NCBI GenBank assembly: GCA_947172415.1
Contig: OX359190.1
Coordinates: 186,001-250,000 of the forward strand
Reading direction: 5' to 3'
DNA length: 64,000 nt
Origin: Chondrosia reniformis
Taxonomy: Eukaryota; Porifera; Demospongiae; Chondrillida; Chondrillidae
Shown one piece after another: positions 1 through 64,000 of the stretch. Every line of letters starts with the position of its first letter. Positions within the stretch are counted from its first letter, which is position 1. Position numbers and translations under genes: made by a program. The notes under the pieces were generated by a model. It searched no databases. It had not been told where the DNA came from and saw only the letters and a list, made by a program, of their open reading frames with translations.

Positions 1-21
1 GCAACTAGGCGAGGTCTGCAA

Positions 22-2202
22 ATGGCGGAGCTTCCAGCGGTCCCACTCATTCAGTCCAGCGAGCTTAGTCTCTCTTGTGTCGGTTGCGGAGAGAAAGTAA
101 AAGAGTTGAAATGTCTACCGTGTCTCCACTCGTTAGCTTTGTGCGAGAAGGTAGAATGTCGAGAGAAGATTCTCCATCGCAGCGTCTCCTGCAAGATTTG
201 CGAGGAAGTGTTCTCCTTGTCTCTCAAAAATCTTTCTGACCATCCGTTCGCTCTGAGGAAGGCTTTGAGCAACCAGTACCGGAAGGAAGGCGTCATCTGT
301 CAGGAGGAACACGAAGAAGAGAGATCGGCCGTAAGTTTCTGCTCGACTTGCGATGCGTTCATTTGTCAGGAATGCGTCGATCATCATGAAACTCGAAAAG
401 TCTTCAAGAAACACGAAATGAAGCCGTTGCAAGGAGTGCTTGAGCAAGGCGGTAAGAAAGAGGATTTGTTCAAATGCTCGAAACACAGTAAGAATTGCGA
501 ACTTTACTGTCACACTTGTGAAGAAATGATTTGTCACATTTGCTCTTCTATCGAACCGCATCGTTCCCACAAAGTATCGTACATTGACGATAAGCTGGGA
601 GAGTCCAACAAGACCACTCTGACACAGTGCCTATCATCCGTGAGGACTCAAAGGAAGGCAATGAGATCTGCTCTCCAAGAAGTGCAGGACAGCAAAGCTA
701 GTCTCCAACAGCAGTCTGAGAATGCGTTAGGAGAGATTGCTGAAATGAAGGAGCATCTGTTTGCCATGGTGACAGCCCGCTGTGATGGTCTTGCTGCTGA
801 AGTGAGGGAAGCAAAAGACAAGGGAAGAAGAGAACTTGAGAGACGCGAGAGAGAATTGAAAGTCAGTCTGAAGAAGCTTGATGCATTCCATTGCCTGTCA
901 GAAGAGATGAGTTTGAATGGAACAACAGAAGAGCAGTTATCAGTGACAAAGAAGATTGTCAGTCGCATGTCATCTCTCAGCAGCAGTATCTCAATGCCAA
1001 GAGCCTCCATCCAACCTTCTGTTGGTCTGAAGAGCTGTGATCGAGAAGAAGTGGAAAAGTACATCTCATCACTTGGAAGCATCCATCACAGTCCCCATCC
1101 ACCAAACTGCACTATGGAAGGAGTGAAAGTGAAGGATGACGTCGTTACCTGCAGAAGCTTTGCCAAGAAACCTCTTCACTTGAAGGTGATGACAAGAGAC
1201 GAGAGAGGCAATGAGTGCAGAGGAGGAGAGAAAGTGTTGGCTGTCCTTCATCCTGTGACAGCAGGTGTTCCTGTGTTTGGTAAAGTAGAAGACATGAGAG
1301 ATGGCACATACGAGGTGCAGTTTGCAAGTGTTCCATCAGAGAAGTGCCATCTGAGTGTGACTGTTGGAGGACATGATGTAGCAGGCAGTCCAGTAGAGGT
1401 GAAGGTAGTTGGTGTTAGCGTAATTACTGCAGTCAAGCAGGAGTTCAAGCATCCATCAGGTTCTCTGTATTTGGGTGTTGCAGTAGGTCCGGATGGTTTG
1501 CTATACTGTTCAGATAAGAGTGGACAAGTGACTATCCTAAACAGACAAGGTCAAGTTATAAGAAGCTTCAAAGTCAGGAATGGTGGTTCATTGATTGGAA
1601 TAGCACTAAGTAGAAGAGGGAATATGACTGTTAATGACTTTGATAATGGCTACATCAGTATCTACACAGCAGCTGGTGAATTTATAAGGCAGTTTGGAGG
1701 AAAAGGTAAAGATCAAGGTCAACTTAGTAATCCATATGGTGTGGCAGTTAACAAGGAGGGACATATATTTTTGGCAGATTGGGGAGGTCATTGTGTTTCT
1801 GTGTTTACAGAAAAAGGTACATTCCTGTACAGGTTTGGTCACGAGGGTAAAGCTGAAGGAGAATTTAATTACCCAAATTACATTCTCATAACACCTGATG
1901 ATTTGGTGTATGTGACAGATAAAGGAAATGATCGTATTCAAGTGTTTCAGCAGAATGGTCAGTTTATTAGGCAGTTTGGTAATGGCATTGTGAACTATCC
2001 ACGAGGTATAGCAATCACATATGATGGACATATAGTGGTAGCTTCATGGGGAGATAATAAGCTCATCATCTTCACACAAGATGGACAGTGTGTCCATGAA
2101 GTGACTGATATTGGATTGAAAGGTCCTTATGGTGTAGCAGTTGATAGTGATGGACTTATTTACATAGCAGATAGTAATAACAGTAGAGTAGTAGTACTTT
2201 GA
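22..2202 (+). CDS. TRIM-NHL protein, array copy 1 (intronless)
   Basis: A 726-residue single-exon protein of the TRIM2/TRIM3/TRIM71 type. Order of domains: a RING-like zinc finger (about residues 20-66, with CVGC, CLPCLH and SCKIC clusters), B-box 1 (about 91-137), B-box 2 (about 150-190, CSKH...CHTC...CHIC...H..H), a coiled coil rich in E/K/Q (about 205-320), a filamin-type immunoglobulin repeat (about 350-460) and six NHL beta-propeller blades (about 475-726). Family members are usually cytoplasmic E3 ubiquitin ligases or RNA-binding regulators; which applies here is unknown. The start is the MAEL shared by the copies, just after a conserved GGCGAGGTCTGCAA leader. Blade loops read DKSG, DFDN, ADWGG, DKGND, SWGDN and DSNN, which differ from the sister copies. 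The C-terminal end SRVVVL is invariant in all seven. Confidence 0.93.
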   Translation: MAELPAVPLIQSSELSLSCVGCGEKVKELKCLPCLHSLALCEKVECREKILHRSVSCKICEEVFSLSLKNLSDHPFALRKALSNQYRKEGVICQEEHEEERSAVSFCSTCDAFICQECVDHHETRKVFKKHEMKPLQGVLEQGGKKEDLFKCSKHSKNCELYCHTCEEMICHICSSIEPHRSHKVSYIDDKLGESNKTTLTQCLSSVRTQRKAMRSALQEVQDSKASLQQQSENALGEIAEMKEHLFAMVTARCDGLAAEVREAKDKGRRELERRERELKVSLKKLDAFHCLSEEMSLNGTTEEQLSVTKKIVSRMSSLSSSISMPRASIQPSVGLKSCDREEVEKYISSLGSIHHSPHPPNCTMEGVKVKDDVVTCRSFAKKPLHLKVMTRDERGNECRGGEKVLAVLHPVTAGVPVFGKVEDMRDGTYEVQFASVPSEKCHLSVTVGGHDVAGSPVEVKVVGVSVITAVKQEFKHPSGSLYLGVAVGPDGLLYCSDKSGQVTILNRQGQVIRSFKVRNGGSLIGIALSRRGNMTVNDFDNGYISIYTAAGEFIRQFGGKGKDQGQLSNPYGVAVNKEGHIFLADWGGHCVSVFTEKGTFLYRFGHEGKAEGEFNYPNYILITPDDLVYVTDKGNDRIQVFQQNGQFIRQFGNGIVNYPRGIAITYDGHIVVASWGDNKLIIFTQDGQCVHEVTDIGLKGPYGVAVDSDGLIYIADSNNSRVVVL

Positions 2203-2725
2203 GAACTTTTAGAGAACAAGTTGTTAACTGTGAACATTTTACAAATTACATTACAAGTGTTTTTCTTATTTGGTAAATCCACTCAATTGAAAATGGAGAA
2301 ATTAATAAAAAGGACAAATAAATAATATAATAACTTTATTTATAACATCGTAGAAATAGTAATTAGTGGAGTGTTCAAGAAGTTGATGTTAGCATTTCCT
2401 TATTTGGTAACCTCAAAGAGCCAGAGTCAACACTTTGTTCAATTGAAAATTAAATAAAGGTATAAATAATTGAGTTAAATAGCAGTTTCATAGAAACAGT
2501 TAATGCACATTATGAAGTATGTTCATAGTGTCCATGTCTGGTAGTTAATGTTATATTTATTATATTTATTGTATAATGTATATGTTATATTTCAATACAA
2601 ACCAATTTGGTTGTAATTTTAATTCCTAAAATTCCAAATTTTAAGTGTATTGTACTAATACTTGTACCTAATTCCTACTTGTCTATTTTACTAATAATTT
2701 AAGTTGTTATATTTATAGTGTCCAT
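2203..2725. other. AT-rich spacer with TRIM 3' repeat motifs
   Basis: No gene is visible. The first 30 bases after the TRIM stop (GAGAACTTTTAGAGAACAAG) recur after the other TRIM copies. A short motif with TTATTTGGTAACC and, further on, CAATTGAAAATGGA plus AATTAATAAAA recurs in this spacer and in those after other TRIM genes, sometimes twice per spacer, so it is a dispersed 3'-flank repeat. Confidence 0.6.
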
Positions 2726-2894
2726 TCAGCCCAGCAGTCTAGTCTGGTTCTGCAGCCACTGGTAGGCCTTCATGTTCCCCTTCTTCCTCAGTAGAGGTCC
2801 CACCTGCTCCCAACACTTTGTGTGGTACTCATTCAACCACTCAATCTAAAGAGAGAGAAACTGTCAACACAGAACAGGTTGCATCTCCTCTCCT

Positions 2895-3060
2895 CCCAGC
2901 CACACCCCTTCCCATCCAGTCACACCCCTTCCCATCCAGCCACACCCCTTCCCATCCAGCCACACCCCTTCCCATCCAGCCACACCCCTTCCCATCCAGC
3001 CACACCCCTTCCATCCAGCCACACCCCTTCCAATCCAGCCACACCCCTTCCCATCCTTGC
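2895..3060. repeat. 20-bp minisatellite in last XPNPEP1 intron (unit A)
   Basis: About eight tandem copies of CCACACCCCTTCCCATCCAG within the last intron of the XPNPEP1 fragment. The same array occurs in the other four units with different copy numbers. Proline/histidine-rich open frames across it are repeat artefacts. Confidence 0.9.
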
Positions 3061-3764
3061 TTCTCTCACTCACTTCTAAAGGAGTCAGTAACTCTGGCAG
3101 GATCATCTTCTGCTGGTAGGGTACCATGGTAACGGGCTCCATTGTGAGGTACTGCTCATTCTTGTAGCGATGAGGAGTTGCAGCCTCCTCAATCAGCACC
3201 ACATTCTCGTGTCTGATACCAAAGCTACCGTCGTCATAGTAACCCGGCTCTGTGAGAGTAAGAGGAGACAAGCTAGACAATGCAGATGTCAGTGATCTGT
3301 TATACCGACCGTCTGAGAGGAACATTCCAGCAAGGAGTGGTCCCCGGGATGGACGAGAGTTGATACCACAGGGACCTTCATGCACATTGAGAAAATGGCC
3401 GACACCATGTCCTGTGCCATGCAGGTAGTTCAGACCTGCACTCCATAGAGGAGCTCGTGCCAGCACTTCAATGCGATGGCCATCAGTCTTGCTGGGGAAG
3501 ACGGCAGTAGACAGAGCAATGTGACCCTTTAGCACTCGAGTGAAGCACTCCTATATGGGACAGTATAGACCACAGGGCTCATACAGCTCACAGCTCATAA
3601 TTGAAGGGTTTTACCCTTTGAAACTGTGTTGGTGACCCAAAATGTACAGTTCTAGTCACATCAGTTGTTCCATCCCAGTACTGAGCACCCGAGTCCACCA
3701 GGTACATCTCATCGGAGCAGAGCTTACGGTCAGTGGCAGGAGTGGGACTGCAGAGAGAAAGAGG

Positions 3765-3890
3765 AGGGGCCAGTGGGTGTGTCCTAAGAGCTGGTGGGTG
3801 TGTCCTATGAGCTGGTGGGCGTATCCTATGAGCTGGTGGGTGTGTCCGAAGAGCTGGTGGGCGTGTCCTATGAGCTGATGGGTGTGTCTT
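3765..3890. repeat. Intronic minisatellite (GAGCTGGTGGGTGTGTCCTA)n
   Basis: About six degenerate copies of a ~20-bp unit lie in the XPNPEP1 intron between 3748 and 3913. The same repeat is present at 29820-29965 in the complete gene. Confidence 0.85.
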
Positions 3891-4745
3891 ATTACTGCTG
3901 TATCTAGAGGACTCACCGATAATGTATGACAGCTCCATTAGGACCAGATGATGAAATAGTAGCAAAACTAAGATCAACAAACTCACTGGCTTGTCTACAG
4001 AATTGGATCAACCATAACTTATTAACTTATTAACAAGTACATCTCACAGGTCAGGTCAAGTACCTTCGAAAACCTTCTAGCTTATCAGCACCGGATATCT
4101 CTGTCACAGCTCCCCTGGGGACTTCCCCCTCCAGCCAGCAGAGGTACTGGCAAAGGGCCACTGCATCTCGCATCTACCAAAGATCAAAGGAAATGATCAA
4201 AGGGAGACAGAGGGAAATCAATTAAAGGTCTCCTTATCTCACATGTGCATTCCTCATGCCTTGGATCTCTGTAGCATTCTTGACAGCTTTCATCTCCTGA
4301 ATCGGACTCATCTCTTTCACCAGTTGGGTCTACATGGTCAGAACATACTCCCAATACTATGACAACTCACTCCCTCCCCTCCCCCCAGGGGTGACAACTC
4401 ACTCCCTCCCCTCCCCCCAGGGGTGACAACTCACCTTTGGGACTAGTCCACTTAAAGCTTGACTGGACACTTTGTCAATCTACACACATCAGACAACACA
4501 ACTTGTTATAAGTACGTACGTACATTACATTACAGAGAGGAGCAACTCCCTTCCCTAATAACACTGTTGCTATGGCAACTGACCCAAATCTTTCCTTCTG
4601 CCTGATTCTTTACTACTTCTTGAACATGTTTTCCAATCTCTTCATATCCAAATAAGGAAACTCCACCATCTTCAGAAACTTTCAAGTGATTCTTCACATC
4701 TTCTGTCAACTTTTCTTTATTAATAAACAACCTTTAATCCATAAA

Positions 4746-4801
4746 TGGGGAAGGGAGAGGGAGAGGAGGATAGGGAGGGAGAGGGAGAGGGAGAGGGAGC
4801 A
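4746..4801. repeat. GGGAGA purine tract
   Basis: A polypurine run of GGGAGAGGGAGAGG type in an XPNPEP1 intron. The equivalent tract in the complete gene is longer (30815-30950). Confidence 0.8.
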
Positions 4802-4889
4802 TGCTATAGGTGATATAATCAAAGACTTATTTCCTTACTGTATGTTGTCCAGTGTTACAATGATGTGTGAAAAGAGGATTAAATTCAAC

Positions 4890-5241
4890 ATCTCCTCCTC
4901 TTCCTCTTCCTCCACTCTTAGAGTAGACCTTTCTGTCTCGTTCTCCACAAAATTTTCACTCAACACATCATCAGCAGTACCTACAGACATGAGAGATGAC
5001 AGATTTTATGGTTGTCATGGAAACTGTACAACCAAACATTAACAACATATTCACTGAGGGGATTCGAGAATGTTCTCAAAGAGTACAATATTAACCAAAT
5101 TGGAACAGTGAGTGACTTTTAACAAAAAGTGAAACAATATATTACAATTATTACTACTTTGCAGTTGTTAACTGGACAAAGGCCCTTAGTGTAATTTTTA
5201 TACAAATGCTTCTTTCTGAACATGAAGGACAGAGTATTTGG
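4890..5241. other. Insertion of unknown origin in XPNPEP1 fragment
   Basis: About 350 bp with no counterpart in the complete XPNPEP1 (there the alignment passes from about 31030 to 31050). On the minus strand it opens with an acidic reading frame ending in a run of glutamates. On the plus strand 5043-5105 reads as an exon-like peptide (TYSLRGFENVLKEYNINQIG) followed by a good donor GTGAGT. I do not recognise the source gene. Confidence 0.4.
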
Positions 5242-5277
5242 TTCAGCAACCCAATGCATACCAAATACACACTGTAA

Positions 5278-6344
5278 ACAGTGTACTCTTGTGCATCTCT
5301 CACGTGTACTCAAGGATAGGAGGGATGGAGCTACGTCTCCTCTGTGAGGATCCAGTGGAGGAGGAGGAGATAGCGAGAGGCGTAGCCATGGAGGTGCAAG
5401 ACTTGGCACTGTCTCATGTGCTGTCAGTGCAATTGTGCTCAGACGTGCAAGAGGCCTTTGAAGGAGCACATGTCATATTTGTACTGGATCATGTCCGCTG
5501 TCCAGCTGAGAGCTGCAGTGAGGAGATGGAGGAGAGGTCAGAGGGCAAAGGTCAGGAGAATGTAGAGGGCAAAGGTCAGGAGAATGTAGAGAGCAAAGGT
5601 CAAGAAGGTACAACTGATGAAGAAATGAACTTGTTACAGAAATCTGGAGAGGTGTTTAAAGTCTATAAAGATGTCTTGTCCTCACTGAAGGATAAACCGA
5701 GGAAGGTGATAGTGACAGGTCCTTTTGCTGCGTTGGGTGTCTCTATAATCTCACCAGCTGTGGACATGTGTGTGGCTCCGGCCGTCCTCACCTGCCAGCA
5801 AGCTGCATCCATTATAGCAGAGAGGCTGTCCATCAACCCCTCCCATGTGAGGGGCGTGGCAGTGTGGGGCGGTACCAGAGGGAGGGAGGCGGTACTGGAC
5901 CTCTCCTCCGTTGTAGTCCACAGCTACAAGAGGAGCGCCATCACTGGACCAGAATGGTTCAGCAGGCCTTTGAGAGAGTGTGTGTTTGAAGGAGAGTGGT
6001 TGAACGCAGAGCTCCCTCAACTGGTGGAGCAGCGGTCGGTGGGCGAGGGAGACACTTGTGTTCCTCCACCTCTGGCTGAGGGCGTGGTACTGGTGACATT
6101 TGTAGAGTGCTGGGAGGCGGGGTCATCAGACCACACCTTTTCAGTAGCTTTGTGTCTCAATGATGTGGGGAATTTCCCTTCCAATGTGGCCATCTCTGTT
6201 CCATGTTGTCTGAAAGATGGAAAACTTGAACTAAACCTCAAACGCTATCAAGCTCTTGATGCTACTGTCAAAGAGAGACTGGAACATTCAATAGAATGGA
6301 TCAAACGAGAAGTAGACAGTTTCATATCAAACAGCTCCACATAG
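5278..6344 (+). pseudogene. MDH1B: MDH1B-like, unit A (N-terminus missing)
   Basis: The C-terminal ~350 residues of a malate dehydrogenase 1B-like protein (LDH/MDH superfamily, a divergent animal paralogue whose enzymatic activity is uncertain). The frame is open to the usual end (SFISNSST). It begins abruptly at about 5278, inside what is coding sequence in the sister copies, joined to XPNPEP1 intron sequence; the first ~160 residues and the promoter are lost. It carries three copies of a 24-bp in-frame repeat encoding EGKGQENV-type octapeptides (5550-5610), against two in copies B and C. An open frame runs upstream from 5238 but has only a TTG start. Probably not expressed as a normal enzyme. 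Confidence 0.8.
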
Positions 6345-6747
6345 CACATGACAATTATCACAACACAAACCAGTAAATAGACTCATTCTTCAGTTAATTG
6401 TAAACTTCTAAACTTCAAAGTATTCTTAAATAAAAGTGGTACAAGTGAAATTATGTTATGAATGTCCATTGGTATAGCTAAATATACAAAACCATGTACT
6501 AAAATCGATCCTACATGCATAGATCAAGGGATAACCCCTTTTTGGAAGGAAATCTTAAATACAAATTAAAATAAATTGCTGAGTCTAAATACACTATATA
6601 ATATATAGCTACAAATCGATCTATAGATTGCTACATAAACCATAAAGTACCAAAATAGTAACAACTGAACTGATTACTAAAATTAGACAAACAACGGACA
6701 GATTGAATAAACATTTACCAAATACAGCAACTAGGCGAGGTCTGCAA
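6345..6747 (+). promoter_or_regulatory. MDH1B-TRIM spacer with conserved TRIM upstream cassette
   Basis: The proximal ~130 bp (about 6613-6747) is nearly identical in front of all six TRIM genes whose upstream is visible. It contains ATAGATTGCTACATAAACC, AAAGTACCAAAATAGTAAC and the leader GCAACTAGGCGAGGTCTGCA. The distal part is AT-rich and has no gene. I infer a core promoter plus 5' UTR that travels with each TRIM gene. Confidence 0.6.
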
Positions 6748-8934
6748 ATGGCGGAGCTTCCAGCGGTTCCACCCCTTCAGTCCAGCGAGTCTAGTCTCTC
6801 TTGTGTCGGTTGCGGAGAGAAAGTAGAAGAGTTGAAATGTCTACCGTGTCTCCACTCGTTAGCTTTGTGCGAAAAGGTAGAATGTCGAGAGAAGATTCTC
6901 CATCGCAGCGTCTCCTGCCAGATTTGCGAGGAAGTGTTCTCCTTGTCTCTCAAGGATCTTTCTGACCATCCGTTCGCTCTGAGGAAGGCTTTGAGCAACC
7001 AGTACCGGAAGGAAGGCGTCGTCTGTCAGGAGGAACACGAAGAAGAGAGATCGGCCGTAAGTTTCTGCTCGACTTGCGATGCGTTCATTTGCCAGGAATG
7101 CGTCGATCTTCATAAAACTCGAAAAGTCTTCAAGAAACACGAAATGAAGCCGTTGCAAAGAGTGTTTGAGCAAGGCGGTAAGAAAGAGGATTTGTTCAAA
7201 TGCTCGAAACACAGTAAGAATTGCGAACTTTACTGTCACACTTGTAAAGAAATGATTTGTCACATTTGCTCTTCTATCGAACCGCATCGTTCCCACAAAG
7301 TGTCGTACATTGACGATAAGCTGGGAGAGTCGAACAAGACCACTCTGACGCAGTGCCTTTCATCCGTGAGGACTCAAAGGAAGGCAATCAGATCTGCTCT
7401 CCAAGAAGTGCAGGACAGCAAAGCTAGTCTTCAACAGCAGTCTGAGAATGCGTTAGGAGAGATTGCTGGAATGAAGGAGAATCTGTTTGCCATGGTGACA
7501 GTCCGCTGTGATGGTCTTGCTGCTGAAGTGAGGGAAGCAGAAGACAAGGGAAGAAGAGAACTTGAGAGACGCGAGAGAGAATTGAAGGTCAGTCTGAAGA
7601 AGCTTGATGCATTCCATTGCCTGTCAGAAGAGATGAGTTTGAATGGAACAACAGAAGAGCAGTTATCAGTGACAAAGAAGATTGTCAGTCGCATGTCATC
7701 TCTCAGCAGCAGTATCTCAATGCCAAGAGCCTCCATCCAACCTCCTGTTGGTCTGAAGAGCTGTGATCGAGAAGAAGTGGAAAAGTACATCTCATCACTT
7801 GGAAGCATCCATCACAGTCCCCATCCACCAAACTGCACTATGGAGGGAGTGGAATTTAAGGATAACGTCATTACCTGCAGAATGAGACCTTGGATAAAGA
7901 AACCTCTTCACTTTAAGGTGAAGACACGAGACGAGAGAGGCAATGAGTGCAGAGGAGGAGAGAAAGTGTTGGCTGTCCTTCGTCCTGTGACAGCAGGTGT
8001 TCCTGTGTTTGGTGAAGTAGCAGACATGAGAGATGGCACATATGAGGTGCAGTTTGCGAGTGTTCCATCAGAGAAGTGCCATCTGAGTGTGACTGTTGGA
8101 GGACATGATGTAGCAGGCAGTCCAGTAGAGGTAAGGGTAGTTGGTGGTAGCGTAATTACTGCAGTCAAGCAGGAGTTCAAGCATCCATCAGGTTCTGGGT
8201 ATTTGGATGTTGCAGTAGGTCCGGATGGTTTGCTATACTGTTCAGATAACAGTGGACAAGTGACTATCCTAAACAGACAAGGTCAAGTTATAAGAAGCTT
8301 CAAAGTCAAGAATAGTGCTATATTGTTTGGAATAGCACTAAGTAGAACAGGGAATGTGATAGTTAGTGACCATGATAATGGCTACATCAGTATCTACACA
8401 GCAGCTGGTGAATTTATAAGGCAGTTTGGAGGAAGAGGTAAAGATCAAGGTCAACTTAGTAATCCACGTGGTTTGGCAGTTAACAAGGAAGGACATATAT
8501 TTGTGGCAGAGTGTGGAGGTCATTGTGTTTCTGTGTTTACAGAAGAAGGTACATTCCTGTACAGGTTTGGTCACAAGGGTAAAGCTGAAGGAGAGTTTAA
8601 TTGCCCAAGTTACATTTTCATAACACCTGATGATTTGGTGTATGTCATAGATGGTGATAATAATCACATTCAAGTGTTTCAGCAGAATGGTCAGTTTATT
8701 AGGCAGTTTGGTAATGGCATTGTGGAGGGTCCACAAGGTATAGCAGTCACAAGTGATGGACATATAGTGGTCGCTTCATATAGTGCTAATAAGCTCAGCA
8801 TCTTCACACAAGATGGACATTGTGTCCATGAAGTGACTGATATTGGATTGAATGGTCCTGTTGGTGTAGCAGTTGATAGTAATGGACTTATTTACATAGC
8901 AGATTTTGATAACAGTAGAGTAGTAGTACTTTGA
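6748..8934 (+). CDS. TRIM-NHL protein, array copy 2
   Basis: A 728-residue intronless paralogue with the same RING-like, two B-box, coiled-coil, filamin and six-blade NHL layout. The frame stays open upstream to 6703, but the MAEL start at 6748 is the one shared with the sisters. Differences from copy 1: the filamin insert reads MRPWIKK in place of SFAKK; B-box 1 has VDLHKTRK; blade loops read DNSG, DHDN, AECGG, DGDNN, SYSAN and DFDN; pre-strand positions read NPRG, NCPSY, EGPQG and NGPVG. Framework residues are almost unchanged. The gene follows the truncated MDH1B of unit A by ~400 bp. Confidence 0.93.
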   Translation: MAELPAVPPLQSSESSLSCVGCGEKVEELKCLPCLHSLALCEKVECREKILHRSVSCQICEEVFSLSLKDLSDHPFALRKALSNQYRKEGVVCQEEHEEERSAVSFCSTCDAFICQECVDLHKTRKVFKKHEMKPLQRVFEQGGKKEDLFKCSKHSKNCELYCHTCKEMICHICSSIEPHRSHKVSYIDDKLGESNKTTLTQCLSSVRTQRKAIRSALQEVQDSKASLQQQSENALGEIAGMKENLFAMVTVRCDGLAAEVREAEDKGRRELERRERELKVSLKKLDAFHCLSEEMSLNGTTEEQLSVTKKIVSRMSSLSSSISMPRASIQPPVGLKSCDREEVEKYISSLGSIHHSPHPPNCTMEGVEFKDNVITCRMRPWIKKPLHFKVKTRDERGNECRGGEKVLAVLRPVTAGVPVFGEVADMRDGTYEVQFASVPSEKCHLSVTVGGHDVAGSPVEVRVVGGSVITAVKQEFKHPSGSGYLDVAVGPDGLLYCSDNSGQVTILNRQGQVIRSFKVKNSAILFGIALSRTGNVIVSDHDNGYISIYTAAGEFIRQFGGRGKDQGQLSNPRGLAVNKEGHIFVAECGGHCVSVFTEEGTFLYRFGHKGKAEGEFNCPSYIFITPDDLVYVIDGDNNHIQVFQQNGQFIRQFGNGIVEGPQGIAVTSDGHIVVASYSANKLSIFTQDGHCVHEVTDIGLNGPVGVAVDSNGLIYIADFDNSRVVVL

Positions 8935-10582
8935 GAACTTTTAGAGAACAAGTTTGTTAACTGAACATTTTACAATTTATAGAAATTATTAAATGATTAG
9001 TTATACAATGATTTATTCAGTTTCAATTTAAAATTCATGTTTATTTACAAATTACACTGTTTACCTTATTTGGTAACCTACCAACACTCAAAGAGCCAGT
9101 ACAATTTGTTCAATTGAAAATGGACAAATTAATAAAAAGGACAATTAAATATAATTAAATACGTATATAATAAATTTATTAAATAACATGTTTCATAGAA
9201 TTGTTAATGTCAATATATATGTTAGTGAAGGCAAGAAGTGTATTATAGAAAAATAGTTGATATATATAAGTTTCTCCCCATTTCCTTATTTGGTAACCTA
9301 CCACCCACTTAAAGAGCATGTACAATGTTTACAAACACTTTGTTCAATTGAAAATGACAAATTAATAAAAGGATTGAGTTAAATAGTAACGGTTAATGTT
9401 ATATACAGTGCAAGTTACAATATACTAAGGTAATCTAAATAAATAATGTAATTAATTAAATAATTCATATGGCTCCAAGAAAGGATGTAGAAACAAAATG
9501 GGCATATCATCATAAAGTATAAGATATAAAACTCGTTTTAAAAGAAAGGATTTCTTATTTAGGCCTCCGTTTGTTAGAAAACGGAGGACAAAGTCTGCAT
9601 ATAAAAGGCCATAGGACTATAGAAAACCTATGGAAAATTTATATTCAAACCATGTGTTATATTAATAAAAATTTTCAATTGTTCAGATAACTGTGAAACC
9701 AACATATATCATGGTAGGAAACGTCTGGCGAAGTTTTACTTAATTAAATGAGCAAAATAATCAAGATAATAATGAAGAATTCAAGGTTACGATTGCGCAA
9801 CCTGATGATGTATTATGATGTTTCTCTAGTGCGTCACCAACACCTCTCGTATGTCGCTCCGTAAACATTTAGTGGATCTTGTGACGTTGCGAAAACGTCA
9901 CCGCCTCGTTGCTAAAGAAGATCATCCCTTTCGTGTACGGCTATGACAAGTCGACGCTCTCCTACGAGAAAGAGCTACGGAATAAGCGAGTTGTAGCGAA
10001 GGTTAGATAAAGCGTATTTGTATACGTTCATGTTAAGTTTAAGCCAGAATTGTTGCTATATATTGATGTAAAATAAATAAAATAAATTCGTTTAGACGAC
10101 CGTAGTAAAACTTTGGTACTTTAAGCTGCGTCATCTCTTCTTTTAATAAATTTGAAGTGAAACGTAACAGAAAATGGAAAATTTCTAATTGATCAATGAT
10201 ATTGCAAATTTTAAGTATAAAAATTATGTAATTAACAGTTTATAGAAATTTATAGAAATTATTGAATTATTAGTTATACAATGATTTATTCAGTTTCAAT
10301 TTAATGTTTAACAAATTACATTTCCAAATGTTTATTTATAAACTAGTGTTTATTCATTAATTTTAATATAGTATAGTATTCAATATAGTAAGATAGGTGA
10401 TGCAAGTTTCATTTCACAAGTACAAATTTGACTTTAATTCAATTCTGCTTATAATAAATTTGAAGTGAAAGTTAAAACGCCTAATTCTATCTAGATCTGT
10501 CTAATAGAACTAATAATTTAGTTATATATATAGATGTGAAGTGTGGCAAGAAGTATATATTCAGTATATATTCAGTGTCTAT
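8935..10582. other. Enlarged spacer with unit-specific insertion
   Basis: About 1.65 kb, against 0.3-0.7 kb in the other units. The flanks (8960-9050 and about 10240-10320) share TAGTTATACAATGATTTATTCAG-like sequence, and the part between about 9470 and 10240 is found only in this unit. It contains perfect hairpins: CCTCCGTTT/AAACGGAGG near 9560-9585 and GTGACGTT/AACGTCAC near 9880-9902. I see no open frame of note. Confidence 0.55.
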
Positions 10583-11345
10583 TCAGCCCAGCAGTCTAGT
10601 CTGGTTCTGCAGCCACTGGTAGGCCTTCATGTTCCCCTTCTCCCTCAGTAGAGGTCCCACCTGCTCCCAACACTTTGTGTGGTACTCATTCAACCACTCA
10701 ATCTAAAGAGAGAGAAACTGTCAACACAGAACAGGTTGCATCTCCTCTCCTCCCAGCCACACCCCTTCCCATCCAGCCACACCCCTTCCCATCCAGCCAC
10801 ACCCCTTCCAATCCAGCCACACCCCTCTCCCATCCAACCACACCCCTTCTCATCCAGCCACACCTCTTCCTATCCAGCCACACCTCTTCCTATCCTGCCA
10901 CACCCCCTCCCATCCAGCCACACCCCTTCCCATCCAGCTACACCCCTTCCAATCCAGCCACACCCCTTCCCATCCAGCTACACCCCTTCCAATCCAGCCA
11001 CACCCCTTCCCATCCAGCCCTTCCAATCCTTCCCATCAAGCCACACCCCTTCCCATCCAGCCACACCCCTTCCAATCCTTGCTTCTCTCACTCACTTCTA
11101 AAGGAGTCAGTAACTCTGGCAGGATCATCTTCTGCTGGTAGGGTACCATGGTAACGGGCTCCATTGTGAGGTACTGCTCGTTCTTGTAGCGATGAGGAGT
11201 TGCAGCCTCCTCAATCAGCACCACATTCTCGTGTCTGATACCAAAGCTACCGTCGTCATAGTAACCCGGCTCTGTGAGAGTAAGAGGAGACAAGCTAGAC
11301 AATGCAGATGTCAGTGATCTGGAATACTAACCGTCCGAGAGGAAT
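10583..11345 (-). pseudogene. XPNPEP1: XPNPEP1 3' fragment, unit B (last two exons)
   Basis: Only the last two exons remain: 11096-11271 ([18 protein letters not shown]... to LLTPLE) and 10583-10702 ([14 protein letters not shown]... to the stop). The second carries the conserved C-terminus. Similarity to the complete gene runs to about 11345, just inside the preceding exon (CCGTCCGAGAGGAA), then breaks into CLASP-like intron sequence. The catalytic aspartate and histidine exons are missing, so no peptidase can be made. Confidence 0.85.
10755..11085. repeat. 20-bp minisatellite, unit B
   Basis: About 16 copies of the CCACACCCCTTCCCATCCAG unit with interspersed variants (TTCCTATCC, TCTCCCATCCAA). 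Confidence 0.9.
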
Positions 11346-11898
11346 CCATTTAAATTCTTACATAACAGAGTTAGATCTGAGAAGTGTGCACTACAGAACT
11401 GCAGTATCCAGTGAAATTCTAAACTTGTAGCATATAACACAATTACTTGCCAACTGACATGAGACAATGTTCGTATGCAAACAATGTCACATAAAAGTGC
11501 TAATTTTGATGTACACTGATTAAAACTAATTTAAGACTGGCAGTTTGTCTTTATCATTTAAAATGTATATATTCTTCAAAAGATTTTACAATGAAGTCAT
11601 TTATGAGACGCTCAATTGACATCTGTTGCCTGAAGGAGAATACTCCAGCAGACAAGAAGGTCTAAAATGGCGTCCTAAGGAGAAACCTCTTTTCTAGTAC
11701 ATCAACGCGACCCATTCTCGTTACCTTGAAATGACTGCTCCCCAGCCAAGCTACCAACCCTTCTACCACCTGATCTAAATCTTCAAATCCAGTTAGACTC
11801 GAAGAGGGATCACTCAGGAATGTCAAGAGCTCTTCAGCAACCTGCAACCGGACGGTCGTGTTGCTCTGAAGGACGCCCTTAACTAGTCTCTCCTCCAT
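11346..11898 (-). pseudogene. CLASP-like first exon and partial intron, unit B
   Basis: On the minus strand an ATG at 11898 opens a 58-codon exon (to 11725) followed by a donor GTAACG. The peptide begins MEERLVKGVLQ and continues with RLQVAEELLTFLSD and LVAWLGSSHFK. This resembles the extreme N-terminus of the CLASP microtubule plus-end proteins, where the first TOG/HEAT domain starts. Reading through the donor gives a stop at 11662. The remaining ~375 bp looks like intron 1, cut off by the junction with XPNPEP1 at about 11345. The rest of the gene is not in the window. The family call rests on about 58 residues. Confidence 0.55.
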
Positions 11899-12050
11899 CG
11901 TTTAATTTCTTGACAATGGTTAGCGATTCAATCACATCATCTTCATTCAGGACCGCGGGAAATCTACTAACAGTGGGCACTGATTAGAACGAATGAATAC
12001 TTAATTACCTAATGAATGTCATTACAACTGGTTGCCTGGTTTGCGATAAG
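11899..12050. promoter_or_regulatory. Head-to-head CLASP-like/MDH1B promoter, unit B
   Basis: Only 152 bp separate the divergent start codons at 11898 (-) and 12051 (+). The interval is preserved at about 18030-18181 and 23948-24099, which suggests a bidirectional promoter duplicated with the unit. It includes AGGACCGCGGGAAATC and TTAATTACCTAATGAATGTC. Confidence 0.5.
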
Positions 12051-13525
12051 ATGGCCAAGTTTGTTATAGCCGGGAAGACGGACTGTGAGGAATATTCAAG
12101 AGCAGAAATGTTGGGAGACTTTCTCCAGTGCAATCTGCCAGATTTCAAAGTGCACAAACTGCCGAAAGATGCTTCGGAATGGAGCGTTTGGCTAAAGGAG
12201 ATTTGCGGCGCGAGAGGTTGGCAGTTTGACGGGCCGTGCATCGTATGGAGGGAACTGATTGACCGAGGAGGGAAGGGTCTGTTGTTGGGAGGATCCAGAG
12301 AGTTTGAAGAGTACGCGCGCCATTACTACAACGTGTCCCCTCTGACCTCAACTGAAGAGGAGAGAGAGATCGCTTTGGAGAACACCGCCTCACTACAGCT
12401 ACACGCGCAGCGCTCGTCCTCTCCCGAGGGCGCCTCTCCAACTGTAGTGTGTATCACAAGTGCCTCCAGCGTCCTGGCCTACCACGTCACCTCTCTCTTG
12501 TGCGCCTCTCACGTGTACTCGAGGAGAGGAGGGATGGAGCTACGTCTCCTCTGTGAGGATCCAGTGGAGGAGGAGATAGCGAGAGGCGTAGCCATGGAGG
12601 TGCAAGATTTGGCACTGTCTCACGTCCTGTCAGTGCACGTGTGCTCAGACGTGCAAGAGGCCTTTGAAGGAGCACATGTCATATTTGTACTGGATCATGT
12701 CCGCTGTCCAGCTGATAGCTGCAGTGAGGAGATGGAGGAGAGGTCAGAGGGCAAAGGTCAAGAGAATCTAGAGGGCAAAGGTCAAGAAGGTACAACTGAT
12801 GAAAAAATGAAATTGTTACAGAAATCTGGAGAAGTGTTTAAAGTCTATAAAGATGTCTTGTCCTCACTGAAGGATAAACCGAGGAAGGTGATAGTGTCAG
12901 GTCCTTTTGCTGCGTTGGGCATCTCTATAATCTCACCAGCTGTGGACATGTGTGTGGCTCCGGCCGTCCTCACCTGCCAGCAAGTAGCATCCATTATAGC
13001 AGAGAGGCTGTCCATCAACCCCTCCCGTGTGAGGGGCGTGGCAGTGTGGGGCGGTACCAGAGGGAGGGAGGCGGTACTGGATCTCTCCTCCGTTGTAGTA
13101 CACAGCTACAAGAGGAGCGCCATCTCTGGACCAGAGTGGTTCAGCAGGCCTTTGAGAGAGTGTGTGTTTGAAGGAGAGTGGTTGAACGCAGAGCTCCCTC
13201 AACTGGTGGAGCAGCGGTCGGTGGGCGAGGGAGACACTTGTGTTCCTCCACCTCTGGCTGAGGGCGTGGCACTGGTGACATTTGTAGAGTGCTGGGAGGC
13301 GGGGTCATCAGACCACACCTTTTCAGTAGCTTTGTGTCTCAATGATGTGGGGATTTCCCTTCCAATGTGGCCATCTCTGTTCCATGCTGTCTGAAAGATG
13401 GAAAACTTGAACTAAACCTCAAACGCTATCAATCTCTTGATGCGACTGTCAAAGAGAGACTGGAACATTCAATAGAACGGATCAAACGAGAAGTGGACAG
13501 TTTCATATCAAACAGCTCCACATAG
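12051..13525 (+). pseudogene. MDH1B: MDH1B-like, unit B (3' frameshift)
   Basis: Starts MAKFVIAGKTDCEEYSRAEM, matching the N-terminus of animal MDH1B. It keeps the conserved IVWRELIDRGGKGLLLGG segment and a CITSASSVLAYH stretch near the dinucleotide-fold position. The frame is intact until about 13352, where copies C and D have one more G in GTGGGGGATTTCCC. The missing base shifts the frame and terminates at 13394, removing the last ~45 residues, whose codons are still recognisable to 13525. An in-frame ATG at 12012 would add 13 residues, but 12051 matches the family start. The damage is at a homopolymer, so a sequencing error is possible. Confidence 0.8.
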
Positions 13526-13908
13526 CACATGACAATTATCACAACACAAACCAGTAAATAGACTCATTCTTCAGTTACTTGTAAACTTCAAAGTATTCTT
13601 AAATAACACAAATGAATGTCCATTGGTATAGCTAAATATACAAAACCATATATACTACAATCGATCGAAGAACTATGATACATATATATACAGTAAAACA
13701 TGCAATGTCTAATATTTATTTTAGTTAACACAAAAATTCAAAATACTAAAATCTAAACAATAAAGCTAAACTAGAATCGATCTATAGATTGCTACATAAA
13801 CCATAAAGTACCAAAATAGTAACAACTGAACTGATTACTAAAATTAGACAAACAACAGACAGATAGAATAAACATTTACCGAATACAGCAACTAGGCGAG
13901 GTCTGCAA
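13526..13908 (+). promoter_or_regulatory. MDH1B-TRIM spacer and TRIM promoter cassette, copy 3
   Basis: AT-rich sequence with no gene. The proximal part, from about 13776, repeats the conserved TRIM upstream cassette (GATTGCTACATAAACCATAA, AGACAAACAACAGACAG, GCAACTAGGCGAGG). Confidence 0.6.
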
Positions 13909-16125
13909 ATGGCGGAGCTTCCAGCGGTCCCACCCCTTCAGTCCAGCGAGCCTAGTCTCTCTTGTATCGGTTGCGGAGAGAAAGTAGAAGAGTTGAAATG
14001 TCTACCGTGTCTCCACTCGTTAGCTTTGTGCGAGAAGGTAGAATGTCGAGAGAAGATTCTCCATCGCAGCGTCTCCTGCCAGATTTGCAAGGAAGTGTTC
14101 TCCTTGTCTCTCAAGGATTTTTCTGACCATCCGTTCGCTCTGAGGAAGGCTTTGAGCAACCAGTACCGGAAGGAAGGCGTCATCTGTCAGGAGGAACACC
14201 AAGAAGAGAGATCGGCCGTAAGTTTCTGCTCGACTTGCGATGTGTTCATTTGCCAGGAATGCGTTGATCATCATAAAACTCGAAAAGTCTTGAAGAAACA
14301 CGAAATGAAGCCGTTGCAAGGAGTGTTTGAGCAAGGTGGAAAGAAAGAGGATTTGTTCAAATGCTCCAAACACAAAGAGAATTGCAAACTTTACTGTCAC
14401 ACTTGTGAAGAAATGATTTGTCACATTTGTCGATCGATCCAGCCTCACCATTCTCATGAAGTGTCGTACATTGACGATAAGCTGGGAGAGTCCAACAAGA
14501 CCACTCTGAAGCAGTGCCTTTCATCCGTGAGGACTCAAAGGAAGGCAATCAGATCTGCTCTCCAAGAAGTGCAGGACAGCAAAGCTAGTCTCCAACAGCA
14601 GTCTGAGAATGCGTTGGGAGAGATTGGTGGAATGAAGGAGCATCTGTTTGCCATGGTGACAGCCCGCTGTGATGGTCTTGCTGCTGAAGTGAGGAAAGCA
14701 GAAGACAAGGGAAGAAGAGAACTTGAGAGACGCGAGAGAGAATTGAAAGTCAGTCTGAAGAAGCTTGATGCATTCCATTGCCTGTCAGAAGAGATGAATT
14801 TGAATGGAACAACAGAAGAGCAGTTATCAGTGACAAAGAAGATTGTCAGTCGCATGTCATCTCTCAGCAGCAGTATCTCAATGCCAAGAGCCTCCATCCA
14901 ACCTTCTGTTGGTCTAAAGAGCTGTGATCGAGAAGAAGTGGAAAAGTACATCTCATCACTTGGAAGCATCCATCACAGTCCCCATCCACCAAACTGCACT
15001 ATGGAAGGAGTGGAAGTGAAAGATAATGTCATTACCTGCAGAATAAGACCTTGGATAAAGAAACCTCCTTTGCAATTGAAGGTTATGACAAGAGATGAGA
15101 GAGGCAATGAGTGCAGAGGTGGAGAGAAAGTGTTGGCTGTCCTTCGTCCTGTGACAGCAGGTGTTCCTGTGTTTGGTAAAGTAGCAGACATGAGAGATGG
15201 CACATATGAGGTGCAGTTTGCGAGTGTTCCATCAGAGAAGTGCCATCTGAGTGTGACTGTTGGAGGACATGATGTAGCAGGCAGTCCAGTAGAGGTGAAG
15301 ATAGTTGGTGGTAGCGTAATTACTGCAGTCAAGCAGGAGTTCAAGCATCCATCAGGTTCTCAGTATTTGGGTTTTCCATCAAATTCTGTGTATTTGGGTG
15401 TTGCAGTAGGTCCGGATGGTTTGCTATACTGTTCAGGTAACCGAGGACAAGTGACTATCCTAAACAGACAAGGTCAAGTTATAAGAAGCTTCAAAGTCAA
15501 GAATGGTGGTTCATTGTATGGAATAGCACTAAGTAGAACAGGGAAAGTAATAGTTAGTGACTATAGTAACAGCTACATCAGTATCTACACAGCAGCTGGT
15601 GAATTTGTAAGGCAGTTTGGAGGAAAAGGTAAAGATCAAGGTCAACTTAGTAATCCATATGGTGTGGCAGTTAACAAGGAGGGACATATATTTGTGGTAG
15701 AGTATGGAAGTCATTGTGTTTCTGTGTTTACAGAAAAAGGTACATTCCTGTACAGGTTTGGTCACAAGGGTAAAGCTGAAGGAGAGTTTAATTACCCTTG
15801 TTACATTCTCATAACACCTGATGATTTGGTGTATGTCACAGATGGTAATAATAATCGCATTCAAGTGTTTCAGCAGAATGGTCAGTTTATTAGGCAGTTT
15901 GGTAATGGCATTGTGAAGTATCCAGAAGGTATAGCAGTCACAAGTGATGGACATATAGTGGTAGCTTCATATAGTGCTAATAAGCTCAGCATCTTCACAC
16001 AAGATGGACAGTGTGTCCATGAAGTGACTGATATTGGATTGAATCGTCCTCGTGGTGTAGCAGTTGATAGGGATGGACTCATTTACATAGCAGATAGTAA
16101 TAACAGTAGAGTAGTAGTACTTTGA
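13909..16125 (+). CDS. TRIM-NHL protein, array copy 3 (longest)
   Basis: A 738-residue intronless paralogue. It is the longest of the seven because blade 1 carries a short internal duplication (QYLGFPSNSVYLGVAV, nt 15361-15405), which adds about ten residues at the propeller entrance. B-box 2 belongs to a second allele-like type, HKENCKLYCHTCEE followed by CRSIQPHHSHEV. Blade loops read GNRG, DYSN, VEYGS, DGNNN, SYSAN and DSNN; pre-strand positions read NPYG, NYPCY, KYPEG and NRPRG. The upstream cassette and leader are those of the sister genes. Confidence 0.93.
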   Translation: MAELPAVPPLQSSEPSLSCIGCGEKVEELKCLPCLHSLALCEKVECREKILHRSVSCQICKEVFSLSLKDFSDHPFALRKALSNQYRKEGVICQEEHQEERSAVSFCSTCDVFICQECVDHHKTRKVLKKHEMKPLQGVFEQGGKKEDLFKCSKHKENCKLYCHTCEEMICHICRSIQPHHSHEVSYIDDKLGESNKTTLKQCLSSVRTQRKAIRSALQEVQDSKASLQQQSENALGEIGGMKEHLFAMVTARCDGLAAEVRKAEDKGRRELERRERELKVSLKKLDAFHCLSEEMNLNGTTEEQLSVTKKIVSRMSSLSSSISMPRASIQPSVGLKSCDREEVEKYISSLGSIHHSPHPPNCTMEGVEVKDNVITCRIRPWIKKPPLQLKVMTRDERGNECRGGEKVLAVLRPVTAGVPVFGKVADMRDGTYEVQFASVPSEKCHLSVTVGGHDVAGSPVEVKIVGGSVITAVKQEFKHPSGSQYLGFPSNSVYLGVAVGPDGLLYCSGNRGQVTILNRQGQVIRSFKVKNGGSLYGIALSRTGKVIVSDYSNSYISIYTAAGEFVRQFGGKGKDQGQLSNPYGVAVNKEGHIFVVEYGSHCVSVFTEKGTFLYRFGHKGKAEGEFNYPCYILITPDDLVYVTDGNNNRIQVFQQNGQFIRQFGNGIVKYPEGIAVTSDGHIVVASYSANKLSIFTQDGQCVHEVTDIGLNRPRGVAVDRDGLIYIADSNNSRVVVL

Positions 16126-16837
16126 GAACTTTTAGAGAACAAGTTTGTTAACTGTGAACATTTTACAAATTTATAGAAATTATAAAATTATTAGTTGTAC
16201 AATGATTTATTCAGTTTCAATTTAAAGTTCAATTCATAATCAAGTGCTAAGTATGTACACTTCATTCAATTGAAAATGGACTAATTAATAAAACGGACAA
16301 AAAATTAAATAAAATGTTTCATAGAAATAGTTTGAGTTATACAGAATGGAGAGTTAGGACTAGGTTGACATGGAAACAACTTAAACTGAAATTATTGCAT
16401 TTATTAAATTTTTAGAAATTATTAATAGTTGTTCAATGATTTCAATTCATATGTGTATTTATATCAAATCATTGGTTTGCTTTCACTAATAATGTTCAGT
16501 AGTTACAAATTATATTCAAAAGTATGAATATGATTTGTGGAATGTGGCAAGATACTTAATACAAGCTCCTCCCCATTTCCTTATTTGATAACCTACCTGA
16601 AAGTGTCAGTACAATGTTTACAAAGACAAATGATAAAATGATTGAGTTAAATAAAGTAAAGTTTCATAGAAATAGTTAATATTACATTTCAATATACATA
16701 GATATTTATGACAGAAATTTAATAATAAATGTGAATTTGAATGTGAATTGAAAAGTAAAATTCCTATATGGCAAATTCATATATTGCAAATTTTAAGTTT
16801 ATTGTATAGATGTGGAGTGTGGCAAGAAAGTGTCTAT
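16126..16837. other. TRIM 3' spacer, unit C
   Basis: AT-rich with no gene. It contains two copies of the dispersed CAATTGAAAATGGA/TTATTTGATAACC motif and is collinear with 28129-28817, showing that units C and E share this spacer type. Confidence 0.55.
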
Positions 16838-17495
16838 TCAGCCCAGCAGTCTAGTCTGGTTCTGCAGCCACTGGTAGGCCTTCGTGTTCCCCTTCTCCCT
16901 CAGTAGAGGTCCCACCTGCTCCCAACACTTTGTGTGGTACTCGTTCAACCACTCAATCTAAAGAGAGAGAAACTGTCAACACAGAACAGGTTGCCTCTCC
17001 TCTCCTCCAAGCCACACCCCTTCCCATCCAGCCACACCCCTTCCCATCCGGCCACACCCCTTCCAATCCAGCCACACCCCTTCTCATCCAGTCACACCCC
17101 TTCCCATTCAGCCACACCCCTTCCAATCCATACCACACCCCTTCCAATCCATACCACACCCCTTCCCATTCAGCCACACCCCTTCCAATCCATACCACAC
17201 CCCTTCCAATCCATACCACACCCCTTCTCATTCAGCCACACCCATTCCCATCCGGCCACACCCCTTCAAATCCTTTCTTCTCTCACTCACTTCTAAAGGA
17301 GTCAGTAGCTCTGGCAGGATCATCTTCTGCTGGTAGGGTACCATGGTAACGGGCTCCATTGTGAGGTACTGTTCGTTCTTGTAGCGATGAGGAGTTGCAG
17401 CCTCCTCAATCAGCACCACATTCTCGTGTCTGATACCAAAGCTACCGTCGTCATAGTAACCCGGCTCTGTGAGAGTAAGAGGAGACAAGCTAGAC
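16838..17495 (-). pseudogene. XPNPEP1: XPNPEP1 3' fragment, unit C (last two exons)
   Basis: Exons 17291-17466 and 16838-16957 of the aminopeptidase are retained with intact splice borders and stop. Similarity ends at about 17495, inside the intron upstream of the EPGYYDDG exon. That is about 50 bp earlier than in unit B, relative to the complete gene. Catalytic-centre exons are missing. Confidence 0.85.
17010..17275. repeat. 20-bp minisatellite, unit C
   Basis: About 14 copies. A variant with CATACCACACC in place of CAGCCACACC forms a higher-order pattern not seen in the other units. Confidence 0.9.
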
Positions 17496-18029
17496 AGCCT
17501 TCAAGTATATTTCACAGTGCACTACAGTACTGCAGTATCCAGTGAAATTCTAAACTTGTAGCATATAACACAATTACTTGCCAACTGACATGAGACAATG
17601 TTCATATGCAAACAATGTCACATAAAAGTGCTAATTTTGATGTACACTGATTAAAACTAATTTAAGACTGGCAGTTTGTCTTTATCATTTAAAATGTATA
17701 TATTCTTCAAAAGATTTTACAATGAAGTCATTTACGAGACACTCGATTGACATCTGTTGCCTTAAGGAGAATACTCCAGCAGACAAGAAGGTCTAAAATG
17801 GCGTCCTAAGGCGAAACCTCTTTTCTAGTACATCAACGCGACCCATTCTCGTTACCTTGAAATGACTGCTTCCCAGCCAAGCCACCAACCCTTCTACCAC
17901 CTGATCTAAATCTTCAAATCCAGTTAGACTCGAAGAGGGATCACTCAGGAATGCCAAGAGCTCTTCAGCAACCTGCAACCGGACGGTCGTGTTACTTTGA
18001 AGGACGCCCTTAACTAGTCTCTCCTCCAT
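17496..18029 (-). pseudogene. CLASP-like first exon and partial intron, unit C
   Basis: Same first exon as in unit B: ATG at 18029, donor after HFK near 17856. It differs by a few substitutions (LLAFLSD for LLTFLSD). Upstream it is head-to-head with MDH1B copy C; downstream the intron is cut by the XPNPEP1 junction. Confidence 0.55.
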
Positions 18030-18181
18030 CGTTTAATTTCTTGACAATGGTTAGCGATTCAATCACATCATCTTCATTCAGGACCGCGGGAAATCTACTA
18101 ACAGTGGGCACTGATTAGAACGAATGAATACTTAATTACCTAATGAATGTCATTAAAACTGGTTGCCTGGCTTGCGATAAG

Positions 18182-19657
18182 ATGGCCAAGTTTGTCATAG
18201 CCGGGAAGACGGACTGTGAGGAATATTCGAGAGCAGAAATGTTGGGAGACTTTCTCCAGTGCAATCTGCCAGATTTCAAAGTGCACAAACTGCCGAAAGA
18301 TGCTTCTGAATGGAGCGTTTGGCTAAAGGAGATTTGCGGCGCGAGAGGTTGGCAGTTTGACGGGCCGTGCATCGTATGGAGGGAACTGATCGACCGAGGA
18401 GGGGAGGGTCTGTTGTTGGGTGGATCCAGAGAGTTTGAAGAGTACGCGCACCATTACTATAACGTGTCCCCTCTGACCTCAACTGAAGAGGAGAGAGAGA
18501 TCGCTTTGGAGAACACCGCCTCACTACAGCTACACGCGCAGCGCTCGTCCTCTCCCGAGGGCGCCTCTCCAACTGTAGTGTGTATCACAAGTGCCTCCAG
18601 CGTCCTGGCCTACCACGTCACCTCTCTCTTGTGCGCCTCTCACGTGTACTCGAGGAGAGGAGGGATGGAGCTACGTCTCCTCTGTGAGGATCCAGTGGAG
18701 GAGGAGATAGCGAGAGGCATAGCCATGGAGGTGCAAGACTTGGCACTGTCTCACGTCCTGTCAGTGCACGTGTGCTCAGACGTGCAAGAGGCCTTTGAAG
18801 GAGCACATGTCATATTTGTGCTGGATCATGTCCGCTGTCAAACTGAGAGCTGCAGTGAGGAGATGGAGGAGAGGTCAGAGGGCAAAGGTCAGGAGAATCT
18901 AGAGGGCAAAGGTCAAGAAGGTAGAACTGATGAAAAAATGAAATTGTTACAGAAATCTGGAGAGGTGTTTAAAGTCTATAAAGATGCATTGTCCTCACTG
19001 AAGGATAAACCGAGGAAGGTGATAGTGTCAGGTCCTTTTGCTGCGTTGGGCGTCTCTATAATCTCACCAGCTGTGGACATGTGTGTGGCTCCGGCCGTCC
19101 TCACCTGCCAACAAGCAGCATCCATTATAGCAGAGAGGCTGTCCATCAACCCCTCCCGTGTGAGGGGCGTGGCAGTGTGGGGCGGTACCAGAGGGAGGGA
19201 GGCGGTACTGGACCTCTCCTCCGTTGTAGTCCACAGCTACAAGAGGAGCCCCATCACTGGACCAGAGTGGTTCAGCAGGCCTTTGAGGGAGTGTGTGTTT
19301 GAAGGAGAGTGGTTGAAGGCAGAGCTCCCTAAACTGGTGGAGCAGCGGTCGGTGGGCGAGGGAGACACTTGTGTTCCTCCACCTCTGGCTGAGGGCGTGG
19401 CACTGGTGACATTTGTAGAGTGCTGGGAGGCGGGGTCATCAGACCACACCTTTTCAGTAGCTCTGTGTCTCAATGATGTGGGGGATTTCCCTTCCAATGT
19501 GGCCATCTCTGTTCCATGTTGTCTGAAAGATGGAAAACTTGAACTAAACCTCAAACACTATCAAGCTCTTGATGCTACTGTCAAAGAGAGATTGGAACAT
19601 TCAATAGAACGGATCAAACGAGAAGTAGACAGTTTCATATCAAACAGCTCCACATAG
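18182..19657 (+). CDS. MDH1B: MDH1B-like protein, unit C (only intact copy)
   Basis: A 491-residue single-exon protein, the only one of four copies with an unbroken frame. It matches animal malate dehydrogenase 1B along its length: N-terminal MAKFVIAGKTDCEEYSRAEM, WRELIDRGGEGLLLGG, a VVCITSASSVLAYHVTSLL stretch at the expected nucleotide-binding position, VRGVAVWGGTRGREAVLD and a C-terminal end SFISNSST. Length is typical for MDH1B, a paralogue of cytosolic MDH with an extra N-terminal domain and often ciliated-cell or testis expression; catalysis is not established. A charged EGKGQEN repeat (two copies) marks the centre. The 152-bp upstream interval is shared head-to-head with a CLASP-like exon. 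An in-frame ATG at 18143 would add 13 residues. Confidence 0.87.
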   Translation: MAKFVIAGKTDCEEYSRAEMLGDFLQCNLPDFKVHKLPKDASEWSVWLKEICGARGWQFDGPCIVWRELIDRGGEGLLLGGSREFEEYAHHYYNVSPLTSTEEEREIALENTASLQLHAQRSSSPEGASPTVVCITSASSVLAYHVTSLLCASHVYSRRGGMELRLLCEDPVEEEIARGIAMEVQDLALSHVLSVHVCSDVQEAFEGAHVIFVLDHVRCQTESCSEEMEERSEGKGQENLEGKGQEGRTDEKMKLLQKSGEVFKVYKDALSSLKDKPRKVIVSGPFAALGVSIISPAVDMCVAPAVLTCQQAASIIAERLSINPSRVRGVAVWGGTRGREAVLDLSSVVVHSYKRSPITGPEWFSRPLRECVFEGEWLKAELPKLVEQRSVGEGDTCVPPPLAEGVALVTFVECWEAGSSDHTFSVALCLNDVGDFPSNVAISVPCCLKDGKLELNLKHYQALDATVKERLEHSIERIKREVDSFISNSST

Positions 19658-19985
19658 CACATGATAATTATCACATCACAAACTAGTAAATAGACTCATT
19701 CTTCAGTTAATTGTAAACTTCTAAACTTCAAAGTATTCTTAAATAAAAGTGTTACAAGTGAAATTAATGTCCATTGGTATAGCTAAATATACAAACGTAA
19801 TCTTAAATAAATGTGTTGAAATTAATTAATGTCCATTGGTATAATAGCTACAAATCGACCCATAGATGCTACATAAACCATGAAGTACCAAAATAGTAAC
19901 AACTGAACTGATTACTAAAATTAGACAAACAACAGACAGATAGAGTAAACATTTACCGAATACAGCAACTAGGCGAGGTCTGCAA
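19658..19985 (+). promoter_or_regulatory. MDH1B-TRIM spacer and TRIM promoter cassette, copy 4
   Basis: A short spacer with a repeated GTCCATTGGTATA motif. The TRIM cassette from about 19855 is conserved up to the leader GCAACTAGGCGAGGTCTGCA. Confidence 0.6.
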
Positions 19986-22166
19986 ATGGCGGAGCTTCCA
20001 GCGGTCCCACCCCTTCAGTCCAGCGAGCCTAGTCTCTCTTGTGTCGGTTGCGGAGAGAAAGTAGAAGAGTTGAAATGTCTACCGTGTCTCCACTCGTTAG
20101 CTTTGTGCGAAAAGGTAGAATGTCGAGAGAAGATTCTCCATCGCAGCGTCTCCTGCAAGATTTGCGAGGAAGTGTTCTCCTTGTCTCTCAAAGATCTTTC
20201 TGATCATCCGTTCGCTCTGAGGAAGGCTTTGAGCAACCAGTACCGGAAGGAAGGCGTCATCTGTCAGGAGGAACACGAAGAAGAGAGATCGGCCGTAAGT
20301 TTCTGTTCAAACTGTGATGCGTTCATTTGCCAGGAATGCGTCGATCATCATAAAACGCGTAAATTCTTAAAGAAACACGAAATGAAGCCGTTGCAAGGAG
20401 TGTTTGAGCAAGGCGGTAAGAAAGAGGATTTGTTCAAATGCTCGAAACACAGTAAGAATTGCGAACTTTACTGTCACACTTGTGAAGAAATGATTTGTCA
20501 CATTTGCTCTTCTATCGAACCACATCGTTCCCACAAAGTGTCGTACATTGACGATAAGCTGGGAGAGTCCAACAAGACCACTCTGACGCAGTGCCTTTCA
20601 TCCGTGAGGACTCAAAGGAAGGCAATCAGATCTGCTCTCCAAGAAGTGCAGGACAGCAAAGCTAGTCTCCAACAGCAGTCTGAGAATGCGTTAGGAGAGA
20701 TTGGTGGAATGAAGGAGCACCTGTTTGCCATGGTGACAGTCCGCTGTGATGGTCTTGCTGCTGAAGTGAGGGAAGCAGAAGACAAGGGAAGAAGAGAACT
20801 TGAGAGACGTGAGAGAGAATTGAAGGTCAGTCTGAAGAAGCTTGATGCATTCCATTGCCTGTCAGAAGATATGAGTTTGAATGGAACAACAGAAGAGCAG
20901 TTATCAGTGACAAAGAAGATTGTCAGTCGCATGTCATCTCTCAGCAGCAGTATCTCAATGCCAAGAGCCTCCATCCAACCTTCTGTTGGTCTGAAGAGCT
21001 GTGATCGAGAAGAAGTGGAAAAGTACATCTCATCACTTGGAGGCATCCATCACGGTCCCCATCCACCAAACTGCACTATGGAAGGAGTGGAAGTGAAGGA
21101 TAACGTCATTACCTGCAGAAGCTTTGCCAAGAAACCTCCTTTGCAGTTGAAGGTGAAAACAAGAGACGAGAGAGGCAATGAGTGCAGAGGAGGAGAGAAA
21201 GTGTTGGCTGTCCTTCGTCCTGTGACAGCAGGTGTTCCTGTGTTTGGTAAAGTAGCAGACATGAGAGATGGCACATATGAGGTGCAGTTTGCAAGTGTTC
21301 CATCAGAGAAGTGCCATCTGAGTGTGACTGTTGGAGGACATGATGTAGCAGGCAGTCCAGTAGAGGTGAAGGTAGTTGGTGGTAGCGTAATTACTGCAGT
21401 CAAGCAGGAGTTCAAGCATCCATCAGGTTTTCCGTATTTGGGTGTTGCAGTAGGTCAGGATGGTTTGCTTTACTGTTCAGATGTCAGTGGACAAGTGACT
21501 ATCCTCAACAGACAAGGTCAAGTTATAAGAAGTTTCAAAGTCAAGAATGGTGGTTGGTTGTATGGAATAGCACTAAGTAGAACAGGGAATGTGATAGTTA
21601 GTGACATTTTTAATGGCTACATCAGTATCTACACAGCAGCTGGTGAATTTGTAAGGCAGTTTGGAGGAGAAGGTAAAGATCAAGGTCAACTTAGTTTTCC
21701 ATGTGGTGTGGCAGTTAACAAGGAGGGACATATATTTGTGGCAGAGAAGAGAGGTCATTGTGTTTCTGTGTTTACAGAAGAAGGTACATTCCTGTACAGG
21801 ATTGGTCAATTTGGTGAAGCTAAAGGAGAGTTTAATTTCCCTAATTACATTCTCATAACACCTGATGATTTGGTGCATGTCACAGATGGTAATCATCGCA
21901 TTCAAGTGTTTCAGGAGAATGGTCAGTTTATTAGGCAGTTTGGTAATGGCATTGTACAGGGTCCAGAAGGTATAGCAGTCACAAGTGATGGACATATAGT
22001 GGTAACTTCATATGATGCTAATAAGTTCAGCATCTTCACACAAGATGGACAGTGTGTCCATGAAGTGACTGATATTGGATTGAATCCTCCTTCTGGTGTA
22101 GCAGTTGATAGTGATGGACTCATTTACATAGCAGATAGTAATAACAGTAGAGTAGTAGTACTTTGA
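19986..22166 (+). CDS. TRIM-NHL protein, array copy 4
   Basis: A 726-residue intronless paralogue. The filamin segment has the SFAKK form shared with copy 1, whereas the other five have MRPWIKK or IRPWIKK. B-box 1 carries FCSNCDAF and RKFLKKHE. Blade loops read DVSG, DIFN, AEKRG, DGNH (one residue short), SYDAN and DSNN; pre-strand positions read FPCG, NFPNY, QGPEG and NPPSG. One linker also differs (IGQFGEAKGEF for FGHKGKAEGEF). The combination of shared and private segments suggests conversion between copies. Confidence 0.93.
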   Translation: MAELPAVPPLQSSEPSLSCVGCGEKVEELKCLPCLHSLALCEKVECREKILHRSVSCKICEEVFSLSLKDLSDHPFALRKALSNQYRKEGVICQEEHEEERSAVSFCSNCDAFICQECVDHHKTRKFLKKHEMKPLQGVFEQGGKKEDLFKCSKHSKNCELYCHTCEEMICHICSSIEPHRSHKVSYIDDKLGESNKTTLTQCLSSVRTQRKAIRSALQEVQDSKASLQQQSENALGEIGGMKEHLFAMVTVRCDGLAAEVREAEDKGRRELERRERELKVSLKKLDAFHCLSEDMSLNGTTEEQLSVTKKIVSRMSSLSSSISMPRASIQPSVGLKSCDREEVEKYISSLGGIHHGPHPPNCTMEGVEVKDNVITCRSFAKKPPLQLKVKTRDERGNECRGGEKVLAVLRPVTAGVPVFGKVADMRDGTYEVQFASVPSEKCHLSVTVGGHDVAGSPVEVKVVGGSVITAVKQEFKHPSGFPYLGVAVGQDGLLYCSDVSGQVTILNRQGQVIRSFKVKNGGWLYGIALSRTGNVIVSDIFNGYISIYTAAGEFVRQFGGEGKDQGQLSFPCGVAVNKEGHIFVAEKRGHCVSVFTEEGTFLYRIGQFGEAKGEFNFPNYILITPDDLVHVTDGNHRIQVFQENGQFIRQFGNGIVQGPEGIAVTSDGHIVVTSYDANKFSIFTQDGQCVHEVTDIGLNPPSGVAVDSDGLIYIADSNNSRVVVL

Positions 22167-22504
22167 AAACTTTTAGAGAACAAGTTTGTTAACTGTGATG
22201 TGTTGTGGAATGATTTATTCAGTTTCAATTTAAAGTTCAACAAATTACATTTCCAAATGTTTATTTATAAACTATAGTGTTTATTCATTAATTATAGTAT
22301 AGTAAGATAGGTGATGCAAGTTTCATTTCACAAGAACAAATTTGACTTTAATTCAATTCAATTTCTGCTTATAATAAATTTGAAGTGAAAGTTAAAACGC
22401 TTAATTCTATACTGTAGATCGATGTCTAATAGAACTTAGTCTAATAATTTAAGTTATTCTGTATAGATGTGGAGTGTGGCAAGAAGTATATATTCAGTGT
22501 CCAT
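22167..22504. other. TRIM 3' spacer, unit D
   Basis: AT-rich with no gene. It is similar to 10290-10570 of unit B (TTTATTTATAAACTA, GATAGGTGATGCAAGTTTC), so units B and D share this spacer type. Confidence 0.5.
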
Positions 22505-23358
22505 TCAGCCCAGCAGTCTAGTCTGGTTCTGCAGCCACTGGTAGACCTTCATGTTCCCCTTCTCCCTCAGTAGAGGTCCTACCTGCTCCCAACACTTTGT
22601 GTGGTACTCATTCAACCACTCAATCTAAAGAGAGAGAAACTGTCAACACAGAACAGGTTGCATCTCCTCTCCTCCCAGTCACACCCCTTCCCATCCAACC
22701 ACACCCCTTCCAATCCAGCCACACCCCTTTCCATCCAGCCACACCCCTTCCCATCCAGCCACACCCCTTCCCATCCAGCCACACCCCTTCCCATCCAGCC
22801 ACACCCCTTCCCATCCAGCCACACCCCTTCCCATCCAGCCACACCCCTTCCAATCCGGCCACACCCCTTCCAATCCGGCCACACCCCTTCCCATCCAGCC
22901 ACACCCCTTCCCATCCAGCCACACCCCTTTCAATCCAGCCACACCCCTTCCAATCCAGCCACAGCCCTTTCAATCCAGCCACACCCCTTCCCATCCAGCC
23001 ACACCCCTTCCCATCCAGCCACACCCCTTCCCATCCAGCCACACCCCTTTCAATCCAGCCACACCCCTTCCAATCCAGCCACAGCCCTTCCAATCCAGCC
23101 ACACCCCTTCCTATCCTTGCTTCTCTCACTCACTTCTAAAGGAGTCAGTAGCTCTGGCAGAATCATCTTCTGCTGGTAGGGTACCATGGTAACGGTCTCC
23201 ATTGTGAGGTACTGCTCGTTCTTGTAGCGATGAGGAGTTGCAGCCTCCTCAATCAGCACCACATTCTCGTGTCTGATACCAAAGCTACCGTCGTCATAGT
23301 AACCCGGCTCTGTGAGAGTAAGAGGAGACAAGCTAGACAATGCAGATGTCAGTGATCT
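22505..23358 (-). pseudogene. XPNPEP1: XPNPEP1 3' fragment, unit D (last two exons)
   Basis: Exons 23134-23309 and 22505-22624 are retained. Similarity to the complete gene stops at about 23358 in the intron, followed by CLASP-like intron sequence. The intron between the two exons holds the largest minisatellite of the five units. Confidence 0.85.
22675..23118. repeat. 20-bp minisatellite, unit D (largest)
   Basis: About 22 copies of CCACACCCCTTCCCATCCAG, with a higher-order repeat visible (the CCACAGCCCTT variant occurs twice, about 120 bp apart). Long open frames on both strands through it are artefacts. Confidence 0.92.
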
Positions 23359-23947
23359 GCTACAGATCTGAGAATACACAACAACTCCAATATTTATATA
23401 GCTACATATAGCATGCCTTCAAGTATAATTCACTGTGCACTACAGTACTGCAGTATCCAGTGAAATTCTAAACTTGTAGCATATAACACAATTACTTGCC
23501 AACTGACATGAGACAATGTTCATATGCAAACAATATCACATAAAAGTGCTAATTTTGATGTACACTGATTAAAACTAATTTAAGACTGGCAGTTTGTCTT
23601 TATTATTTAAAATGTATTTATTCTTCAAAAGATTTTACAATGAAGTCATTTACGAGACACTCAATTGACATCTGTTGCCTGAAGGAGAATACTCCAGCAG
23701 ACAAGAAGGTCTAAAATGGCGTCCTAAGGAGAAACCTCTTTTCTAGTACATCAACGCGACCCATTCTCGTTACCTTGAAATGACTGCTCCCCAGCCAAGC
23801 CACCAACCCTTCTACCACCTGATCTAAATCTTCAAATCCAGTTAGACTCGAAGAGGGATCACTCAGGAATGTCAAGAGCTCTTCAGCAACCTGCAACCGG
23901 ACGGTCGTGTTGCTCTGAAGGACGCCCTTAACTAGTCTCTCCTCCAT
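23359..23947 (-). pseudogene. CLASP-like first exon and partial intron, unit D
   Basis: ATG at 23947, 58-codon exon and donor GTAACG as in units B and C; the protein is identical to unit B. The intron runs to the XPNPEP1 junction at about 23358. Confidence 0.55.
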
Positions 23948-24099
23948 CGTTTAATTTCTTGACAATGGTTAGCGATTCAATCACATCATCTTCATTCAGG
24001 ACCGCGGGAAATCTACTAACAGTGGGCACTGATTAGAACGAATGAATACTTAATTACCTAATGAATGTCATTAAAACTGGTTGCCTGGCTTGCGATAAG

Positions 24100-25561
24100 A
24101 TGGCCAAGTTTGTCATAGCCGGGAAGACGGACTGTGCGGAATATTCGAGAGCAGAAATGTTGGGAGACTTTCTTCAGTGCAATCTGCCAGATTTCAAAGT
24201 GCACAAACTGCCGAAAGATGCTTCCTGTTGGAGCGTTTGGCTAAAGGAGATTTGCGGCGCGAGAGGTTGGCAGTTTGACGGGCCGTGCATCGTATGGAGG
24301 GAACTGATCGACCGAGGAGGGAAGGGTCTGTTGTTGGGAGGATCCAGAGAGTTTGAAGAGTACGCGCGCCATTACTACAACGTGTCCCCTCTGACCTCAA
24401 CTGAAGAGGAGAGAGAGATCGCTTTGGAGAACACCGCCTCACTACAGCTACACGCGCAGCGCTCGTCCTCTCCCGAGGGCGCCTCTCCAACTGTAGTGTG
24501 TATCACAAGTGCCTCCAGCGTCCTGGCCTACCACGTCACCTCTCTCTTGTGCGCCTCTCACGTGTACTCGAGGAGAGGAGGGATGGAGCTACGTCTCCTC
24601 TGTGAGGATCCAGTGGAGGAGGAGATAGCAAGAGGCGTAGCCATGGAGGTGCAAGACTTGGCACTGTCTCATGTCCTGTCAGTGCACGTGTGCTCAGACG
24701 TGCAAGAGGCCTTTGAAGGAGCACATGTCATATTTGTGCTGGATCATGTCGGCTGTCCAGCTGAGAGCTGCAGTGAGGAGATGGAGGAGAGGTCAGGAGA
24801 ATCTAGAGGGCAAAGGTCAAGAAGGTAGAACTGATGAAGAAATGAAATTGTTACAGAAATCTGGAGAAGTGTTTAAAGTCTATAAAGATGCATTGTCCTC
24901 GCTGAAGGATAAACCGAGGAAGGTGATAGTGACAGGTCCTTTTGCTGCGTTGGGCGTCTCTATAATCTCACCAGCTGTGGACATGTGTGTGGCTCCGGCC
25001 GTCCTCACCTGCCAGCAAGCTGCATCCATTATAGCAGAGAGGCTGTCCATCAACCCCTCCCATGTGAGGGGCGTGGCAGTGTGGGGCGGTACCAGAGGGA
25101 GGGAGGCGGTACTGGACCTCTCCTCCGTTGTAGTCCACAGCTACAAGAGGAGTGCCATCACTGGACCAGAGTGGTTCAGCAGGCCTTTGAGGGAGTGTGT
25201 GTTTGAAGGAGAGTGGTTGAACGCAGAGCTCCCTCAACTGGTGGAGCAGCGGTCGGTGGGCGAGGGAGACACTTGTGTTCCTCCACCTCTGGCTGAGGGC
25301 GTGGCACTGGTGACATTTGTAGAGTGCTGGGAGGCGGGGTCATCAGACCACACCTTTTCAGTAGCTCTGTATCTCAATGATGTGGGGGATTTCCCTTCCA
25401 ATGTGGCCATCTCTGTTCCATGTTGTCTGAAAGCTGGAAAACTTGAACTAAACCTCAAACGCTATCAATCTCTTGATGCGACTGTCAAAGAGAGACTGGA
25501 ACATTCAATAGAACGGATCAAACAAGAAGTAGACAGTTTCATATCAAACAGCTCCACATAG
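24100..25561 (+). pseudogene. MDH1B: MDH1B-like, unit D (central 14-bp deletion)
   Basis: Same start and N-terminal half as copy C. In the short EGKGQEN repeat at about 24796, 14 bp present in copy C are missing between GAGGTC and AGGAGAAT. This shifts the frame and gives a stop at 24828. The C-terminal half continues open in another frame to 25561 with the normal SFISNSST end. The break lies inside a 24-bp direct repeat, so slippage is the likely cause. The N-terminal part carries two unusual changes (DCAEYSR for DCEEYSR, DASCWSV for DASEWSV). Confidence 0.82.
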
Positions 25562-25941
25562 CACATGACAATTATCACATCACAAACCAGTAAATAGACT
25601 CATTCTTCAGTTAATTGTAAACTTCTAAACTTCAAAGTATTCTTAAATAACACAAATGAATGTCCATTGGTATACAAATCTACGTACATAAAAGGTCCAC
25701 TAGAAACAGTTGCAATAAATCAAGTAAATTATAAAACACAATATAATCATATAATCCTCTCAAAAAAAATCATAAAATCGATCTACATAAACAATAAAAC
25801 TTAATTAAAATCGATCTATAGATTGCTACATAAACCATAAAGTACCAAAATAGTAACAACTGAACTGATTACTAAAATTAGACAAAAAACAGTCAGATAG
25901 AATAAACATTAACAAATACAGCAACTAGGCGAGGTCTGCAA
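25562..25941 (+). promoter_or_regulatory. MDH1B-TRIM spacer and TRIM promoter cassette, copy 5
   Basis: AT-rich spacer. The conserved TRIM cassette begins at about 25808 (AATCGATCTATAGATTGC) and runs to the start codon; no gene otherwise. Confidence 0.6.
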
Positions 25942-28128
25942 ATGGCGGAGCTTCCAGCGGTGCCACTCCTTCAGTCCAGCGAGCTCAGTCTCTCTTGTGT
26001 CGGTTGCGGAGAGAAAGTAAAAGAGTTGAAATGTCTACCGTGTCTCCACTCGTTAGCTTTGTGCGAGAAGGTAGAATGTCGAGAGAAGATTCTCCATCGC
26101 AGCGTCTCCTGCAAGATTTGCGAGGAAGTGTTCTCCTTGTCTCTCAAGGATCTTTCTGACCATCCGTTCGCTCTGAGGAAGGCTTTGAACAACCAGTACC
26201 GGAAGGAAGGCGTCATCTGTCAGGAGGAACACCAAGAAGAGAGATCGGCCATAAGTTTCTGCTCAAACTGTGATGCGTTCGTTTGCCAGGAATGCGTCGA
26301 TCTTCATAAAACCCGTAATGTCTTCAAGAAACACGAAATGAAGCCGTTGCAAAGAGTGTTTGAGCAAGGCGGTAAGAAAGAGGATTTGTTCAAATGCTCG
26401 AAACACAAAGAGAATTGCAAACTTTACTGTCACACTTGTGAAGAAATGATTTGTCACATTTGCTCTTCTATCGAACCACATCGTTCCCACAAAGTGTCGT
26501 ACATTGACGATAAGCTGGGAGAGTCCAACAAGACCACTCTGACGCAGTGCCTTTCATCCGTGAGGACTCAAAGGAAGGCAATCAGATCTGCTCTCCAAGA
26601 AGTGCAGGACAGCAAAGCTAGTCTCCAACAGCAGTCTGAGAATGCGTTGGGAGAGATTGCTGGAATGAAGGAGCATCTGTTTGCCATGGTGACAGCCCGC
26701 TGTGATGGTCTTGCTGCTGAAGTGAGGGAAGCAGAAGACAAGGGAAGAAGAGAACTTGAGAGACGCGAGAGAGAATTGAAGGTCAGTCTGAAGAAGCTTG
26801 ATGCATTCCATTGCCTGTCAGAAGAGATGAGTTTGAATGGAACAACAGAAGAGCAGTTATCAGTGACAAAGAAGATTGTCAGTCGCATGTCATCTCTCAG
26901 CAGGAGTATCTCAATGCCAAGAGCCTTCATCCAACCTTCTGTTGGTCTGAAGAGCTGTGATCGAGAAGAAGTGGAAAAGTACATTTCATCACTTGGAAGC
27001 ATCCATCACGGTCCCCATCCACCAAACTGCACTATGGAAGGAGTGAAAGTGAAGGATGACGTCATTACCTGCAGAATGAGACCTTGGATAAAGAAACCTC
27101 CTTTGCAATTTAAGGTGATGACAAGAGACGAGAGAGGCAATGAGTGCAGAGGAGGAGATAAAGTGTTGGCTGTCCTTTGTCCTGTGACAGCAGGTGTTCC
27201 TGTGTTTGGTAAAGTAGCAGACATGAGAGATGGCACATATGAGGTGCAGTTTGCAAGTGTTCCATCAGAGAAGTGCCATCTGAGTGTGACTGTTGGAGGA
27301 CATGATGTAGCAGGCAGTCCAGTAGAGGTGAAGGTAGTTGGTGGTAGCGTAATTACTGCAGTCAAGCAGGAGTTCAAGCATCCATTAGGTTCTCTGTATT
27401 ACGGTGTTGCAGTAGGTCCGGATGGTTTGCTATACTGTTCAGATGTCAGAGGACAAGTGACTATCCTAAACAGACAAGGTCAAGTTATAAGAAGCTTCAA
27501 AGTCAAGAATGGTGGTTGGTTGTTTGGAATAGCACTAAGTAGAACAGGGAATGTGATAGTTAGTGACAATAATAATGGCTACATCAGTATCTACACAGCA
27601 GCTGGTGAATTTGTAAGGCAGTTTGGAGGAAAAGGTGAAGATCAAGGTCAACTTAGTAATCCATGTGGTTTGGCAGTTAACAAGGAGGGACATATATTTG
27701 TAGTAGAGTGTGGAGGTCATTGTGTTTCTGTGTTTACAGAAGAAGGTGCATTCCTGTACAGGTTTGGTCACGAGGGTAAAGCTGAAGGAGAGTTTCATTG
27801 CCCAAATTTCATTCTCATAACACCTGATGATTTGGTGCATGTCACAGATAGTAATCATCGCATTCAAGTGTTTCAGCAGAATGGTCAGTTTATTAGACAG
27901 TTTGGTAATGGCATTGTGAAGGGTCCACAAGGTATAGCAGTCACAAGTGATGGACATATAGTGGTAGCTTCATATAGTGCTAATAAGCTCAGCATCTTCA
28001 CACAAGATGGACAGTGTGTCCATGAAGTGACTGATATTGGATTGAATCGTCCTCGTGGTGTAGCAGTTGATAGTGATGGACTCATTTACATAGCAGATCT
28101 TAATAACAGTAGAGTAGTAGTACTTTGA
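25942..28128 (+). CDS. TRIM-NHL protein, array copy 5
   Basis: A 728-residue intronless paralogue. B-box 2 is a chimera of the two types seen elsewhere: HKENCKLYCHTCEE (as in copy 3) followed by CSSIEPHRSHKV (as in copies 1, 2 and 4). Blade loops read DVRG, DNNN, VECGG, DSNH, SYSAN and DLNN; pre-strand positions read NPCG, HCPNF, KGPQG and NRPRG, the last shared with copy 3. This is the right-hand TRIM of the array, next to the only complete XPNPEP1. Confidence 0.93.
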   Translation: MAELPAVPLLQSSELSLSCVGCGEKVKELKCLPCLHSLALCEKVECREKILHRSVSCKICEEVFSLSLKDLSDHPFALRKALNNQYRKEGVICQEEHQEERSAISFCSNCDAFVCQECVDLHKTRNVFKKHEMKPLQRVFEQGGKKEDLFKCSKHKENCKLYCHTCEEMICHICSSIEPHRSHKVSYIDDKLGESNKTTLTQCLSSVRTQRKAIRSALQEVQDSKASLQQQSENALGEIAGMKEHLFAMVTARCDGLAAEVREAEDKGRRELERRERELKVSLKKLDAFHCLSEEMSLNGTTEEQLSVTKKIVSRMSSLSRSISMPRAFIQPSVGLKSCDREEVEKYISSLGSIHHGPHPPNCTMEGVKVKDDVITCRMRPWIKKPPLQFKVMTRDERGNECRGGDKVLAVLCPVTAGVPVFGKVADMRDGTYEVQFASVPSEKCHLSVTVGGHDVAGSPVEVKVVGGSVITAVKQEFKHPLGSLYYGVAVGPDGLLYCSDVRGQVTILNRQGQVIRSFKVKNGGWLFGIALSRTGNVIVSDNNNGYISIYTAAGEFVRQFGGKGEDQGQLSNPCGLAVNKEGHIFVVECGGHCVSVFTEEGAFLYRFGHEGKAEGEFHCPNFILITPDDLVHVTDSNHRIQVFQQNGQFIRQFGNGIVKGPQGIAVTSDGHIVVASYSANKLSIFTQDGQCVHEVTDIGLNRPRGVAVDSDGLIYIADLNNSRVVVL

Positions 28129-28817
28129 GAACTTTAGAGAACAAGTTTGTTAACTGTGAACATTTTACAAATTTATAGAAATTATTAAATTATTAGTTGT
28201 ACAATGATTTATTCAGTTTCAATTTAAAGTTCAATTCATAATCAAGTGCTAAGTATGTACACTTCATTCAATTGAAAATGGACAAATTAATAAAACGGAC
28301 AAAAAATTAAATAAGATGTTTCATAGAAATAGTTTGAGTTATACAGAATGGAGAGTTAGGACTAGGTTGCCATGGAAACAACTTAAACTGTGAAATTATT
28401 GCTTTATTAAATTTTTAGAAATTATTAATAGTTGATTTATATGTGTATTTACAAACTATAATATCAAATCATATTCATTGGTTTGCTTTCACTAATAATG
28501 TTCAGTAGTTATATGTCACTAATCATGAATATGATTAGTGGAATGTGGCAAGATACTTAATACAAGCTCCTCCCCATTTCCTTATTTGGTAACCTATCAC
28601 CCACTGAAAGTGTCAGTACAATGTTTACCAACATGATAAAATGATTGAGTTAAATAAAGTAATGTTTCATAGAAACAGTTAATGTTACATTTCAATATAC
28701 ATAGATATTTAATAATAAATTTGAAGTGAAAAGTAAAATTCCTAATTCCTATATTGCAAATTTTAAGTTTATTGTATAGATGTGGAGTGTGGCAAGAAGT
28801 ATATATTCAGTGTCCAT
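28129..28817. other. TRIM 3' spacer, unit E
   Basis: AT-rich with no gene. It is collinear with 16126-16837 in unit C, including the AATTGAAAATGGACAAATTA and ACCTATCACCCACTGAAAG motifs. Confidence 0.55.
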
Positions 28818-31800
28818 TCAGCCCAGCAGTCTAGTCTGTCTCTGCAGCCACTGGTAGGCCTTCATGTTCCCCTTCTCCCTCAGTAGAGGTCCCAACTGCT
28901 CCCAACACTTTGTGTGGTACTCATTCAACCACTCAATCTAAAGAGAGAGAAACTGTCAACACAGAACAGGTTGCATCTCCTCTCCTCCCAGCCACACCCT
29001 TCCCATCCAGCCACACCCCTTCCAATCTAGCCACACCCCTTCCAATCCAGCCACACCCCTTCCCATCCAGCCATACCCTTTCCCATCCAGCCACACCCCT
29101 TCCAATCCTTGCTTCTCTCACTCACTTCTAAAGGAGTCAGTAGCTCTGGCAGGATCATCTTCTGCTGGTAGGGTACCATGGTAACGGGCTCCATTGTGAG
29201 GTACTGCTCGTTCTTGTAGCGATGAGGAGTTGCAGCCTCCTCAATGAGCACCACATTCTCGTGTCTGATACCAAAGCTACCGTCGTCATAGTAACCCGGC
29301 TCTGTGAGAGTAAGAGGAGACAAGCTAGACAATACAGATGTCAGTCATCTGTTATACTGACCGTCCGAGAGGAACATTCCAGCGAGGAGTGGTCCCCGAG
29401 ATGGACGAGAGTTGATACCACAGGGACCTTCATGCACATTGAGAAAATGGCCGACACCATGTCCTGTGCCATGCAGGTAGTTCAGACCTGCACTCCATAG
29501 AGGGGCTCGTGCCAGCACTTCAATGCGATGACCATCAGTCTTGCTGGGGAAGACGGCAGTAGACAGAGCAATGTGACCCTTCAGCACTCGAGTGAAGCAC
29601 TCCTATATGGGACAGTATAGACCACAGGGTTCATACAGCTCACAGCTCATAATTGAAGGGTTTTACCCTTTGAAACTGTGTTGGTGACCCAAAATGTACA
29701 GTTCTAGTCACGTCAGTTGTTCCGTCCCAGTACTGAGCACCCGAGTCCACCAGGTACATCTCATCGGAGCAGAGCTTACGGTCAGTGGCAGGAGTGGGAC
29801 TGCAGAGAGAAAGAGGAGGGGCCAGTGGGCGTGTCCTAAGAGCTGGTGGGTGTGTCCTATGGGCTAGTGGGTGTGTCCTAAGAACTGGTGGGCGTGTCCT
29901 ATGGGCCAGTGGGCGTGTCCTATGAGCTGGTGGGCGTGTCCTATGAGCTGGTGGGTGTGTCTTATTACTGCTGTATCTAGAGGACTCACCGATAATGTAT
30001 GACAGCTCCATTAGGACCAGATGATGAAATAGTAGCAAAACTAAGATCAACAAACTCACTGGCTTCTCTACAGAATTGGATCAACCATAACTTATTAACT
30101 TATTAACAAGTACATCTCACAGGTCAGGTCAAGTACCTTCGAAAACCTTCTAGCTTATCAGCACCGGATATCTCTGTCACAGTTCCCCTGGGGACTTCCC
30201 CCTCCAGCCAGCAGAGGTACTGGCAAAGGGCCACTGCATCTCGCATCTACCAAAAATCAAAGGAAATGATCAAAGGGACACAGAGGGAAATCAATTAAAG
30301 GTCTCCTTATCTCACATGAGCATTCTTCATGCCCTGGATCTCTGTAGCATTCTTGACAGCTTTCATCTCCTGAATCGGACTCATCTCCTTCACCAGTTGG
30401 GTCTATATGGGCAGAACATACTCCCAATACTATGAGAGCTCATCCCCTCCCCTCCCCCCAGGGGTGACAACTCACTCCCTCCCCTCCCCCCAGGGGTGAC
30501 ATCTCACCTTTGGGACTAGTCCACTTAAAGCTTGACTGGACACTTTGTCAATCTACACACATCAGACAATACCACTTGTTATAGGTACATTACATTACAT
30601 TACAGAGAGGAGCAACTCCCTTCTCTAATAACACTGTTGCTATGGCAACTGACCCAAATCTTTCCTTCTGCCTGATTCTTTACTAGTTCTTGAACATGTT
30701 TTCCAATCTCTTCATATCCAAATAAGGAAACTCCGCCATCTTCAGAAACTTTCAAGTGATTCTTCACATCTTCTGTCAACTTTTCTTTATTAATAAACAA
30801 CCTTTAATCCATAAAGGGAGAGGGAGAGGGAGAGGGAGAAGAGAGGGAGAGGGAGAGAGAGGTAGGAAGGGAGAGGGAGGTAGGAAGGAAGAGGGAGGTA
30901 GGAAAGGAGAGGGAGGTAGGAAGGGAGAGGGAGAGGGAGCATGTTATAGGTGATATAAAGACTTATTTACTTACTGTATGTTGTCCAGTGTTACAATGAT
31001 GTATGAAAAGAAGACTGGATTAAATTCGACATCTTTACCTCTCAAATTCAGCAACCCTATGCATACCAAATACACACTGTAACCATAGCAACCACAGTGC
31101 ACAAGTTGGTCATACAGGCAATCTCATCCAATGCTGTCACTACAAGTCCTTTTGCTTTCTTTTCCTTCATCTTCTCTCTTACACCAGCTACCTTGTCCTC
31201 CCAGCCCCTTCCTGTAGAGACACACCCTCATACAGACACACCCACATACAGACACACCCTCATACAGACACACCCACATACAGACACACCCACATACAGA
31301 CACACCCTCATACAGACACACCCTCATACAGACACACCCTCATACAGACACACCCTCATACAGACACACCCACATACAGACACACCCACATACAGACACA
31401 CCTACATAAAGACACACCCACATACAGACACACCCACATACAGACACACCCACATACAGACACACCCACATACAGACACACCCTCATACAGACACACCCA
31501 CATACAGACACACCCACATACAGACACACCTACATACACCTCATTGGGTCTTACCTGAGTATTTCATTGGCAAGACAAATATTGGAGTCACTGGTCTTTG
31601 AGGGCATCCGCCTTCTGATTCCCAAACTAAATCTACCAAATTGGTTTGGATTGGTACCAGAACGAGACTGTTACAAGTCAATGTCTCCCTAATTGTCTCA
31701 TAGTACGTGGAGGATATCACAAAGGGATCCACGGCAACCACAGACCCCGCCTCCAGGGACTGATACACAAGATATGCATTACAACATGTAACCAGTTGCC

Positions 31801-32203
31801 ATGACAACTGTTCTCACCGTTGAGAGCCATTCCTCCAATTTGGGTACATCTGGCAATCCAAACTTCATAACTGTCCAGTTCTCATCAACTTGACTCTCTG
31901 CTTGGAGGTGGTACCGCCCATCTGTCCACAGGAGGGCGTGGTCAGGGGTTACCATGGCAGTACCAGCTGATCCTGTGAATCCACTAATAAATTCTCTTCT
32001 CTTGTCACAACTCGCTACATATTCGCTCTAGAGACACGGAGCAGTCACTGGTAGACATGTCATGAGTGGAGCTACAAACTCACTTGATGCGCATCAGCTG
32101 TTGGGATAATGTAAGCACTGATGACGTCATTGCAGTACTTTTTGCTCTTTAGGATGTCCCTCAACTTGCTCAGCAAATGACCTGTAGCTTTCTTGGCAGC
32201 CAT
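28818..32203 (-). CDS. XPNPEP1: Xaa-Pro aminopeptidase 1, complete 14-exon gene
   Basis: Cytosolic aminopeptidase P, which removes N-terminal residues preceding proline and uses two metal ions. Exons (minus strand): 32084-32203, 31818-32027, 31555-31759, 31116-31211, 30975-31056, 30654-30801, 30508-30552, 30316-30402, 30137-30246, 29990-30067, 29667-29799, 29362-29602, 29126-29301, 28818-28937. They sum to 1851 bases, or 616 residues, close to the animal enzyme (about 620). N-terminal creatinase-like domains are followed by the pita-bread fold with metal-binding segments [36 protein letters not shown] and HENVVL. The exon after KIW uses donor GTCAGT; a frame running past it stops soon after. 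This is the likely source of the four truncated copies. It is head-to-head with SEC61G, 102 bp apart. Confidence 0.93.
28988..29108. repeat. 20-bp minisatellite, unit E (short)
   Basis: About six copies of the CCACACCCCTTCCAATCCAG unit in the last XPNPEP1 intron, the lowest number of the five units. Confidence 0.88.
29820..29965. repeat. Intronic GTGGGCGTGTCCTATGAGCTG repeat
   Basis: About seven copies of a ~20-bp unit in an XPNPEP1 intron. Counterpart of 3765-3890. Confidence 0.85.
30815..30950. repeat. GGGAGA/GGTAGGAAG purine tract
   Basis: Polypurine repeat in an XPNPEP1 intron, about 135 bp, expanded relative to unit A (4746-4801). Confidence 0.85.
31215..31535. repeat. 16-bp minisatellite (CAGACACACCCACATA)n
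   Basis: About 20 copies of a 16-bp unit (CACACCCACATACAGA / CACACCCTCATACAGA) fill the XPNPEP1 intron between 31211 and 31555. The HTDTPTYR-type open frame across it is an artefact. Confidence 0.92.
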
Positions 32204-32305
32204 TTTCTGTAATGATAGTCATCGGAGATTGCGCAATAACTCACGTGTTGTATCCCAACAGGGTTTTACTCTTCCTCACAGTGGTCGACCGATAGAGACT
32301 TTACA
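32204..32305. promoter_or_regulatory. XPNPEP1/SEC61G bidirectional promoter region
   Basis: 102 bp between divergent start codons. No TATA box is evident. It contains CGCAATAACTCACGTG, including a CACGTG E-box palindrome at about 32243. Confidence 0.5.
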
Positions 32306-33084
<779 letters not shown>

Positions 33085-33272
33085 GAACTGAATGGACAAA
33101 CTTAAAGTTTTAGTTAATTATTTGCAAACTGTTAAATGATTTCATTTACAATTTATCCAACAATGTTAAGATGCTCGATATATAAATGTTTTACAAGAAT
33201 ATAGCAGCCATTAAATTAATGAGATAAACAAATACAGTGCAACCACAAGTGTTGTGATTTCAGATAAAATGT

Positions 33273-33961
33273 TCATCTAAAGTCTTCAGCATTAAACATA
33301 CCCTAAAGTGAATATAACATCTCTTTAAACATAAAAATGAAACATAAAATAATTCTTCAACATAACTCTAAAGTGGAAAGATGGACCAGTATACAACTGA
33401 CCTTTGCTCTCCGTAGGATGGAGTCTTTAGAGGGGTCATACGGGTGCTCTTTGGATGGGATCTCCAACACTGAAGGAATGGGCTTCTCGTAACGATCCAA
33501 AAGGTGACGGATCATCTCTGCTATCTACAACAGTACAACCAACTTGAAGTATGGTTTATAAAGATGACTTTAATAATTCAAAACTGATACAGTAAATCTC
33601 TGATAATGATATTGTTATTTTGGCTAAAAATGTACTAGGAAAATGGCGTCTTTTGCATACAACACATTATTACGAGTACTTACGTGTTGGTTAATGAGGA
33701 CTATAGCGATGTCTGCTCTGTTAGTAAAACTGTTAAACGATTCCTCAATTTCGCCAACAGGAGTGTCTTTATCGACTAACAGAAAGTTTGGGTGACGTTT
33801 CGCGTTCAACTCTCCTATTCCTCCGAGTAGAAATCCCGTACAGGTATCCTACGCCCAATAATATGACACATAACAGCTATTACATCTGTGAGATTGTCAC
33901 TTTACGTTACTTCGTCTCCGATTAATGCCAACAACTTTCCACCTCCTTTTTTGCCCTCCAT
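33273..33961 (-). CDS. ATP6V1F: V-type proton ATPase subunit F
   Basis: Peripheral V1-sector subunit of the vacuolar proton pump. Exons 33911-33961, 33684-33848, 33402-33524 and 33273-33302 encode 122 residues (animal proteins about 119). Clear family segments are [56 protein letters not shown] and the last-exon end GMFNAEDFR. Exon 4 was located from its acceptor CTTTAG and is only ten codons. The start codon lies 232 bp from that of CUL1 on the opposite strand, and the 3' end is 188 bp from the SEC61G stop. Confidence 0.95.
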
Positions 33962-34193
33962 TTTCTCATCAAATGTTCGAAACTAAATATGTTTTTGGGG
34001 GATTTGAAGTCGGAACGGCAATTTGTCTTTCGTTTGCTGAGTCACGTTAGTTTGTCTGTTGTCCAGCGACTCCGCAAGCCACTCTCAGAAGCAGAGTAAG
34101 TGGGAGACCGAATAGGAGCTTCTATAAACCACGTTCTACCTCCAGTTGAGTGTGTGATAGAGCGTATCTCTTGTGGTCCATTTAGGTGAGAGG
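33962..34193. promoter_or_regulatory. ATP6V1F/CUL1 head-to-head intergenic region
   Basis: 232 bp between divergent start codons; likely a shared promoter region. AGGTGAGAGG immediately before the CUL1 ATG looks like a splice-type sequence, so a 5' untranslated exon is possible. Confidence 0.4.
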
Positions 34194-39397
<5,204 letters not shown>

Positions 39398-39470
39398 AAA
39401 GTGTTTTAATCAACATTGTAATTAATATAACATGAAGAATCTCAGTTTTCTATATACAAAGTCTTGTAAA

Positions 39471-42064
39471 TTAATGTTCCTCAGAAAGTTTCGAAATGAT
39501 GGCAACTAAATGGGGATTTCCCCCTAATTTCTCAATCTCATCTAGGGATCTGTGTGATAAGAGGAGAGCCTGTGGTTTCCATGGCAACAAAATATACAAC
39601 ACTTACTGTTGCTTTAGTTTAGTCAAAACTTGTTTAGTGTATTCGAATGATCCGCTCTATAGCAATGAAACCATATGTAGATTAAACAGAGGATTAAGGT
39701 ATATACATAAATGAGTTATTGGAGTACATTGGAAGATTGTAAGCGTAGCAGTGAAGCAACAGTAGAAACACAATAATGTCGATCTCATTTCAATGCACTC
39801 ACTTAGAAACACAATAATGTCAATCTCATTTCAATGCACTCACTTAGAAACACAATAATGTCAATCTCATTTCAATGCACTCACTTAGAAACACAATAAT
39901 GTCAATCTCATTTCAATGCACTCACTTGATGGAGACATGTGACAAAATATTTCTTTAGATCCAAATCAGTTGTCTTTTGTCGTAATATACCTTTCAGGTT
40001 TGTAGTCAAGGAAAGAACAGTGGGGAAGATTCTTCTATATAAGGCAATGGAGGATCCTATTCCATATTAGCTGATGGGGAGGACGCTATTCTATATAAGG
40101 AAATGGGGAGGACCCTACTCCATATTAGATGATGATGAGGACCCTACTCTATATTAGATGATGGGGAGGATACTGACTAGCTGCTGAGACTTGGGGTTGG
40201 CCCTAATTCCATGTATAATTGGAAATGAGAATTTTCCTTCAGTCAAGTCTTCGCAAAATCCTTTATTGTCTGCATACTACATACAGAGTCACTTAACAAT
40301 TGACTTGGGCAGACTGTTGCTAGGCAACACTCACATCGGTAGAGTGAAGATTACAAAAGTCATCTCTAATCTGAAAATACAGACCCAAATACTCCACCAA
40401 NNNNNNNNNNNNNNNNNNNNNNNNNNNNNNNNNNNNNNNNNNNNNNNNNNNNNNNNNNNNNNNNNNNNNNNNNNNNNNNNNNNNNNNNNNNNNNNNNNNN
40501 NNNNNNNNNNNNNNNNNNNNNNNNNNNNNNNNNNNNNNNNNNNNNNNNNNNNNNNNNNNNNNNNNNNNNNNNNNNNNNNNNNNNNNNNNNNNNNNNNNNN
40601 CTGATATAAATTGCTGGAGGGGGAGGAGTTACATGATGGATCACCATGGTAACAGCAATTGCCCTTACCTTTTATAAGTGCTAAACAGTTGCATGAGGTC
40701 GATGGCCAATTTGAACAAACCTCCAGTCTCTAGATAAACAGACAAAGAGACTCAAGCAATGGATGGGATTTGTTGGGGAAAGTCCCTTAACCAAGGCAAC
40801 CTCCCTGGGAAAATCCCACACCAGGCCCCTCCCTTGGACCACTCACTCTCTTTAATCATTTCCATGTACTCCTCTTCCGTAGGACACACTCCAGAATCCC
40901 TCCAATACAGTTCCTTGCCCTGACCACGATGCAGCTCCAAAAGCTGTTCTACAAGAGGACAGACTTGGTAAAGCTAGACTAGTAACTTCCTGAAACACAG
41001 GTATAGCCCTGTGCCCCTTACCAGAACTGGTTGGCATTTATCTACACCTTAATGTATGTACATGCCAAGGATTCACAGAAGATCAAGATAAAGAAAAAGA
41101 CAAAGACTCCCAGGATCACTGATGAAGGGTGGAATTCCCAGAAACGGCTGTCTGACCCAGTGGAGAAGAAGATGAAAGAAGGAAAAAGAAGGAAGAAAAG
41201 ACTACTGTATCTTCATCTAAAGCTCTCTTTAGGTTTAGTTCCCCTATAGGCTCTTTTTACAGAATAGGCATATAGCATGTAGGAAAATGGTATCTTAGAT
41301 TTTTCATGCATGGGCACTTTAATAATAATAATAATAATAGCAATAATAATAATAATAATAATATACTGTATAGTTTATATATTGTTATTATTATTATTAT
41401 TATTATTATGTACGTATTGATATTACTGTATAGTTTACAGATGCTGCTGGTGACTCACTTGAAAAGATTCTTACTCCCTCCACATTGCTGAGGGCGAGTG
41501 TCTTGTCCAGTGCTTGAAAGTACACATAGTTGGCAGCGTTGATGGTTTGCGGTATTCCAAACACGCTGTGTGCCACTACATACATACAGGACACACATCA
41601 CTAGCAGGATGGCCCCGCCCCCTATCACCCTAGCCACGCCCCCTTTGGTTGCAGCACGTACCAGGTATTCCACGACGAAGTTTGGAATTGTCTTCAATGT
41701 CATCAATTCTGCAACACAAAGCAATCCTTACATGACAGATATATATATATACCATATTCACTAAACACTTGATGCACTACATTTCAAAATATAAAACATT
41801 TTAGCTCTGAACTCTTAGCTTACATCAAACTGGCATTGTGCAACATTTGAACGAGTTCCTTGATCTTAATTTCTTTATCTTTCGGTATCTTCAGCCAGTG
41901 ATTGAATGCCTTTCGAGTAAAGAATGAGATGGTTAACACGCTTGTCCTGTCCCAGATCAAAGTTCATGTAGACTTACATCGACCAACTCTATGCGAATTC
42001 CTTTGCCAGGTTTCTGGCAAATGTAGTGATACGGTTCGAGCAAAACTGCATCAAAATCGGCCAT
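39471..42064 (-). CDS. GGPS1: Geranylgeranyl diphosphate synthase
   Basis: Trans-prenyltransferase that makes the C20 donor for protein geranylgeranylation. Exons (minus): 41978-42064, 41824-41909, 41662-41708, 41459-41575, 40847-40948, 40669-40727, one running from 40335 into the gap, 40174-40276, 39926-39990, 39607-39656, 39471-39549. Start [20 protein letters not shown]. The first aspartate-rich motif is in [14 protein letters not shown], the second in [10 protein letters not shown]. Further conserved blocks are [54 protein letters not shown] and [14 protein letters not shown] few residues between STYKR and LVEYLG fall in the assembly gap. Head-to-head with RPL23, 76 bp apart. Confidence 0.94.
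39768..39925 (-). repeat. 41-bp minisatellite repeating a GGPS1 donor
   Basis: Four copies of a unit with CACTCACTTAGAAACACAAT and AATGTCAATCTCATTTCAAT. On the minus strand each carries AAGTGAGTGCATTGAAATGA, matching the real donor context at the end of exon 39926-39990. Confidence 0.9.
40040..40172. repeat. GGPS1 intronic GGGGAGGACCCTACT repeat
   Basis: About four degenerate copies of a ~30-bp unit, GGGAGGACCCTACTCCATAT followed by TAGATGATG, adjacent to the donor of exon 40174-40276. Confidence 0.8.
40401..40600. other. Assembly gap (200 N)
   Basis: A run of exactly 200 unknown bases inside GGPS1, probably a fixed-size scaffold gap. It must contain the 5' part of the exon that ends at 40335 and its acceptor. 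Confidence 0.98.
41320..41410. repeat. (AAT)n...(ATT)n palindromic microsatellite
   Basis: About 40 bases of AAT repeats followed after a short spacer by about 30 bases of ATT repeats in a GGPS1 intron. The two arms can form a long hairpin. Confidence 0.9.
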
Positions 42065-42140
42065 TTTACTAAAATACTAAATTGAAATTCCAAATCCGAC
42101 ATTTTCCAACGAAAGTTGGTTTTGGTCTTTTGAGGAGAAA
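42065..42140. promoter_or_regulatory. GGPS1/RPL23 bidirectional promoter region
   Basis: Only 76 bp separate the divergent start codons. The RPL23 side has a pyrimidine-rich GGTCTTTTGAG stretch 20 bp before the ATG, which could be a terminal oligopyrimidine start typical of ribosomal protein genes. Confidence 0.4.
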
Positions 42141-43548
<1,408 letters not shown>

Positions 43549-43652
43549 CACATTTTGTTTCTTATTTGATGTGTATTGAATGAAAATCTAATGGTCACAG
43601 TTGGGAAAGGGAAATTCCCGAATGACGTCATTCCATGCAGCAACTAATAAAG

Positions 43653-45585
43653 ATGGCGGAAGAGGAGAAAGTGGAGCACGTTCCTAACATCGACCTCGCA
43701 AATAGACTGTTTTTGTTAACGTTACACGAAACAGATGAAGAGGATATAAAAGTTGAATTACTGAAAACTATAAAGGAAAAAAGTGAATTAGTATAATGTT
43801 TTATAAGCAGTGTCCAGGACAGCTTTCTGTAGTACTATTGAAGTTCTTGTCGGACATTGCTTCCTCTCTGATCGCGTAGGTATGACGCCATTTTATATCC
43901 AAATGTGTCACGACCTGAAACTGCCACTGGAGGAGGGACTACTGGAGGAGTTGCGAGCACGAAATGCGGACAAGCTCTCGGATTTCGAGGAGAAGATAAA
44001 GGATGCTGAAGAGAATCTGGGGGACGTGGAGCAGAGAGACGCTCTATTAAGCAAAGCTGAATACCTCTCAATGATATGCGATAAGGTAGGTCAGATTATT
44101 GCAGGATATGTGCATCAAGTATTGAAGTAATGTCTTTAGGAGCAAGCGGAATCGTCATTGCGCAAGGCATTCGAGAAGACCGTCCCTTTGGGTCAACGTC
44201 TTGACATTCTGTTTCACTTGATAAGACTTGGACTATTCTTTATGGATCACGACATTATCACTCGCAACATCCTTAAAGCGAAAAGGTAGGCATTATTATT
44301 ATTATGTCACGTGTGTGTCACGTGATTTTGTCACTGTAGTCTTATGGAGGAGGGTGGAGACTGGGAGAGGAAGAACAAGCTGAAGGTTTATGAAGGATTG
44401 CATGCTATGACTACAAGGAACTTTAAGTTGGCTGCGGTTAACTTCTTTGATGCAATGGCGACCTTCACATGTACAGAACTGATGGAGTATCAGACATTTA
44501 TCAAATATGCTGTTTTTGCTTGTGTCATTTCAATGGACAGAAACTTTCTTAAAGAAAAGGTACACGATTAAAGGTAACAATGTGGCGGCCATTTTAATCT
44601 TATCCATCTGCACTTCAGATCATCAAGGGGGCCGAGGTACTAGAAGTGTTGCACTCAAATAAGGCACTCAACACTTTTGTGAGATCCTTGTACGACTGTC
44701 ACTACGAAGCCTTCTTCAAGTCCTTGGGTAAGTTGTAAACATTGTGTTGTGATGAGCATCATATTCACACTTCCATTTCAGTTTGGGTGGAATCGGAACT
44801 GAAACACGACAGATTCCTCTCCGTGCACTGCCACTACTACATTCGTGAGGTCAGGATAAAGGCCTATGCTCAGATACTGGATTCCTATCGCTCACTCTCA
44901 CTACAAGCCATGGCAGAAGCGTTTGGAGTCACATTTGAGTTTATCGACAAGTGAGCTCTTCCTCTTGACCACTCCCACTCGTGTCCTTGACCACTCCCCT
45001 CTTATCCTTGACCACTCCCCCTCTTATCCTTGACCACTCCCCCTCTTGTCCTTGACCACTCCCCCTCTTATCCTTGACCACTCCCCTCTTGTCCTTGACC
45101 ACTCCCCCTCTTGTCCTTGACCACTCCCCTCTTATCCTTGACCACTCCCCCTCTTGTCCTTGACCACTCCCCTCTTATACTTGACCACTCCCCCTCTTAT
45201 CCTTGACCACTTCCCCTCTATTTATATTCCTGGACAGAGACCTCTCCAGATTTGTGGCAATGGGACGTTTGAACTGCAGAATAGACAGAGTAGCTGGAGT
45301 AGTGGAAACTAACAGACCGGACCAGAAGAACTACCACTATCAGGTGAGCACTACTAACGTGAGGCAGACCCTCCAGTCCTCCATGTTTTGTTGAGGGGAA
45401 ATGTCAGATCTAAAAAATCTAATAGTCTTTAAGTCTTTAAAGTCTTTATTTTTGTGGTTCCTCCTTCCAGTGAACTATATACATGTAACGTTGCCTTCTT
45501 CTTGTCCTCTAATTAGGCGACCATCAAGCAGGGAGACTTGTTACTGAACAGATTACAGAAGTTGAGCAGGATTATCAACATTTAG
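43653..45585 (+). CDS. PSMD6: 26S proteasome non-ATPase regulatory subunit 6 (Rpn7)
   Basis: Lid subunit of the 26S proteasome with a PCI domain. Exons 43653-43782, 43880-44085, 44140-44285, 44340-44559, 44619-44727, 44782-44950, 45238-45343 and 45517-45585 encode 384 residues (human 389). Family blocks include [117 protein letters not shown] and the terminal [12 protein letters not shown]. The acidic N-terminus is shorter than in vertebrates. Exon 7 and its flanks are duplicated at 59840-60260. Confidence 0.95.
44955..45228. repeat. ~23-bp minisatellite filling PSMD6 intron 6
   Basis: About 11 copies of CCTTGACCACTCCCCCTCTT with TATC/GTC variants, filling the intron nearly from donor to acceptor. 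One copy survives beside the exon-7 duplicate at about 59855. Confidence 0.92.
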
Positions 45586-45868
45586 CAGTTGTTTGACTCT
45601 TAAAACTTTGAACTGTCTCTGTGATCATGATAATTTTAGAGTTGTAATGTTCAGTTGACAATTATATGATACATTTACATACTGAATGCATATTTGCAAT
45701 ACGTGAAAAAAAAAAGATTTTAATAAGTTAGTGATGTGCAAGTTATAATGCAACGACTATACAACAAGTAACCATGTACTGTGTATATAGTTTACAAAAC
45801 TGTTATACAATAATTTAAAAGAGTATACTGGATGCTTTTATAACCATTGACAAAAGTAAATTCCCTTG
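45586..45868. other. PSMD6 3' flank
   Basis: AT-rich, no gene seen. Part of it (about 45715-45840) is repeated at 60130-60250. Confidence 0.5.
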
Positions 45869-46600
45869 AGCTGTGGATGAGTGGAGTGTGTCTGAATGGT
45901 CACACTAGGGAGAGGGTAGGAGGAAGTGTCAGGTGAGCTGGGACTAGTAGTGCTGTTATTGAGTGTCATCTAAAGGGACACTCGCCAGCTGAGACACCAC
46001 TTGTATATTCTTGTATATTCTTGTATATTGAAGGGGAAATAAAGTTATAATTGACTGAGATCACGTATAAATTACTATATATAGAATATTTCCCTTCACT
46101 TTCTGGAGTGTGTTTAGCTGTACTTTAGAGAATGTTGAAATAACAGACTAGAAACTCCAACTGCTCTTTCTAGTTACTAGTAGAGCTCTCTACTTTAGGT
46201 GTCTCTCTGTGGCCATGTTGGGAGCAGCCTACGTGCTGAGGTTCCTTGACTGGTGGATGGCAGAGGAGGGACGCACCACACGACAGGCTGTGACTGTCTT
46301 ACCAAACCCTCCCCCACCCAGGGACACACAGGTAGGATTGTCTTAATGGTTGCTAGGCAAAACCACTGATTCTTGTGTTTACAGGTCCAGAGTCTCTTTC
46401 CTGCAAATGTATGCCTATGTGCCACAGTTGCCATAGCAACTCCACCACCCTCACTACCTCAGGATATGTCTATTGCTACTCATGTATCATTCCTCACGTT
46501 CTACAGCCCCAATCTTGTCCTCTGATACGACTGTGCTGGAATGGCAATGTGTTAGATTATACACTTCCAACACATAGCTACTGTATAAATATCTATCTTG
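45869..46600 (+). pseudogene. PEX12: PEX12 3' fragment, copy 1 (frameshifted)
   Basis: The last three exons of the peroxisomal RING ubiquitin-ligase component PEX12: about 45869-45932 (MSGVCLNGHTRERVGG), 46199-46331 (LRFLDWWMAEEG... VLPNPPPPRDTQ) and one from 46385 encoding the C-terminal RING. In the RING exon the codons for the first Cys pair have lost one T relative to copy 2 (AATGTATGCC against AATGTGTGTCC), shifting the frame. A second indel near 46535 changes the last part as well. The RING is otherwise recognisable (CHSCHSN...SGYVYCYSC). The N-terminal membrane region is absent. The fragment arrived with the TRIM gene that follows. Confidence 0.75.
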
Positions 46601-46825
46601 TCATGTGACATTAACTATTTCTATGAAACATTTTATTTAATTCCTTTAAGTCCTTTTTATTAATTTGTCCATTTCCAATTGAACAAAGTGACACTGTATT
46701 GTAAATAAACATATAATTTCAATTTTAAATTGAAACGAAATAAACCTTAATAAAACTAATAATACTTAAAATAAATTGTATAACTAATAATTTCTATACT
46801 TGAAATAAATGTTCTCTAAAAGTTC
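46601..46825. other. PEX12-TRIM spacer
   Basis: AT-rich 3' flank shared by convergent PEX12 and TRIM fragments. It contains, in reverse, the TRIM 3' motif (TTAATTTGTCCATTTCCAAT). Confidence 0.5.
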
Positions 46826-49000
46826 TCAAAGTACTACTACTCTACTGTTATTACGATCTGCTATGTAAATGAGTCCATCACTATCAACTGCTACACCACG
46901 AGGACCTTTCAATCCAATATCAGTCACTTCATGGACACACTGTCCATCTTGTGTGAAGATGCTGAGCTTATTAGCACCAAATGAAGCTACCACTATATGT
47001 CCATCACTTGTGACTGCTATACCTCGTGGATGCTTCACAATGCCTTTACCAAACTGCCTAATAAACTGACCATTCTGCTGAAACACTTGAATGCGATCAT
47101 TATTACCATCTGTGACATGCACCAAATCATCAGGTGTTATGAGAATGTAAGTTGGGCAATAAAACTCTCCTTCAGCTTCACCCCAGTGACCAAACCTGTA
47201 CAGGAATGCACCTTCTTCTGTAAACACAGAAACACAATGACCTCCCCACTCTGCCACAAATATATGTCCCTCCTTGTTAACTGCCACACCACTTCGCTTA
47301 CTAAGTTGACCTTCTCCTCCAAACTGCCTTACAAATTCACCAGCTGCTGTGTAGATACTGATGTAGCCATAATCAATGTTACTAACTATCACATTCCCTG
47401 TTCTACTTAGTGTTATTCCAAACAATCTACCACCATTCTTGACTTTGAAGCTTCTTATAACTTGACCTTGTCTGTTTAGGATAGTCACTTGTCCATTGTT
47501 ATCTGAACAGTATAGCAAACCATCCGGATCTACTGCAACACTGCAATAATGATAATCTGATGGATGCTTGAACTCCTGCTTGACTGCAGTAATTCCGCTA
47601 CCACCAACTACCTTCACCTCTACTGGACTGCCTGCTACATCATGTCCTCCAACAGTCACACTCAGATGGCACTTCTCTGATGGAACACTCGCAAACTGAA
47701 CCTCATATGTGCCATCTCTCATGTCTGCTACTTTACCAAACACAGGAACACCTGCTGTCACAGGACGAAGGACAGCCAACACTTTCTCTCCTCCTCTGCA
47801 CTCATTGCCTCTCTCGTCTCTTGTCATCACCTTAAAGTGAAGAGGTTTCTTTATCCAAGGTCTCATTCTGCAGGTAATGACATTATCCTTCACTTCCACT
47901 CCTTCCATAGTGCAGTTTGGTGGATGGGGACTGTGATGGATGCTTCCAAGTGATGAGATGTACTTTTCCACTTCTTCTCGATCACAGCTCTTCAGACCAA
48001 CAGAAGGTTGGATGGAGGCTCTTGGCATTGAGATACTGCTGCTGAGAGATGACATGCGACTGACAATCGTCTTTGTCACTGATAACTGCTCTTCTGTTGT
48101 TCCATTCAAACTCATCTCTTCTGACAGGCAATGGAATGCATCAAGCTTCTTCAGACTGACCTTCAATTCTCTCTCGCGTCTCTCAAGTTCTCTTCTTCCC
48201 TTATCTTCTGCTTCCCTCACTTCAGCAGCAAGACCATCACAGCGGGCTGTCATCATGGCAAACAGATGCTCCTTCATTCCAGCAATCTCTCCTAACGCAT
48301 TCTCAGACTGCTGTTGGAGACTAACTTTGCTGTCCTGCACTTCTTGGAGAGCAGATCTGATTGCCTTCCTTTGAGTCCTCACGGATGAAAGGCACTGCGT
48401 CAGAGTGGTCTTGTTGGACTTTCCCAGCTTATCGTCAATGTACGACACTTCATGAGAATGGTGAGGTTCGATCGATCGACAAATGTGACAAATCGTTTCT
48501 TCACAAGTGTGACAGTAAAGTTTGCAATTCTCTTTGTGTTTCGAGCATTTGAACAAATCCTCTTTCTTACCGCCTTGCTCAAACACTCTTTGCAACGGCT
48601 TCATTTCGTGTTTCTTTAAGAATTTACGCGTTTTATGATGATCGACACATTCCTGGCAAATGAACACATCGCAAGTCGAGCAGAAACTTACGGCCGATCT
48701 CTCTTCTTCGTGTTCCTCCTGACAGATGACGCCTTCCTCCCGGTACTGGTTGCTCAAAGCCTTCCTCAGAGCGAACGGATGGTCAGAAAGATCCTTAAGA
48801 GACAAGGAGAACACTTCTTCGCAAATCTTGCAGGAGACGCTGCGATGGAGAATCTTCTCTCGACATTCTACCTTCTCGCACAAAGCTAACGAGTGGAGAC
48901 ACGGTAGACATTTCAACTCTTTTACTTTCTCTCCGCAACCGACACAAGAGAGACTAAGCTCGCTGGACTGAATGAGTGGGACCGCTGGAAGCTCCGCCAT
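46826..49000 (-). CDS. TRIM-NHL protein, dispersed copy 6
   Basis: A 724-residue intronless paralogue outside the array, on the opposite strand. It has the same RING-like, B-box, coiled-coil, filamin and NHL order. B-box 2 is close to the copy 3 type (HKENCKLYCHTCEETICHIC then CRSIEPHHSHEV). A three-residue deletion before blade 3 (GGEGQLSKRSG where others have GKGKDQGQLSNP) makes it the shortest. Blade loops read DNNG, NIDY, AEWGG, DGNND, SFGAN and DRNN; blade 1 entry reads DYHYCSVAVDPDG, the most divergent of the set. The conserved upstream cassette is present at 49001-49140. Confidence 0.93.
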   Translation of the reverse strand: MAELPAVPLIQSSELSLSCVGCGEKVKELKCLPCLHSLALCEKVECREKILHRSVSCKICEEVFSLSLKDLSDHPFALRKALSNQYREEGVICQEEHEEERSAVSFCSTCDVFICQECVDHHKTRKFLKKHEMKPLQRVFEQGGKKEDLFKCSKHKENCKLYCHTCEETICHICRSIEPHHSHEVSYIDDKLGKSNKTTLTQCLSSVRTQRKAIRSALQEVQDSKVSLQQQSENALGEIAGMKEHLFAMMTARCDGLAAEVREAEDKGRRELERRERELKVSLKKLDAFHCLSEEMSLNGTTEEQLSVTKTIVSRMSSLSSSISMPRASIQPSVGLKSCDREEVEKYISSLGSIHHSPHPPNCTMEGVEVKDNVITCRMRPWIKKPLHFKVMTRDERGNECRGGEKVLAVLRPVTAGVPVFGKVADMRDGTYEVQFASVPSEKCHLSVTVGGHDVAGSPVEVKVVGGSGITAVKQEFKHPSDYHYCSVAVDPDGLLYCSDNNGQVTILNRQGQVIRSFKVKNGGRLFGITLSRTGNVIVSNIDYGYISIYTAAGEFVRQFGGEGQLSKRSGVAVNKEGHIFVAEWGGHCVSVFTEEGAFLYRFGHWGEAEGEFYCPTYILITPDDLVHVTDGNNDRIQVFQQNGQFIRQFGKGIVKHPRGIAVTSDGHIVVASFGANKLSIFTQDGQCVHEVTDIGLKGPRGVAVDSDGLIYIADRNNSRVVVL

Positions 49001-49140
49001 TTGTAGACCTCGCCTAGTTGCTGTATTCGGTAAATGTTTATTTTATCTGTCTGTTGTTTGTCTAATTTTAGTAATCAGTTCAGTTGTTACTATTTTGGTA
49101 CTTTATGGTTTATGTAGCAATCTATAGATCGATTTTAGTT
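49001..49140 (-). promoter_or_regulatory. TRIM promoter cassette, copy 6
   Basis: Reverse complement of the cassette before the array TRIM genes, including leader, GTTACTATTTTGGTACTTTA and the ATAGATCGAT end. Similarity stops at about 49140, marking the duplication edge. Confidence 0.6.
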
Positions 49141-49149
49141 AAGCTTTAT

Positions 49150-49329
49150 TGTTATTGGTTTACTTGATGGCATTACAGCATATGACTTGTCATATGGAAG
49201 ATTAGAAGGATGCTTAAGAGATAACGAATGGAGACCCATTTGTGCTGCTGTTAAAAACTCCTTTAGTGCTGAAGATGTTGATGTAGCTTGTTACCAGCTG
49301 GGATTTGTAGGTAGACCAGGAACAAACAG
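49150..49329 (+). pseudogene. SRCR-domain exon (orphan)
   Basis: An isolated exon of a scavenger receptor cysteine-rich domain. The reading frame gives GLLDGITAYDLSYGRLEGCL, then RDNEWRPICAAVKNSF and DVDVACYQLGFVGRPGTN, and ends at a donor, ACAG/GTATTG (49329/49330). The SRCR signature (GRLEG, EW..IC, D..VACYQLGF) is clear. I cannot find the other half of the domain or neighbouring exons within 2 kb; what follows is repeat. It may be a fragment, or one exon of a gene with long introns. Secreted and membrane SRCR proteins are abundant in sponges and echinoderms. Confidence 0.65.
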
Positions 49330-49389
49330 GTATTGTTATTGATTTTTAATATTATTTTGAATTATGTGTTGTTTTAATATACTACTAAT

Positions 49390-49795
49390 TGATATTTACT
49401 CAAATTTGCCCTATCTCTCACCATACGTACATTAACTTCATATAGATGTAATTTAATGTACACTAAGTGCTGTAACTCTTCCAAATGAAGAGACATGAAT
49501 CTGAAACTCTATGTCAGTATTCACAGAGATGTATGAAAGGCATCCATTGAGTTTTGCAATTTTTGATATTCACTCAAATTTGCCTTATATCTCACCATAC
49601 ATTAACTTCATATAGCAGTAATTTAAAGTACATTAAGTGCTGTAACTCTTCCAAATGAAAAGATATGAATCTGAAACTCTCTCTCAGTATTCACAGAGAT
49701 GTATGAAAGGCATCCAATGAGTTTTGCAAATTTTGATATCTACTCAAATTTGCCCTATCTCACCATACATTAACTCTTAATTGCGTAATACTATA
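49390..49795 (+). repeat. Satellite-related monomers
   Basis: Two ~180-bp repeats with GCTGTAACTCTTCCAAATGA, GTATTCACAGAGATGTATGA and ACTCAAATTTGCC. They are divergent members of the 169-bp satellite at 60.7-62.5 kb, in the same orientation. Confidence 0.8.
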
Positions 49796-49799
49796 AATG

Positions 49800-50440
49800 G
49801 CCGACCTTGAGTAGGTATAAGAGTGAAATACGGTGCTTCATATATTTCTGAAAATTAAAACTCTTTGAAAGATTTCTTATACACATGGATATGCACTGTG
49901 TAGTACTTGATTGTTGTTGAAGCAGTATTTATCCACATATATTATATGGATGTCGTTAAAGTGAAATTTTGCCAATCGACGGCCAACGAAACTCCAAAGA
50001 AAAAAAGTTGGACCATACCGAACGCTACCATCCACGACGCTCAGAGGCCGGGATCGGTGGTAACGCTCTGCCGAGTTGAGCTTTGGGTGTCACTTGCGTG
50101 AGAAGAACCAGTTCTTCTCGATATGGCCGACTCATATGAATCCTAAGATATCAGATGCCAATCCCACATTACGTGGAACCCCCCCGAAATCCGGATTATT
50201 GGTGAGCACGTCTCTATGGCACCAACCGATTAGGAGACAGCTTCAGAGTCTAAGCGCTACCAACCCCTATGGGAACCGCTACCACCATAGGGATGTGTCC
50301 AGGTAGGCCTACTTTATAAGGTTTTGCGCTTCTATTTAAACAAGAAAATTTCAAAAGGAAACGATTGTGGTTGGCGCTATTCCATACTTAAGAATAGGGT
50401 ATTTGCGAGAAAAATGTAGTCAAATTATACCAAGTTAATT
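49800..50440 (+). mobile_element. ~630-bp repetitive element, copy 1
   Basis: Matches 62540-63170 in reverse orientation along its length. Contains the hairpin GAGAAGAACCAGTTCTTCTC at 50100-50119 and an open frame of 76 codons (50076-50306) preserved in both copies. Another frame (MDVVKVKFCQ... KKKSWTIPN, up to about 50100) is present only here. No transposase is recognisable. Both copies sit inside satellite DNA. Probably a non-autonomous element; class unknown. Confidence 0.55.
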
Positions 50441-50765
50441 CGGGATCAGTGCATCGTTCCAAGCCATTTTAAAGGTATATCCAGTATTTGTGGTTCATCT
50501 AGAAAGTGGGAAAAATGGATAGAATCCTGTAAGTGTCTTGATTGGCGGAGGAGAACTACTTTTCTGGTCCCATGTAGAAACGATTTTTGCGAGAGGTGTT
50601 CCGATATGAACGTAAACTAGTATAACCAGCCACACTCAATCTCAATTGCTGTAATAGCATAATGGCTACCTGCCTCTATATAAAGACCTTCTGATAGCTG
50701 CGTTCTGGACTGTCCCTGCGTGTTTCTAGTTGCCCCATTCATGTCAAATCATTTTAACTTGGTAT
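50427..50765. mobile_element. Possible MITE with 12-bp inverted ends
   Basis: ATACCAAGTTAA at 50427-50438 and its exact complement TTAACTTGGTAT at 50754-50765 bracket ~340 bp of non-coding sequence. No second copy in the window, so this is weak evidence. Confidence 0.3.
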
Positions 50766-50824
50766 GCCGATAATTTCCATAATAGTATCGCACGATATTA
50801 ATGCTACACTATTAAAGGTCGTAT

Positions 50825-50985
50825 AGTAGAAATTTAATGTACATTAAGTGCTGTAACTCTTCCAAATGAAAAGATATAAATCTGAAACTCTATCTCAGTA
50901 TTCACATAGATGTATGAAAGGCATCCAATGAGTTTTGCAAATTTTAATATCTACTCAAATTTGCCCTATCTCTCACCATACAATA
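50825..50985 (+). repeat. Satellite-related monomer
   Basis: A single monomer of the family seen at 49.4 kb, following the element at 49.8-50.4 kb. Confidence 0.75.
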
Positions 50986-51671
50986 AGCACCAGGAGACCT
51001 ATAGGATCTGCATTGTGTCATTTCAAGACACCTCGATTGAATTTTCCAATAGTACAAGGCTTGTCGGTGCTTAAGCCAAAAATGGAGTTGAGTTAATACA
51101 TATATTACACGTATATTGTTTTTGTAGATTTTAGTATTTTGAATTATGTTTTGTGTTAATATGCTACTAACTACTGCTACTTAAATCATGTGTGCTTAAA
51201 ACTATTTAAATTGTCCTACCAGTTAGAACTTGCGTAGTAAAGACAAAGAAAGTCATCTTTGTCTATAACTACGTATATATGTGCAAACTAACTTTAATTC
51301 CAGTTTTGCATCAGTTTCGTTAACACATGCAGTTATATTATAGTTAAGCTTTATTGTTTATGTTGCAAACTATAGATCGATTTTACTATGGTTCGTATCA
51401 ATACCAGTGGAAGGTACTGACATGTGTAATATATACTTATAAAAAGCTCATTCAACTATCTGAAATAATTCGGAAACATTTTGTTGATATATATCAAAAC
51501 ATTGAATAAAGCTTCTAAATACATTCATTGTACAAGAAAATAGAAACTTTTGAAAGTGTAAATGAATTTGTAATTTATGCCCACAGCAAACGAGAGTAAG
51601 GTTTTTCAAGCAACGATATTAGTAGAGCATTTGTAATTAAGAAAATGGCTGCTGGCTAGTAATTTCAGACG
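50986..51671. other. AT-rich spacer before HUS1
   Basis: No gene. Contains scraps of TRIM-upstream-like sequence (AGCTTTATTGTTTATG, ACTATAGATCGATTTTA at about 51345) similar to 49120-49160 and 59340-59370. Confidence 0.5.
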
Positions 51672-54600
51672 ATGCGTTTTAGAGGCAAACTTGGAAATGT
51701 TGCAAATATTATGCAGTTAACACGTAATTGTTCACTCTCTGCTCGCGTTTGTGAGTTTGTAGATCGTTTTCTGTTGCTGCAGGAGTTGTGACTTCATTGA
51801 GCAAAGCGAAGAAGGACTGCGTTATCAAACTGTCTCTAACGAAAGTGTGTTTCATCGGAGTAGAGTCTGGTGTGCTGGGAGGAATCAGTTTGTGGAGCGA
51901 GATACAGCAAGTAGGTCTCAGCTGTCCCAACTGTATAGCTACGAGTGGTCGTGATGTTAGAGTAGTGATGACCCACCTCCCCTGGGGTAGACACATGACT
52001 GCTGTAACTATTGCATTGAATAGTATATAAAATGTATGTTACTATTGCATTGAATAGTATATAAAATGTATGTTACTATTGCATTGAATAGTATATAAAA
52101 TGGGTGTTACTATTGCATTGAATAGTATATAAAATGAGTGTTACCATTGCATTGAATAGTATATAAAATGTATGTTACTATTGCATTGAATAGTATATAA
52201 AATGTATGTTACTATTGCATTGAATAGTATATAAAATGGATGTTACTATTGCATTGAATAGTATATAAAATGTATGTTACTATTGCATTGAATAGTATAT
52301 AAAATGGATGTTACTATTGCATTGAATAGTATATAAAATGTATGTTACTATTGCATTGAATAGTATATAAAATGGGTGTTACTATTGCATTGAATAGTAT
52401 ATAAAATGTATGTTACTATTGCATTGAATAGTATATAAAATGAATGTTACTATTGCATTGAATAGTATATAAAATGGATGTTACTATTGCATTGAATAGT
52501 ATATAAAATGGGTGTTACCATTGCATTGAATAGTATATAAAATGTATGTAACTATTGCATTGACTAGTATATAAAATGGGTGTTACTATTGCATTGACTA
52601 GTATATAAAATGGGTGTTACTATTGCATTGAATAGTATATAAAATGGGTACATACTCTCTGGACGTGTGTCTCACTGTAGAACAAGTACTTTGATGATTA
52701 CCATATTGAGGGAAGAGACGAGAGAAATGAGATTTATTTGGAATGCAATTTAGAGCAGTTGTCTCGCGCTCTTAAATCTGCTCAGAATGCTCAACTGTTA
52801 AAAATAAAACTTGCCAGAAAGGAGGGAGCCATTTTATCCTTTGAAGTCATCCAGGTACTCCCACCCCCCTCCCCTGAGGTAGACACACCTCTGTATATAG
52901 TCCAGTCATCCAGGTGCTCCCACCCCCCTCCCCTGGGGTAGACACACCTCTGTATATAGTCCAGTCATCCAGGTACTCCCACCCCCCTCCCCTGGGGTAG
53001 ACACACCTCTGTATATAGTCCAGTCATCCAGGTACTCCCACCCCCCTCCCCTGGGGTAGACACACCTCTGTATATAGTCCAGTCATCCAGGTACTCCCAC
53101 CCCCCTCCCCTGGGGTAGACACACCTCTGTATATAGTCCAGTCATCCAGGTACTCCCACCCCCCTGCCCTGGGGTAGACACACCTCTGTATATAGTCCAG
53201 TCATCCAGGTACTCCCACCCCCTCCCCTGGGGTAGACACACCTCTGTATATAGTCCAGTCATCCAGGTACTCCCACCCCCCTCCCCTGGGGTAGACACAC
53301 TTCTGTATATAGTCCAGTCATCCAGGTACTCCCACCCCCCTCCCCTGGGGTAGACACACCTCTGTATATAGTCCAGTCATCCAGGTACTCCCACCCCCCT
53401 CCCCTGGGGTAGACACACCTCTGTATATAGTCCAGTCATCCAGGTACTCCCACCCCCCTCCCCTGGGGTAGACACACCTCTGTATATAGTCCAGTCATCC
53501 AGGTACTCCCACCCCCCTCCCCTGGGGTAGACACACCTCTGTATATAGTCCAGTCATCCAGGTACTCCCACCCCCCTCCCCTGGGGTAGACACACCTCTG
53601 TATATAGTCCAGTCATCCAGGTACTCCCACCCCCTCCCCTGGGGTAGACACACCTCTGTATATAGTCCAGTCATCCAGGTACTCCCACCCCCCTCCCCTG
53701 GGGTAGACACACCTCTGTATATAGTCCAGTCATCCAGGTACTCCCACCCCCCTCCCCTGGGGTAGACACACCTCTGTATATAGTCCAGTCATCCAGGTAC
53801 TCCCACCCCCCTCCCCTGGGGTAGACACACCTCTGTATATGGTCCAGTCATCCAGGTACTCCCACCCCCCTCCCCTGGGGTAGACACACCTCTGTATATG
53901 GTCCAGTCATCCAGGTACTCCCACCCCCCTCCCCTGGGGTAGACACACTTCTGTATATAGTCCAGTCATCCAGGTACTCCCACCCCCCTCCCCTGGGGTA
54001 GACACACCTCTGTATATAGTCCAGTCATCCAGGTACTCCCACCCCCCTCCCCTGGGATAGACACACTTCTGTATATAGTCCAGTCGTCCAGGTACTCCCA
54101 CCCCCTCCCCTGAGGTATAGACTACACTTCTCTATCATCCACTAACCTCACTAGACATTTCATACTAACTCTTAATAGATACAGTCAGTTCCACTAAGTT
54201 GCTGAAGGTGTTCCTTCTCTCTCTAGCCTACCCTCTCCAGCACACAGCGTCAGCTGGTCCACGAGGTCCCTGTAGTGCTAGTTCCTCCTCAACTGTGGGG
54301 GGACTACCAGGAGCCAGTAATGCCAGACATCACTGTCAGCATCTACCTGCCTCTCCTCAAGTCCATTAAGACACATGTCGACCGGATGAAACACATTAGC
54401 CCATATTTGGTAAGTCTTTAATTCCATATTTGGAAGGCATAACCATATTTGGTAGCTAATATGAGCTGTTTCCATTTCAGTTTGTTAGTGCCAACATGGC
54501 TGGTGAATTTAAACTCAGAGTGGAGACAGATACAGTTACCGTGGGAACACTCTTTTCAAACTTACAGAACCACAGATTTGGTAAGTCATGTCACATGACC

Positions 54601-55132
54601 CGCATGTGACAGTCATGTGATTGCTTTCTTTACAGATGGTTGTGATGATCAAGGAGATGCAGAATACATGTTTGAAGCATGTATTAACGGGAAAAGGTTT
54701 TCTTCATTTTTGGGGACACCATTTATACCAAATAAGGCAATTTGTAGTGAGCGGTAATAGCATATGGTTTGCATGCTCATGTTGTGTGATAATTAACTTG
54801 ACACTCAAATCCAGAGTTAAGTTAACAGTTTTAGACTTTGAGCTTCTAAACACATTTACTAAATTCTTTCTCCAAATGCTATTCGAGGACACTCAAATCT
54901 TCATATGTTTTGAGTTGTTTAGTGTTTAAACATATTTCTGTCAATACCTTTGAAGTGTGTTAACTAAAGGTTGTGTTTTAGTTACAAAACTCTGTATCCA
55001 TCAAAGTGGTCTTGCATCACACGAGTGTCTCAATCTCTCCCTTCAGATGTGGTGGACGGAAGAGCTGTCCAGGTGTTTCTGTTGCATGATGAAGTTTGCA
55101 TTCAACTGTACTTTCCTGCAATTGCAAAGTGA
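51672..55132 (+). CDS. HUS1: Checkpoint clamp protein HUS1
   Basis: Subunit of the RAD9-RAD1-HUS1 (9-1-1) DNA-damage clamp, a PCNA-like ring loaded at resected DNA. Exons 51672-51723, 51783-51910, 52681-52854, 54227-54409, 54481-54580, 54636-54696 and 54982-55132 sum to 849 bases, or 282 residues (human 280). Recognisable blocks are MRFRGKLGNVANIMQLTR, NEIYLECNLEQLSRALKSAQ, KIKLARKEG, VPVVLVPPQLWGDYQEPVMP, DITVSIYLPLLKSIKTHVDR and the C-terminal VQVFLLHDEVCIQLYFPAIA. Two introns are greatly enlarged by minisatellites (52010-52650 and 52855-54115), the second of which copies the donor of exon 3. Confidence 0.95.
52010..52650. repeat. 34-bp minisatellite in HUS1 intron 2
   Basis: About 18 copies of an AT-rich unit containing TACTATTGCATTGAATAGTA followed by TATAAAATG. 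Each copy carries a TATAAAA motif. Few substitutions between copies, so recently expanded. Confidence 0.95.
52852..54115 (+). repeat. 59-bp minisatellite repeating the HUS1 exon-3 donor
   Basis: About 21 copies of a unit running from GTACTCCCACCCCCCTCCCC through GTAGACACACCTCTGTATA to GTCCAGTCATCCAG. The end TCATCCAG/GTACTC equals the exon 3 end and donor (52847-52860), so each copy holds a duplicate 5' splice site. Confidence 0.95.
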
Positions 55133-55205
55133 CTTTTTACTGCATTATATATACTGTATATTGAAAATTTATGTATCCGGATATTTTAGTAAAATTACGT
55201 AAAAC

Positions 55206-55410
55206 TGACCACACCCCCATCTTACTGGACCACAGCCCATCTTACTGGACCACACTCCCATCTTACTGGACCACACCCCCATCTTACTTGACCACACCCC
55301 ATCTTACTGGACCACACCCCCATCTTACTGGACCACACTCCCATCTTACTGGACCACACCCCCATCTTACTTGACCACACCCCATCTTACTGGACCACAC
55401 CCCCATCTTA
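55206..55410. repeat. ~22-bp minisatellite downstream of HUS1
   Basis: About nine copies of GACCACACCCCCATCTTACT with small variants, in the HUS1-PEX12 interval. Confidence 0.9.
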
Positions 55411-55568
55411 CTTGTGTATATTTAATAATTTAATAATATTTTAATACCAATTGTAATAGGGAATATTACTGGAAGATGTTATATCGATAATCCGTAATAC
55501 ATTGCAAACTTTGCACAGTGTTTAGTTAACTGTCACTTTCGATAGTTTATTAGATTTTGTGTTATTAG
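55411..55568. other. HUS1-PEX12 spacer
   Basis: No gene seen. It contains ATATCGATAATCCGTAATAC, which recurs at about 60325-60350. The N-terminal exons of PEX12 are not here. Confidence 0.5.
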
Positions 55569-56661
55569 GAGAATCGTTTGTAGAGTACTTTTACCGTTTA
55601 GAAAGATTGAAGCCACTCCCCCAACCACGCCTACCTCTGAGGAACCGCCTGCTCTCTCTACTCTTGTGGTTGGTCATTAAACACTTCAACTTGTGCAGTT
55701 CAAATGTAGTGACATTGTCCGTCTCAGTAGGTAGGACTTCTTTATGTCAAGATGAACATGGAGGACATTTAACATCAGTCTTGTGAGCAGCAGGACAGTG
55801 GAGAGACTGTACCACATCAGTGGAAGTGGTTTGTGAAGATGTACCCAATCCTTCATTTCATAGAGGAGGTCAGTTTAAGTTGTTACCATGGCAACCTAGT
55901 CCTCACCCTACTCTCCATACTGTGTAGGTTGTAAAATTCTTATTTAATTTCTCTTATTTGATTGAGAAAAGTAAATATTATTTCCTTGAGCTGCAGATGA
56001 GTGGAGTATGTCTGAATGGTCACACTAGGGAGAGGGTAGGAGGAAGTGTCAGGTGAGCTGGGACTAGTAGTACTGTTATTCAGTGTCATGTAAAGGGACA
56101 CTCGTCAGCTGAGACACCACTTGTATATTCTTGTATATTCTTGTATATTCTTGTATATTGTGTATTAAGTTTGTATATTGAAGGAGAAATAAAAGTTAAT
56201 TGACTGAGGTCACGTATAAATTACTATGTATAGAATATATCCCATCACTTTCTGGAGTGTGTTTAGCTGTACTTTAGAGAATGCTGAAATAACAGACTAG
56301 AAACTCCAACTGCTCTTTCTAGTTACTAGTAGAGCTCTCTACTTTAGGTGTCTCTCTGTGACCATGTTGGGTGCAGCCTACGTGATGAGGTTCCTTGACT
56401 GGTGGATGGCAGAGGAGGGACGCACCACACGACAGGCTGTGACTGTCTTACCAAACCCTCCCCCACCCAGGGAGACACAGGTAGGATTGTCTTAATGGTT
56501 GCTAGGCAACCATCTAAAAATACTGATTCTTGTGTTTACAGGTCCAGAGTCTCTTTCCTGCGAATGTGTGTCCTATGTGCCTCAGTTGCCATAGCAACCT
56601 CACCACCCTCACTACATCAGGATATGTCTATTGCTACTCATGTATCATTCCTCACATTTGA
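55569..56661 (+). pseudogene. PEX12: PEX12-like, copy 2 (partial, early stop)
   Basis: Peroxin-12, part of the PEX2-PEX10-PEX12 RING complex that ubiquitinates the import receptor PEX5. Recognised exons: 55569 to about 55688 (ESFVEYFYRLERLKP, RLPLRNRLLSLLLWLVI), about 55788-55868 (HQWKWFVKMYPILHFIEE), to 56052 (MSGVCLNGHTRERVGGSV), 56348-56480 (MRFLDWWMAEEG, NPPPPRETQ) and 56542-56661 (CPMCLSCHSN, TSGYVYCYSCIIPHI). The first exons, with the N-terminal import region, are absent. The frame stops at TGA (56659-56661) about 24 residues before the expected end, which is still readable downstream (SCPLTRLPTLKWQC). The RING therefore lacks its last metal ligands. Either a decaying gene or a sequencing artefact. 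Confidence 0.7.
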
Positions 56662-57027
56662 CAGCACCAATCTTGTCCTCTGACACGACTACCCACACTG
56701 AAATGGCAATGTGTTAGATTATACACTTCCAACACATAGCTACTGTATAAATAGTATTTCATGTGTAGAAAGACTTGTTATTTCATTTATTTTAATTTTA
56801 TTAATTTCTTTATTTTCTAAAGTGACATTGTACTGGTTACCAAATAAGAAAAACACTTGAATATAATTTGTAAATATTATGAATTGAACTTTAACTTTAA
56901 ATTGAAACTGAATAAATCATTGTACAACTAATTATTTAACAATTTCTATAAATATAAATGAATCATTAATTAATTAATTCTTTAATTTGTAAATTGTTCA
57001 GTTAACAAACTTGTTCTCTAAAAGTTC
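56662..57027. other. PEX12-TRIM spacer, copy 2
   Basis: AT-rich, no gene. The TRIM 3' flank motifs appear in reverse (GAATAAATCATTGTACAACT). Confidence 0.5.
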
Positions 57028-59208
57028 TCAAAGTACTACTACTCTACTGGTATTACAATCTGCTATGTAAATGAGTCCATCACTATCAACTGCTACACCA
57101 TAAGGACGATTCAATCCAATATCAGTCACTTCATGGACACACTGTCCATCTTGTGTGAAGATGCTGAGCTTAGCTCTCCATGAAGCTACCACTATATGTC
57201 CATCACTTGTGACTGCTATCCCTCGTGGATACTTCACAATGCCATTACCAAACTGCCTAATAAACTGACCATTCTGCTGAAACACTTGAATGCGATCATT
57301 ATCACCATCTGTGACATACACCAAATCATCAGGTGTTATGAGAATGTAATTTGGATAATTAAACTCTCCTTCAGCTTTACCCCCGTGACCAAACCTGTAC
57401 AGGAATGTACCTTCTTCTGTAAACACAGAAACACAATGACCTCCCTTCTCTGCCACAAATATATGTCCCTCCTTGTTAACTGCCAAACCAAATGGATTAC
57501 TAAGTTGACCTTGATCTTTACCTTTTCCTCTAAACTGCCTTACAAATTCACCAGCTGCTGTGTAGATACTGATGTAGCCATTATTAAAGTCACTAACTAT
57601 CACATTCCCTGTTCTACTTAGTGCTATTCCAAACAATCTACGACCATTCTTGACTTTGAAGCTTCTTATAACTTGACCTTGTCGGTTTAGGATAGTCACT
57701 TGTCCATTGTTATCTGAACAGTATAGCAAACCATCCGGACCTACTGCAACACCCAAATACTGAGAACCTGATGGATGCTTGAACTCCTGCTTGACTGCAG
57801 TAATTACGCTACCACCAACTACCTTTACCTCTATTGGACTGCCTGCTACATCATGTCCTCCAACAGTCACACTCAGATGGCACTTCTCTGATGGAACAAA
57901 CTGCACCTCATATGTGCCATCTCTCATGTCTGCTACTTCACCAAACACAGGAACACCTGCTGTCACAGGACGAAGGACAGCCAACACTCTCTCTCCTCCT
58001 CTGCACTCATTGCCTCTCTCGTCTCTTGTCATCACCTTCAACTGCAAAGGAGGTTTCTTTATCCAAGGTCTCATTCTGCAGGTAATGACGTTATCCTTCA
58101 CTTCCACTCCTTCCATAGTGCAGTTTGGTGGATGGGGACCGTGATGGATGCTTCCAAGTGATGAGATGTACTTTTCCACTTCTTCTCGATCACAGCTCTT
58201 CAGACCAACAGAAGGTTGGATGGAGGCTCTTGGCGTTGAGATACTGCTGCTGAGAGATGACATGCGACTGACAATCTTCTTTGTCACTGATAACTGCTCT
58301 TCTGTTGTTCCATTCAAACTCATCTCTTCGGACAGGCAATGGAATGCATCAAGCTTCTTCAGACTGACCTCCAATTCTCTCTCGCGTCTCTCAAGTTCTC
58401 TTCTTCCCTTGTCTTCTGCTTCCCTCACTACAGCAGCAAGACCATCACAGCGGGCTGTCACCATGGCAAACAGACGCTCCTTCATTCCAGCAATCTCTCC
58501 TAACGCATTCTCAGACTGCTGTTGGAGACTAGCTTTGCTGTCCTGCACTTCTTGGAGAGCAGATCTGATTGCCTTCCTTTGAGTCCTCACGGATGAAAGG
58601 CACTGCGTCAGAGTGGTCTTGTTCGACTCTCCCAGCTTATCGTCAACATACGACACTTTGTGGGAACGATGCGGTTCGATAGAAGAGCAAATGTGACAAA
58701 TCATTTCTTCACAAGTGTGACAGTAAAGTTTGCAATTCTCTTTGTGTTTCGAGCATTTGAACAAATCCTCTTTCTTACCGCCTTGCTCAAACACTCCTTG
58801 CAACGGCTTCATTTCGTGTTTCTTCAAGACTTTTCGAGTTTTATGGTGATCGACGCATTCCTGACAAATGAACGCATCGCAAGTCGAGCAGAAACTAACG
58901 GCCGATCTCTCTTCTTCGTGTTCCTCCTGACAGATGACGCCTTCCTTCCGGTACTGGTTGCTCAAAGCCTTCCTCAGAGCGAACGGATGGTCAGAAAGAT
59001 CCTTGAGAGACAAGGAGAACACTTCCTCGCAAATTTGGCAGGAGACGCTGCGATGGAGAATCTTGTCTCGACATTCTACCTTCTCACACAAAGCTAACGA
59101 GTGGAGACACGGTAGACATTTCAACTCTTCTACTTTCTCTCCGCAACCGACACAAGTGAGACTAAGCTTTAACTGAATGAGTGGGACCGCTGGATCAAGC
59201 TCCGCCAT
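57028..59208 (-). CDS. TRIM-NHL protein, dispersed copy 7
   Basis: A 726-residue intronless paralogue on the minus strand. Its N-terminus differs slightly (MAELDPAVPLIQLKLSLTC), and it lacks two residues in the filamin repeat (EVQFVPSEK where others have FASVPSEK). B-box 2 has the chimeric form also seen in copy 5. Blade loops read DNNG, DFNN, AEKGG, DGDND, SWRA (one residue short) and DCNT, the only copy with threonine in the last loop. Blade 3 entry reads NPFG. Upstream cassette present; follows the PEX12 copy 2 tail-to-tail. Confidence 0.93.
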   Translation of the reverse strand: MAELDPAVPLIQLKLSLTCVGCGEKVEELKCLPCLHSLALCEKVECRDKILHRSVSCQICEEVFSLSLKDLSDHPFALRKALSNQYRKEGVICQEEHEEERSAVSFCSTCDAFICQECVDHHKTRKVLKKHEMKPLQGVFEQGGKKEDLFKCSKHKENCKLYCHTCEEMICHICSSIEPHRSHKVSYVDDKLGESNKTTLTQCLSSVRTQRKAIRSALQEVQDSKASLQQQSENALGEIAGMKERLFAMVTARCDGLAAVVREAEDKGRRELERRERELEVSLKKLDAFHCLSEEMSLNGTTEEQLSVTKKIVSRMSSLSSSISTPRASIQPSVGLKSCDREEVEKYISSLGSIHHGPHPPNCTMEGVEVKDNVITCRMRPWIKKPPLQLKVMTRDERGNECRGGERVLAVLRPVTAGVPVFGEVADMRDGTYEVQFVPSEKCHLSVTVGGHDVAGSPIEVKVVGGSVITAVKQEFKHPSGSQYLGVAVGPDGLLYCSDNNGQVTILNRQGQVIRSFKVKNGRRLFGIALSRTGNVIVSDFNNGYISIYTAAGEFVRQFRGKGKDQGQLSNPFGLAVNKEGHIFVAEKGGHCVSVFTEEGTFLYRFGHGGKAEGEFNYPNYILITPDDLVYVTDGDNDRIQVFQQNGQFIRQFGNGIVKYPRGIAVTSDGHIVVASWRAKLSIFTQDGQCVHEVTDIGLNRPYGVAVDSDGLIYIADCNTSRVVVL

Positions 59209-59350
59209 TTGCAGACCTCGCTTAGTTGCTGTATTTGATAAATGTTTATTCTATCTGTCTGTAATTTTAGTAATCAGTTCAGTTGTTACTATTTTGGTAC
59301 TTTATGGTTTATCTATATAGCAATGTATGGTTTATGTAGCAATCGATAGA
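59209..59350 (-). promoter_or_regulatory. TRIM promoter cassette, copy 7
   Basis: Reverse complement of the shared cassette, with a small local duplication (TTTATGGTTTATCTATATAG then TATGGTTTATGTAGC). Confidence 0.6.
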
Positions 59351-59839
59351 TCGATTTTAGTATTTTGAATTATGTTTTTGAATTATCTATTCTATCAAAT
59401 CTATTAGAACTTCTAGAAGAACTTTGTCTAATAGATTTAAGTTAGCACAAAAACATAATTCAAAATACTAAAAAGAAGTCATCATTGTCTATATCTCCGT
59501 ATGTCCAAACTAAGTTTAAATCTAGTTTTGCATCAGTTTCGTGTAGTTAACAGTTATATTGCAAACTCGAATGAGCAAGATCACACTCTAATGTAAATAG
59601 ACATATTTGAAGAATATATACATTTTTATGTACAGGTATTTTATGTATATGTATAGGTTTGCAATTAGTAACTGATTAACACCTTATAAGGCTAACTGAT
59701 TAACAGGTGACACAGAAGTGTTGTGACTACTGAAATTTAAGTTAATTTACTATACATATCACTTTTATGGGAATTTATCTTCTGACAACCTGTAGATTTA
59801 TTATAATTCTAACAATCATGTCTGGTATAGCAATGGCTA
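59351..59839. other. AT-rich spacer
   Basis: No gene. Short scraps are shared with 51110-51320 (CATCAGTTTCGT, CAAACTAA). Confidence 0.45.
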
Positions 59840-60260
59840 ATTTGCCTTTTATACTTGACCACGCCCCCTCTATTTATATTCCTGGACAGAGACCTCTCCA
59901 GATTTGTGGCAATGGGATGTTTGAACTGCAGAATAGACAGAGTAGCTGGAGTAGTGGAAACTAACAGACCGGACCAGAAGAACTACCACTATCAGGTGAG
60001 CACTACTAACGTGAGGCAGACCCTCCAGTCCTCCATGTTTTGTTGAGGGGAAATGTCAAATCTAAGAAATCTAATAGTCTTAAAGTCTTTAAAGTCTTTA
60101 TTTTTGTGGTTACTCCTTCCAGTGTATTATATGCAAATAGATTTTAATAAGTTGGTCCTGCACAAGTTATAATGCAGCAACTTTTATACACAGATTACAA
60201 AACTACATGCTTGTTATACAATTATTTACAAGAGTATACTGAATGCTAAATGCTACATGG
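59840..60260 (+). pseudogene. PSMD6: PSMD6 exon 7 duplicate
   Basis: An almost exact copy of PSMD6 exon 7 (59890-59995, one residue changed: MGCLNCRID for MGRLNCRID) with its acceptor, donor and ~150 bp of following intron. Sequence then jumps to material matching 45715-45840, so the last PSMD6 exon has been deleted. It cannot make a proteasome subunit. Confidence 0.85.
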
Positions 60261-60690
60261 CTTATAGTTTAAAATAGATTTATGGCTTATAAAAACATTA
60301 TATACGTCAAAATTGGAAGATGCTACATCGATAATCCGTAATACATTAATTAAATATTGAGGTTAGACTGTTCGTTTTGATTCTGTCAGGAAAGTAAAGC
60401 GTGGAATACATTGAAGCGCTGGTTAATCATAGCGACTCACAGCCAGGTTTAGCAGCACGTAGGCCATGCAATGACACAACTCCAATACGCGCTCGCATGT
60501 ATAAACAATATATAGTCCGTATTTTTGCTTTTAAATTAGACCGTGAATTCATATGCATACAATTTTCCTTAATTATATCCTATATGCTGCTCCCATTCTT
60601 CATCCACATGTACAAGTAGGTGATGCTTAACATTCAGTCTACTTTAAGTACCGAATGAAAATGGGAACACTTTGGGTCTACAACTACTAA
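60261..60690. other. Spacer before satellite
   Basis: No supported gene. Around 60325 it shares ATCGATAATCCGTAATACAT with the HUS1-PEX12 spacer. Confidence 0.4.
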
Positions 60691-60699
60691 ACAATTTAG

Positions 60700-62470
60700 T
60701 GCTGTAACTCTTCCAAATGAAGAGATATGAATCTGAAACTCTATCTCAGTATTCACAGAGATGTATGAAAGTCATCCAATGAGTTTTGCAAATTTTGATA
60801 TCTATTCAAATTTGCCCTATATCTCTCACCATACGTATCTCTCACCATACATTAAATTTGTATACAAGAATCTATTGTACATTTAGTTCAATAACTCTGT
60901 CAATTGGAAAGATGTACATGTGAAGCTGAAACTTGTTGTCAGCATTCACAGACATACATAAAGCATATCCAAAGAGTTTTACAAATTTTGATGTTCACTC
61001 ATATTTGCCCTATATCTCACCATACTTTAAATTTGTATACAAGAATCTAATGTACATTTAGTGCTGTAACTCTGTCAATTGGAAAGATGTGAAGCTAAAA
61101 CTTGTTGTCAGCATTCACAGACATCCTTAAAGCATATCCAAAGAGTTTTACAAATTTTGATGTTCACTCATATTTGCCCTATTTCTCACCATACATTAAA
61201 TTTGTATAGCAGAATCTAATGTACATTTAGTGCTGTAACTCTGTCAATTGGAAAGATGTGAAGCTAAAACTTGTTGTCAGCATTCACAGACATCCTTAAA
61301 GCATATCCAAAGAGTTTTACAAATTTTGATGTTCACTCATATTTGCCCTATATCTCACCATACTTTAAATTTGTATAGCAGAATCTAATGTACATTTAGT
61401 GGTGTAACTCTGTCAATTGGAAAGATGTGTAGCTGAAACTTGCTGTCAGCATTCACAGCTATCCTTAAAGCATATCCAAAGAGTTTTGCAAATTTTGATG
61501 TTCACTCACATTTGCCCTATATCTCACCATACTTTAAATTTGTATACAAGAATCTAATGTACATTTAGTGCTGTAACTCCGTCAATTGGAAAGATGTGAA
61601 GCTAAAACTTGTTGTCAGCATTCACAGACATCCTTAAAGCATATCCAAAGAGTTTTACAAATTTTGATGTTCTATCATATTTGCCCTATTTCTCACCATA
61701 CATTAAATTTGTATAGCAGAATCTAATGTACATTTAGTGCTGTAACTCTGTCAATTGGAAAGATGTGAAGCTGAAACTTGCTGTCAGCATTCACAGACAT
61801 CCATAAAACATATCCAAAGAGTTTTGCAAATTTTGATGTTCACTCATATTTGTCCTATCTCTCACCATACATTAAATTTGTATACAAGAATCTAATGTAC
61901 ATTTAGTGCTGTAGCTCTGTCAATTGGAAAGATGTGAAGCTGAAACTTCCTGTCAGCATTCACAGCTATCCTTAAAGCATATCCAAAGAGTTTTGCAAAT
62001 TTTGATGTTCACTCATATTTGCCCTATATCTCACCATACTTTAAATTTGTATACAAGAATCTAATGTACATTTAATGCTGTAACTCTGTCAATTGGAAAG
62101 ATGTGAAGCTGGAACTTGTTGTCAGCATTCACAGACATCCTTAAAGCATATCCAAAGAGTTTTACAGATTTTGATGTTCTATCATATTTGCCCTATTTCT
62201 CACCATACATTAAATTTGTATAGCAGAATCTAATGTACATTTAGTGCTGTAACTCTGTCAATTGGAAAGATGTGAAGCTGAAACTTCCTGTCAGCATTCA
62301 CAGCTATCCTTAAAGCATATCCAAAGAGTTTTACAAATTTTGATGTTCACTCATATTTGCCCTATATCTCACCATACTTTAAATTTGTATACAAGAATCT
62401 AATCTACATTTAGTGCCGTTCCTCTGTCAATTGGAAAGATATGAAGCTGAAACCTCTTGGCTGTATGCAC
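60700..62470 (+). repeat. 169-bp satellite array
   Basis: About ten tandem monomers with a measured period of 169 bp (the motif TGTAACTCTGTCAATTGGAA starts at 61065, 61234 and 61403). Other fixed segments are GTCAGCATTCACAGACATCC and CCAAAGAGTTTTACAAATTT. Monomers differ by a few substitutions. No coding potential. Confidence 0.95.
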
Positions 62471-62539
62471 ATATAGCTATACAGTATATCCTGCTAGTTT
62501 TGTAAAATTTCAAAAAAGGATACCTGAGTTACTGCAGAT

Positions 62540-63170
62540 CGAATAATACCCTATTCTAAAGTATTGAAGATTCGCCAACCACAAGCGTTTTCATAGGCAA
62601 TTACTTTATTTAAATAGAAGATAAAACCTTATAATAGTAGGCCTACCTGGACACATCTCTATGGTGGTTGCGGTTCCCATAGAGGTTGGTAGCGCTTAGA
62701 CTCTGAAGCTGTCTCCTAATCGGTTGGTGCCATAGAGACGTGCTCACCAATAATCCGGATTTCGGGGGGGTTCCACGTAATGTGGGATTGGCATCTGATA
62801 TCTTAGGATTCATATGAGTCGGCCATATCGAGAAGAACTGGTTCTTCTCACGTAAGTGACACCCAAAGCTCAACTCGGCAGAGCGTTACCACCGATCCCG
62901 GCCTCTGAGCGTCGTGGATGGTAGCGTTCGGTATGGTCCAATTTTTTTCCTTTGGAGTTTCTTTAGCAGTCGATTGACGATTTTTCACTTTAGCGACATC
63001 CATATATTATAATATAACAGATACTACGTACTTCAAAAGAATCAAGTATTACAGAGTGAATATCCATGTGTATTAAAATCTTTAAAAGCGTTCTCGTCAT
63101 TCAAAATATACATATAAAAGTACCGTATTTTCAATATTCCCTTCTCTAGGTCGGCCATTTATATTATTAC
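62540..63170 (-). mobile_element. ~630-bp repetitive element, copy 2 (inverted)
   Basis: Reverse-complement partner of 49800-50440. The hairpin is at 62830-62849 and the conserved 76-codon frame is at 62643-62873 (-). In the plus direction CAACTCGGCAGAGCG near 62872 looks like a tRNA D-arm, and a T-run follows at 62941, so a polymerase III-type small element is conceivable. Confidence 0.55.
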
Positions 63171-63179
63171 GAAACTCCC

Positions 63180-64000
63180 GTACATTAAATTTCTATACAA
63201 GAATCTAATGTACATTTAGTGCAATAACTCTGTCAATTGGAAAGATGTGAAGCTGAAACTTCTTGTCAACATTCACAGACATACATAGAGCATATCCAAA
63301 GAGTTTTACAAATTTTGATGTTCACTCATATTTGTCCTACGTACGTACTTTAAATTAAGATATAGAAAGTTAATGTATGGTGAGAGATAGGGCAAATTTT
63401 AAGTTTCATCAAAATTTCACAAACCCATTGGACATGCTCTATAGAGATCTGTGAATGCTGACACAAAGGTTTAGCTTCATATCTCTCCATTTGATAGAGT
63501 TACAGCCCTCAATGTACATTAACTTCTGGTATAGAAAGTTAATGTATGGTGAGAGATAGGGCAAATTTTAAGTTTCATCAAAATTTCACAAACCCATTGG
63601 ACATGTTGTATAGATGTCTGTGAATGCTGACACAAAGGTTTAGTTTCATATCTCTCCATTTGATAGAGTTACAGCCCTCAATGTACATTAAATTAAGATA
63701 TAGAAAGTTAATGTATGGTGAGAGATAGGGCAAATTTTAAGTTTCATCAAAATTTCACAAACCCATTGGACATGCTCTATAGAGATCTGTGAATGCTGAC
63801 ACAAAGGTTTAGCTTCATATCTCTCCATTTGATAGAGTTACAGCCCTCAATGTACATTAAATTAAGATATAGAAATTAAAGTTAATGTATGGTGAGAGAT
63901 AGGGCAAATTTTAAGTTTCATCAGAATTTTACAAACCCATTGGACATGCTCTATAGAAATCTGTGAATGTTGACACAAAGGTTTAGCTTCATATCTCTCC
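63180..64000 (-). repeat. 169-bp satellite, inverted arm
   Basis: One monomer in the forward direction (63180-63345), then about four monomers reverse-complemented relative to 60.7-62.5 kb (GTGAGAGATAGGGCAAATTT, ATCTGTGAATGCTGACACAA), running off the window. Confidence 0.88.

What the first reader, a model, noticed from the sequence alone, without database searches (positions are those of the whole stretch)
22..59208. Seven TRIM-NHL paralogues vary at two fixed positions in every propeller blade
Aligned by eye, the seven intronless proteins are nearly identical in RING, B-box, coiled coil, filamin and blade cores. In all six NHL blades they differ at the same two places: the residues before the conserved G(V/I/L)A strand, and the loop after the (A/S)D-type strand end. 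Blade 2 loop: DFDN, DHDN, DYSN, DIFN, DNNN, NIDY, DFNN. Blade 3 entry: PY, PR, PY, PC, PC, RS, PF. Blade 6 loop: SNN, FDN, SNN, SNN, LNN, RNN, CNT. In a propeller, equivalent loops of each blade line one face, so variation is concentrated on a likely ligand surface. That is the signature of a diversifying recognition family (self/non-self, pathogen or RNA), which I do not know to be described for sponge-like TRIM-NHL genes.
Basis: partly seen in the sequence, partly recalled or inferred. Interest (0 to 1): 0.88.

Follow-up and report, generated by a model that had tools for sequence, protein, structure and literature searches.

The report
Hypervariable propeller face in sponge TRIM-NHL family
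A sponge carries dozens of very similar ubiquitin-ligase-like genes whose propeller domain changes mainly at four points per blade, the points where a related protein grips RNA, which looks like a repertoire of recognition proteins shaped by natural selection and gene shuffling.

Summary
The seven window genes belong to at least 62 related TRIM-NHL genes in this genome (56 at 81% identity or more), 34 of them in one 280-kb array. In 37 intact copies the NHL propeller varies mainly at four positions per blade relative to the blade Gly: -3, -1, +14, +15. There pN is 0.425, against 0.038 in the rest of the propeller. Recombination-tolerant counts and a site-wise codon model support diversifying selection. 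The same four offsets rank highest in 30 copies outside the window and in 16 genes of a diverged array on chromosome 9. 13 of 14 RNA-contacting residues of zebrafish LIN41 fall at these offsets. Loops assigned to the opposite face hardly vary. Linkage between sites is mostly lost within 60 bp, so copies are fine mosaics. Best reading: an intracellular, E3-like recognition repertoire with a diversified ligand face. Closest parallel: the fungal HNWD WD40 family. Ligand, expression and immune role are not shown. No structure model was obtained.

The parts
22..2202 (+). TRIM-NHL copy g1 (726 aa): divergent RING-like region, B-boxes, presumed coiled coil, filamin, six NHL blades
   Evidence: ORF; Pfam (NHL, filamin, B-box); PDB sequence matches to TRIM71/TRIM2/BRAT NHL
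1444..2199 (+). NHL propeller of g1 (residues 475-726); blade Gly/Tyr at residues 485, 526, 573, 620, 662, 704; register codons at -3,-1,+14,+15 of each (482,484,499,500; 523,525,540,541; 570,572,587,588; 617,619,634,635; 659,661,676,677; 701,703,718,719)
6748..8934 (+). TRIM-NHL copy g2 (728 aa)
13909..16125 (+). TRIM-NHL copy g3 (738 aa; nine-residue insertion before blade 1)
19986..22166 (+). TRIM-NHL copy g4 (726 aa)
25942..28128 (+). TRIM-NHL copy g5 (728 aa)
46826..49000 (-). TRIM-NHL copy g6 (724 aa)
57028..59208 (-). TRIM-NHL copy g7 (726 aa)
6613..6747 (+). conserved 5' leader of g2, about 135 bp; upstream homology adjoining the gene has a median length of 141 bp over all ordered pairs of 37 copies, beyond which most flanks do not align
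   Evidence: (I1)

Best explanation
This is a multigene family of intracellular TRIM-NHL (E3-ligase-like) proteins with a constant effector half and a variable recognition face. The N-terminal part (residues 1-474) is under purifying selection (shown by N:S counts). The propeller framework is kept alike across copies, probably by exchange between them; its own N:S ratio is near 1 and does not by itself show purifying selection. Two pairs of positions per blade, -3/-1 in the d-a loop and +14/+15 in the b-c turn, together 24 residues around one mouth of the propeller, are diversified by positive selection for ligand binding (selection shown; geometry inferred from the LIN41 contact register). 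Short-tract gene conversion or recombination between copies reshuffles these positions into new combinations (mosaic structure shown; conversion as the mechanism inferred). The variable face most likely captures a target that itself evolves fast, such as a microbial or viral protein or RNA, and brings it to the RING for ubiquitylation (inferred, not tested).
For: Register pN 0.425 / pS 0.160 against framework 0.038 / 0.040 in 37 genes. Register N:S events 141:13, ratio per site 2.91, binomial p 1.9e-5; framework 193.5:70.5, ratio 0.85; Fisher p 2.7e-6. 16 of 24 register codons with posterior > 0.95, of 22 in 726. Same top-four offsets in the 7 window genes and in the 30 other genes, and in 16 genes of the chromosome 9 array, pN 0.263 against 0.050. 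11 further copies: pN 0.483 against 0.050. 13 of 14 LIN41 RNA contacts at the four offsets (hypergeometric 4e-15). Loops assigned to the other face pN 0.014-0.017. r2 falls from 0.40 (1-10 bp) to 0.06 (31-60 bp) and 0.09 (61-120 bp), shuffled 0.032; segment distance matrices nearly uncorrelated. 35 distinct register haplotypes in 37 genes, 46 in 48. 33 of 34 main-array copies have no internal stop. N-terminal part under constraint: ratio 0.47.
Against: No expression, ubiquitylation or ligand data. No structure model (structure prediction busy in every attempt). Synonymous change also rises near the register: S events per site 0.85 at the register, 0.69 one codon away, 0.18 at 11-20 codons, and same-residue codon pairs differ more often than expected from framework rates (362 against 129). 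So locally raised mutation, or deeper local genealogies, contributes. Site 523 shows alpha well above beta, and 8 of 24 register sites do not pass 0.95; six sites outside the register do. With the plain likelihood-ratio version only 8 of 24 reach p < 0.05. The NHL framework pN/pS bootstrap interval is 0.68-1.36, so constraint there is not shown by this ratio. In the chromosome 9 array 8 of the 20 most variable NHL-region codons lie outside the register. The closest pair, L024/L031, differs at 10 residues, none in the register, and L009/L013 also shows none. Pfam does not call the RING.
Confidence: 0.75

Rival explanations
1. A family of RNA-binding post-transcriptional repressors (LIN41/BRAT-like) in which each copy has evolved specificity for a different RNA motif; diversification reflects regulatory specialisation or silencing of transposon or viral RNA rather than protein recognition.
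For: Hypervariable offsets coincide with LIN41 RNA contacts. NHL domains of LIN41, BRAT and Mei-P26 bind RNA by this face, and 11 of 15 BRAT contacts differ in Mei-P26 (passages). Mean register charge +1.4 on a framework of -4.6.
Against: Register charge runs from -2 to +4, and Gly, Asn, Tyr, Arg, Ser, Cys and Phe lead rather than basic residues alone. Host regulators are normally conserved, not hypervariable paralogue by paralogue (general knowledge). Same-face loops bind proteins in WD40 propellers (passages).
Confidence: 0.25
2. Relaxed constraint: the mouth residues have no function and drift, while the fold is conserved.
For: Framework conservation is expected in any propeller; exposed loops drift in many families.
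Against: Nonsynonymous change exceeds synonymous at the register by 2.7-2.9-fold per site (bootstrap 1.7-4.6), whereas drift gives about 1. Loops assigned to the other face, presumably as exposed, hardly vary. The -2 Pro between two variable codons is invariant in 37 of 37 in blades 4, 5 and 6 and in 34 of 37 in blade 3.
Confidence: 0.05
3. Targeted or local hypermutation of the loop codons, germline or somatic (deaminase-like or repeat-associated), with selection only secondary.
For: Synonymous events and diversity rise toward the register codons over about 10 codons.
Against: N:S at the register is above the neutral expectation (141:13). Several sites keep a fixed third base while the first two vary, such as NNT at residue 659 in 37 of 37. 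Deeper local genealogies under balancing selection give the same synonymous decay.
Confidence: 0.12
4. A recent amplification of a mobile or retroposed gene unit (140-bp leader, intronless CDS, about 60 bp downstream) with no host role; diversity is incidental.
For: Intronless, sharply bounded unit in mostly non-homologous flanks and on several chromosomes.
Against: 33 of 34 array copies are open and full-length, residues 1-474 are under purifying selection and the propeller face under diversifying selection; neither is expected of junk copies.
Confidence: 0.06

Closest known systems
Podospora anserina HNWD (het-d/het-e/het-r) NACHT-WD40 family (PMC1805685 and PMC2873952, passages seen)
   Same: Beta-propeller with four diversifying positions per blade arranged as two pairs, one pair in the d-a loop and one in the b-c turn, on top of the propeller; the first pair flanks a conserved residue, as -3/-1 flank the -2 Pro here; sequence exchange between family members homogenises the rest.
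   Different: WD40 not NHL; NLR not TRIM E3; variable repeat number with exchange among repeats within and between genes, whereas here six fixed blades with distinct frameworks; the second pair is adjacent (+14/+15) rather than flanking a conserved residue; fungus not animal; allorecognition is demonstrated there, nothing is demonstrated here.
Teleost finTRIMs and primate TRIM5alpha (PMC2657112, passages seen)
   Same: Multigene TRIM family with conserved RBCC part and positive selection in the loops of the C-terminal ligand domain.
   Different: Ligand domain is B30.2 (PRY-SPRY), not an NHL propeller; trout finTRIMs were found as virus-induced transcripts, here no expression data.
TRIM71/LIN41, BRAT, Mei-P26 (RNA-binding TRIM-NHL; PMC5908797 and PMC9070667, passages seen)
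   Same: NHL propeller (with filamin in LIN41); the hypervariable offsets are the RNA-contact offsets of LIN41.
   Different: In LIN41 the majority of contact residues are identical across species; here they are the most variable residues; these are individual regulators, not an array.
TRIM2/TRIM3/TRIM56-type TRIMs (subfamily C of PMC3503706, passages seen)
   Same: Same class of animal TRIM genes, mostly with NHL repeats.
   Different: No hypervariable array of this kind appears in the passages seen.

Membership tests
TRIM-NHL (RBCC + filamin + NHL) | six-bladed NHL repeat domain at C-terminus | tested here: met
   PF01436 E 3.5e-24; TRIM71, TRIM2, BRAT chains matched; six blade repeats read in the alignment
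TRIM-NHL (RBCC + filamin + NHL) | filamin/ABP280 domain before NHL | tested here: met
   PF00630 at 359-458, E 8.3e-10
TRIM-NHL (RBCC + filamin + NHL) | B-box zinc finger(s) | tested here: met
   PF00643, two stretches, best at 149-186; PF22586 at 92-132, below its cut-off
TRIM-NHL (RBCC + filamin + NHL) | RING finger with eight Zn ligands | tested here: inconclusive
   C19, C22, C34, H36, C41, C46, C57, C60 nearly invariant (90% or more) in 53 sequences, but no Pfam RING hit; spacing is unusual (recalled pattern)
TRIM-NHL (RBCC + filamin + NHL) | coiled coil | not tested
   no coiled-coil predictor used; residues 151-323 and 46-320 match a TRIM3 and a TRIM25 chain
TRIM-NHL (RBCC + filamin + NHL) | E3 ubiquitin ligase activity | not testable with these tools
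   -
HNWD-type hypervariable propeller | four positively selected positions per blade in d-a and b-c loops | tested here: met
   offsets -3,-1,+14,+15; 16 of 24 sites singly supported; loop names inferred from register, not from a model
HNWD-type hypervariable propeller | recombination or concerted evolution among members | tested here: met
   LD mostly lost within about 60 bp, segment distances nearly uncorrelated
HNWD-type hypervariable propeller | NACHT NLR with WD40 repeats | tested here: not met
   Pfam shows NHL/filamin/B-box, no NACHT or WD40; so not a member, only works-like
finTRIM | B30.2 domain | tested here: not met
   no B30.2/SPRY hit
LIN41-type RNA binder | conserved RNA-contact residues | tested here: not met
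   those offsets are the most variable
LIN41-type RNA binder | positively charged top surface | tested here: inconclusive
   register charge -2 to +4, mean +1.4

The most novel reading that the evidence does not exclude
Sponges of this lineage run an intracellular immune-receptor-like repertoire on a TRIM-NHL E3 scaffold. Some sixty genes expose a 24-residue combinatorial face at the NHL RNA/protein-binding mouth, reshuffled by short-tract conversion and differing between haplotypes so strongly that alleles cannot be matched: seven database proteins on two unnamed contigs are 89-93% identical to their nearest fetched gene of the primary assembly, no closer than ordinary paralogues. It evolved independently of the fungal HNWD WD40 propellers and converged with them on the same two loops of each blade.
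Probability: 0.45. Interest if true: 0.93.

Novelty: new variant of a known kind. Interest (0 to 1): 0.82.

Why it matters
How animals without antibodies keep a diverse recognition repertoire is an open question, and sponges live packed with microbes. A large E3-like family whose fastest-evolving part is the ligand mouth of an NHL propeller would be a new intracellular recognition system in an early-branching animal. It would give an animal counterpart to the fungal HNWD propellers and suggest that two different propeller families diversify the same structural positions. It also makes a long-standing question testable: is the NHL face of animal TRIMs a general-purpose, evolvable binding platform beyond RNA?

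Tried and rejected
Relaxed constraint was rejected (N above S at the register; loops assigned to the other face conserved). Pure hypermutation was judged unlikely but a contribution is not excluded. A whole-gene tree with site-wise dN/dS was not used, because segments have nearly uncorrelated histories and LD is mostly lost within about 60 bp; event counts on distinct codons and 17 local trees of 34-47 codons were used instead (in one search kappa was fixed at 2 and the rate grid was coarse). Rows dropped before counts: of 44 loci read, three with a stop or truncation (L039, L044, L047) and four diverged ones (L049-L052) were left out, leaving 37. One search added 11 genes (48). Of the 62 genes, 55 were fetched and seven were not (C14:1116166, C8:4160507, C8:1538523, C5:5123584, C12:7342860, C6:498178-500421, C8:6409073). 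For chromosome 9, 16 of 20 array places listed were fetched, NHL part only. Structure prediction and the genome search for counterparts of the unmatched proteins could not be run. Whether the roughly 40%-identity proteins P0074-P0098 are from another sponge was not settled; the 23 of them in alignment A1 show the same tendency (register heterozygosity 0.70 against 0.32). Paper searches for a published description (search listings) showed none for sponges; the library lacks most subscription papers and holds no bioRxiv preprints.

Full report
WHAT AND WHERE. The window is G000:C2:186001-250000 of a 117,379,552-base genome in 15 contigs. Eight contig lengths seen (C1, C2, C4, C5, C8, C9, C12, C14) agree, within 0.01 Mb, with chromosomes 1, 2, 4, 5, 8, 9, 12 and 14 of Chondrosia reniformis odChoReni1.1, a demosponge (PMC12181767, abstract and passages). 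The seven genes are as reported; the quoted residues are correct. A tblastn of g1 against the genome gives 63 places, that is 62 genes (61-100% identity, 56 of them at 81% or more), a lower bound because only the best candidates are scored: 34 in one array at C2:180,057-458,513, others at C2:2.32-2.37, 3.19-3.25 and 7.45 Mb and on C1, C4, C5, C6, C8, C12 and C14. Two of the 63 places carry a stop and a few are partial. PF01436 hits show further NHL clusters on C9, C3, C14 and C7 (150 of 612 candidates scored).

THE PATTERN. 37 intact copies (33 of the main array, 4 at 2.3 Mb) were aligned by codon. Numbering blades from the G (Y620 in blade 4) of the GVA-type strand, mean nonsynonymous differences per codon pair are 1.04, 0.99, 1.08 and 0.92 at -3, -1, +14 and +15. 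They are 0.35 at -4, 0.22 at +16, 0.30 at +17, and at most 0.14 at all other offsets from -6 to +29. Twenty of the 24 most variable NHL codons are register codons; the other four are 608, 616, 637 and 721. Register pN 0.425, pS 0.160; the 228 other NHL codons pN 0.038, pS 0.040. Offset groups for the two loops of the other face give pN 0.017 (a-b) and 0.014 (c-d); strands 0.019-0.036 (strand and loop names assigned from general NHL knowledge, not from a model).

REPLICATION. The four offsets were chosen after seeing the data, so they were checked elsewhere. The seven window genes and the 30 genes outside the window both rank these four first. So does an independent, more diverged array on chromosome 9 (16 of 20 listed places fetched): -3 0.94, +14 0.66, -1 0.47, +15 0.39, next 0.35; register pN 0.263, pS 0.118, framework 0.050 and 0.070; 0 of 20,000 shifts; 12 of its 20 most variable codons are register codons. 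Picking the same four of 30 offsets has a chance of about 4e-5. Eleven further copies on C1, C2 and C14 give pN 0.483 against 0.050.

SELECTION. Copies are mosaics. Distances in different gene segments are almost uncorrelated (Spearman -0.13 to 0.17, and 0.30 between the two halves of the NHL framework). r2 falls from 0.40 at 1-10 bp to 0.21 at 11-30, 0.06 at 31-60, 0.09 at 61-120 and about 0.04 beyond 250 bp, shuffled 0.032 (33 copies, 106 sites). Trees of the whole gene are therefore unsafe. I counted the least number of mutation events needed for the distinct codons at each site, which exchange of whole codons between copies cannot create. Register N 141, S 13 (ratio per site 2.91; binomial against neutral p 1.9e-5). 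Framework N 193.5, S 70.5 (0.85). Residues 1-474 N 309.2, S 187.8 (0.47). Fisher register against framework p 2.7e-6. The pairwise pN/pS ratio has bootstrap intervals 1.7-4.6 at the register and 0.68-1.36 in the framework: the framework is low in both kinds of change, which points to homogenisation, and its ratio alone does not show constraint. A grid codon model on 17 local trees gives posterior above 0.95 for beta > alpha at 22 of 726 codons: 16 of the 24 register codons, plus 608 and 637 (also NHL) and 138, 156, 240, 465; the plain likelihood-ratio version gives 12 codons at p < 0.05, 8 in the register. Against: at 523 alpha far exceeds beta, and 484, 499, 500, 541, 588, 634 and 719 are below 0.95.

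AN UNRESOLVED SIGNAL. Synonymous events per site rise toward the register: 0.18 at 11-20 codons, 0.35, 0.43, 0.49, 0.69 at one codon and 0.85 within it. This matches the LD length and is expected if register variants are long-lived (balancing selection among converting copies), but modest local hypermutation would look similar.

LINK TO KNOWN NHL LIGAND SITES. PMC5908797 (passages) names 14 residues of zebrafish LIN41 that touch RNA. Placed in the same blade numbering, 13 fall at -3, -1, +14 or +15 and one (C563) at -4; hypergeometric for 13 or more of 14 in 24 of 282 residues 4e-15. In LIN41 the majority of these residues are identical between species (same passages); here they are the variable ones. 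The residue mix (Gly, Asn, Tyr, Arg, Ser, Cys, Phe, Leu, Trp lead) and the charge range from -2 to +4 do not single out RNA.

REPERTOIRE. 35 distinct register haplotypes in 37 genes, 46 in 48. Of 36 database proteins at 81-90% identity to g1 (P0001-P0036), 24 are identical to a fetched locus. Seven of the other 12 lie on contigs of 339,526 and 259,743 bases, and their nearest gene among the 55 fetched is 89-93% identical, no closer than ordinary nearest paralogues (median 92.5%). Seven genes of the primary assembly were not fetched, and they are 61-87% identical to g1, against 87-90% for these proteins. The seven may be the alternate haplotype (one is deposited), but the contigs are unnamed, so haplotype-specific repertoires are a lead, not a result.

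GENE UNIT. Homology between copies is sharply bounded: adjoining upstream homology has a median of 141 bp (1332 of 1332 ordered pairs), downstream 60 bp (1240 of 1332), with flanks mostly unalignable beyond. This is consistent with conversion limited to the gene, or with dispersal of a 2.4-kb intronless unit.

MECHANISM AND KINSHIP. The constant half has B-boxes, filamin and eight conserved RING-type ligands, although Pfam calls no RING. The most economical mechanism is capture of changing ligands by the mouth of the propeller and presentation to the RING. The nearest parallel is HNWD: four positively selected codons per WD40 unit (7, 9, 25, 27), the pairs flanking conserved residues, in the d-a loop and b-c turn on top of the propeller, with exchange between members (PMC1805685, PMC2873952; passages). 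It is not a member of that family (no NACHT, no WD40). finTRIMs (PMC2657112, passages) are the TRIM parallel, with B30.2 instead of NHL. No paper describing this in sponges appeared in the search listings.

CHANGES AFTER CHECKING.

Noticed in passing
window 5238-6344, 12012-13394, 18143-19657, 24061-25561 (+): Repeated ORFs of up to 504 aa upstream of the first array copies (also beside L009-L014), no Pfam hit above cut-off; reads like an MDH1B-type protein (name recalled), apparently carried along by a 6-kb tandem unit.
   Followed up: partly
window 2864-3535 (-) and repeats near 11.0, 17.2, 23.1, 29.1 kb: C-terminal piece of an M24 aminopeptidase (PF00557) copied with the same unit (repeat D17).
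   Followed up: partly
window 52845-54117, 52003-52647, 60836-62453, 63345-64000, 38384-39134: Dense minisatellites: 59-bp x21.6, 34-bp x19, 169-bp x9.5 with an inverted 169-bp array beside it, 52-bp x14.9.
   Followed up: no
window 2896-3056, 10753-11078, 17010-17273, 22675-23116, 28988-29108: A 20-bp minisatellite (CCAGCCACACCCCTTCCCAT) recurs downstream of each of the first five TRIM-NHL copies.
   Followed up: no
L024 and L031 (C2:315488 and 365353), L009 and L013: These close copy pairs differ at residues outside the register and at none inside it, so recent duplicates can keep one register haplotype while the rest drifts or converts.
   Followed up: partly
L020 upstream of the gene; window 6620-6637 and similar sites: The 5' leader of the unit starts next to a TCGATCTATAGATTG motif; in L020 its reverse complement sits in the leader, perhaps a small mobile element.
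   Followed up: no
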